Shown here: in pieces, positions 1 to 40,320 of the stretch
Numbering within the stretch: position 1 is the first letter of the stretch
Layout: each line of letters opens with the position of its first letter
Notes under the pieces: model-generated
Seen by the model: only the letters and a program-made list of their open reading frames with translations
What the model was told of the DNA's origin: nothing
The model's database searches: none
Origin: Brasilonema sp. UFV-L1
GTDB lineage: Bacteria; Cyanobacteriota; Cyanobacteriia; Cyanobacteriales; Nostocaceae
Direction: 5' to 3'
Length of the DNA: 40,320 nt
Assembly: GCF_012912105.1 (NCBI RefSeq)
Contig: NZ_QMEA01000057.1
Location: 1 to 40,320 of the forward strand
Made by a program: the position numbers and the translations under genes

Positions 1-102
1 TTTTTTATCTTGCTACATGATAAATAGCGATCGCCTACTTTAGTCTAAACTCCAGTGATTAGCAGGACTTACGCAACTGGCACAGTGTAGGGACTCTGTT
101 TA

Positions 103-396
103 GGGGTAGTGTTACGGAAGCTGCGACCAAGGGCAAACTAAACCGTATAGTTTAACTAAGCGACAAACAAAAGTTCCGAATTTTGTTGAAGAATCGGAAC
201 TTAACCCACTTGAGTGACGATTTTATGCCTCAAAGGTATTAAGTGGTACATGATTAGAGCCAAAAAGTTCCGACTCCAACCATACTCGGAACTTTGGAGT
301 TTGCTTGAATGCTGTTACGTTAATCGTCTAAAACGCTTTACTGGTAAACATTTTAGCGTACTTTGCCCCTGGTTGCAGCTTCCGTAACACTACCCC
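103..396. mobile_element. Tn3-type miniature inverted-repeat element (TIME-like MITE)
   Basis: The two ends, 103-140 and 359-396, are inverted repeats of about 38 bp with three mismatches, each beginning GGGG. A 5-bp direct repeat, GTTTA, flanks the element exactly (98-102 and 397-401). Ends of 38 bp starting GGGG with 5-bp target duplications are the hallmark of Tn3-family transposons. The 294-bp interior has no credible reading frame, so this is a non-autonomous derivative that would need a Tn3-type transposase elsewhere. The interior carries an inverted pair of AAGTTCCGA-type words (about 171-203 and 267-295) that could form secondary structure. The repeat and duplication are directly visible; the family assignment is inferred from their geometry. 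Confidence 0.85.
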
Positions 397-563
397 GTTT
401 AGCGACAGGTCAAGTGTGAAGAAAGCGGCCTGGGTAGGCGATCGCCCACGTGGTTCTATGATGGCAGCGCTTGTAAGAACGCCCAACACTAAGCGTGGAA
501 CTGTGGTGGGCTTAGTTGTGAGAAAATTAGACAGGTGGCTACTACTAACCCTCTTTTGTCACT

Positions 564-1349
564 CTAGGCAGAGGAAAAATAGAAATAAGGAATATTGAAG
601 TTTTGAAAAATTGAACGAGTCAAATTATTGACAATTATTTGGAGATGAAAAAATCCTTCAGATAACTTAGGAACTGTAAAGACTTTTAGCCAAGGTTTAA
701 TTAAATTGAATAGCACAAATGGTTGAAGTATCAAACGGAGGTTGTTCAGAATATTATTCCAACCGTTTTCTTTATCCCACCAGGGATGCGATGAGAAATT
801 AGATTCAGATTGTGGTGGAAATTTGAGCAATTGTTCAGAATGGAGACTGACCATCAAATAAGCGCTACAAACTATTTCCCACCACCTCTCTATTTGGGGA
901 TAATGAGTGACTCGAAAATCTGCCCAACCTAATTCATTTTTACTCTGCTTTAAACCATATTCTACCCAAGTTCGTAAACCATAAAAATTTCCAACGTCTC
1001 TCGGTGTAATTTCAGGGTATTTACTCATTACGTACCAAGTTGTGTTTTTTGGTAGCGTTTCTTTATCAGTGGTTATTTGCCAATATCTAATTCCTTGATT
1101 TTGACCACAAATTATCTCTCTAATAAATCTATTTTCTGAACTTAAGTTAGAGAAGACTCGCTTGAATCTTTGCCACTCTGAATATTTCACCTCGGTTTCT
1201 GCTATGCCCCACGCTCGGTGATTTGAGCGAATCGCAACTATAAAATTAAGATTTAATTCATCTAGCACGCTTAGAAAATTTTTACCGCTTTCTCCATATA
1301 AACTATCCGCCAGAACAAGATTAAACCTAAATCCCATTGATTTTAACAA
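564..1349 (-). pseudogene. IS701-like transposase, C-terminal fragment
   Basis: The 261-residue frame carries the IS701-type block VLADSLYGESG near its start and, further on, YGLRTWVEYGLKQSKNELGW followed by WWEIVCSAYLMVSLHSEQL, the conserved C-terminal half of this DDE transposase family. The N-terminal half (first catalytic Asp, DETGDKKKG block) is missing. The frame breaks at about 1350, where unrelated repeat DNA begins. A minus-strand fragment with the missing N-terminal half lies at 3600-4140, so the gene may have been split by nested insertions, or these may be two copies. Not expected to be active. Confidence 0.8.
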
Positions 1350-1650
1350 CAGAACGAAGGTGTCAGTCGTCAGGAGTCAGGAGGAAGAAGGAGTTTTTTT
1401 TTGACATCGAGTGGACTCCTGTAATGCCTGAACGGATGAGTCTAGGGGTTTAAATCCCCACCGTCTGCAGGGGAGCCAGCGCCGTGGGCGGGTTTCCCGA
1501 CTTGAGGCGTCTGGTGAGACCAGCGCTGCAGGAGGGTCTCCCTCCGTAGGCGACTGGCGAACCCGAAGGGCGTTGTCCACAGTTGGTTGGGGTTTGAATC
1601 CCCATCCATAAGATTGCTGAATTCTGACTTCTGACTTCTGACTTCTTCTT
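1350..1650. repeat. Dispersed GC-rich repeat and heptamer tandem repeats
   Basis: No credible gene lies here. At 1370-1382 and 1617-1646 there are short tandem repeats (TCTGACT-type heptamers on one side and the related GTCAGGA words on the other). Between them, about 1440-1610, is a GC-rich block with phrases such as GAGCCAGCGCCGTGGGCGG, CCCGACTTGAGG and CTGGCGAACCCGAAGG and several internal inverted repeats. A related, degenerate copy of the GAGCCAGC-CCGTGGGCGG phrase occurs at about 36133-36152 downstream of ispG, so this is a dispersed repeat family. Function is unknown. Confidence 0.6.
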
Positions 1651-2429
1651 CAATCGGGTACTTTTGGTCAGGTAAGCATCATCGTGTAGTCAAAGGGGTC
1701 CAGCTAATTACGTTGTACTACACAGAAGACTCAGGTAAGTCTGTACCTGTCAACTATCGCCTATATAACAAACAGGATGGTAAGACGAAAAATGATTATT
1801 TGAGAGAAATGATAACCGAAGTTTTGACTTGGGGATTACAGCCGCAAATGGTAACAACAGATGCCTGGTATGCTAGCAGAGAAAACTTAAAGTTCTTAAA
1901 AAATAAAGGATTAGGGTTTTTAATGGGCATAGCTAAAAATCGTTCATGTTCCATTAATGGTCGAGATTACACCCAAGTTCAAAATTTAGAAATACCTGAT
2001 GAAGGCTTAATTGTGCATTGAAAAAGTTTTGGCAGCGTGAAAGTATTTCAAAAAACATTCAAAAACGAAGAGAAAAGATACTACATCATGTTTTTGACCG
2101 AAGAAGATGCACTTAATCAAATTACTAGGGCAGAATTTAAAGTATTACATTCAATTCATTGGGGAATCGAATGTTACCACAGAGCAATCAAACAGGTTTG
2201 TGGTATTGAACGACGGATGGTAGGAACAACTGAAGCTATCAAAACTCATTTTTTTAGTGCTATTCGCGCCTTTACCCAACTTGAGTTGATGCGAGCTGAA
2301 GAGTTAATTGAAAATTGGTATGAACTTCAAAGAAATTTATCTCTTCAAGTGGCTCGTGATTTCATTTTGAAACATCTACAACAGAAGCTGGGCTTGAATA
2401 CACATAGTGACTTTTCTGTCAATGCGTAA
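1650..2429 (+). pseudogene. DDE transposase remnant with in-frame stop
   Basis: Translation from about 1653 reads GYFWSGKHHRVVKGVQLITLYY and continues through VTTDAWYASRENL to GIECYHRAIKQVCGIER, a DDE transposase common in cyanobacteria (IS4/IS701-like group). The TDAWY and IECYHRAIKQ blocks hold the second acidic residue and the C-terminal Glu region. The 5' part is missing, cut by the heptamer repeats, and a TGA at 2019-2021 interrupts an otherwise continuous frame. The right end, TGCGTAAGTCCT (2423-2434), matches AGGACTTACGCA at 64-75 in inverted orientation, so the element's left end may lie upstream of the Tn3-type insert. Confidence 0.8.
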
Positions 2430-2432
2430 GTC

Positions 2433-2764
2433 CTAGTCTCGACGCAGCTTGGGGTAGTTTTCTTGAAATCCTTTCTTGGGTTTGCTGGAAACGTGGGGTG
2501 TATTTTGCCAAGGTGAACCCCAACGGGACTAGTCAAACCTGCCCTCAATGCGGAACTCATACTGGAAAGAAGAAACTGTCTGAACGTGTTCATGTTTGTC
2601 ATGAGTGTGGATACACAACAGACCGCGATGTTGCTGCTGCGATGGTAGTAGAGCAAAGAGGTCTTGCAGCTGCGGGACTCGCAGTCAAGCTGCCTGTGGA
2701 GGTATCGTTGTCTGGGGACGCAAGTCTAGGCACGACCCGTGAAACAGGAAAAACCAGGAAGTGA
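2433..2764 (+). pseudogene. tnpB: TnpB (IS200/IS605 family) C-terminal fragment
   Basis: The frame reads from about 2441 (DAAWGSFLEILSWVCWKRG) and ends at 2764. It contains the TnpB zinc ribbon (CPQC at about 2537, then CHEC about 20 residues later) and the DRDVAAA block with the last RuvC aspartate. The N-terminal two thirds, including the first RuvC motifs and the nucleic-acid-binding region, are missing: the preceding transposon end runs directly into this tail. As a fragment it cannot act as an RNA-guided nuclease. A stem-loop typical of an IS605 right end follows the stop codon. Confidence 0.85.
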
Positions 2765-2774
2765 TTCTTGGAAG

Positions 2775-2810
2775 CCCCCACTGTACTCGGTACTCCGAGT
2801 CAGTGGCGGG
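2775..2810 (+). repeat. IS200/IS605 right-end hairpin
   Basis: Eleven bases after the tnpB stop there is a stem of ACTCGG (2785-2790), loop TACT, and CCGAGT (2795-2800), extended by CCACTG (2778-2783) and CAGTGG (2801-2806) around a single bulged base. A subterminal hairpin just after tnpB is what TnpA of IS200/IS605 recognises at the right end. The stretch TTCCGTCCC downstream (2831-2839) may be part of the transposon end, equivalent to the guide scaffold of a reRNA. Confidence 0.6.
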
Positions 2811-2819
2811 AGGATGTCA

Positions 2820-3063
2820 CGTCCCGTTAGTTCCGTCCCTTTTACAAAATATCTATTGTGACAGTTGTAAGGGCGGAATGTGGGTTCAAATGTGTCAAAT
2901 TGACACATTTGGATATCGCCGCCTCAGCCCTTTACCTCCTGTCCTCTCCCTCTACCTCTGAAGGAGCTAGGGCAGAAGCACTCAAATGCGCAAGTCTGGG
3001 CCAGAAGATTACCTATACCAAGGCTAAGGCAATTGTTGCCGAGTATATAGCATAAACACTACT
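2820..3063. other. Gap with a perfect palindrome; no confident gene
   Basis: The stretch holds a perfect palindrome with 12-bp arms and a one-base centre at 2887-2911 (CAAATGTGTCAA, A, TTGACACATTTG). A short frame on the plus strand ends at 3055 with a tail reading LGQKITYTKAKAIVAEYIA, which looks like the end of some protein but which I do not recognise. It follows the palindrome with no good start and is probably a fragment. Confidence 0.35.
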
Positions 3064-3365
3064 GTGACACTACGAGTACAAATTCTCAAGGATAAATTTA
3101 ATCAAAGTCAGTCTGTAATTAGACAAGCAATCTCTGAGCTAAAAATTAAGTATAAAAAGCGATTATTTGACCCGTTCATAACTTTGTGGGCATTTTTATC
3201 TCAAGTTTTAGATACTGAGAAAACTTGTTATAATGCCGTGAGTAAAATAATTGCACATTTGGCAGAGGAAGAGGTAGAGATTCCCTCAACTGATACGAGT
3301 GCTTACTATCAAGCAGGGTCAAGATTGCCAGAAAAGTTATTAGAAAAACTTTTCAATTCCTCGTG
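3064..3365 (+). pseudogene. IS4-family transposase N-terminal fragment
   Basis: The 108-residue frame contains FDPFITLWAFLSQVLDTEKT followed by AVSKIIAHLAEEEVEIPSTD and TSAYYQAGSRLPEKLLEKLF, the N-terminal region of a group of cyanobacterial IS4-family transposases. None of the catalytic DDE residues is present. At about 3365 the match stops and the sequence switches to an IS66-like fragment on the other strand, so this is a relic cut by another insertion or by deletion. Confidence 0.7.
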
Positions 3366-3560
3366 CCATTCGTCTTCACCCAGTAGATAGCTTTCGGGCT
3401 GCATTTGAACAACGTGAAAGTGCAATCTGAAAAAAATGTTACTACTTTGTACATGCAACCCACAACCAGGCTTGACTTTGTTTGGGATTGCATCCATTAA
3501 TGTTCCCTTGAGCAAAGCTTGTTTCATCCGCTCCAACGACAGGCAATAATAAATTAAGCA
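3366..3560 (-). pseudogene. IS66-like transposase fragment
   Basis: Reading the minus strand from about 3556 gives LPVVGADETSFAQGN, then NGCNPKQSQAWLWVACTK, two stop codons, and then HFFQIALSRCSNAARKL. This matches the order of the IS66 catalytic core (DETSF-QGN, WLWV, FQ-LSRS-AAK). Only about 60 codons survive, with at least two stops. It is a short degraded relic with no coding capacity. Confidence 0.6.
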
Positions 3561-3599
3561 ACTGCCATATGAAAGCCATAATTAAAGCTGATCAATAAA

Positions 3600-4140
3600 T
3601 CCTTTGCCTTTAAGTTTTTGGATAATTTCGGCAGCAAGTTAAGACTTAGTTTTAGATTCCTCTGTTTCCTTGAGTTTTTTTCTGGGTTTGAAGATCTTAA
3701 ATATTAATGGAAAAGTAATATTGCCCAAAATGCCATAAGTATTTACTGAAACTATACCGTTATTAAATGCGCCTAAATTTCCAATATACTGCCGAGATAC
3801 ATCATCCATAGAATTGCCTTTCTTTTTGTCCCCAGTTTCATCTAATATGAGCTTGAATGACCTTGTTTGTAAGATTTTTAACCTCAACAATAATCTCCGG
3901 AGTCTCAATTGCATCACTCACCAAGGTGCGTCCGTGAGAAAGTGCTGTAGAGGTTGTGGATCATGTAAACCTACAGATATAGCAATGGCTGTAAAGACTT
4001 CCTTTTAATATCAGAAATCATTTCTACATGAAGATATTTGAAGTTCTCATAAGTTCTGACTTCCAAAAATAGGTCTTGATAAAAAGCACAGTAATCATCC
4101 ACGAAGGTGCCAGTCAGAGTGGCAGTTCTGGGGTTGAGCA
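3600..4140 (-). pseudogene. IS701-like transposase, N-terminal fragment
   Basis: From about 4115 on the minus strand the translation reads VDDYCAFYQDLFLEVRTYEN, then, after a frame change, GLHDPQPLQHFLTDAPW, and after another change LILDETGDKKKGNSMD and VSRQYIGNLG. These are successive blocks of the N-terminal half of an IS701 transposase, including the first catalytic Asp in ILDETGD. Two frameshifts and a stop near 3638 make it non-functional. The C-terminal half of a similar gene lies at 564-1349 on the same strand. The two meet at a shared KLK/LLK-x-x-GF segment, which is compatible with one gene interrupted by more than 2 kb of later insertions. Confidence 0.7.
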
Positions 4141-4173
4141 TAGATTGAATCTACGTTTGAGGATTTCTCATTC

Positions 4174-4197
4174 ATATGACTCTAAATAGAGTCATAT
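4174..4197. repeat. Perfect inverted repeat, 11-bp arms
   Basis: ATATGACTCTA (4174-4184) and its exact reverse complement TAGAGTCATAT (4187-4197) are separated by two adenines. No U-tract follows in either direction, so it is a poor terminator candidate. It could be an operator-like site or the end of an old mobile element. It sits about 400 bp upstream of the next gene. Confidence 0.5.
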
Positions 4198-4600
4198 AAG
4201 AGTGCTAATTTACCTGACTTTAAGACTTAACTGAACCGTCTTGGCTTGAATTTGTGTATCAAAATCTTGTTAATAAATCTTTATCAAATAAAGCCAAAAA
4301 AAATGTTAAATAGATAATAGAGTAGAACAGAGAACACATTGTTAGTTATATCAGAAAAGTTGAATTTTTCATTGCAAGTTTTCTTCGTGCTTTTATTGCA
4401 TAGAAAAATTTACTTAATATAGGTTTTCATGATTTTTTCCTATAAAAAAACATTCCATAGTTAAATTCGTTTATATCGTTTGAAGTGAAAATTGTAGCTT
4501 TGTAGTAGGATTTTGTGGTATAGGTTAATGCCCTCATTATTGTCATTTGATTTCTACAGGTCTAAACATTTTAAACCTTGTGATGTAATGTTCAAAGATT
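4198..4600. other. AT-rich gap upstream of the VOC gene
   Basis: This is about 400 bp of very AT-rich sequence with no reading frame of note and no visible transposase homology. It presumably contains the promoter of the VOC-family gene that starts at 4601, but I cannot single out a convincing -10/-35 pair among the many TATAAT-like words. Confidence 0.4.
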
Positions 4601-5095
4601 ATGCTATCTAGTTCAAATTTGTTAAATATGACTCTACCTAAAGGGAGCCTACGTCGAATACACCATATCTCCTTAAAGGTCAGCGACATGAGAGTCTCCC
4701 GCCACTTCTATGGCGGCATCCTTGGTCTTCATGAACTTACTGGTGATGCACTTCCTGAACCAATACGTAAGTTGATCGAGGCTGAAAAAATTGCTATTTT
4801 CTATGTTCCTGATGGTTCGCTCCTGAATCTATTTTGGGAACCTGATTTGCCATTAAATAACACTGAATCTCATCACGGCTTTACCCATGCTGAGATTTCA
4901 AATCATCTTGCTTTTGAAATTAATTCACAATTATTTGAGCAGGCAATTGAGGTGCTACGTGCTAACCAAATAAAATTCGATTATGGAATTGACGGTCCTA
5001 CGGGACAAGCTATTTACTGCTACGATCCGGACAGATTGCTGATTGAAATTCGTCATGATTATCTACAGCCTCCAAAACCAACTTATTTAACTTAA
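4601..5095 (+). CDS. VOC-superfamily (glyoxalase/dioxygenase-like) protein
   Basis: This 164-residue protein has the paired beta-alpha-beta-beta-beta layout of the vicinal oxygen chelate superfamily. Visible blocks are RIHHISLKVSDM (residues 19-30), FYGGILGL (36-43), SNHLAFEI (100-107) and DRLLIEIRHD (144-153). Likely metal ligands are His22, His102 and Glu149, the usual positions in VOC enzymes. The superfamily includes glyoxalases, extradiol ring-cleaving dioxygenases and resistance proteins, and the sequence alone does not choose between them. It stands alone between transposon relics, 3 kb upstream of the biosynthetic genes on the same strand. Its start region (MLSSSN) resembles the MKILSSSN/MKIPSSSN starts of two cluster genes, a weak hint of common origin. 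No good ribosome binding site precedes 4601; the ATG at 4628 is an alternative. Confidence 0.75.
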   Translation: MLSSSNLLNMTLPKGSLRRIHHISLKVSDMRVSRHFYGGILGLHELTGDALPEPIRKLIEAEKIAIFYVPDGSLLNLFWEPDLPLNNTESHHGFTHAEISNHLAFEINSQLFEQAIEVLRANQIKFDYGIDGPTGQAIYCYDPDRLLIEIRHDYLQPPKPTYLT

Positions 5096-5145
5096 GGAAT
5101 AATTGTTAAGTATGTAATATTTGTGCGTGAAGTGTATGAGAATTA

Positions 5146-5876
5146 ACAGGGTAAACGCAAGAAAAATGAAATTGTAATATGCTAAGGAAATGCAGTTTCT
5201 ACAGGTATTTCCAATTGTTGCAGGTTTTGACACATCGTCTAACTCTACAGCTTTGAGTAGACAATCTGGGTCAGTGCTGCCTGCAACGGATTGCTCCCAA
5301 ATCCATCAACAATTGGCGCATCACTTTGAGGACTTGCACGACCCCCGAGGGAAGCAAGGTGTGCTTCATCCTTTTATCAGCATTGTAATGATTGCGCTGT
5401 TGGCGACTATTGGTGGTGCTCAAGGATGGGAAGACATAGAAACCAATGGCGTGAGCCATCAATGTTGGTTGTCCAGTTTCTTGCCACTGCCGTTTGGGAT
5501 TCCGAGCGCGATACCTATCGTCGACTGTTTGAGAGGATATCGCCCACAGCATTTGAGCGCAGTTTTCATAGCTGGTTGAGCAGTTTGGTAGAGGATTTAG
5601 GGGCACAAGTCGTCCCGATTGATGGCAAAAAATTCAATGGTTCTTATGACCGTAACCAACAACAGTCCTCTTTACATGTAGTTAGTGCTTGGGGAGCGTG
5701 AGCATCGGCTGTTTCTCGGTCAAGTTAAAGTGATGACAAAAGTAATGAGATTACGGACTCGGCAAAAGGCTAAACGAGCCAGCATAGATGAGGTTTACAT
5801 GCTTAAAGTTTTAGAAGTTTCGATTCCCTTACAGTCTTGCTCATCCAACGCATAAATTTTCTTGCGTTTACCCTGT
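5146..5876 (+). mobile_element. ISAs1-family element, internally deleted
   Basis: The ends are exact inverted repeats of about 20 bp: CAGGGTAAACGCAAGAAAA starts at 5147 and its reverse complement ends at 5875. Between them is a decayed ISAs1-type transposase. Full ISAs1 elements are about 1.2 kb and this one is 0.73 kb, so roughly 0.4-0.5 kb of the transposase gene is missing while both ends are preserved. I see no obvious target duplication. The right end lies about 50 bp upstream of the haemagglutinin-like gene. Confidence 0.8.
5190..5853 (+). pseudogene. ISAs1-family transposase, frameshifted and deleted
   Basis: Frame 1 (from 5190) contains HFEDLHDPRGKQGVLHPF and VMIALLATIGGAQGWEDIE, the ISAs1/H-repeat N-terminal region. 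After a frameshift near 5430 a second frame continues with DTYRRLFERISPTAFERSF and VPIDGKKFNGSYDR, which contains the catalytic IDGK Asp, and ends at SAWGA. A third frame reads HRLFLGQVKV, and the catalytic middle is then missing before the C-terminal phrase RTRQKAKRASIDEVYMLKVL. At least two frameshifts and one deletion rule out activity. Confidence 0.8.
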
Positions 5877-5926
5877 TCAGTAGACGCTCTACGATCAATT
5901 ATTCATTGAAACAAGGGAATATTATA

Positions 5927-7654
5927 ATGACTGCATTTTTTGAGGCAAACTCAATTACAAGCAACATCCTCAAACTTAATAGCGGCATAGCTGTTGCCAA
6001 GAATCTATTCCTCAAATTTTCGGCGCTATCTATCCCAGAAGGGGCTACAGCTGTCGTTGAGAACGATTCGACAATTGAGAACATTATTATCTGCATTACT
6101 GGGGAGTCTGTCTCTAAAATAGAAGGCACTCTCCGGATACAAGGAGCTGCAAACCTATTTTTCCTTAATCCCAATGGTATTGATTTTGGTGAGTATGCGT
6201 TTCTCGATACTGGCGGTTCGTTTGTCGCTACAACAGCTAATGAAATCGGATTTGCAGATGGAACTCAGTTAGAATTATCTGGCGACTTGAGTTCTTCTCC
6301 CCTAACTTCAAGCGTACCTAGCCGACTGCGGTTTGATGATTCGGTTTTAGGACGCATTCGGGTTATGGGCACAGGGCACGATCTAAAGATTGAAAACTTA
6401 TTCTTCCCTGCTGTTACCCGAAATAGTAGCCGTGGATTGCAAGTATGCTCGGGTAAAACTTTCGCTCTAGTAGGCACAGATTTAATACTAGAGAGCGGTA
6501 CAATATTGGGAGAAGGTGCTACAGTCGAGTTAAGCAGTGTTCGGGAAGGGGAAGTAAGGCTGGACGCGACGGAGCAAGGTTGGACTTTCAATTATGAAGT
6601 CGTGCAGAATTTTGGAGATATTCAGCTGCAAGACCAAGCCCTTGTTGATGCTAGTGGAGTGAGTACCGGTTCGATCCGAGTGCGAGGGCGACGCCTCAGC
6701 CTTGTAGAAGGCTCGTTAATTTTGATTCAAAATGAAGGCGATGGGCTAGGAGGAAGTTTAACGATTGAGACCTCCGAATCTGTAGAGTTGAGTGGACATA
6801 GCCCCGACGTTCGAGTTCAAACCCGTTTACTCTCGCAAACAACAGCAGGCGGGAAAGGCGGAAGTATTGAGATTTCTACGAAACGATTAATCGTGCGAGA
6901 TGGGGCAACCATCTCCGCCTTAACAGTCTCAGCTGCCCAAGCAGGAAACATATGCATCAATGCCTCTAAATCTTTGGAGTTGATGGGGACTTCACTGAAG
7001 GATTTTCGTTTCTTCAGTGCTATCAACTCCACATCTTACAGTTCTGGCAATACTGGCGATCTGACCATTTCGACAGGGTCGGTAATGGTTCTAGACGGAG
7101 GTATTATTGCTTGCGGTAGTTTACGCAAAGGCAATTGTGGGAACTTAACTGTTAACGCCGCCGAATCCGTATTGTTAGTTGGAACTAACTGGCATTTTAT
7201 AGAAACGAGTGGAATTCACTCGGTCACAATTGGTGAGGGAAACTGTGGTAACGTGACTATTAATGCGTGCCGCGTGGAAGTGCGAGATTCAGCCAGGATT
7301 GCTACGTCTACTTCGCCAAGCGGTGCAAAACTCACGATTAATGCCTATGAGTCGGTTGAGGTCAGCGGCTGGCTGCCAGGATACAAGGAGTCTAGTAGAA
7401 TTGCTGCGGCAAGTTCCTCTTTTATGAGACGGACGGGAGAAGTTGCTCCCTGTCCCACTGCGCCAAGCGATGCGTCAGCAGAGATGACAATTAAGACAAA
7501 GCTATTGAGGGTAACTGACAACGGATGTGTGACGGTCGGTCGTGAAGCTGGTGCTGTAGGAAGGTTAAAAATCGAAGCTGATTCCGTCATCCTTAGCGAT
7601 GGGAGTAGTATCGCTACCAACCCCGCACCTAGAGAAGGTGGAGATACTGCCTGA
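5927..7654 (+). CDS. Truncated filamentous haemagglutinin-like (TPS-domain) protein
   Basis: The 575-residue product contains the haemagglutination-activity (two-partner secretion) signature NLFFLNPNGIDFGEYAFLD followed by GGSFVATTAN (residues about 76-105). After it come many beta-strand repeats of the kind GNLTVNAAESV and GSLTIETSESVELSG, which predict a right-handed beta-helix. I start at 5927 because AAGGGA lies upstream at good spacing and because the longer frame from 5837 would begin inside the ISAs1 right end. There is no Sec signal peptide, and cyanobacterial relatives are usually longer and continue past the GG-D-T motif where this one stops. It therefore looks cut at both ends and may be non-functional. 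If exported it would need a TpsB/Omp85 partner; none is here. A link to the metabolite cluster is doubtful. Confidence 0.7.
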   Translation: MTAFFEANSITSNILKLNSGIAVAKNLFLKFSALSIPEGATAVVENDSTIENIIICITGESVSKIEGTLRIQGAANLFFLNPNGIDFGEYAFLDTGGSFVATTANEIGFADGTQLELSGDLSSSPLTSSVPSRLRFDDSVLGRIRVMGTGHDLKIENLFFPAVTRNSSRGLQVCSGKTFALVGTDLILESGTILGEGATVELSSVREGEVRLDATEQGWTFNYEVVQNFGDIQLQDQALVDASGVSTGSIRVRGRRLSLVEGSLILIQNEGDGLGGSLTIETSESVELSGHSPDVRVQTRLLSQTTAGGKGGSIEISTKRLIVRDGATISALTVSAAQAGNICINASKSLELMGTSLKDFRFFSAINSTSYSSGNTGDLTISTGSVMVLDGGIIACGSLRKGNCGNLTVNAAESVLLVGTNWHFIETSGIHSVTIGEGNCGNVTINACRVEVRDSARIATSTSPSGAKLTINAYESVEVSGWLPGYKESSRIAAASSSFMRRTGEVAPCPTAPSDASAEMTIKTKLLRVTDNGCVTVGREAGAVGRLKIEADSVILSDGSSIATNPAPREGGDTA

Positions 7655-7854
7655 GAAAACTAAAACAACCAAGATTACAGCCGTTCAAGACCAACTTAAT
7701 ACCCATGTAAGAGCATCTCTGTACAAGGCGTTGAAAAAGTCACAGCTACGGAGAAATAAGGGCTTCGGTTTATGCGATTGCAGTTTTGGTAAATGGATAA
7801 AGCTGAACTAGGCGGCAATTGCTACGATTGAATAATTTTTGTTCTAGAAGAGCT

Positions 7855-8799
7855 ATGAAGATACTCAGCTCAAGTAATCCTAAAACTAGCACAGAGGCAC
7901 TGGTTGCCTACGACTTGTGGAAAATGTACGGTGATTGCGCTGTTGTTCAGGGTGTAAGCTTCACTCTGAATCCCGGTGAAATTGTGGGTCTGTTGGGACC
8001 CAATGGTGCAGGGAAAACCACTACAGTTGGCATGCTTTATGGAGCTGTTGTGCCTAGTCGTGGCTTCGTCAAACTCGGTTCCACACAAGTGCAGAGTAAT
8101 GGGCGAATGGCTCGCGCCAAGATGGGTATTGTCACTCAGGAGGATAATCTTGACCTTGATTTTTCTGTGATTGAAAACCTCATCTACTTTATTCATCACT
8201 ATCGCATCTTGGGCAAAGACGCTCGCAAACGGGCTGGAGAACTGCTAGCAAAACTAGACCTGCAAAACTATGCCCAACGTTCCGTAAACGATTTATCAGG
8301 AGGGATGAAGCGACGGTTGGTGCTTGCTCGTGCCCTAATTAACTATCCGCAAGTGGTGTTTCTGGATGAGCCAACGACGGGACTTGATCCTGACGCCCGT
8401 CAGGAGTTTTGGAAAGTGGTGATTGACTTGAAGCAGCAGGGTTGTGGAGTGTTGTTAACAACGCACTACATGGATGAGGCTCAGCGATTGTGCGATCGCC
8501 TGCTCTTACTGCAAGACGGTCAAGTTATTGATCAAGGGACACCGAGTGAACTGATTGAGCGTACCGTGGGCAAAGAAGTTGTTGAAATCGAAGGGGTAAA
8601 TGAAGCGGTACTCCAAAGGTTTGCAACGCAAGCAGATACGTGGTGGCGTTCTTTTGGCAGCGGCTATCTGCTGGTATTACCTCCCGATGATTATCGACTT
8701 TGGGAACAACTGGTTGCCATGCGACCCCAACGCCTAACCCGTCGTCAGGCAAACTTAGAAGACGTGTTCTTGCGCTTAACCGGAGGAGTATTGCAATGA
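7855..8799 (+). CDS. ABC exporter ATP-binding subunit (NodI/DrrA-like)
   Basis: This 314-residue ABC ATPase has all hallmarks: Walker A GPNGAGKTT (about residues 44-52), signature LSGGMKRR, Walker B VVFLDEPTTGLD and the switch histidine in TTHYMDE. Its C-terminal 80 residues resemble the NodI/DrrA type that pairs with an ABC-2 permease. I start at 7855, with AGAAG upstream; the longer frame from 7819 adds a 12-residue leader. Its last codons overlap the start of the permease gene (ATGA at 8796-8799), so the two are translationally coupled. The first residues MKILSSSNP closely match the start of the next-but-one gene, a P450, although the proteins are unrelated. Likely role: energising export of a hydrophobic product, inferred from position at the head of the tailoring genes. 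Confidence 0.9.
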   Translation: MKILSSSNPKTSTEALVAYDLWKMYGDCAVVQGVSFTLNPGEIVGLLGPNGAGKTTTVGMLYGAVVPSRGFVKLGSTQVQSNGRMARAKMGIVTQEDNLDLDFSVIENLIYFIHHYRILGKDARKRAGELLAKLDLQNYAQRSVNDLSGGMKRRLVLARALINYPQVVFLDEPTTGLDPDARQEFWKVVIDLKQQGCGVLLTTHYMDEAQRLCDRLLLLQDGQVIDQGTPSELIERTVGKEVVEIEGVNEAVLQRFATQADTWWRSFGSGYLLVLPPDDYRLWEQLVAMRPQRLTRRQANLEDVFLRLTGGVLQ

Positions 8800-9575
8800 A
8801 AGGTCCTTCAGTTTCTGTCTGGGGAGTTTACTCTGTTTGGCATCGCCACGCTAAGGTTTATCAACGCACATGGCTCGTCAATTGCCTGCCACCTTTGTTA
8901 GAGCCAATTATCCATTTAGTTGCCTTTGGCTACGGCTTAATGCCTTTAATTGGAGCAATCACTTATGCAGAACAACAAATCCCCTATCTAAAGTTCATTG
9001 CACCTGGCACGATGGCAGTCGGTGTGTTGTTTCATTCTTTCCTTGAGGGCGCTTTCGCAAGTTTTGTTCGTATCCACTTCCAAAAAACCTGGCAAGCCTT
9101 ACTCACTGCACCGTTGAGTTTTTCCGAGGTCTTTCTAGGTGATTGGTTATGGGCGACTACCAAAGGGATGATTACAGGTACATTAACCGGAACCGTCGCT
9201 GTGTTTTGGGGCTTGTATCCAGCCTGGAACTTACTATTGTCTCTACCAATTATGCTCTTGGGGAGCCTTGTGTTTAGCGCAATGGGACTGTTAACCGCAG
9301 GCACTGTTCGTCAAAGTGATCAAATTAATATTCCCATCTTTCTCCTCATCGTTCCCATGTTTACCCTCTGTGGGACGTATTTCCCTCGCCAAACTCTACC
9401 CCCCTTTCTGGAACGAATTGCTTCAGTTCTCCCAATGGCATCGTTTACCGACTTACTCCGCTGGAATTTCGGATTACCCTCATTCTGGTGGCTGAAGATT
9501 TCTTGGCTACTGGTTCTGATGGTCGTCTTTGCCTATTTAGCGATGTGCCAGATTTATCCTAAGTTGATCAAGTAA
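8796..9575 (+). CDS. ABC-2 type permease (NodJ/DrrB-like)
   Basis: This 259-residue membrane protein has about six hydrophobic segments, for example PPLLEPIIHLVAFGYGLMPL, the stretch around GTLTGTVAVFWGL, LLLSLPIMLLGSLVFSAMGL, IPIFLLIVPMFTLCGTYF and a final ISWLLVLMVVFAYLAM. The PIFLLIVPMFTLCGTYFP and LPPFLERIASVLP blocks are characteristic of NodJ/DrrB ABC-2 permeases. A strong GGAGGA (8782-8787) precedes the ATG, which overlaps the ATPase stop by four bases. With the ATPase it should form an inner-membrane exporter of the family that moves lipooligosaccharides and hydrophobic drugs. The substrate is unknown; a cluster-made terpenoid is the natural candidate. The next gene, a P450, follows 34 bp later. 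Confidence 0.88.
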   Translation: MKGPSVSVWGVYSVWHRHAKVYQRTWLVNCLPPLLEPIIHLVAFGYGLMPLIGAITYAEQQIPYLKFIAPGTMAVGVLFHSFLEGAFASFVRIHFQKTWQALLTAPLSFSEVFLGDWLWATTKGMITGTLTGTVAVFWGLYPAWNLLLSLPIMLLGSLVFSAMGLLTAGTVRQSDQINIPIFLLIVPMFTLCGTYFPRQTLPPFLERIASVLPMASFTDLLRWNFGLPSFWWLKISWLLVLMVVFAYLAMCQIYPKLIK

Positions 9576-9609
9576 GTTATTTTTGAATAACTTTTGTTTT
9601 AGGAAAGCT

Positions 9610-10881
9610 ATGAAAATACCTAGTTCGAGCAATCCTGCTTTTGTTGAGGTGCTTCGCTTTGCCCTCAATCCCATTTCCTACCTGGATGCTAATTTTAAGC
9701 ACCTTGGTGATGTTTTTTGGGCGTACATCCCGCAATCAACCATCATTGTAGGTTCTCCCGCTGCGATTCACGAAGTGTTTGCAGCAGGAAGTGAAACATT
9801 TGACACAGGATTAAACAACGCTTTTGGCAGAATCTTCTTTCAAGAAGGTTCAATTGCACTGGCAAGTGGTGAAGAACACGTCAGGCAGCGCCAAATTCTA
9901 GGTCCAGTTTTTCGAGGCGAACGGATGCAAAGCTGCCGCGAGTTAGTTTGTCACGTTACACAAAATTTTCTCAACGGAAAACGTAAAGTCGTTGTTGAAG
10001 ATTTAGCTGAGACGATTACGATGACAACAATTCTCAATTTTACGTTTGGTTCAGTTGAAGGAGAGCGCTATCATACAATAGCACGAGAACTTGCGTCCCA
10101 GTTGAATATCATTGGGACGCCTCTAAAAGGGTTGCAATTATTTGTTCCCTTTTTACAAGTTAGTTGGGGTTCTTGGGGGGAGTGGCAGCGCTCTCAAAAG
10201 GTTTTCGTTGAAGAAGTGGCGGCTGAGATTCGAGAACGGCGACAAGCTGATGTAGGCGCTCAAGACGATGTTCTGTCGATCCTGATCAAAGAAGGCGAAA
10301 CGGACAAGCGAATTTGCGCCCAAGTCACAACGATGTTGTTGTCAGGACGAGACACCACTGCCCATAGCATGGCATGGACACTCTATTGGATTTGTGCAAT
10401 TCCAGAAATCAAAGACAAAGTAATTGCTGAAATTGATAGTGGTAAAGATTTCATGAGCTTACCTTATCTAGATGCGGTTATTAAAGAAACCTTGCGGCTT
10501 TATTCACCAGGCTTTATTGGAAATCCTCGTGTTACTAAAGTTCCTTTTAAACTTCTCGATTGGCAACTTGATCCAGGTACGCTTTTAACCATCTGCCCTT
10601 ACCTCGTCCATCAACAAGAGGAAATATATCCCGAACCAAAGACGTTCCGTCCTGAGCGTTTTCTGGAACGTCAGTTTAGCCCATATGAATACCTTCCATT
10701 TGGAGGGGGGAATCATACTTGTATCGGTAAAGCTTTAGCATTGTTCGAGATAAAACTGGTGATCGGAACCATTTTGTCGGAGTACAATGTGGAACTGGCA
10801 AACAAACGCCCTGTTCGCCCTATCAGGCATGGAATGGTCTTGGGTCCCGAAAAATATGAGTTGCTGGTAGAACGGCGATAA
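9610..10881 (+). CDS. Cytochrome P450, CYP110-like (paralogue 1)
   Basis: This 423-residue soluble P450 has the CYP110-type phrase ASGEEHVRQRQILGPVFRGERM (residues 85-106), I-helix SGRDTT (245-250) with the usual acid-threonine pair, ExxR (Glu293-Arg296), PERF (348-351) and heme loop PFGGGNHTCIG with Cys371 as thiolate ligand. The heme loop has His369 where Arg is usual. I start at 9610 (AGGA five bases upstream), not 9583. It is the first of four tandem paralogues (with 11480, 12851 and 14221) and the only one of them with a standard I-helix motif. It probably hydroxylates a terpenoid intermediate, drawing electrons from a ferredoxin encoded elsewhere. It has no membrane anchor. Confidence 0.93.
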   Translation: MKIPSSSNPAFVEVLRFALNPISYLDANFKHLGDVFWAYIPQSTIIVGSPAAIHEVFAAGSETFDTGLNNAFGRIFFQEGSIALASGEEHVRQRQILGPVFRGERMQSCRELVCHVTQNFLNGKRKVVVEDLAETITMTTILNFTFGSVEGERYHTIARELASQLNIIGTPLKGLQLFVPFLQVSWGSWGEWQRSQKVFVEEVAAEIRERRQADVGAQDDVLSILIKEGETDKRICAQVTTMLLSGRDTTAHSMAWTLYWICAIPEIKDKVIAEIDSGKDFMSLPYLDAVIKETLRLYSPGFIGNPRVTKVPFKLLDWQLDPGTLLTICPYLVHQQEEIYPEPKTFRPERFLERQFSPYEYLPFGGGNHTCIGKALALFEIKLVIGTILSEYNVELANKRPVRPIRHGMVLGPEKYELLVERR

Positions 10882-10956
10882 TCCTCATCCTCTTGCTTAC
10901 AACAATTTTCAGGTAACTGAACTACAAACGATGATACGCTGAACATAGAGTGATTG

Positions 10957-11049
10957 CAATACTGCTCGGTTAAGGAAATTAGGTAGGGCTGAAACCATTG
11001 AAATTTCGTTGTCTATGGTGTGCGGAAAGGGCTTAACCGAGTAGTATTG
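10957..11049. mobile_element. 93-bp MITE with 10-bp target duplication
   Basis: CAATACTGCTCGGTTAAG (10957-10974) and CTTAACCGAGTAGTATTG (11032-11049) are inverted repeats with one mismatch. The element is flanked by a perfect 10-bp direct repeat AGAGTGATTG (10947-10956 and 11050-11059). Similar ends, CAATACGGTTC-GTTA, occur at about 19073 beside an IS4-like fragment and at about 40267. A 10-bp duplication fits IS4- or ISAs1-type transposases. There is no coding capacity. Confidence 0.82.
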
Positions 11050-11068
11050 AGAGTGATTGTTTAATTAG

Positions 11069-11209
11069 ATGCCAGTATCTTACTCAGGAGATTTACGTCG
11101 TCGCGTGATTATAGCGTGTGTTGCGAAGGAAGGCTCTCAACGCCAGTTAACTCAAAGATTCAAGGTCAGCTTGTCATTTGTACGAAATCTACTGCGTCAT
11201 TATCGTTAA
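11069..11209 (+). pseudogene. IS630-like transposase N-terminal fragment
   Basis: A 46-codon frame reads MPVSYSGDLRRRVIIACVAK and then RQLTQRFKVSLSFVRNLLRHY, the helix-turn-helix start of an IS630-type transposase. A TAA ends it, although the following SGQIK in the same frame continues the family consensus briefly. Nothing of the DDE domain follows. It is a relic. Confidence 0.65.
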
Positions 11210-11479
11210 AGTGGACAGATTAAGCGAAACGACGTGGGGGATATCAAAATTAAGTACTACTTGATAGAGAATTGGTAGAAGCTAGTAGTTCTCTCCATAA
11301 GCTCCGCTTATCGCACGAGCGTGTTCGATTAAAAGTTGGTTTTCTTCTTCAGTGATGACGACTCCCATTACAACGATCGCTTAATTACTCCTTTACCTTC
11401 TCATATTTTATTTATGTCTTTTGAAAGAATAAAAACTGGGATGCTCCCTTATTTATTCATCTAGAAAATAGAGGAAATC
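11210..11479. other. Gap upstream of P450 paralogue 2
   Basis: I see no full gene. On the minus strand at about 11373-11287 a 28-codon frame (MGVVITEEENQLLIEHARAI and so on) ends in a stop; it may be the start of a lost gene. The last 80 bases are AT-rich and end with GAGGAAAT before the P450 ATG, so a promoter for the paralogue array may lie here. Confidence 0.4.
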
Positions 11480-12784
11480 ATGATTACACTTTCAAGTTCA
11501 ACCAAGAAGCAAAGAGAAATACCCTATTCTAAGAGTCCTTCTCTTATACAGCAAATTTCCTTTGTTCTGGATCCCATTACATACTTAGAAACGGAGGTTG
11601 TACGCCTTGGTGAAGTATTTTGGGCATATGCTCCGATGCGGGCAATTATCGCCGCTTCTCCTGAAGCCATTCGTCAAGTGTTTGCAAAGGGAGATGACAC
11701 ATTTGGCATCGTGGACAATGCTAGTGCCAAGTTCATCCTGGGTGGGGAAGGCTCGATAGGGCTTGTCAGTGGTGAAGAGCACATCAGGCAACGCCAAGTG
11801 TTAGGTCCAGCTTTTCGAGGTGAACACCTGAAAGCCTGTAGTGAGCTAGTTTGTCAAGTTACCCGAGGTCTCCTGAATGGAAAACGAAAGATTGTGATGG
11901 AAGAAGTTGCCCAAACTGTTAGTGTGGCATCTATTCTCAGTCTTACGTTTGGTTCAATTGAAGGAGAACGCTACCAGATGATCGCACGAGAGTTTACATC
12001 TCAGATTGAAATCATTGAGTCACCGCTAAAAGCTTTGCAGTTATTTGTTCCTCTTTTACGGTTTTTTTCAGGCTCGTGGGGAAAGTGGCAGCGCTCTCGG
12101 AAGATTTTTTTTGAAGAAGTTGCAGCTGAAACGCGAGAACGGCGACAAGCTGGTATGAGTGATCGAGGCGACATTCTTTCACTTCTCATTAAAGAGGGTG
12201 AACCGGACAATCGAATTTACTCTCAAGTGATGACTCTACTATACGCAGGACGAGAGTCTACCGCCTATACCCTAGCCTGGATTCTTTATTGGGTCTGTAC
12301 AATGCCCATAGTTCGGCATAAGCTCCTTGCAGAAATCGATAGTGGTGAGGACTATATGAGTTTACCCTACCTTGATGCGGTCATCAAAGAAGCCCTCCGA
12401 ATTTATCCACCAGCGTTTATATTCGGGCCTCGTGTCACAAAAGTTCCCTTCAAGCTCCTCGATTGGGAACTTGAACCAGGTACCGTAGTGTTCCCCTGCC
12501 CTTACCTGATCCATCACCGCAAGGAAATTTATCCAGAACCAAAGACCTTCCGTCCTGAGCGTTTTTTGGAACGACAATTTACTCCATACGAGTACCTTCC
12601 TTTCGGAGGAGGGCATCGAACCTGCATCGCAATGGCATTAGCATTGTTCGAGTTAAAACTGGCAATAGGAACAATTTTGTCTGAATACAACGTGGAGTTA
12701 GCAGACAAACGCCCTGTGCGAGCTGTAAGACGTGGAGCAGTTCTAGGACCAGAGAGATATGAGCTGCTAGTGGAGCGGCGATAG
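11480..12784 (+). CDS. Cytochrome P450, CYP110-like (paralogue 2)
   Basis: This 434-residue P450 has VSGEEHIRQRQVLGPAFRGE (residues 97-116), I-helix AGREST (256-261), ExxR (Glu304-Arg307), PERF and heme loop PFGGGHRTCIA with Cys382. In the I-helix the conserved threonine next to the acid is serine (Ser260), and the residue after the heme CysIle is Ala rather than Gly. A good GAGGAAA precedes the ATG. From codon 280 to past the stop it is identical at DNA level to the next gene (12316-12839 versus 13687-14210). It probably acts on the same chemical family as its neighbours; the separate N-terminal two thirds suggest a different substrate pocket. Confidence 0.93.
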   Translation: MITLSSSTKKQREIPYSKSPSLIQQISFVLDPITYLETEVVRLGEVFWAYAPMRAIIAASPEAIRQVFAKGDDTFGIVDNASAKFILGGEGSIGLVSGEEHIRQRQVLGPAFRGEHLKACSELVCQVTRGLLNGKRKIVMEEVAQTVSVASILSLTFGSIEGERYQMIAREFTSQIEIIESPLKALQLFVPLLRFFSGSWGKWQRSRKIFFEEVAAETRERRQAGMSDRGDILSLLIKEGEPDNRIYSQVMTLLYAGRESTAYTLAWILYWVCTMPIVRHKLLAEIDSGEDYMSLPYLDAVIKEALRIYPPAFIFGPRVTKVPFKLLDWELEPGTVVFPCPYLIHHRKEIYPEPKTFRPERFLERQFTPYEYLPFGGGHRTCIAMALALFELKLAIGTILSEYNVELADKRPVRAVRRGAVLGPERYELLVERR

Positions 12785-12850
12785 TCCTCATCGTTTAGCT
12801 CAGTCTAGCGGTTACTCCACGATCAATTACTTGAGAAATAGACGGCAATT

Positions 12851-14155
12851 ATGATTACACTTTCAAGTTTAACCCAGAACCAAAATAAGATACCTAATTC
12901 CAAGACTCCTTCCCTGCTACAACTGTTTTCTTTTGTCCTTGATCCCGTTGCATATCTAGAAACAGGGTTTGCACGCCTTGGTGAAGTATTTTGGGCATAT
13001 GCTCCGATGCACGCAATTATCGCAGCTTCTCCTGAAGCAATTCGCCAAGTGTTTGCGGCAGGAAATGAGACATTTAGCATTATGGACAATGCTAGTGTAA
13101 GGCTTATCCTTGGTGGGGAAGGCTCGATGGGACTTGTCAGTGGTGAAGAACACATCAGGCAACGCCAAGTGTTAGGTCCAGCTTTTCGTGGCGAACGGCT
13201 CCAAGCCTGTCGTGAGTTAGTATGTCAAGTTACGCGAAGCCTCTTGGATGAAAAACATAAGGTTGTAACTGAAGATATTGCTCAAATCATTACGATGACA
13301 ACTATTCTCAGTTTTACGTTTGGTTCATTCGAGGAAGAACGCTATCAGACGATTGCTCGGGAGCTCACGTTTCAGCTCGAAATTATTGAGTCACCGCTGA
13401 AAGCTTTGCAATTATTTGTTCCCTTTTTCCGGGCTAGTTGGGGCTCATGGGGAAAGTGGCAGCGCTCTCGAAAGATTTTTTTTGAGGAAGTTGCAGCTGA
13501 AGCGCAAAAACGGCGACAAGCAGGCATGAGCGATCAAGGAGATGTCCTCTCACTTCTCATTAAAGAGGGTGAAACAAATGATCGAATTTGCTCTCAAGTC
13601 ATGACTATGTTATTCGCAGGACGAGAGTCGACTTCTTATACCTTAGCCTGGATACTCTATTGGATTTGTACGCTCCCAGAAGTTCAGCATAAGCTCCTTG
13701 CAGAAATCGATAGTGGTGAGGACTATATGAGTTTACCCTACCTTGATGCGGTCATCAAAGAAGCCCTCCGAATTTATCCACCAGCGTTTATATTCGGGCC
13801 TCGTGTCACAAAAGTTCCCTTCAAGCTCCTCGATTGGGAACTTGAACCAGGTACCGTAGTGTTCCCCTGCCCTTACCTGATCCATCACCGCAAGGAAATT
13901 TATCCAGAACCAAAGACCTTCCGTCCTGAGCGTTTTTTGGAACGACAATTTACTCCATACGAGTACCTTCCTTTCGGAGGAGGGCATCGAACCTGCATCG
14001 CAATGGCATTAGCATTGTTCGAGTTAAAACTGGCAATAGGAACAATTTTGTCTGAATACAACGTGGAGTTAGCAGACAAACGCCCTGTGCGAGCTGTAAG
14101 ACGTGGAGCAGTTCTAGGACCAGAGAGATATGAGCTGCTAGTGGAGCGGCGATAG
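12851..14155 (+). CDS. Cytochrome P450, CYP110-like (paralogue 3)
   Basis: This 434-residue protein is collinear with paralogue 2: AGREST at 256-261 with Ser260 in place of the usual Thr, ExxR Glu304-Arg307, Cys382 in PFGGGHRTCIA. The N-terminal 279 residues differ at many positions, for example VVTEDIAQIITMTTILSFTF against IVMEEVAQTVSVASILSLTF, while the last 155 codons are identical. It starts 66 bp after the previous stop, with a weak ribosome binding site. The identical tail implies very recent gene conversion or unequal crossing over. Confidence 0.93.
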   Translation: MITLSSLTQNQNKIPNSKTPSLLQLFSFVLDPVAYLETGFARLGEVFWAYAPMHAIIAASPEAIRQVFAAGNETFSIMDNASVRLILGGEGSMGLVSGEEHIRQRQVLGPAFRGERLQACRELVCQVTRSLLDEKHKVVTEDIAQIITMTTILSFTFGSFEEERYQTIARELTFQLEIIESPLKALQLFVPFFRASWGSWGKWQRSRKIFFEEVAAEAQKRRQAGMSDQGDVLSLLIKEGETNDRICSQVMTMLFAGRESTSYTLAWILYWICTLPEVQHKLLAEIDSGEDYMSLPYLDAVIKEALRIYPPAFIFGPRVTKVPFKLLDWELEPGTVVFPCPYLIHHRKEIYPEPKTFRPERFLERQFTPYEYLPFGGGHRTCIAMALALFELKLAIGTILSEYNVELADKRPVRAVRRGAVLGPERYELLVERR

Positions 14156-14220
14156 TCCTCATCGTTTAGCTCAGTCTAGCGGTTACTCCACGATCAATTA
14201 CTTGAGAAATGGACGGCATC

Positions 14221-15528
14221 ATGACTACACTTTTAAACTCGCTCCGGAATCCGACAGAGATACCTAGTTCAAAGGCTCCTTATCTTCTACAGCTATCTTC
14301 TTTTATCCTTGATCCCATTGCATATTTAGAAGCAGGGTTTGCGCGCAGTGATGTATTTTGGGTATATGCTCCCATGCGGGCAATCATCGCAGCTTCTCCT
14401 GAAGCCGTTCGCCAAGTGTTTGCGGAGCCAGAAGAGACATTTGGTGTAGTAGAGAACTTCGCTGATAGTGTAAGGTTTATCTTTGGGGGCGATGGCTCAA
14501 TTGCGATGGCAAGTGGTGAAGAATACCTTAGGCAGCGCCAAATGCTCTTACCCGCTTTTCGTGGTGAACGGATGAAAACCTGCCGTGAGTTAGTTTGTCA
14601 GGTTACACGAAGTCTCCTAGATGGGAAACGTAAGATTGTGACTGAGGAAGTTGCTCGGGAAATTACGGTGGCAACAATTCTTAGTTTTACGTTTGGTTCA
14701 TTTGAAGGAGAGCGCTACCAAACGATTGCACGCGAGTTCATGTTTCAGCTTGGGCTCATAGAGACGCCGCTGAAAGCTATACAGTTATTTAACCCCTTTT
14801 TACAGGTTTTCTCGGGTACGTACAGAAAGTGGCTGCGCTCTCGGGAGATTTTTTTTGAAGAAGTTGCGGCTGAGATTCGAGAGCGGCGGCAAGCAGGTGT
14901 AGGCGATCAAGGAGATATTCTATCGATCCTGATGCAGGAAAGTGAAACGAACCAGGAAATTTATTGTCAAGTAATGACTCTGTTATTTGCAGGACGAGAG
15001 CCTACTTCCTATACCCTAACCTGGATACTCTACTGGGTTTCTACGATTCCAGAAGTTAAAGATAAGCTCCTTGCAGAGATCGATAGTGGAGAAGATTTCA
15101 GAAGCTTACCTTATCTAGACGCTGTCATCAAAGAGGCTCTACGAATTTATCCACCACCGTATATCTTTGGACCTCGTAAAACAAAATTTCCCTTCAAGCT
15201 TCTTGATTGGGAACTCGAACCTAATACAGTAATATACCCCTCTCCCTACCTAATCCATCACCGTGAGGAAATTTATCCCGAACCGGAGAAGTTCCGTCCT
15301 GAGCGTTTTCTGGAACGTCATTTTACCCCATACGAATATATTCCTTTTGGAGGTGGGCATCGAAGCTGTATAGGTATGGCGCTAGCGTTGTTCGAGTTAA
15401 AACTGGCGATAGGAACAATTTTGTCTGAATACAACGTGGAGCTAGCAGACAAGCGTCCTGTGCGAGCCATCAGGCGTGGAGCAGTCCTGGGACCAGAAAA
15501 ATTTGAACTGCTGGTAGAACCGCGATAG
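14221..15528 (+). CDS. Cytochrome P450, CYP110-like (paralogue 4) with Glu-Pro I-helix
   Basis: This 435-residue P450 has ASGEEYLRQRQMLLPAFRGE (residues 97-116), ExxR Glu305-Arg308 and heme loop PFGGGHRSCIG with Cys383. The I-helix motif reads AGREPT: Pro261 replaces the conserved threonine beside Glu260. Loss of this residue is rare; CYP152 peroxygenases such as OleT have an Arg-Pro pair there, while this protein keeps the acid. I start at 14221 because it aligns with the starts of paralogues 2 and 3; an in-frame ATG at 14209 would add MDGI. The 3' untranslated stretch repeats the TCTAACGGTTACTCC phrase found after the other paralogues. Confidence 0.9.
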   Translation: MTTLLNSLRNPTEIPSSKAPYLLQLSSFILDPIAYLEAGFARSDVFWVYAPMRAIIAASPEAVRQVFAEPEETFGVVENFADSVRFIFGGDGSIAMASGEEYLRQRQMLLPAFRGERMKTCRELVCQVTRSLLDGKRKIVTEEVAREITVATILSFTFGSFEGERYQTIAREFMFQLGLIETPLKAIQLFNPFLQVFSGTYRKWLRSREIFFEEVAAEIRERRQAGVGDQGDILSILMQESETNQEIYCQVMTLLFAGREPTSYTLTWILYWVSTIPEVKDKLLAEIDSGEDFRSLPYLDAVIKEALRIYPPPYIFGPRKTKFPFKLLDWELEPNTVIYPSPYLIHHREEIYPEPEKFRPERFLERHFTPYEYIPFGGGHRSCIGMALALFELKLAIGTILSEYNVELADKRPVRAIRRGAVLGPEKFELLVEPR

Positions 15529-15610
15529 TCCTTATCGTCTAGTCTAGTCCAGTCTAACGGTTACTCCGCTATCCATTTTTCATCTGAGGAAGAGATCAGT
15601 AAGTAGCATT

Positions 15611-16495
15611 ATGACTCAACTTTCAAGTTCAATACAAAATCAAAGCTTAGCTGTTGCAACATGGTACGATAGGGTTTGGCCATTTGCCCGCCTGTTATGG
15701 TTAAATGAAGATAACCTTGCTGTACACCTAGGCTACTGGGACGAGAATACTCGCAGCCATGCTGAATCATTAATCAACATGAATCAGGCGATGGCAGAGC
15801 GTGTTGGCATGTTCCAAGGAGCACGAGTCTTGGACGCGGGTTGTGGCTTTGGCGGTACGTCATTGTGGCTTGCTAAGGAGTATGGTGCTCGAGTGGTTGG
15901 TGTCAACATCTCGTCCGATCAGGTTGCCCGAGCAAACCACTATGCTAAAAAGCGAGGTCTTGATGACTTTGTCAGCTTCGAAAACGTGAATCTGTTAAAC
16001 ACAGGGTTGCCAGATGGGAGTTTCGATATCTTTTGGGCCCAAGAGAGTCTCTTGCATATCCTTGATAAACAGCTTTTTTTAGCCGAGGCTTATCGTCTGC
16101 TCAAACCAGGTGGCAAGTTGGTCGTTCAAGATAGTTATTTGTTCAATAGGACTTACTCTCAAAAAGAAGAACGTCACCTGCAAGCTATATCTTCCGGTGG
16201 ACTAATCCCAAGATTGCCAAGACCTGATGAATTTATCACTTGGGCAAGGACAGTGGGATTTCAAGATATCTGCATTGAGGACATCTCTCATTATGCCAAG
16301 CGTTCTTGTATTCGCAGCTACAGGCAGAATATGTTCTTTTACCCGATTGGTCAGGTCTTACGTACCTTGCGTATACAATCAGAGCAAGAATATCGCTCTG
16401 CACTCGGTAACTTCGCCTTGTATCGAACCTTCCAGCTTGGCTTATGGTTTTTAGCTATCTGTACGGCACGCAAGTCTGAATTGGCTCAAGGTTAA
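15611..16495 (+). CDS. SAM-dependent methyltransferase (class I)
   Basis: This 294-residue methyltransferase has motif I VLDAGCGFGGTSLWLA (residues 73-88), acidic loop VVGVNIS (95-101), FDIFWAQESLLHI (138-150) and LLKPGGKLVVQD. The layout resembles the tocopherol, phytyl-quinol and sterol C-methyltransferase branch, which fits methylation of an aromatic or terpenoid carbon or hydroxyl. It starts MTQLSSSIQNQ, closely like the start of the P450 at 11480 (MITLSSSTKKQ) at both protein and DNA level, though the enzymes are unrelated. It lies 82 bp after P450 paralogue 4 and 25 bp before the next P450, so cotranscription is likely. The actual methyl acceptor cannot be told from sequence. Confidence 0.88.
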   Translation: MTQLSSSIQNQSLAVATWYDRVWPFARLLWLNEDNLAVHLGYWDENTRSHAESLINMNQAMAERVGMFQGARVLDAGCGFGGTSLWLAKEYGARVVGVNISSDQVARANHYAKKRGLDDFVSFENVNLLNTGLPDGSFDIFWAQESLLHILDKQLFLAEAYRLLKPGGKLVVQDSYLFNRTYSQKEERHLQAISSGGLIPRLPRPDEFITWARTVGFQDICIEDISHYAKRSCIRSYRQNMFFYPIGQVLRTLRIQSEQEYRSALGNFALYRTFQLGLWFLAICTARKSELAQG

Positions 16496-16520
16496 CTCGT
16501 TCATTTCTAAGACAAGTTAT

Positions 16521-17915
16521 ATGCAACTACCTCCGGGTCCAAAGACACCGCCCTTTCTACAGCTTATCCAATGGATTTCCCATCCTTTGGATTACCTGGA
16601 AAAATCTGCTCAGCTCTACGGTGATTGCTTCACAGTAAGATGGGGCAATTTTGAAGCGGTGCTTTTAGGCAGTCCCCAAGCCTTTCAAGAGCTTTTTACT
16701 GTAGATTCCAACTATTTCGCCAGTACACAAGGACTTTTACTGCCAATAGTAGGAGATCAGTCTATGATCATGCTGGACGGTGCACCTCATCACCGCCAGC
16801 GCCATCTCCTGACCCCACCTTTTCATGGTGAACGAATGCGTGCTTATGGTCAATTAATCTGCAATATTGCAGAGCAGGTGATGGAAACATTGACCATCAG
16901 CAAACCCTTTGCAGTTCGTTCCGCCATGCAAGAAATTTCCTTGCGTGTCATGCTAGATGCTGTATTTGGCATAAACGAGGGGCAGCGGTTTCAACAACTG
17001 AAGGAACTGCTGACGTCGTTGCTTGACTCTGTTAGTTCTCCGCTCAGTTCTAGCTTACTCTTCCTGCGGTCACTTCAACGAGATCTAGGACCTTGGAGTC
17101 CTTGGGGACATTTTCTGCACCAACAGCAACAAATCAATAGCCTCATTTATGCTGAGATTCAGCAACGCCGGGAGCATCCCGATTCCACTCGCACGGATGT
17201 CCTTAGTTTGTTAATGTCTGCCTGTGACGAAGATGGTCAGCCTATGACCAATCAGGAGTTGCGTGACGAGCTGATTACATTTCTAGTTGCGGGTCATGAA
17301 ACCACAGCTACAGCTATGTCATGGGCATTGTATTGGATTCATCATTTACCAGAGGTGTATACCCAGCTTTTAGATGAACTGGACACCATCAGCGACATTT
17401 CAGATGTCAGTATTATTGCCAAACTTCCCTATCTCAGTGCAATCTGCTCTGAAACACTGCGCCTCTACCCAGTTTCAATGCTTACGATGCCCCGAATTGT
17501 AAAATCACCGATTAAGATTGCGGAGCATCAGTTTGAGCAAGGTACAAAGTTGATTGGTTGTATTTATTTGGCTCATCATCGTGAGGATATCTACCGACAA
17601 CCGAAGCAGTTCAGACCAGAGCGTTTTCTGGAGAGACAGTTTTCTCTTTATGAGTACTTACCCTTTGGGGGTGGTAACCGTCGTTGCATTGGTATGGCAT
17701 TTGCCTTATTTGAAATGAAACTAGTTCTTGCCACGATTGTGTCGCGTTATCGACTTGCCCTGCTCGATCAAAGTCCAGTTAAGCCTGTGCGTCGTGGTGC
17801 TACTTTAGCTCCCCCAGACGGAATGCAGATGGTTGTGGCTGGTTACCGCTACCAAGAGCGGTTACTAGCGAATCGAACATCTCAATTGTGTGAACTGAAA
17901 GGAGTACATCAATAG
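16521..17915 (+). CDS. Cytochrome P450, CYP110-like
   Basis: This 464-residue P450 begins MQLPPGPKTPPFLQLIQW, the usual proline-rich start. It has HHRQRHLLTPPFHGERM (residues 90-106), a fully canonical I-helix AGHETT (257-262), ExxR Glu311-Arg314, PERF and heme loop PFGGGNRRCIG with Cys389. It is closer to the P450 at 20384 than to the four-gene array, sharing GPWSPWG and the RRGATLAPPDG tail. The extra C-terminal tail after VVAGYRYQER is not shared. The following Rieske gene starts 66 bp downstream. Likely a terpene-skeleton hydroxylase. Confidence 0.93.
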   Translation: MQLPPGPKTPPFLQLIQWISHPLDYLEKSAQLYGDCFTVRWGNFEAVLLGSPQAFQELFTVDSNYFASTQGLLLPIVGDQSMIMLDGAPHHRQRHLLTPPFHGERMRAYGQLICNIAEQVMETLTISKPFAVRSAMQEISLRVMLDAVFGINEGQRFQQLKELLTSLLDSVSSPLSSSLLFLRSLQRDLGPWSPWGHFLHQQQQINSLIYAEIQQRREHPDSTRTDVLSLLMSACDEDGQPMTNQELRDELITFLVAGHETTATAMSWALYWIHHLPEVYTQLLDELDTISDISDVSIIAKLPYLSAICSETLRLYPVSMLTMPRIVKSPIKIAEHQFEQGTKLIGCIYLAHHREDIYRQPKQFRPERFLERQFSLYEYLPFGGGNRRCIGMAFALFEMKLVLATIVSRYRLALLDQSPVKPVRRGATLAPPDGMQMVVAGYRYQERLLANRTSQLCELKGVHQ

Positions 17916-17981
17916 CTCATTAAATATTGTTGATTTGGCAGTCTTTTCTTGCAAGTCGTTCAACTTGCGATGAGGAGTTTT

Positions 17982-19064
17982 ATGAAATCAGTAGAAAGAA
18001 AATCGCGCTTTCCGTTTACCTCTTTCCCGAATGGCTGGTTCCGCGTTGCCTACAGCAACGAGATCAAACCTGGAGAAATCAAGCCACTGCGTTACTTTGG
18101 CAAAGATTTAGTGCTCTTCCGCACCAAGAGTGGAACACCCTATGTTTTTGATGCTCACTGTCCCCACCTAGGGGCTCACATCGGTTATGGCGGAAAAGTT
18201 AAAGGAGAAAACATTCAGTGTCCGTTCCATGAATGGTGCTTTGATGGCAATGGCAGGTGCACTGCTACCCCCCATACCAATCGACAACCCCCTGCTGCCC
18301 AGATTCAGAAATGGCTAGTTAGTGAGATTAATGGGGTTATTTTAGTATACCACCACTCAGAAGGAATACCACCTACGTGGGAGATCCCTAATTTATCTGA
18401 ATATACAGGAGGAGTCCCATTTCGCAAAGTTAAGCAATGGACAGTGCGTACTCACGCTCAAGAGATAGGTGAGAATGGTTGTGATATGTCTCATCTTATG
18501 GTTGTACACGATATAGCTAACGTAACATCCCCTCCTAAAAGTCAAAGTATGGAGTTTGATGGAGCCGTTGCTGTTAATCGTGTTTATGTGGGATACGCAC
18601 CTTCCTTCCCCGAAGTCTGGATAATGGGTGAGGAAGTGAACGGTCTATCCATACTCAGACATTACGGTCTTGGTTGTATCTTCACTACTCTATCTGCAAA
18701 AGGGAAGATTAATTTCCGTTGGATGCATATTTACTGGATTACACCAGTTGATGAGGAATACTGTGATATCCACTTAGCGTTTGGTATACCTAACCTTTTC
18801 AGAAGTCCTTTAGCCCATGCTATTGCTGTGGCAACGAGCAAGGATATACAAAGACTGATCGAGCAAGACTTTCCTATTCTGGAGAATAAAGCTTATCACA
18901 GCAATGCTCTTCTCTATGATGAAGATGGTCCAATTGCAAAATTTCGACGCTGGGCGCGCCAGTTTTACTCTGATGTCCCTTCCCCTAACCCAAACACAAA
19001 TTTGACCGCAGCAATCTCCTCCACTCATACGCAAAGCGAAGACTTAATGACAAGACCTCTTTGA
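17982..19064 (+). CDS. Rieske non-heme iron oxygenase (A)
   Basis: This 360-residue oxygenase has a Rieske [2Fe-2S] centre formed by Cys60-x-His62 and Cys80-x2-His83 (CPHLG and CPFHEW) and a mononuclear iron site Asp168-x2-His171-x4-His176. The size and the order, an N-terminal Rieske domain followed by a catalytic domain, match KshA/DAF-36-type enzymes that oxidise steroids and other alicyclic compounds, which suits a sterol-like meroterpenoid. I start at 17982 with GAGGAG upstream, because the homologous gene at 19353 starts at the same point. The longer frame from 17949 uses a TTG and covers a conserved untranslated leader. It needs a ferredoxin/reductase supplied from elsewhere. Confidence 0.92.
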   Translation: MKSVERKSRFPFTSFPNGWFRVAYSNEIKPGEIKPLRYFGKDLVLFRTKSGTPYVFDAHCPHLGAHIGYGGKVKGENIQCPFHEWCFDGNGRCTATPHTNRQPPAAQIQKWLVSEINGVILVYHHSEGIPPTWEIPNLSEYTGGVPFRKVKQWTVRTHAQEIGENGCDMSHLMVVHDIANVTSPPKSQSMEFDGAVAVNRVYVGYAPSFPEVWIMGEEVNGLSILRHYGLGCIFTTLSAKGKINFRWMHIYWITPVDEEYCDIHLAFGIPNLFRSPLAHAIAVATSKDIQRLIEQDFPILENKAYHSNALLYDEDGPIAKFRRWARQFYSDVPSPNPNTNLTAAISSTHTQSEDLMTRPL

Positions 19065-19352
19065 AGTGTTGACAATACGGTTCGGTTAGGCGTTGTTGCA
19101 CGAATAAGGAGAAATGGTAAATTTTACTTATTCCCATTACGCGCCTAGTTTGACGATGAAGACCAAAACCAAAGCAACTCAAAGCAAGAAATGTCATTAC
19201 TTGGACGAGTACCAAAGAACGTTAAATTTCCAGTAGAGAAAGTTTTGTCAGATGGCTCCTATCTGTCGTGGATTGCTCCTAACGGTAGTTCCTCGCTCTA
19301 AGTTGATGTGACAGTCTTTTTTTGCAGGTTGTCCAACTTACGATAAGGTATT
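19065..19352. other. Intergenic gap with IS4-like debris
   Basis: The end-like sequence CAATACGGTTCGGTTAGG at about 19073 resembles the ends of the MITE at 10957 and the motif at 40267. At 19190-19300 a short plus-strand frame reads MSLLGRVPKNVKFPVEKVL, then SDGSYLSWIAPNG, which I recognise as an N-terminal piece of an IS4-type transposase. From about 19303 the sequence resembles the leader of the Rieske gene at 17982 (GCAGTCTTTTCTTGCA-like, then CAACTTGCGAT-like), so the two Rieske genes share their upstream regions. Confidence 0.55.
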
Positions 19353-20369
19353 ATGAAATTAGCACAAAAGAAGTTAACGAAAAAAAAATCGCGTTTTTCA
19401 TTTACGTCTTTCCCCAATGGCTGGTTCTGTGTTGGCTGTAGCAACGAACTCAAACCGGGAGAAGTCAAGCCACTTCATTACTTTGGCAAAGACTTAGTAC
19501 TCTTCCGCACCGAGAGCGGGACGCCTTATGTTTTTGATGCCTACTGTCCCCATGTAGGGGCTCACCTCGGTTATGGCGGAAAAGTCAAGGGAGAAGGCAT
19601 TCAATGTCCCTTCCACGGGTGGTGCTTTGACAGCAATGGGAAGTGCACTGATGTCCCCTACAGCAACAAACTACCCCCTACCGCTCAGATTGGGAAGTGG
19701 TCAGTCAGCGAGCTCAATGGTATGATTATGCTGTACTATCACTCTCAGAAAAAGCCACCTACGTGGGAGATTCCTGATCTGTCTAAGTATATTGATAACG
19801 AGGGGGTTCCGTTTCGTAGGATTAAGCAATGGAAGCTATGCACTCACCCGCAAGAAGTATGCGAACACAGTTATGATATTGGTCATATTAATGTGCACGC
19901 TCAAGCGTCACATGCCAAAAGTGAAGATGTAGAGTTTAACGGACCGATTGCTGTTCATCGTTTCTCTACCCAATATAGACCCCCTATTCCTGCGGCCTGG
20001 ATCATAGGGGAGCAAGTGAACCTACTATCTGAAGTCAGAAGCTATGGGCTAGGTTTTTCCTTCATTATTCACTCTCTAAACGGGAAGATAAAGGGTCGTT
20101 GGTTAAATATCGTGTTGGCTACACCCATTGATGAGGAACATAGCGAGATCCATTTGCTTTTTGGAATGCCTAAAGTTTTTAACAAGCTTCTAACCCGTGC
20201 TCTAGAAGCACTCCTGCGCAAGGATCTAGAGAGAGGATTTGAGCTAAGTTTATCTCTTTTAAGGGATAAGATTCATCGCAGTCATGTTCCCTTTTGTGAC
20301 GGTGATGGTTCAATCGCACAGTTTCGACAGTGGTCACACCAATTTTACTCTGAGGATCCTTATAAATAG
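19353..20369 (+). CDS. Rieske non-heme iron oxygenase (B), altered iron motif
   Basis: This 338-residue paralogue of oxygenase A has Rieske ligands Cys65, His67, Cys85 and His88. In the mononuclear site the spacing is Asp175-x2-His178-x3-His182, one residue shorter than the D-x2-H-x4-H of the other four Rieske proteins in the window. His182 may still be able to bind iron, or the site may be impaired. The start is fixed by homology with 17982 and by GATAAGG upstream. The gene is followed 14 bp later by the P450 at 20384, so the pair is tightly linked. Probable role: oxidation of the same terpenoid scaffold, if active. Confidence 0.88.
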   Translation: MKLAQKKLTKKKSRFSFTSFPNGWFCVGCSNELKPGEVKPLHYFGKDLVLFRTESGTPYVFDAYCPHVGAHLGYGGKVKGEGIQCPFHGWCFDSNGKCTDVPYSNKLPPTAQIGKWSVSELNGMIMLYYHSQKKPPTWEIPDLSKYIDNEGVPFRRIKQWKLCTHPQEVCEHSYDIGHINVHAQASHAKSEDVEFNGPIAVHRFSTQYRPPIPAAWIIGEQVNLLSEVRSYGLGFSFIIHSLNGKIKGRWLNIVLATPIDEEHSEIHLLFGMPKVFNKLLTRALEALLRKDLERGFELSLSLLRDKIHRSHVPFCDGDGSIAQFRQWSHQFYSEDPYK

Positions 20370-20383
20370 TAAAGGCAATTGTT

Positions 20384-21751
20384 ATGAAGTTACCAAATGG
20401 TCCAAAAACTCCAGGGTTTGTGCAGCGGATGCAATGGGTTTTAAACCCATTGAAATTTATGGAAACAACCGCAGCAGTCTACGGTGACTGCTTTACAGCA
20501 CGGCCCACGGGAAAGCCTAGCGTGGTTTTTTCTAATCCCCAAGCCATTCAGGATATTTTTACTGCTCGACCAGACCAGTTTTATGTAGGTAGGGCGAACG
20601 GAATTTTCAGAGCCTTGCTGGGGGACTATTCAATGATGTTGTTAGACGATGCACCTCATCAGCGTCAGCGGAAGTTATTGGCACCACCGTTACATGGCGA
20701 TCACCTGAGGTCTTACGGGCAACTGATTTGGAATATCACTGAGCAAGTCATCAGCACCTGGGAAATTGGCAAACCGTTCCCTGTACGCCTATCAATGACT
20801 GAGATCTCCTTAAGGGTAATCTTGCAAACAGTATTTGGCTTACAGGAAGGACAGCGTTATGAAAAACTCAAACTACTTATACAGTCAGTATTGAAGCTAT
20901 CTAGTTCTCCCCTAAAGGCTTTGCCCTTATTTTTCCCCTTGCTACAGCAAGATTTAGGACCGTGGAGTCCTTGGGGACAGTTCAAGCTTTTGAAGAAAAA
21001 AGTTGATGACCTGATCTACGCCGAAATTCAAGAGCTTAGAGACACCCCCGATCCATCTCGTAGCGATATCCTCTCGTTAATGATGTCTGCACAGGACAAT
21101 GACGGGAAGCCGATGACTGATCAAGAAATTCGAGATGAACTGATCACGTTACTCATGGCAGGTCACGAGGCTTCAACTTCGGCAATGACATGGGCACTGT
21201 ATTGGATTCATCTTCTTCCAGAAGTACACAAAAAGCTTTTGCAAGAACTAGATAGCATAGAGGGTAATGCAAGTATTGATATCCTGATGAAACTGCCATA
21301 TCTTGATGCAGTTTGCTGTGAAACTCTCCGGCTTTACCCAATCATCATGCTTCCTTCGACTCGGATGACAAAAACTCCTATTCGAGTCATGGATTATGAG
21401 TTTCCAGCAGGTACTTTACTGGTTCCCTCGATATACCTTACGCACCACCGTCCAGATTTGTATCCTCAACCCAAGCAGTTTAGACCAGAGCGTTTTCTAG
21501 AACGGAAATACTCACAGTATGAGTTTCTCCCGTTTGGAGGTGGCAGCCGCCGCTGTATTGGTATGGCATTTGCCATGTTTGAGATGAAAGTGGTGTTAGC
21601 AAGAGTGTTGTTACACTTAGATTTAGCGATTGTAGGCAATCGTCGAGTAAAACCAATTCGTCGTGGGGTGACATTGGCACCTTCCGATGGTGAGTGGTTA
21701 GTTGCAACGAGTCTGCATGAAAAAGAGGTGAGCATTCCTATCAGCGTGTGA
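20384..21751 (+). CDS. Cytochrome P450, CYP110-like, Ala in place of I-helix Thr
   Basis: This 455-residue P450 starts MKLPNGPKTPGFVQRMQW, with HQRQRKLLAPPLHGDHL (residues 92-108), ExxR Glu313-Arg316, PERF and heme loop PFGGGSRRCIG with Cys391. The I-helix reads AGHEAST (259-265): Ala263 sits where threonine normally helps deliver protons to bound oxygen. EryF (CYP107A1) has a natural Ala here and uses a substrate hydroxyl instead, so a polyhydroxylated substrate is conceivable (inference). It pairs with Rieske B just upstream. About 260 bp of mobile-element debris separates it from the next Rieske gene. Confidence 0.92.
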   Translation: MKLPNGPKTPGFVQRMQWVLNPLKFMETTAAVYGDCFTARPTGKPSVVFSNPQAIQDIFTARPDQFYVGRANGIFRALLGDYSMMLLDDAPHQRQRKLLAPPLHGDHLRSYGQLIWNITEQVISTWEIGKPFPVRLSMTEISLRVILQTVFGLQEGQRYEKLKLLIQSVLKLSSSPLKALPLFFPLLQQDLGPWSPWGQFKLLKKKVDDLIYAEIQELRDTPDPSRSDILSLMMSAQDNDGKPMTDQEIRDELITLLMAGHEASTSAMTWALYWIHLLPEVHKKLLQELDSIEGNASIDILMKLPYLDAVCCETLRLYPIIMLPSTRMTKTPIRVMDYEFPAGTLLVPSIYLTHHRPDLYPQPKQFRPERFLERKYSQYEFLPFGGGSRRCIGMAFAMFEMKVVLARVLLHLDLAIVGNRRVKPIRRGVTLAPSDGEWLVATSLHEKEVSIPISV

Positions 21752-21810
21752 GCATCTCTAACAAGGCTCTAAAAAAAAGCTTTAGGTATAGTTAGTGAAT
21801 TACCTTCTAT

Positions 21811-21980
21811 GACTTACGCATTGACAGAAAAGTCAAAATAGGAGGTATGATTTTTAACGCTTCTAGCTTAATTTTTCTATTCCCCACTAAGTGATCGCAA
21901 CCAAGAAAGGGTGATTGATAAAAGGCTGAAACGACATATTTACGATACACAACATAGTTCGTTTGTACGGTGCGTAAGCC
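21811..21980. mobile_element. Small MITE-like element with TTACGCA ends
   Basis: The left end GACTTACGCA (21811-21820) and right end TGCGTAAGCC (21971-21980) are inverted repeats matching at 9 of 10 positions. TACCTTC occurs just outside on both sides (21801-21807, 21982-21988) and may be a target duplication. The left 25 bp (21811-21835) are the exact reverse complement of 2408-2432, the right end of the broken DDE transposon at the window start, so this is probably a deletion derivative of that element. It sits between a P450 and a Rieske gene and has no frame of note. Confidence 0.6.
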
Positions 21981-22029
21981 CTACCTTCGCTGAAGTTTTA
22001 TAGCGTGTTTCATGATCGAGAGGTGTTTT

Positions 22030-23061
22030 ATGCAATTAGCCGATGAAAAATTACGTCTCCCACTCACGTCTTTTCCCAATGGTTGGTTCTGCATTGCTTA
22101 CAGTGATGAGATAAAGCCAGAGGAAGTCAAACCACTCCATTACTTTGGCAGAGATTTAGTGCTTTTCCGTAGCAAGAGCGGTACACCCTATGTTTTTGAT
22201 GCCCACTGCCCGCATTTAGGCACTCACCTTGGTTATGGCGGAAAAGTCAAAGGAGAAAACATTCAGTGTGCGTTGCATGGCTGGTGTTTTGACGGAAACG
22301 GGAACTGCATTAATATCCCCTATGCAAGTAAAATGCCTCCTAATATACAAGCTCGTTCATGGTCGGTACGGGAGATGCATGGAGTGATTATGGTGTACTA
22401 CCACTCGCATGGATCTCCTCCTGACTGGGAAATTCCAGAGCTACCAGAAGAGCCTATAGATGGAAATTGGGGACCATTTGTTAAAATCTTGCATCGTAAA
22501 GCACGCACGCACATTCAGGATGTCACTCAAGGGGATTGCGATTTGGTTCACGCCAAAACGATTCATCGTGCTGTATACATTGCCGAGTGCGAAAATATTG
22601 AGATTAAGGGTCCGCTTCTCTATCATCTCTACTCTTTATTCGTGAAAGTTCCTTTCCCCGTGAGCTTAATCCTAGGTAAAGAATTAAAAATCTTCTTCGA
22701 TTTTGTCCATTGTGGTATGGGTTACCTCTTCATAAAGCAAATAGCACATGAAGAGAAAGGTTCTCCGTTTCAGATACTCCGAGTGTTTAACACTCCAATT
22801 GATGATGAGTACTGTGAAACTCGAATAGTTTCTAGTATTAAACAGATCGTTAATAAACCGATAACTAACGCTCTCATACCCTTAATCATTTACAGCACGA
22901 GAATTGCCTACGAGGAGGATCTTCCAATTTTGGAGAATAGGTCTCGCTGTAACTCACCTCTTCTGTCCTACGGCGACGGACCGATCGCAAAATACCGACG
23001 TTGGGCACGTCAATTCTACCCTTCAGAGTATTTTGTTACAAGCAAACCTCTGAATTCGTAG
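22030..23061 (+). CDS. Rieske non-heme iron oxygenase (C)
   Basis: This 343-residue oxygenase is homologous to A and B. Rieske ligands are Cys60-x-His62 and Cys80-x2-His83; the second pair is set in CALHGW rather than the CPFH of the others, so the usual proline is absent. The mononuclear site is Asp171-x2-His174-x4-His179. I start at 22030 (MQLADEKLRLPLTSFPNGWF) because it aligns with the paralogues and has GAGAGG upstream; the ATG at 22012 would overlap that site. The SDR gene follows after 75 bp. Probable role: regioselective oxidation or desaturation of the polycyclic intermediate. Confidence 0.9.
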   Translation: MQLADEKLRLPLTSFPNGWFCIAYSDEIKPEEVKPLHYFGRDLVLFRSKSGTPYVFDAHCPHLGTHLGYGGKVKGENIQCALHGWCFDGNGNCINIPYASKMPPNIQARSWSVREMHGVIMVYYHSHGSPPDWEIPELPEEPIDGNWGPFVKILHRKARTHIQDVTQGDCDLVHAKTIHRAVYIAECENIEIKGPLLYHLYSLFVKVPFPVSLILGKELKIFFDFVHCGMGYLFIKQIAHEEKGSPFQILRVFNTPIDDEYCETRIVSSIKQIVNKPITNALIPLIIYSTRIAYEEDLPILENRSRCNSPLLSYGDGPIAKYRRWARQFYPSEYFVTSKPLNS

Positions 23062-23136
23062 GAACCACAGACACGGAATGTGGCTGCAAAATTTGCAACC
23101 TTCAAAAGATGAACTAAGAACAAAAGAAATGGAATT

Positions 23137-23892
23137 ATGGCAGGCAAATTAGAAGGTAAAATCGCAGTTGTGACTGGAGCTTCGTCCGGCATTGGTCGAG
23201 CAACAGCAATAGCACTGGCAGATGAAGGGGCACAGGTTGCGATTGTAGCACGACGAAAAGACAGACTAGAGTCACTCGCAGAGCATATTGGTGATTTCGG
23301 TGGACAAGCCCTGTCAATTGTTGCCGATTTAACCGATGAGGCTCAAGCAAGGCAAACGGTGCAGCAAGTCAATGAAAAGTTTGGACGCGTAGATATTCTA
23401 GTCAACAGTGCAGGTGTAATGTTAATTAATCCTATCCAGGGAGTAGATACAACCGAGTGGCGCTGCATGATTGACCTCAACCTTCTAGGTTTAATGTATA
23501 CAACCCACGCTGTTTTACCACTGATGAAAGAGCAGGGCGAGGGGCACATTGTTAACATCTCCTCGGCTGCAGGTCGGTCAGCAAGAGCCTATGTCGGTGT
23601 TTACAACGCTACCAAGTGGGGTGTAAATGCATTCTCAGAAGCTTTGCGCCAAGAGCTTTGCAAACATAATATCCGCGTCACCATTATCGAGCCTGGTGCA
23701 GTAGCAACGGAACTAGCTGACCATATCACCAATCCGGCGATCCGACAACAGGCTCAAGCCTATTATCAATCTATAACACCCCTAGAAGGCAAGGATATTG
23801 CTGCTGCAATTCTCTATGCTGTCACGCAGCCCAAATATGTCAACGTTAACGAAATTCTGCTACTGCCCACTGATCAGGAAAGAGCCTCATGA
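23137..23892 (+). CDS. Short-chain dehydrogenase/reductase (SDR)
   Basis: This 251-residue classical SDR has cofactor motif TGASSGIG (residues 13-20), NAG-equivalent NSAG (90-93), catalytic Ser142/143 in NISSAAG and YNATK with Tyr156 and Lys160. Arg39 and Arg40 after the second strand (VAIVARRKDR) favour NADP(H). It could oxidise alcohols made by the oxygenases or reduce the ketones. It follows Rieske C and precedes the prenyltransferase on the same strand, bridging the tailoring block and the core block. Confidence 0.93.
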   Translation: MAGKLEGKIAVVTGASSGIGRATAIALADEGAQVAIVARRKDRLESLAEHIGDFGGQALSIVADLTDEAQARQTVQQVNEKFGRVDILVNSAGVMLINPIQGVDTTEWRCMIDLNLLGLMYTTHAVLPLMKEQGEGHIVNISSAAGRSARAYVGVYNATKWGVNAFSEALRQELCKHNIRVTIIEPGAVATELADHITNPAIRQQAQAYYQSITPLEGKDIAAAILYAVTQPKYVNVNEILLLPTDQERAS

Positions 23893-24005
23893 GGATAAGT
23901 TGGTAACAATCCTCACGATCCTCGAGTACTGTGAACTCTCTTAATTTGCTTTCCTCATTGGGCAAAATCAAACTTTTAAAAGGAGAACAAGGATCTCACA
24001 ACATC

Positions 24006-24890
24006 ATGCTGATCCAACAACAGGAAGATAGCCAAAAACTACCCACTTGGCTTCAGATTATTCGACTTTTGAGATGGGACAAGCCAGTTGGGAGATTAAT
24101 ATTAATCGTACCAGCCTTGTGGGCTGTGTTCCTAGCAGCACGAGGCACGCCACCAGCACCACTTGTTAGCCTTATTGTTTTCGTAAGCGTGGCTAGCAGT
24201 GCAGCGGGATGCGCTGTCAATGATTTATGGGATCGAGATATTGACAAGCAAGTTCAGCGGACACTAAACCGTCCTTTAGCTTCTCGTGCCCTCTCAATTA
24301 AAATCGCCATTGTTGCTGCTTTGGTAGCTATTAGCAGTGCTGTGTTTCTGGCATTTTATCTCAAGCCGCTCTCATTCTGGTTGTTCCTAGCATCAGTGCC
24401 GCTGATTATACTGTATCCCCTAGCAAAGCGAGTATTCCCAGTTCCTCAATTAGTCATGGCACTTGCCTGGGGGTTTGGAGTGTTAGTTAGTTGGAGTGCA
24501 GTGAGCGGACAATTAGAGAGAGCCACATGGCTACTCTGGGGCGCAACGGTATTTTGGGCTTTGGGATTTGATACCATTTACGCCATATCTGATCGCGAGG
24601 ATGACCGACGGATTGGTGTCAACTCTAGCGCCATATTCTTTAATGAGTATATCCCTATTGCTGTCGGAGCCTTCTTTTTAGGAACAACCTTATTACTAGC
24701 CAATTTAGGTCTTATGATGCAATTACAAGTGGGCTTCTGGGTTACTCTGTTTCTCGCTGCTCTTGGTTGGACTTGGCAGTGTCTCCGTTTATGCGCTCCT
24801 CAACTTCCTAGTTCTGCCTATAACCAAATGTTTAGCCAAAATGTTTGGATTGGCTTTCTATTACTATCCGGAATGATTGTAGGTGGTTGA
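24006..24890 (+). CDS. UbiA-family 4-hydroxybenzoate prenyltransferase
   Basis: This 294-residue integral membrane aromatic prenyltransferase has about eight or nine transmembrane segments. The first Asp-rich motif is NDLWDRDID (residues 72-80) and the second is YAISDRED (192-199); these bind the Mg-diphosphate of the prenyl donor. RWDKPVGRLIL and RTLNRPLASRALS are typical of cyanobacterial 4-hydroxybenzoate prenyltransferases used for plastoquinone. I prefer 24006 (MLIQQQED), since cyanobacterial relatives begin near there; a GTG at 23931 would add 25 residues. With chorismate lyase and GGPP synthase nearby, I infer that it geranylgeranylates 4-hydroxybenzoate or 3,4-dihydroxybenzoate for the meroterpenoid. 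It could instead be the housekeeping plastoquinone enzyme. Confidence 0.92.
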   Translation: MLIQQQEDSQKLPTWLQIIRLLRWDKPVGRLILIVPALWAVFLAARGTPPAPLVSLIVFVSVASSAAGCAVNDLWDRDIDKQVQRTLNRPLASRALSIKIAIVAALVAISSAVFLAFYLKPLSFWLFLASVPLIILYPLAKRVFPVPQLVMALAWGFGVLVSWSAVSGQLERATWLLWGATVFWALGFDTIYAISDREDDRRIGVNSSAIFFNEYIPIAVGAFFLGTTLLLANLGLMMQLQVGFWVTLFLAALGWTWQCLRLCAPQLPSSAYNQMFSQNVWIGFLLLSGMIVGG

Positions 24891-24926
24891 AAGCCAGAAT
24901 TGAAACCTGTACGCAATAATGTGCTT

Positions 24927-25880
24927 ATGTCTTCAAATATTAGTTGTCTTGATGTTTACTTGCCTGTAGCATTGGCCCCCGGGGAACCCGCACAATACGA
25001 GGTTTATGGTCAGCTGTGCGGTCAACTTCCGCTAGAGAATCGAACAGTTCATGTTTTAGTTCATGGAGGTGCTTACAGCCATATCTACTGGGATTGGCCT
25101 TACCAGCCTGAACGCTACTCCTATGTTCATGTGCTAACGAATGCAGGATATGTCACGTTTAACATTGACAGAATTGGTATCGGAAAAAGCTCTCATCCAC
25201 CTGCTGAGCAAGTCACTTTAGAAGCTCATGCTTATGTATTGCATCAAATTAATCAAGCACTGCGGGATGGGAAAATTGGGGGCGTGGAATTTAAGCGCAT
25301 TGTGAATGTAGGTCGCTCGTTTGGTGCTCTAACTGTTATTTCTGCAGTAAGTAAGTATGGAGGCGTAGAGGGTGTTATCATCACTGGTTTGTTGAATGTG
25401 ATAAAGCGGGATATCGTTGCAGAGACTATTCCGTACTTTAAGTATCCAGTAGAACTCGATCCATGTTTCAAAGATAAAAACATACCTTCTGGTTATTTGA
25501 CAACAAAACCAGGAGTCAGAGGTCAGTTATTTTACAATCAAGAGTATTGCGATCCAGAAGTGATTGCATTAGATGAGGCAACGAAGGAGACAGTGACGCC
25601 TCCAGAGTTAGGAATTGACATTAGCGTTTTTGAATTAGAGAAGGAGATTCGCGTACCAGTATTGGTGGTTATTGGACAAAACGATATCTTCTTTTGTACA
25701 ACAGAAGTCTGTGCTTGTAATGCTAGCGTGGCTGCTAATGAATTACCTTTCTTCTCTCCCGAGGCTTGCTTACAAACTTTTGTTTTGCCAAAAGCAGGGC
25801 ACAATATAAATCTGCATCTAAATGCACATGAATGGTTTGAAGCAGCTCGTCGATGGTCAGATCAATTTGTAGGAGCCTAA
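24927..25880 (+). CDS. Alpha/beta hydrolase
   Basis: This is an alpha/beta-hydrolase fold protein of about 317 residues. It has an oxyanion-region HGGAYSH, a nucleophile elbow GRSFG, a strand with IGQNDIFF holding the likely acid Asp, and the catalytic His in KAGHNINLH. It resembles plant/fungal-type esterase-like hydrolases rather than lipases with a secretion signal; I see no signal peptide. An upstream TTG at 24900 would add nine residues, and neither start has a clear ribosome binding site. It lies just after the prenyltransferase, so a role in ester or lactone hydrolysis, or in a water-handling cyclisation of the product, is possible but not shown. Confidence 0.8.
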   Translation: MSSNISCLDVYLPVALAPGEPAQYEVYGQLCGQLPLENRTVHVLVHGGAYSHIYWDWPYQPERYSYVHVLTNAGYVTFNIDRIGIGKSSHPPAEQVTLEAHAYVLHQINQALRDGKIGGVEFKRIVNVGRSFGALTVISAVSKYGGVEGVIITGLLNVIKRDIVAETIPYFKYPVELDPCFKDKNIPSGYLTTKPGVRGQLFYNQEYCDPEVIALDEATKETVTPPELGIDISVFELEKEIRVPVLVVIGQNDIFFCTTEVCACNASVAANELPFFSPEACLQTFVLPKAGHNINLHLNAHEWFEAARRWSDQFVGA

Positions 25881-26010
25881 TTCTGATATTCCCCTCGGAA
25901 TGTAGCTGCTTATTGGACACTGCGGAATTAGAATGATTTAGGGCGTTGCATAGTAAAAAATGAACTCCCTCCACTGTGTACCAATATTTAAGAATATTCA
26001 GAGATACATT

Positions 26011-26221
26011 CAGTAGATCACAAACTTTTGGAAACTGACGGGAAAATAAGGGTTTGAGCCCTCGCGGCTCAGGAACCAAACGGTTCTCTCTTAAGAGCGA
26101 TCGCTATATAACAGCTAGCGCCTTTGCCTGAAATACTGATGGAAACGTACTTTCCTGATGTCCGGGTGTTTGACTGAAATGTCCATGTGGCAGGAGTTTT
26201 AAAAAACTTTGTGATCTACTG
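26011..26221. mobile_element. 211-bp MITE with 5-bp target duplication
   Basis: CAGTAGATCACAAACTTTT (26011-26029) and AAAACTTTGTGATCTACTG (26203-26221) are inverted repeats with one mismatch in 19. ACATT is duplicated on both sides (26006-26010 and 26222-26226). The interior has a small hairpin, GAGCCCTCGCGGCTC, and no convincing gene. The transposase family that mobilised it is unknown to me. Confidence 0.75.
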
Positions 26222-26245
26222 ACATTAGGTACTAATACCAATTCT

Positions 26246-26860
26246 CTATGAAGATGCATAGAATAAAGCTTCATGGAAGAGAGCTTCGAGGATGAAATCA
26301 TAACTTGTCAAAGAGGAGATTAACTCACAAGACATTTGAGCTAACTCGTGTTGAACTCGTTGGCGCAGTGCTTGTAAATTAGAGAAATTTTCCCCCTGGA
26401 ACTGGCGTTTAATAAACTGCCACAATCGCTCAATCGGATTGAGTTGAGGGCTATGAGCAGGTTGAAAGATAGGGATGAGATTTTCTGGCCAAGACAGTGC
26501 TAAAGCTTGATGTGCAGATGCTTGATCCATTTGCATCAGTGCCATGTCATCACCCAGTTCTTGAGATAGGGCATCCAGGAATTTTTGAAAGTTCTCAGCG
26601 TCGAGATGAGGATATTCTTGACAAAAATGCCATCCTGCCAATGGTTCAACTACTCCGTACAGCCAGAATGCTTCTCTTGGCCACTGTACACTGACTATAG
26701 GTTTGATGCCACGAGCTGTAATCACTCGCCCAGTTTCGGTTTTCAATCCTAGTCTGGTTTCATCCTGACAAAGGTAACGCAGTCGCTTTCCTTGAGCTAA
26801 GAGGTTTTGCAAGCTGACAAAGGCATGGGGAATAGGTAAAATTGCAAGTGTTGAGGACGT
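26246..26860 (-). pseudogene. IS630-family transposase, N-terminally truncated
   Basis: The 188-residue frame holds the DDE core: CQDETRLGL (first Asp), LMQMDQASAHQA (second Asp) and SPQLNPIERLWQ (the Glu). The frame continues upstream without a start as LPIPHAFVSLQNLLAQGKR to about 26860. The helix-turn-helix half is then missing and other IS debris begins. The downstream end, ACCAATTCTCTATGAAG at about 26236, resembles ACTAATTCTATGTAAGG at about 34557 between dxs and ispG, suggesting related ends. Likely inactive. Confidence 0.8.
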
Positions 26861-27050
26861 TGCAATGCAACGTTTCTACACACCAGAAATTCGCACCGTT
26901 CAGCCCTAATTGAACTGTATTGTACTGACACTCCTTAACTATGTAGCGCCATTTAAAGTTGTATTGCGAGTATACAGCAGAAACATTGTTCATTAAACCT
27001 GCCTTGAAAATAGAGGCTGAAATTACGCAAAATCGTTCCAGCATCATTTA

Positions 27051-27188
27051 GTTCCAAGCTCCATTCCTAAGACAAAACCGAGAAAAGCAAAGTTAAGTTT
27101 TGAAGATAAAAAGAGTAATCAAGAGTTAGCTAGAATTCGAGTTATCGGTGAGCACGTACATTGTAAACTCAAAGCCCTTAAAATTTGA
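27051..27188 (+). pseudogene. IS5-like transposase C-terminal fragment
   Basis: The frame reads VPSSIPKTKPRKAKLSFEDK and then SNQELARIRVIGEHVHCKLK, followed by ALKI and a stop. This is the C-terminal end of an IS5-type DDE transposase (consensus KKPRG-LT-EEK-FN-IS-IRV-VEH-I--IK). Only about 45 codons remain. It lies 190 bp upstream of the chorismate lyase gene; the remaining 27189-27378 is AT-rich and probably holds that gene's promoter. Confidence 0.6.
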
Positions 27189-27378
27189 TCCACCTGTTAT
27201 AGAAATTGTCGAAAACGATTTAGTCTCAGGTTTAATACTAATAGCTGATTTCTATAACTATCAGCTTCGTTTGCCTAAAATCTGAGATGTTTAACCAACT
27301 TTTACAAAAGGTCTATTATCCAAGCTAATTTGCATAGCTGAAGCTGAAAATTATAATATATAGACTGAGAGTGTATCT

Positions 27379-27990
27379 ATGAATTCAATAATTGCATCTA
27401 ATGAATTATCAAAAAGACATGAAAAAATATGGCACAAATTAAGTCCTGTATGGCAAGGGAATAAGGAAATTATTAAACAAGGTTTACCTCATTGTCATTT
27501 GTCACCCGCATGGCAGATGCTCATTTTAGGAGATGGTTCTCCAACAAGACATCTTCAACTTATAACAGGCGAACGGACAGAAGTTGACTTAATTGATATG
27601 TCTTGTATTGGTATGAATTCAGATAATACTCATCAGCTAATCCAATTATTACCAGGACCTCGTTCGCGGCGACAGGTATGGCTATGTACAGCCTCAGGGC
27701 AGCGGTTGGCGTACGCAACTTCCTGGTGGGAAAGTAATCATGTAAATGAGCATTTGCAAAACCGGAACATACCAATTTGGGATAGCTTAACTGGCAAACG
27801 TATGGAGTTGTATCGTGAAATTTTGGAAATTCATTATGGTAAATCAGCATATTTGGAGTCGGCGTTTGGTCAGAAGAGAAACCTCTGGGGGCGCTACTAC
27901 CTCTTCTGGCATCAGGGAAAACCTTTAACACTAATTTATGAGGTTTTCTCGAATTACTTAACAAAATACATCGGCTCAATGGTATTATAA
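27379..27990 (+). CDS. Chorismate lyase (DUF98, cyanobacterial UbiC-type)
   Basis: This 203-residue protein carries the DUF98 family phrases LSPAWQMLILGDGSPTRHLQ, EVDLIDMS, LPGPRSRRQVWLCTASGQR, ATSWWESNHV and LTLIYEVFSNYLTKYIG. DUF98 members in cyanobacteria (Synechocystis sll1797) are chorismate pyruvate-lyases that make 4-hydroxybenzoate, the plastoquinone head-group precursor. Arg residues in GPRSRRQVW and the terminal Glu in IYEVF are the usual chorismate-binding positions. Its place between the prenyltransferase and the cyclase suggests that it supplies the aromatic unit of the meroterpenoid. Whether the genome has a second, housekeeping copy is unknown from this window. Confidence 0.88.
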   Translation: MNSIIASNELSKRHEKIWHKLSPVWQGNKEIIKQGLPHCHLSPAWQMLILGDGSPTRHLQLITGERTEVDLIDMSCIGMNSDNTHQLIQLLPGPRSRRQVWLCTASGQRLAYATSWWESNHVNEHLQNRNIPIWDSLTGKRMELYREILEIHYGKSAYLESAFGQKRNLWGRYYLFWHQGKPLTLIYEVFSNYLTKYIGSMVL

Positions 27991-28110
27991 ATATAGGCTA
28001 TAGCAGTCCTAAATCATTCGTGAAAAATAGATAATTTTGTAGGCTAGGTAATGCCGACCGAACTTGCGATTTTCATAAATTATTGACTTTTTAAGTTAAG
28101 AAACAAGACC

Positions 28111-29331
28111 ATGCTAAGTAATAAGACATATGTTGAAACCGAAAAGCTTAATCAGTTAAGCGATGCCATTAAAGCTGCAACCACATTTTTATTAGAGGCT
28201 AAAGACCCACAAGGGTGGTGGCAAGACTTTTACTTAGGTCGCAGACCCAGTGATGAATGGATAACAGCTTACGTTGCTACTGCTTTGGCTGCGTTGCCTG
28301 ACACTCGCGTTCGCGATATCGTCATGGAAACATGGGAGCTATTTAAGAGCCGCTGTCGTCCTACAGGTGGATGGGGCTTTAACGTTTTAATTCCGGAAGA
28401 TGCAGACTCTACAGGTTGGGTATTACAGCTAGCCAACGCAGTTGGTGCTGGAGATTCAGAATTTGCACAAAAAGCCAGAGTATTCGTCAGAGAGCATTTA
28501 CAGCCTGATGGAGGGATGTCAACCTATGCTAGCGATAAAGCGATTCGCGCTTATCTAACAGAGTCTGTACAATTATTCCTAAAACAAGTTCAGCAAGATC
28601 AAATGAATGGTGCTGGCAATTCAGAACTTGCACAACAATTCAAGGTTTTTGTAATCAAGCATTTGCAGCCTGATAGTAAGGTGTCAATTCCTGTAACTGA
28701 TGAAGCGTTTCAAGCCGGCTTGAGCACTCCTCCCTGTGAATCATTTGATGGATGGTGTCAATCACATGTTTGTGTCACCGCAGCGATCGCCGCTTTACCA
28801 GAATTTCGCCCGCTCTTATGCGACTATTTGATAAATAACCAAACCTCTGAAGGAAACTGGTTAGCCTATTGGTGGACTGATAGCGAATATGCTACAGCAT
28901 TAGCGGCTGAAGCATTAATGGCAGAAGACAAATTAGCTAACCAGTCTCGTATTGACCGAGCGGTATCATGGGGAATGAAGCGCTTAAGTCCTCAGGGTTT
29001 TGTATCAAACACCGAGCATCCAGAAGGTTCACCGTTTGCTACTGCATGGTGTTTGCGTTTATTGCTTTTAGACAAGATGGATGAAGAAGTGAAAGCTGCA
29101 AAAAACGCTGTAATGCGCTGGCTGCTGGAGCAACAAGGCTCAAATGGAGCTTGGATTTCGTCTGCTTGGTTACGAGCTCCCCACACTCACGATACAAATC
29201 CTAACCAAACAGCGGAATGGATATATAACGGTAAATTCAACGGAAGTGTCCTTACTGATCGCCATCAAATCTTTACTACTACGACAGTCATGTACTCACT
29301 GCAAAAGATGGCAGAGGTATTGCAAAAATAG
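28111..29331 (+). CDS. Monodomain class II terpene cyclase, MstE-like
   Basis: This 406-residue protein is made of squalene-hopene-cyclase-type repeats: DPQGWW, RPTGGWGF, QTSEGNWLAYWW and QGSNGAWISS are QW-like repeats. The class II acid motif appears as DADS (residues 97-100), with Asp99 at the protonating position of DxDD. A single-domain protein of this kind matches MstE, the merosterolic acid synthase of Scytonema PCC 10023, which cyclises a geranylgeranylated dihydroxybenzoate to a sterol-like tetracycle; its catalytic Asp109, as I recall, lies at a similar position. Unusual here is a tandem duplication of 55 residues: GAGDSEFAQ...HLQPDGG (from 112) is repeated as GAGNSELAQ...HLQPDSK (from 167). 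It is flanked by the aromatic-supply gene and a Rieske gene, and is the key ring-forming enzyme of the cluster. Confidence 0.87.
   Translation: MLSNKTYVETEKLNQLSDAIKAATTFLLEAKDPQGWWQDFYLGRRPSDEWITAYVATALAALPDTRVRDIVMETWELFKSRCRPTGGWGFNVLIPEDADSTGWVLQLANAVGAGDSEFAQKARVFVREHLQPDGGMSTYASDKAIRAYLTESVQLFLKQVQQDQMNGAGNSELAQQFKVFVIKHLQPDSKVSIPVTDEAFQAGLSTPPCESFDGWCQSHVCVTAAIAALPEFRPLLCDYLINNQTSEGNWLAYWWTDSEYATALAAEALMAEDKLANQSRIDRAVSWGMKRLSPQGFVSNTEHPEGSPFATAWCLRLLLLDKMDEEVKAAKNAVMRWLLEQQGSNGAWISSAWLRAPHTHDTNPNQTAEWIYNGKFNGSVLTDRHQIFTTTTVMYSLQKMAEVLQK
28444..28740 (+). repeat. Internal tandem duplication in the cyclase gene
   Basis: A unit of 165 bp (55 codons) starting at 28444 is followed by a diverged second unit starting at 28609. 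Both begin GGTGCTGG, continue with ATTCAGAA-TTGCACAA, and share CATTT-CAGCCTGAT about 50 bases on. The unit length keeps the frame. The second unit is similar for about 38 codons and then diverges. This is a coding duplication, not a transposon. Confidence 0.75.
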
Positions 29332-29375
29332 CCAGATTAGTAGTATTTACAGCAATTCTTATCAAGGATTTTTTC

Positions 29376-30497
29376 ATGCAATCAAGTCAAGTTACTTATC
29401 CAGAACAACTACTTTCTTGTAACGGTGAATCCTCTCACAAAGCAACTAAAGATTCAAGACCAAATCAACAACTACCTAAGGAAGTTGATAAAAAGAAGGC
29501 AATGAGCCTCGCTGCTAGCTGGTACGTCGCTATGCCGTCCAAAGCCTTGGGGAAAAAGCTAAAGGCAGTTGAGTTGTTCGGTCAGCCTCTAGTAGCTTGG
29601 CGAGATCAACAGGGCAAACCAGTCATTATGGAGCGCTATTGCTCCCATTTAGGTGCTAGTTTAGCTATTGGCGAGTTGGTAGATGGTTGTATTCAGTGTC
29701 CTTTTCATCATTGGCGCTATGACCGCTCCGGAAATTGTGTTTTTGTACCTGAGGTAAACCACATTCCACCAAAGGCTCGTCAAGTTACTTATGTAACTAC
29801 TGAAAGATATGGTTACGTTTGGGTGTGGTACGGTTCTCAAAATCCTCTCTTTCCCTTACCAGAGTTTCCACCTGCTGAAGATGAAAGGCATAATTATATG
29901 CCTTGGCGCATTGAACTTGAGGCTGCAACGACAGCACGACAAGTTCTTGAGAATATGTACGATTATTACCATTTAGTCGCTGTACATGGTATGCGGCTTG
30001 CTGGTTCTGTTGAGTTTACTCTGCTCGATCCAGCTAAAGAGATTAATCTGCCTATTCAGCAAGAAGCCTGGTTTGGGGCTTTAATTGAGGCCAAGATTAA
30101 GAGGTATAACGGGCTAATTGGTGCAATTGCTGGAGTTTTGGGATTAAAAGCTGAAACTTTTGCATCAAGGTTAGATAGTTGTCCTGGCGTAAATTTGGTT
30201 ACAGGTTTTGTCAATGGAGAAGAAAGGTTTAGAGTCCTGGATGTAATGACTCCAGTTTCAGCTAATAAAACCATTTGGCATGCCTTATTAATGGTCAAGA
30301 AAAGCGGCAAGTTCTGGTTAGATATTCCTTATTATCTAGTTCTTGGCTCACAATCCAAAGTTAGTGCAGTCCAGGATGTCAAGGTTTTTAATACCATGAA
30401 TCAGGATAAAGAAGGAGCTTACATTAAGCACGACCGAGGCGTCCTGAAGTATCGAGACTTCTACCAAAGTTGGGTTGATAAGGTTGAGGTTAACTAA
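29376..30497 (+). CDS. Rieske non-heme iron oxygenase (D)
   Basis: This 373-residue oxygenase has Rieske ligands Cys89-x-His91 and Cys108-x2-His111 (CSHLG, CPFHHW) and a mononuclear site Asp196-x2-His199-x4-His204. It belongs to a different subgroup from A-C, nearer to pheophorbide/phenylpropionate-type Rieske oxygenases that end in a YRDFYQSW-like tail. It begins 45 bp after the cyclase, with AAGGA before the ATG. Its Rieske domain is identical at DNA level to that of gene E (29483-29870 versus 31200-31587), whereas the catalytic domains differ widely. A terminator follows the gene. Confidence 0.92.
   Translation: MQSSQVTYPEQLLSCNGESSHKATKDSRPNQQLPKEVDKKKAMSLAASWYVAMPSKALGKKLKAVELFGQPLVAWRDQQGKPVIMERYCSHLGASLAIGELVDGCIQCPFHHWRYDRSGNCVFVPEVNHIPPKARQVTYVTTERYGYVWVWYGSQNPLFPLPEFPPAEDERHNYMPWRIELEAATTARQVLENMYDYYHLVAVHGMRLAGSVEFTLLDPAKEINLPIQQEAWFGALIEAKIKRYNGLIGAIAGVLGLKAETFASRLDSCPGVNLVTGFVNGEERFRVLDVMTPVSANKTIWHALLMVKKSGKFWLDIPYYLVLGSQSKVSAVQDVKVFNTMNQDKEGAYIKHDRGVLKYRDFYQSWVDKVEVN
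29483..29870 (+). repeat. 388-bp block identical to 31200-31587
   Basis: Base-by-base reading finds no difference between this block and 31200-31587 (offset 1717). It begins just before the shared VDKKKAMSLAASWY phrase and ends at the PEF codons after the Rieske domain. One mismatch and 11 more matching bases follow before the two genes diverge. It covers the whole electron-entry domain and none of the catalytic domain. Confidence 0.9.
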
Positions 30498-30500
30498 AGT

Positions 30501-30566
30501 CAGTAGACCCGATGCTTGGTCTACTGATAAGCTATCCCTAACTATCTTTCACGAGTTAGGGTTTTT
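30501..30566 (+). terminator. Double hairpin with Rho-independent terminator
   Basis: CAGTAGACC (30501-30509) pairs perfectly with GGTCTACTG (30518-30526). A second stem, CCCTAACT (30536-30543) with AGTTAGGG (30554-30561), is followed at once by TTTTT (30562-30566). The second is a textbook intrinsic terminator placed 38 bp after the stop of Rieske D, so the transcript through UbiA, cyclase and Rieske D probably ends here. Confidence 0.88.
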
Positions 30567-31149
30567 AGTCATTTATTTAAGACGATAAATACTATTCACA
30601 ATAAAGTGGGATAGGTCAGTGCCTCACAGCGCTTCGCGCGCCTCACAACCGTGCAAGCAGGAGGGTAAGCAGCTAGCGAGTTGCCAAAACCTGGTACTTT
30701 TCCAACTGCCCCCCTCCAAACTAAACATGACCGTGGAAATAGGGTTGGACACTACTTTAGAGGAGACTACTCCTCACTTACTTAGTAGCATATAGGCTAC
30801 TGGCAGTCTGGAACTTTGTGTTGCCCAACAGATTTGACAGACGAAAGCAACTCAGAGAGCGTAAATACATTAGTTTAGTAAATACCAAAGGATGCCAAGA
30901 ATCTGAATTGACAGCGCAAAACGCTCTGATTAGTAAAAGCGATCCTTTTGACTATTTGTTTATAGTGCTATAGGAATGGTACTTGATTCTTGCTACGTAT
31001 ACTGAGAACTAAACCTTTACACGGTAAGCTCTTAGGTCATTTGATTTTTGAAAAATCAAATACTAGTCCTATATGGTTTTATCTTGCGTTCTAGGTACTC
31101 GTTTTCTCCAGCCAATAGATGTTTTTTAAGAACAAAAACAAATAGAATC
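30567..31149. other. Intergenic region between two Rieske genes
   Basis: I see no credible gene. Around 30617-30650 there is a GC-rich patch with GCGCTTCGCGCGC and CTCACAACCGTGCAAGCAG that looks like a structured or dispersed repeat, possibly debris of a group II intron or IS; this is not certain. A small imperfect hairpin lies at about 31037-31060 (TTTGATTTTT/AAAAATCAAA). Because a terminator lies just upstream, this region must contain the promoter for Rieske E. Confidence 0.4.
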
Positions 31150-32235
31150 ATGAAACCTGAGAAAGTTAGAACTCCAAAACCGACTCAACCACACAAGGGA
31201 GTTGATAAAAAGAAGGCAATGAGCCTCGCTGCTAGCTGGTACGTCGCTATGCCGTCCAAAGCCTTGGGGAAAAAGCTAAAGGCAGTTGAGTTGTTCGGTC
31301 AGCCTCTAGTAGCTTGGCGAGATCAACAGGGCAAACCAGTCATTATGGAGCGCTATTGCTCCCATTTAGGTGCTAGTTTAGCTATTGGCGAGTTGGTAGA
31401 TGGTTGTATTCAGTGTCCTTTTCATCATTGGCGCTATGACCGCTCCGGAAATTGTGTTTTTGTACCTGAGGTAAACCACATTCCACCAAAGGCTCGTCAA
31501 GTTACTTATGTAACTACTGAAAGATATGGTTACGTTTGGGTGTGGTACGGTTCTCAAAATCCTCTCTTTCCCTTACCAGAGTTTCCATCTGCTGAAGATA
31601 ATAACTATATACCCTACAGATTTGAGTTCGAAGTCGAAACAACAGTGCGACGGGTAGCTGAAAATACCTATGATCATTTGCATGTAGTTACAGTACATCA
31701 GTTAAAGGTTTCAGGCTCCGCTCAACTCACGCTGCTTAATAACCAAAATTCAGAAGAGTATAGCGAATCATCTGTTCAAAAAGAAAGTAGCTTTAAAGCT
31801 TTGATTAAGTTCCCCCTAAAAAACTATGTGGGACCACTAGGTAGAGTCGTCCAAGCTTTTGGACTAGATGCTAAAGTGCTGACGTTACAAGTAGATGGTT
31901 CGCCTAGCGGACATAAGGTGACAGGTTTCATAGATGGTGAGGAGAGATTTCAAACTATGGGAGGCATTACCCCAATTGCTGAAAACAAGACTGTCAAGCA
32001 CTCTTTAGTAATGGTTAAGAAAACAGGCACTTTTTGGTTAGATATACTTTATTATATTCTCTTTGGTTGGCAAAGTAAAAACTCTTTTACACAGGATATA
32101 CCAATTTGGAATACCATGGATCCATCTGTAGGCGATGCTTATGTAAAAGAAGATCTAGGAGTTTTAAATTTCAGACGCTTCTATCAAAATTGGATTAATA
32201 AAGCTGAGATTGAAGGCGAAAATCTGACGGAGTGA
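31150..32235 (+). CDS. Rieske non-heme iron oxygenase (E)
   Basis: This 361-residue oxygenase has Rieske ligands Cys70, His72, Cys89 and His92 and a mononuclear site Asp175-x2-His178-x4-His183. The N-terminal domain is identical to that of gene D while the catalytic domain is clearly different (EVETTVRRVAENTYDHLHVV against LEAATTARQVLENMYDYYHL), so the two should differ in substrate or site of attack but share an electron donor. I start at the ATG at 31150; the longer frame from 31048 begins with a TTG and has no ribosome binding site. It lies upstream of dxs with a 270-bp gap. Confidence 0.9.
   Translation: MKPEKVRTPKPTQPHKGVDKKKAMSLAASWYVAMPSKALGKKLKAVELFGQPLVAWRDQQGKPVIMERYCSHLGASLAIGELVDGCIQCPFHHWRYDRSGNCVFVPEVNHIPPKARQVTYVTTERYGYVWVWYGSQNPLFPLPEFPSAEDNNYIPYRFEFEVETTVRRVAENTYDHLHVVTVHQLKVSGSAQLTLLNNQNSEEYSESSVQKESSFKALIKFPLKNYVGPLGRVVQAFGLDAKVLTLQVDGSPSGHKVTGFIDGEERFQTMGGITPIAENKTVKHSLVMVKKTGTFWLDILYYILFGWQSKNSFTQDIPIWNTMDPSVGDAYVKEDLGVLNFRRFYQNWINKAEIEGENLTE
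31200..31587 (+). repeat. Second copy of the 388-bp Rieske-domain block
   Basis: This is the partner of 29483-29870. The zero divergence, set against strongly divergent flanks on both sides, points to recent gene conversion rather than an old duplication. Confidence 0.9.
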
Positions 32236-32503
32236 CAAAGCTGCTAAAAAGTAACAATTGGGTGTTTTTACAATGAGCGATACACAGTTAATCAAAAAAT
32301 ACGAACAGCAAATAATTGCTGAATTATTATTTTAAGTATCGTTGTGTTCCGATGCGGGGGCGAAGCCCCTGCAAGAATATAGCGCTCGCATAATTCATAT
32401 TCTAATTCAGCAACACCGAATTTTGGAGTATTTTTTTAATATTTCTCTGTTCAATTACACCTTCTTTTACTAAAAATTACCTACTTCAAAGAGGAATATT
32501 GTT
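32236..32503. other. Intergenic region upstream of dxs
   Basis: A 20-codon frame (MSDTQLIKKYEQQIIAELLF, ATG at 32273) ends in a stop and may be a gene relic. A GC-rich hairpin follows at 32354-32372 (GCGGGGGC and GCCCCTGC with a 3-base loop, one G-T pair), without a U-tract. Just before dxs there is GAGGA (32491-32495) at good spacing. Confidence 0.4.
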
Positions 32504-34453
32504 ATGAACATAAGCCACATTACTCATCCCAATCAGTTACATGGACTGTCAATTTTGCAATTGCAAGATATTGCGCGTCAGATTCGAGAAAAGCATTTAC
32601 AAACAGTCGCCACTAGTGGAGGACACTTAGGAGCAGGTTTGGGTGTGGTTGAACTGACCCTAGGGCTTTACCAGACTCTCGACCTTGACCGTGATAAAGT
32701 GATTTGGGATGTTGGTCATCAAGCCTATCCGCACAAACTGCTGACTGGGCGGTACAATCGCTTTCATACCTTACGGCAAAAGGATGGTATTGCTGGCTAT
32801 CTCAAACGCTGCGAAAGTCCGTTCGACCACTTTGGTGCCGGTCACGCTTCGACCAGTATCTCTGCCGCTTTGGGAATGGCTCTTGCCAGAGATATGAAAG
32901 GCGAAAACTTCAAAGTGGTCGCACTAATTGGGGATGGGGCACTCACAGGCGGCATGGCCTTAGAAGCGATTAACCATGCAGGTTACTTGCCCAGAACTAA
33001 CTTGTTAGTTGTACTCAACGATAATGAAATGTCAATTTCGCCCAACGTGGGTGCGCTTTCTTCTCACCTCAATCAACTGCGGTTCAGCAGCTCATTACAA
33101 TTACTTAAAAAACTGGAGGAACAGTTTGAAACAATAATGCATATAGATTGCCTTCTCCCAGAGTTGAATCGGCTCAAGCAAGGGATAAAACGCTTGGCGG
33201 TGCCGAAGGTGGGAGCGGTGTTTGAGGAACTGGGCTTCACCTACATGGGACCAATTGACGGACACAATCTAGAAGAATTGATTGCCACCTTTGAGCAAGC
33301 GCATCAACAAGTTGGTCCGCTATTGGTCCATGTGGCGACAGTCAAAGGCAAAGGGTATGAAATCGCTGAGCAAGAAAAGGTCGGCTATCATGCCCAATCT
33401 AAATTCGATTTGGCAACGGGCAAGGCAATTGCTAAAAGCTCACCCAAACCCCCCAGCTACTTCAAAGTATTCGGCGACACCCTGACCAAAATTGCTGTGA
33501 GTAACCCCAAAGTGATTGGCATTACTGCAGCTATGTCCACCGGGACAGGGCTAGACATCCTCCACAAACAACTACCCCAGCAATTCATCGACGTGGGGAT
33601 AGCTGAGCAACACGCAGTGACGCTATCGGCGGGTCTGGCTTGCGAGGGGATGCGTCCGGTTGTTGCCATCTACTCTACCTTCCTGCAACGAGGCTACGAC
33701 CAGATTGTTCACGATGTCTGCATCCAAAATCTGCCCGTGTTCTTCTGCATGGATCGTGCTGGTATTGTAGGTGCCGATGGTCCCACCCATCAGGGGATGT
33801 ACGATATTGCTTATCTGCGTTGCCTTCCCAACATAGTGCTGATGGCTCCCAAAGATGAAGCCGAACTCCAGCAAATGCTGGTGACTGGGATCAACTACAC
33901 CAATGGTCCAATCGCCATGCGGTATCCGCGCGGCAACGGTTATGGAGTTCCTTTGAGGACAGAAGGCTGGGAACCTTTACCCATTGGCAAAGCAGAAATT
34001 CTGCGTACAGGAGACGATGTGTTGATGGTCGCTTATGGTTCGATGGTTCATCCAGCGCTGCAATCGGCTGCAATCCTTAGTGAACACGGTATCAAAGCCA
34101 CTGTCGTCAATGCTCGCTTTGCCAAGCCGTTGGATACTGAGTTAATTGTGCCTCTGGCTAAGCAAATTGGTCGAGTTTTCACTCTTGAGGAAGGGTGTTT
34201 GATGGGTGGCTTTGGTTCAGCCGTTGTCGAAACTCTACTGGACCACCATGTGGTAGTTCCAGTCATCCGGATCGGTGTACCCGATCAGTTAGTTGAGCAT
34301 GCCACTCCAGAAGAATCCAATTTAGAACTAGGTTTGACGAGTCCACAAATTGTTGAGCGAGTTCGAGCACAATTTCAACAAACCAAACTGGGCGTACAAG
34401 TATTGCGAAATAGCACGCTCAATTCAAAGACCAATACTGCAATTCGCTCATAA
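32504..34453 (+). CDS. dxs: 1-deoxy-D-xylulose-5-phosphate synthase
   Basis: This 649-residue full-length DXS catalyses the first, flux-setting step of the MEP pathway (pyruvate plus glyceraldehyde 3-phosphate). Visible blocks are [15 protein letters not shown] and [15 protein letters not shown] (active-site histidines), the thiamine diphosphate motif [13 protein letters not shown] with the downstream Asn in LNDNEMSIS, and [20 protein letters not shown] with the catalytic Glu. GAGGA precedes the ATG at good spacing. Compared with the housekeeping cyanobacterial form as I remember it, it has GAGLG for GPGLG and a divergent stretch around [20 protein letters not shown], so it may be a dedicated isozyme. 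Together with ispG, GGPP synthase and ispH it raises GGPP supply. Confidence 0.95.
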
Positions 34454-34893
34454 AGTTTTTCAGTAGCAGCTATGTTGATTCCTCAAACACATTGAAAATA
34501 GGTTTTCAGGCATGGTGGTTTACGCAGTTCTAGATGATTCCTTAAAAAATCCTCATACTAATTCTATGTAAGGCTGCATAGAACTGTAGAATAAAGAACG
34601 GAAAAGATTAAAGACCGAATGGCACTAAGAAAAGCTCTAAGGTATGTTCCATGAGCATTACAGCCATTCATGCCATGAAACAGTGGAGGGGTAGCTGCGA
34701 TCGTTATATCTTGCAGGTGCTGTGGAATGGATGCGGTAACGGTGCAGGGGTTGTGCAAAGGGCTTATAGTGCATTATCCAGCTGCCACACTTTTCGCTCT
34801 AGGGCAGAGTACACCAAATTTGTGTTTTTGTAGTAGGCGTCTTTCTCATATTTCATGCCTATTTTCTTACTGTAGACATCCAAATAACAACCT
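34454..34893. other. Intergenic region between dxs and ispG
   Basis: There is no credible gene in these 440 bp. At 34556-34600 the sequence ACTAATTCTATGTAAGG with an internal inverted CTATG/CATAG pair resembles the end of the IS630 relic at 26236, so a transposon end may be left here. The 60 bases before ispG are AT-rich. Confidence 0.4.
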
Positions 34894-36120
34894 ATGCAAA
34901 CTCTTTCAACTCCAAGCACTTCCAACCCTTCTTCATCTCAAAGCATAACTAGTACCATCATTCCTCGCCGAAAAACGCGTCCAGTCCGCGTTGGCGATGT
35001 CATCATTGGCGGTGGTTCTCCTGTCGTCGTGCAGTCGATGATTAATGAAGACACCTTGGACGTGGGCGCATCTGTGAGTGCGATTCGTCGTCTGCATTCC
35101 ATTGGCTGTGAGATTGTCCGCGTTACTGTACCCAGTCTGGCTCACGCCAAAGCAGTCGCTCAAATTAAGCAGAACCTCACAAAGACTTACCAAAAAGTTC
35201 CCTTGGTGGCTGATGTCCATCATAACGGCATGAAGATTGCCTTGGAAGTCGCAAACCATGTGGACAAGGTGCGGATTAATCCAGGACTTTATGTGTTTGA
35301 AAAACCCAACCCCAATCGTACTGAATATACTCAAGCCGAATTCGACGAAATTGGTGACAAAATTCGTGAAACCCTAGAGCCTTTGGTGCTCTCTCTTAGG
35401 GAGCAGGGAAAGGCAATGCGGATTGGGGTGAACCACGGTTCTCTAGCAGAGCGGATGTTGTTTACCTACGGTGATACACCCGAAGGTATGGTACAATCAG
35501 CTTTAGAATTTATTCGCATTTGTGAATCTCTCGACTTCCGCAATTTAATCATTTCCCTCAAAGCTTCCAGAGTGCCTGTGATGGTTGCGGCTTATCGCCT
35601 GATGGTTCAACGGATGGACGAATTAGGCATGAACTACTCCTTGCATCTGGGTGTAACTGAAGCAGGCGACGGTGAATACGGTCGGATTAAGTCTACTGCT
35701 GGAATTGCCACACTCTTAACTGATGGCATTGGCGATACTATCCGTGTCTCACTTACAGAAGCGCCAGAAAAAGAAATTCCCGTCTGCTACAGTATTCTGC
35801 AAGCCTTGGGATTGCGGAAGACTATGGTGGAGTATGTGGCTTGTCCCTCTTGCGGTCGCACCTTGTTTAACCTGGAGGAGGTGTTGCATCAGGTTAGAGA
35901 AGCCACTAAGCACCTCACTGGTCTGGATATTGCCGTCATGGGCTGTATTGTCAACGGGCCAGGGGAAATGGCAGATGCTGATTACGGTTATGTTGGTAAG
36001 CAGCCTGGTTATATCTCTTTGTATCGCGGGCGTGAAGAAATCAAAAAAGTCTCTGAGTCCAAGGGGGTTGAAGAACTAATTAATTTGATCAAAGCTGATG
36101 GTCGTTGGGTTGACCCTTAA
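34894..36120 (+). CDS. ispG: 4-hydroxy-3-methylbut-2-enyl diphosphate synthase
   Basis: This 408-residue IspG (GcpE) catalyses the penultimate MEP step, reducing MEcPP to HMBPP with a [4Fe-4S] cluster. Ligands are Cys317 and Cys320 (ACPSCGRT), Cys351 ([10 protein letters not shown]) and Glu358. The N-terminal TIM barrel carries VQSMINEDT and [14 protein letters not shown]. It resembles the ferredoxin-dependent cyanobacterial/plant type and looks intact. It may be a second, cluster-linked copy; the window does not show whether another exists. A GC-rich dispersed repeat follows the stop. Confidence 0.95.
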
Positions 36121-36480
36121 GAGGAAGTAGGAGAGCCAGCACCGTGGGCGGTTCCCCAACTTGAGTGACTGGCGTGCAACTGGCGTGCGACTGCCGTCCC
36201 ATTGAAGGAACTGCCGTGCGACTAGTGTAGTAGGGAAGAAGAATTTTCATCCACAGTTATGAACTTTCGTTCATGGATGAATGGTACTAAGTTAAGGTGG
36301 AACCCTTGAATAGTACGGATTTAGGAGAACGGGTAGCTCAAGAGCGAGTTTTCGAGAAATTTTGAACTTCCCCAATTCTCAACTCCAACCTCCTGATTTC
36401 CTACCCCCTAAAAGCTTTGAAGCCTTTCAAATTTCGTCAATTGCGCTTATTTTATTGCCTATTATATTTATCTTGAGGAG
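36121..36480. other. Intergenic region with degenerate dispersed repeat
   Basis: About 36130-36230 holds GAGCCAGCACCGTGGGCGG and several CTGGCGTGCGACTG-like repeats, a degraded relative of the block at 1440-1610. A palindromic TTATGAACTTTCGTTCAT lies near 36256-36273. No gene is visible. A GAGGAG at 36475-36480 is the ribosome binding site of the next gene. Confidence 0.5.
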
Positions 36481-36489
36481 ATGAGTCAA

Positions 36490-37458
36490 ATGAGTACTCC
36501 AGTCTTTGAACGATCATTGCAAATTTCTCAAATTGACTTGCATCAAGGATTTGAGCGTGAAAGCAACAAGGTAAGTTTTGACCTGAAGACCTACTTATCA
36601 CAAAGGCAAGCTGAAGTGGAAGCGGCGCTAGATTCGTCAATCACCGTCGTCTATCCAGAAAAAATCTACGAGGCTATGCGCTATTCGCTGCTTGCTGGGG
36701 GAAAACGCTTGCGCCCAATTCTGTGTCTTGCTAGCTGTGAACTCACAGGAGGCACACTAGAAATGGCGATGCCGACAGCTTGTGCGCTGGAAATGATTCA
36801 CACTATGTCTTTGATCCATGATGACTTACCAGCAATGGATAACGATGATTATCGGCGAGGTCGGTTGACAAACCATAAAGTTTATGGTGAAGACATTGCC
36901 ATTCTCGCTGGTGATGGACTGTTAGCCTACGCGTTTGAGTTTATTGTTGAAAAGACAAAACAGGTGCCAGCAGAGCATTTGTTGCAGGTTGTTGCCAAGT
37001 TAGGTCATGCAGTTGCAGCAACAGGTTTAGTTGGCGGTCAAGTTCTTGATTTACAATCTGAGGGAAAGGATAATATTGATATAGAAACCCTCAACTTTAT
37101 TCACACCCATAAAACTGGAGCTTTGTTAGAAGCCTCTGTTGTGTGTGGAGCACTTCTGGCAGGAGCCAACAATGAGGTTTTGCACAGACTTTCTCGCTAT
37201 GCTCGCAATATTGGTCTAGCTTTTCAGATTATTGATGATGTGCTAGATGTGACTGCAACTAGCGAGGAACTTGGGAAAACAGCAGGTAAAGACCAAAAGG
37301 CGCACAAAGCTACTTATCCTAGTTTATGGGGTATTGAAGAATCCAGGTATCAGGCGAAAAAATTAGTTGAGGAAGCCAAGGCTGAATTAGCTCCCTTTGG
37401 GGAAAGGGCTATCCCTCTAATGGCGATCGCAGATTACATCACAGCTAGAACTCACTAA
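36490..37458 (+). CDS. crtE: Geranylgeranyl diphosphate synthase
   Basis: This 322-residue trans-prenyltransferase condenses IPP with allylic diphosphates. The first Asp-rich motif is DDLPAMD (residues 111-117), preceded by SLIH, and the second is DDVLD (249-253). GGKRLRP (70-76), GQVLDL and KTGALL are the other conserved blocks. The two-residue insertion in the first motif and the small residues before it fit bacterial/plant type II GGPP synthases. I choose 36490 over 36481 because GAGGAG abuts the first ATG and is nine bases from the second. It most likely supplies C20 donor to the UbiA enzyme, although it may also serve carotenoid and chlorophyll synthesis. Confidence 0.92.
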
Positions 37459-37464
37459 GTAGCG

Positions 37465-38560
37465 TTGCTGAACCACAGTATGAATCTGGGTCTAGAGACG
37501 CGAAATTTGAGCCAGCGCGAAGTTATTGCTAACCCGGACGGAGTAGGCCAAGGTGACACCTCAATCAGAAAAGTGGCTCAGAGATTTGGTGTAGCTAAAA
37601 GTTTTGTACAAAAACTAATTTCCATGAATAAGACTCAAGGTCATGTACAACCAGACAGCAAGGTGGAGCAATAAAGAGTGCATTGGATAGATATTCAGCT
37701 CAACTAGCCGCAATGGTTGAACAATACTCAGATGCAACTTTATCAGAATACTGTGAGTATTGGGGTACAACTCACAATCATTGGGTAAGCACAAGTACAA
37801 TGTGTCGTACATTACAAAAACAAAAACTAACACTAACACTAAAAAAAAGACGTTACGCAGCAGCCAAGCGAAAACAGAAAGAGTACAAAATTTGAGAACG
37901 GAGTATTGGCAGAAAGTTCAACAAATAGACCCGAAAAACTTAGTTTTCATCGATGAAATGGGTGTTTTATTGGGTTTAGCAAGAACTCATGCCCGAAGCC
38001 CTGATGGAAGTAGGGTGTATGATTTTAAACCATTTTATCGGGGGGCGAAGGTTACAGTAATTGGAGCAATTAGCTTGGAACAAGTTTTAGCTGTGATGAC
38101 TTTGAATGGTTCAATGGATGGAAATGCATTTAAAGCCTTTATCGAAAAGTGTTTACTTCCTCAATTATGGTCACGGGGTCTTACACGTAAAAAATTGGGC
38201 AGCCTTTATACAACGAGTACCCGACAGAGCCGACAAATCAACAAAACTAAGGCTGCCCAATTTTTAGGGGACAATGCGTCTGGTTGCTGTAGTTGTTATG
38301 GATAATGTCCCAGCACATAAAGTCAAAGAAATTGAGTCTTTAATTCAGTCTGTGGGTGCAAGCGTTCTTTATCAGTCACCCTATTCTCCTGACTTTAATC
38401 CCATTGAACACTTGTGGTCACAATTAAAATCTTTTCTCCGCTCCTTTTCTCCAACCACTGCGAAAATGGTTGATGTTTTAATTGCAACTGCACTCGATTT
38501 GATGAATCCTGTGCATTTAAAAAACTGGTTTACAAACTGTTGTTACTGTACCTCATAAAC
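37465..38560 (+). pseudogene. IS630-family transposase, frameshifted and interrupted
   Basis: Pieces in several frames add up to one IS630 transposase. They are a helix-turn-helix region (TSIRKVAQRFGVAKSFVQKL), a linker (DATLSEYCEYWG, VSTSTMCRTLQKQKL), the DDE core (NLVFIDEMGVLLGLARTHAR, LAVMTLNGSMDGNAFKAFIEKCLLPQLW) and a tail (VVVMDNVPAHK, SPYSPDFNPIEHLWSQLK) ending NCCYCTS. All three catalytic residues can be found, but at least three frame changes and a 76-bp palindromic insert before the second Asp disrupt it. It lies between the GGPP synthase gene and ispH and probably arrived after those genes became neighbours. Confidence 0.85.
38190..38265. mobile_element. 76-bp palindromic insert within the IS630 relic
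   Basis: AAAAATTGGGCAGCCTT (38190-38206) and its exact reverse complement (38249-38265) bound a 42-base centre. TA borders both sides (38188-38189 and 38265-38266), as for IS630/mariner-type targets. The element splits the transposase frame just before the VVVMDN block. It could be a tiny MITE; a terminator-like repeat is the alternative. Confidence 0.6.
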
Positions 38561-38593
38561 TTGCAATACGCTGTATAATAAGAGGAACGGCAA

Positions 38594-39796
38594 ATGGATA
38601 CCAAAGCCTTTAAGCGATCACTCCATAGTTCAGAGCACTACTATCGTAAGGGATTTGGCCGAGCAGCAGAAGTAGCAGGAATGTTGCACTTCGAGTATCA
38701 AAGCGATTTGATTCAGCTTCTTCGCAACAACGGCTATATGTTGCAGCACGGCAACGTTACTATTCGGTTAGCAGAGGCGATGGGATTTTGTTGGGGGGTA
38801 GAGCGAGCCATTGCTTTGGCATATGAAACACGTCAGCAATTTCCTACTGAGCGCATTTGGGTTACCAACGAGATCATCCACAACCCCTTAGTCAACCAAA
38901 ACTTGCAGGATATGCAGGTGGATTTTATTCCGGTTAACGATCTTGGGCAGAAGGATTTTTCAGTCGTTGCCAAAGAAGATGTCGTTATATTGCCTGCCTT
39001 TGGCGCCAGTGTTCAAGAAATGCAGTTATTGAACGAAAAAGGCTGCAAAATTATGGATACGACTTGCCCGTGGGTTTCTAAAGTGTGGAACAGTGTCGAG
39101 AAGCACAAAAAAGCAAACTACACCTCGATTATCCACGGCAAGTATAAGCATGAAGAGACGATTGCTACCACTTCCTTTGCTGGGACATATTTGGTCGTCC
39201 TGAATTTGCTTGAAGCTGAGTACGTCTGTAATTACATCCTCAATGGCGGTGACCGTGAAGAATTCTTGACCAAATTTGCTCGTGCTCATTCTCCTGGATT
39301 TGATCCTGACACTGACCTGGTTTGGATAGGTATTGCCAATCAAACTACCATGCTCAAGGGGGAAACTGAGCAAATCGGCAAGCTATTTGAGCGCACGCTC
39401 ATGCGTAAGTATGGTCCAGCTGAACTCAACAATCATTTCAAGAGCTTCAACACAATCTGCGATGCCACCCAAGAACGTCAGGATGCGATGTTTCAGCTTG
39501 TAGAAGAAAAGCTGGACTTGATGGTAGTCATTGGAGGTTTTAACTCTTCCAACACAACTCAACTCCAAACAATCCCTCGCTTGATCGGGATTCCTTCCTA
39601 TCACATCGATAGTGCAGAGCGCATCGGACCGAGAAATCGGATTGAGCACAAAAAGTTGCATTCCTGTTTAGAAGTACTTGAAAACTGGCTACCACGAGGT
39701 CCTATTGTGGTGGGAATTACCTCTGGCGCTTCGACCCCAGACAAAGTTGTTGCTGATGTAATTGAGAAGATTTTTGACATCAAAGCAGCGATGTAG
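38594..39796 (+). CDS. ispH: 4-hydroxy-3-methylbut-2-enyl diphosphate reductase
   Basis: This 400-residue IspH (LytB) of the long cyanobacterial/plant type performs the last MEP step, converting HMBPP to IPP and DMAPP. The iron-sulfur ligands are Cys66 (GFCWGVERA), Cys158 ([10 protein letters not shown]) and Cys289 ([11 protein letters not shown]). [22 protein letters not shown] and [11 protein letters not shown] are conserved active-site regions. The start [20 protein letters not shown] matches the family; AGAGGAA lies upstream. It follows an IS630 relic and precedes a decayed ispE, completing a partial MEP gene group. Confidence 0.95.
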
Positions 39797-39862
39797 TCCC
39801 TATAAATTGCATACATCACCAAGCATAAAAATATGCTTTCTCCCCATCACCTCACCACCCTT

Positions 39863-40112
39863 ATGCACTCCTACTCCCTAATGGCGTCAGCCAAAATTAA
39901 TTTGTACCTAGAAATCATCGCTGATCACCCAAATGCTATCATAATCTGGTAATGGTATTCCAAAGCTTAACTTGGCAGATCAAATAGACCTACGCTCATT
40001 GGAAACTGGGGCAATCAGACTGGATTGTAACCATCCAGAAGTGCCTCAAGATGAGAGTAACCTTGCTTAGAAGGCAGCAGCACTGATGGCAGAAAAGTTT
40101 CCTGAAGCTAAC
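39863..40112 (+). pseudogene. ispE: Decayed ispE (CDP-ME kinase) N-terminal remnant
   Basis: Translation in shifting frames gives MHSYSLMASAKINLYLEIIA, YHNLVMVFQSLT, LADQIDLRSLETGAIRLDCN and HPEVPQDESNLA-stop-KAAALMAEKFPEA. These follow in order the first 85 or so residues of cyanobacterial 4-diphosphocytidyl-2-C-methyl-D-erythritol kinase (AKINLYLEI, YHELVMVLQSIDLADQI, NLAYKAA). There are at least two frameshifts and a TAG at the conserved Tyr codon, and the GHMP kinase ATP motif is not found downstream. A functional ispE must exist elsewhere in the genome. Confidence 0.82.
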
Positions 40113-40320
40113 TCACTCTCAGGCCCAGGCACAGCAAGTTCTAGAGTCAGTAAAGATAGCAGTTTCTGACCCTGATTTAGACTTGTGGGTTTCAAAATTC
40201 ACGCGTTCCAGTATTCGTGTTGCATCTCCTACAAAGTAACCTTTCCATCTCAATTGTTTTATAAGGCAATACGGTTCAGTTAAGGCTGAAAGTTTTTGGG
40301 AGAATGTGAAATTTGGGAGC
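40113..40320. other. Right edge: debris and an IS4-like end
   Basis: No gene is visible. At about 40267 the sequence CAATACGGTTCAGTTAAGG closely matches the ends of the MITE at 10957 and the IS4-type debris at 19073, so a related element probably starts here and continues beyond the window. It may have cut off the rest of the ispE remnant. Confidence 0.45.

Follow-up and report, generated by a model that had tools for sequence, protein, structure and literature searches.

The window, one entire contig (C290) of 40,320 bases, carried a candidate biosynthetic gene cluster on the forward strand at positions 7855-39796 (coordinates below refer to this strand unless stated). Because the window was a whole contig, the cluster was truncated at the contig end. 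All genes that a sequence-only reading of this DNA had named there were found as open reading frames, and Pfam and NCBIfam profile scans of the window proteins confirmed that inventory. In total, six P450s (PF00067) and five Rieske proteins (PF00355) made up eleven oxygenase genes. UbiA, chorismate lyase, dxs, ispG, ispH and the geranylgeranyl diphosphate (GGPP) synthase CrtE each scored above the curated NCBIfam cut-off. The 23 biosynthetic and transport reading frames were all open and were mostly separated by short gaps. Two IS630-type DDE transposase remnants, an ispE relic, a repeat within the cyclase and exact repeats in two oxygenase pairs were missing from the sequence-only reading; also new here were a private four-gene P450 family, three sterol-associated Rieske genes and supply genes on a second contig (C152).

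The precursor supply genes were UbiA 4-hydroxybenzoate prenyltransferase (23931-24890; TIGR01474, 284 bits against a cut-off of 275; NDLWDRDID motif), chorismate lyase (27379-27990; NF037993, 252 bits, cut-off 175), dxs (32504-34453; TIGR00204), ispG (34894-36120; TIGR00612), CrtE (36481-37458; NF045685, 565 bits, cut-off 460) and ispH (38594-39796; NF009911). The sequence-only reading would have been overturned had UbiA, the lyase, dxs, ispG and ispH been the only housekeeping copies. Instead, dxs (on contig C46), ispG (C118), ispH (C293) and chorismate lyase each occurred at one further place in the genome, and the UbiA family occurred at nine places. Polyprenyl synthases were found at three places and dxr at two, both on contigs other than the window. 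Cluster copies of ispG, ispH, dxs, chorismate lyase and UbiA (GGPP synthase was left out) were compared with their counterparts in the clusters of two other genomes. Each was closer to these than to the nearest other copy in its own genome: ispG 93% vs. 85%, ispH 80-89% vs. 74%, dxs 84-87% vs. 79%, chorismate lyase 70-71% vs. 65% and UbiA 68% vs. 62%.

The cyclase gene (28111-29331) encoded a monodomain class II enzyme of the MstE type. Pfam returned weak SQHop domains only, and the protein matched MstE (PDB 6sbb) at E=1.7e-118. Its AlphaFold model (pLDDT 91.2, pTM 0.91) was a single alpha-alpha domain, and Foldseek ranked seven MstE chains highest among the PDB structures (0.92-0.94 in TM-score by target), with 48-49% identity over the fold alignment. 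By sequence and predicted fold the cyclase is thus a relative of MstE, its closest solved relative. The DxD[ST]T motif read DADST (residues 97-101). Alignment equated Asp99 with the catalytic Asp109 of MstE, and Tyr148 with the Tyr of the MstE IRAYI motif (aromatic-site Y157); the MstE residue numbers were those of PDB titles and the available text of PMC9401909. Relative to MstE, the cyclase carried a 55-residue insertion holding a repeat, in which residues 112-150 recurred at 167-205. The repeat lay just behind the aromatic-site Tyr. At E<=1e-10 the cyclase was found in none of six other genomes of the genus.

Four of the six P450 genes formed the private family: P450a (9583-10881), P450b (11480-12784), P450c (12851-14155) and P450d (14209-15528). 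P450a shared 61-66% amino acid identity with P450b-d and contained an FGGGNHTCIG loop; P450b and P450c were 84% identical. An exact repeat of 524 nt (12316-12839, identical to 13687-14210) spanned the C-terminal heme-binding part of P450b and P450c and the downstream spacer. Fourfold sites of the two genes were identical at 74 of 74 positions in the C part, 37 of 57 in the N part and 35 of 53 in the middle part, and the tract in the heme half points to recent gene conversion. P450e (16521-17915) and P450f (20384-21751) completed the set. Heme-Cys loops were present in all six proteins. The oxygen-activation pattern was matched in three of six, and the remaining P450s showed variants by eye.

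Three of the five Rieske oxygenases were KshA-like: RieA (17949-19064; PF00355 and PF19298), RieB (19353-20369) and RieC (22012-23061). RieD (29376-30497) and RieE (31048-32235) lay in the core of the cluster. Assignments of RieB-E followed Pfam and a tree; KshA_C matches were strong in RieA-C and weak in RieD and RieE. An exact repeat of 388 nt (29483-29870, identical to 31200-31587) covered the Rieske domain of RieD and RieE and likewise points to recent gene conversion. All five proteins had [2Fe-2S] motifs, while the iron-site pattern was matched in three of five; by eye, RieB and RieC keep D-x2-H-x3/4-H. Relatives of RieA-C stood in sterol clusters at five of the eight neighbourhoods read.

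The cluster also encoded an ABC transporter ATPase (7855-8799; PF00005, E=4e-33) with its ABC-2 membrane protein as exporter partner (8700-9575; PF01061, E=8e-25), a SAM methyltransferase (15611-16495; PF08241), a short-chain dehydrogenase/reductase (SDR; 23137-23892; PF00106, E=1e-61) and an alpha/beta hydrolase (24900-25880; PF12697). The upstream leader of the methyltransferase gene resembled those of P450c and P450d. The Pfam scan of window proteins revealed no hydroxylase of the UbiH type that might make the dihydroxybenzoate ring; a P450 or Rieske enzyme could take this role.

A collinear core was found in Scytonema sp. NIES-4073 and in the Nostocales MAG Centralia_MAG_434. In NIES-4073 the order of UbiA, chorismate lyase, cyclase, Rieske, dxs, ispG, GGPP synthase and ispH was the same, and a P450 pair stood upstream of UbiA. 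P450e was 56% identical to both members of this pair, although the tree left its join to the pair unfixed. The 40 kb of NIES-4073 read differed from the window in having a Pyr4-like cyclase gene (PF25129) adjoining UbiA, an ispE that was intact and a single core Rieske gene instead of two, and contained no counterpart of P450a-d or RieA-C.

Further on, NIES-4073 carried ispE, a coaE-like gene, dxr and a gene related to the DAHP synthase of contig C152. In the window, the ispE relic (39830-40227) stood after ispH at the contig end; tblastn with NIES-4073 ispE recovered three pieces at 59-82% identity, with the middle missing and an internal stop. Contig C152 contained coaE, dxr and DAHP synthase in the NIES-4073 order, and its dxr was 93% identical to the NIES-4073 cluster copy, compared with 81% for the other dxr. 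Judged by gene order, C152 would follow C290; the window's final 300 bases shared no 25-mer with it. With dxr and DAHP synthase on C152, the supply set may be fuller than the sequence-only reading stated. One transposase remnant (PF13358) lay at 26246-26812 on the reverse strand. The other (37760-38305; PF13358), between the GGPP synthase and ispH, occupied the spot of a P450 in NIES-4073, as judged from the reading frame and P450 families there. Together with the ispE relic and a gap of 1.5 kb, these remnants hint at a degree of decay, and the cluster may be silent.

MstE belongs to the merosterol (mst) cluster of Scytonema (strain PCC 10023). The window combined a chorismate lyase, a 4-hydroxybenzoate prenyltransferase, an MstE-type cyclase and MEP genes, and the gene order from UbiA through lyase, cyclase, dxs, ispG and GGPP synthase to ispH was kept in NIES-4073 and the Nostocales MAG; the locus is therefore probably an mst-type meroditerpenoid cluster, enlarged with tailoring oxygenases. 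The sequence-only interpretation is supported in part: gene families, collinearity and kinship to MstE bear out such a cluster, equipped with aromatic and isoprenoid supply genes of its own. The mst locus (KY464182; PMC13346784), known here by description, shares a monodomain class II SHC-like cyclase, a UbiA-like prenyltransferase and MEP-pathway elements in the available account (PMC5618424); the repeat-bearing insertion sets the window cyclase apart from MstE. The precursor supply cassette is also comparable with that of the hapalindole, ambiguine and welwitindolinone clusters, for which the text available lists dxs, dxr, ispG, ispH, DAHP synthase and strain-specific Rieske oxygenases (PMC4236562). 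Those clusters differ in their indole-isonitrile chemistry, and the Pfam scan of window proteins gave no IsnA/IsnB families.

In the proposed route, DAHP synthase (C152) and chorismate lyase would supply 4-hydroxybenzoate, while dxs, dxr (C152), ispG, ispH and GGPP synthase would supply geranylgeranyl diphosphate, and UbiA would couple the two. Ring hydroxylation by a core oxygenase, perhaps RieD/E or P450e/f, could then give a dihydroxybenzoate like the substrate of MstE, which converts geranylgeranyl dihydroxybenzoate to merosterolic acid A (PMC9401909, in the part available). The cyclase would protonate the terminal double bond through Asp99 and close sterol-like rings onto the aromatic one. 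The P450s, KshA-like Rieske enzymes and SDR would then add hydroxyl groups to the skeleton and oxidise it, the methyltransferase would cap a carbon or an oxygen, and the product would leave through the ABC pair. The putative product is likely to be merosterol-like and highly oxidised. The eleven oxygenase genes, from which the sequence-only reading argued for a far more oxidised compound, need not mean eleven reactions: they fall into about four families, and four P450s are one amplified family in which two have the 524-nt repeat in common. Counting genes may therefore exaggerate how many distinct oxidations take place.

Under a second reading, which we consider improbable, two pathways adjoin: one is an mst-type core that runs from UbiA through ispH, the other an oxygenase/exporter block (7855-23061) acting on a different substrate, e.g., a sterol or triterpenoid. 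The sterol-cluster relatives of RieA-C and the lack of counterparts of these genes and of P450a-d in the NIES-4073 stretch favor this division. Sterol-type clusters, of which Calothrix sp. NIES-4105 is cited as a published example only (PMC10202945, in part), accounted for five of the neighbourhoods with RieA-C relatives; they are, however, built on oxidosqualene cyclase, and the oxidosqualene cyclase, squalene epoxidase and ERG4/24 reductase of a sterol cluster had no window match at E<=1e-5. The single strand with mostly short gaps also argues for one unit, as does the identity of P450e to the pair upstream of UbiA, subject to its unfixed position.

Equally doubtful is a decaying cluster, in which an mst-type ancestor with amplified oxygenases is being lost and is now largely or wholly silent. 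The large gap and stop in the ispE relic, the two IS630 remnants within the cluster and the cyclase's absence from the six other genomes are consistent with loss, as are the incomplete iron-site and oxygen-activation matches; by eye, the RieB/RieC motif is kept and the remaining P450s carry variants. Against this, every biosynthetic and transport frame was open, the heme-Cys loops and [2Fe-2S] motifs were complete, and the supply genes retained 70-93% identity to collinear relatives.

A tolypodiol-type (tyl) cluster, with the same supply cassette and products of tolypodiol skeleton, is the least probable reading, and a very unlikely one. The HT-58-2 cluster lists ubiH, ubiA, ubiC, dxs, ispG, crtE, a hypothetical protein, an hcaE-type Rieske, a methylase, ispH, a P450, ispE, coaE and dxr (PMC8073705 Table 1, source available in part), and much of this order recurs in the window and C152. 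Of its supply cassette (dxs, dxr, ispE, ispG, ispH, crtE, ubiA, ubiC), the window contained the part up to ispH; ispE survived as a relic, and coaE-like and dxr genes were on C152 across the putative join. The table shows one P450 and one hcaE-type oxygenase, and the tolypodiol cyclase TylF is described as Pyr4-like (PMC13307353, in the portion available). Searching the window with the NIES-4073 Pyr4-like protein gave nothing at E<=0.01; a PF25129 search of the genome was likewise empty, but its control matched nowhere, so this is no proof of genome-wide absence. Of the two kinships first suggested, that to mst is supported, and tolypodiol was rejected as the parallel for the window cyclase because TylF is Pyr4-like.

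Within the mst-type reading, it is possible, though we hold it only tentatively, that the cluster is an active diversification engine. Conversion would homogenise electron-transfer and cofactor modules in some of the oxygenases (a Rieske domain over 388 nt and a P450 heme half over 524 nt) while substrate-binding modules diverge, sterol-tailoring Rieske enzymes would have been co-opted for a meroditerpenoid of sterol-like shape, and a repeat-remodelled cyclase would lead to a densely oxygenated, undescribed merosterol class. To our knowledge, cyanobacterial meroditerpenoids of this kind are few, and little is understood of the oxidations late in their biosynthesis. The locus offers paralogous P450 and Rieske enzymes, in part mosaic, as a natural panel for one likely sterol-like scaffold. 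Two questions become testable with it: have sterol-type Rieske oxygenases been transferred to a scaffold other than a sterol, and does a cyclase that contains an inserted repeat still form the ring system of MstE? One supply cassette is associated with two types of cyclase, the MstE-like and the Pyr4-like, which occur together in NIES-4073.

The window corresponded to one complete contig (C290, 40,320 bases) of a draft genome of 8.31 Mb in 337 contigs. In total, 23 biosynthetic and transport genes were found, all on the plus strand from 7855 to 39796, and each gene assignment was backed by Pfam and NCBIfam. The sequence-only reading's count of six P450s (P450a to P450f) and five Rieske oxygenases (KshA-like RieA to RieC, and RieD and RieE) was correct. 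Intergenic gaps were mostly short; the two longest, 1498 and 1135 nt, both lay at IS630 remnants. Judged from sequence, the meroditerpenoid cluster is real and is probably functional. Among the papers listed, none was on this locus, as judged by titles and the starts of abstracts. Upstream of the cluster were genes for a glyoxalase-family protein (4601-5095) and a TPS-domain (haemagglutinin-type secretion) protein (5837-7654), and transposase-like reading frames, judged by eye, lay near the left contig end (564-2429).

The cyclase (28111..29331) had MstE as its best PDB match, and its Asp99 and Tyr148 aligned with MstE D109 and Y157. It was present in 8 of 217 family genomes and in 4 of 388 genomes sampled across the class (both counts include this genome), and in none of six other genomes of the same genus (all at E<=1e-10). 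A scan of genome contigs with an alignment as query gave 24 cyclase loci. Two of the eight neighbourhoods searched, those of Scytonema sp. NIES-4073 and the Nostocales MAG Centralia_MAG_434, shared the window order of UbiA, chorismate lyase, cyclase, dxs, ispG, GGPP synthase and ispH, the ispH of Centralia_MAG_434 being cut at a contig end. Within the stretches read, six genomes (G477, G488, G502, G456, G178 and G103) had the cyclase without the supply cassette; in G456 the reading was limited by a contig that stops shortly past the cyclase. By its cyclase and cassette the cluster is assigned to the merosterol (mst) type and is predicted to work like it, as a variant, not previously known, of a known kind.

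Several observations concerned the cyclase genes of relatives. In the Nostocales MAG cluster, dxs and ispG flanked a second cyclase gene, a truncated one (L036:3017-3715). In several cyanobacteria, including Nostoc calcicola, Nostoc linckia and a Chroococcidiopsidaceae MAG, the MstE-like cyclase formed the C-terminal part of a longer open reading frame, 713-755 codons in length (L039:17742-19880, L041-L042, L043-L044, L045-L046 and L053), and comparable long frames occurred in Chitinophaga and Pedobacter loci. The N-terminal part of L039, the one long frame scanned, had no Pfam match.

The tolypodiol cluster had much of its supply cassette in common with the window but differs in cyclase type. 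The parallel drawn earlier with tolypodiol did not hold for the cyclase: TylF is Pyr4-like, and the Pyr4-like protein of NIES-4073 had no match in the window (E<=0.01). NIES-4073 carried both cyclase types; its Pyr4-like membrane cyclase (PF25129; L037:15987-16709) adjoined UbiA in the same cluster as the MstE-type cyclase. Among the papers listed, one named NIES-4073, and its subject, by title, was tolyporphins.

Plasmid origin of the cluster was rejected: megablast of 15400-40320 against plasmids returned three short hits, namely an IS630 transposase, a Nostoc plasmid stretch without annotation and 104 bases of a polyprenyl synthetase gene, and tblastn with the cyclase returned a single weak hit, in Deinococcus. 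The possibility that the supply genes of the window are the sole housekeeping copies, which the sequence-only reading had regarded as fatal to its proposal, was rejected by further copies of each in the genome. Two places each were found for ispG (GcpE), ispH (LytB), dxs, chorismate lyase and dxr, together with nine UbiA-family places and three polyprenyl synthases. The window held one of each supply gene except dxr, both places of which were on other contigs. For ispG, ispH, dxs, the lyase and UbiA, the cluster copy was nearer to the NIES-4073 and MAG cluster copies than to the nearest other copy in its own genome, so the cassette looks old, unlike a recent copy of housekeeping genes.

The window cyclase was set apart by an internal repeat. 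Its DxD and HxCV motifs were 122 residues apart. The spacing was 59-69 residues in all 18 relatives aligned in A2 and likewise in eight cyclases from a set of nine, of which the ninth, from G456, had 91. The 55 extra residues contained a second copy (167-205) of the preceding stretch (112-150), with a local score of 96 (the best of 5000 shuffles reached 43) and a trace also in the DNA; among these cyclases a clear repeat was found in the window alone. The G456 cyclase (L045:18148-20000 with L046) also had an insertion here, of about 24 residues, which did not resemble that of the window and held only a weak 14-residue repeat hint, its score being attained in 6 of 5000 shuffles. This position therefore tolerates insertions. 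In an AlphaFold model the core included the first copy, with block means of 90-98, while block means of 80 down to 49 showed the second to be poorly placed. The first copy is thus probably the one retained in the active site, and the second may form a flap.

The eleven oxygenases support, without proving, a richly oxidised product. P450a-d were 61-84% identical to each other and formed a single clade (100/100) in the P450 tree (21 rows, drawing on nine loci out of the 11 in L075-L085; its two long CYP51-like branches cannot be relied on). Family-wide searches used P450c alone and RieA alone as queries. P450c had a match in 102 of 217 family genomes (E<=1e-90), and among the matches listed outside the cluster none exceeded 44% identity. 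P450e was 56% identical to both members of a NIES-4073 P450 pair; it grouped with P450f (90/88), and the tree leaves open how they join that pair. In the Rieske tree (30 rows, from which one partial match in G456 and several RieA-search hits had been dropped), RieD and RieE grouped with the NIES-4073 cluster Rieske (100/100), away from RieA-C. RieA and RieB were sisters (98/94), joined by RieC at weaker support (90/76).

Of 217 family genomes, 15 (this genome among them) had RieA-like proteins at E<=1e-40, and wider neighbourhoods were read in eight of the other 14. Five of these (G389, G558, G549, G439 and G416) had the RieA-like gene with an oxidosqualene-cyclase-type gene, within which the G389 stretch ends, and SdmA- and SdmB-like genes; four of the five also had a squalene epoxidase and an ERG4/24-type reductase. 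The G549 cyclase scored above the NCBIfam squalene/oxidosqualene cyclase cut-off and below that of the 2,3-oxidosqualene cyclase model; SdmA and SdmB models were matched there under cut-off, and Pfam SE and ERG4_ERG24 over it. The other three (G465, G412 and G574) had no such sterol gene in the 10-20 kb read. RieA-C joined L096 and L097, rows from genomes without wide neighbourhood reading, weakly (81/67), followed by two sterol-cluster rows (82/72). Among known sterol clusters, that of Calothrix sp. NIES-4105 contains SdmAB homologues (PMC10202945). These findings suggest that RieA-C may act on a sterol-like skeleton, which would suit a merosterol. Several KshA-like Rieske paralogues were present in the cyanobacterial sterol-type clusters of loci L098-L104; G389 contig C102 alone carried seven.

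Two oxygenase pairs contained exact tracts: 524 nucleotides in P450b/P450c, extending beyond the stop codon, and 388 in RieD/RieE. Fourfold sites were identical in the converted parts (74/74 and 59/59, respectively); agreement elsewhere was 37/57 in the N part and 35/53 in the middle part of P450b/c, and 16/33 in the catalytic part of RieD/E. Such a signal was found in these two pairs only, the other pairs tested lacking such a tract. In RieA/B/C, P450e/f and the remaining P450a-d pairs tested, fourfold sites differed about equally in the cofactor part and elsewhere, and general homogenisation of the Rieske and P450 cofactor parts was rejected for them. Either the exact tracts arose by recent conversion, or assembly has acted on repeats that are truly near-identical; a consensus effect of assembly could account for part of them. 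The upstream leader and first codons of the methyltransferase resembled those of P450c (184 nt, 73%), and the ABC ATPase resembled P450a around the start (54 nt, 81%), which suggests that the block grew through recombination at repeated gene starts. Titles and abstract starts yielded no related literature on gene conversion with Rieske genes and cyanobacterial clusters.

The cluster may continue past the window end. An ispE relic was recognisable behind ispH (pieces 39830-39937, 39957-40124 and 40108-40227), and NIES-4073 had at the corresponding place ispE, a coaE-like gene, dxr and then a relative of the DAHP synthase on C152, another contig of the Brasilonema genome. C152 (5,862 bases) starts with a coaE-like gene, dxr and DAHP synthase, which were 79, 93 and 91% identical to NIES-4073. 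The last 300 bases of the window had no 25-mer in common with C152. From gene order we infer that C152 is the continuation of C290, perhaps with an insertion element in between; if so, the entry step to chorismate would also be cluster-owned. Hapalindole clusters combine many Rieske enzymes with dxs, dxr, ispG, ispH and a DAHP synthase (PMC4236562), and the window, if C152 belongs with it, would follow the same pattern of owning these supply genes beside a Rieske set.
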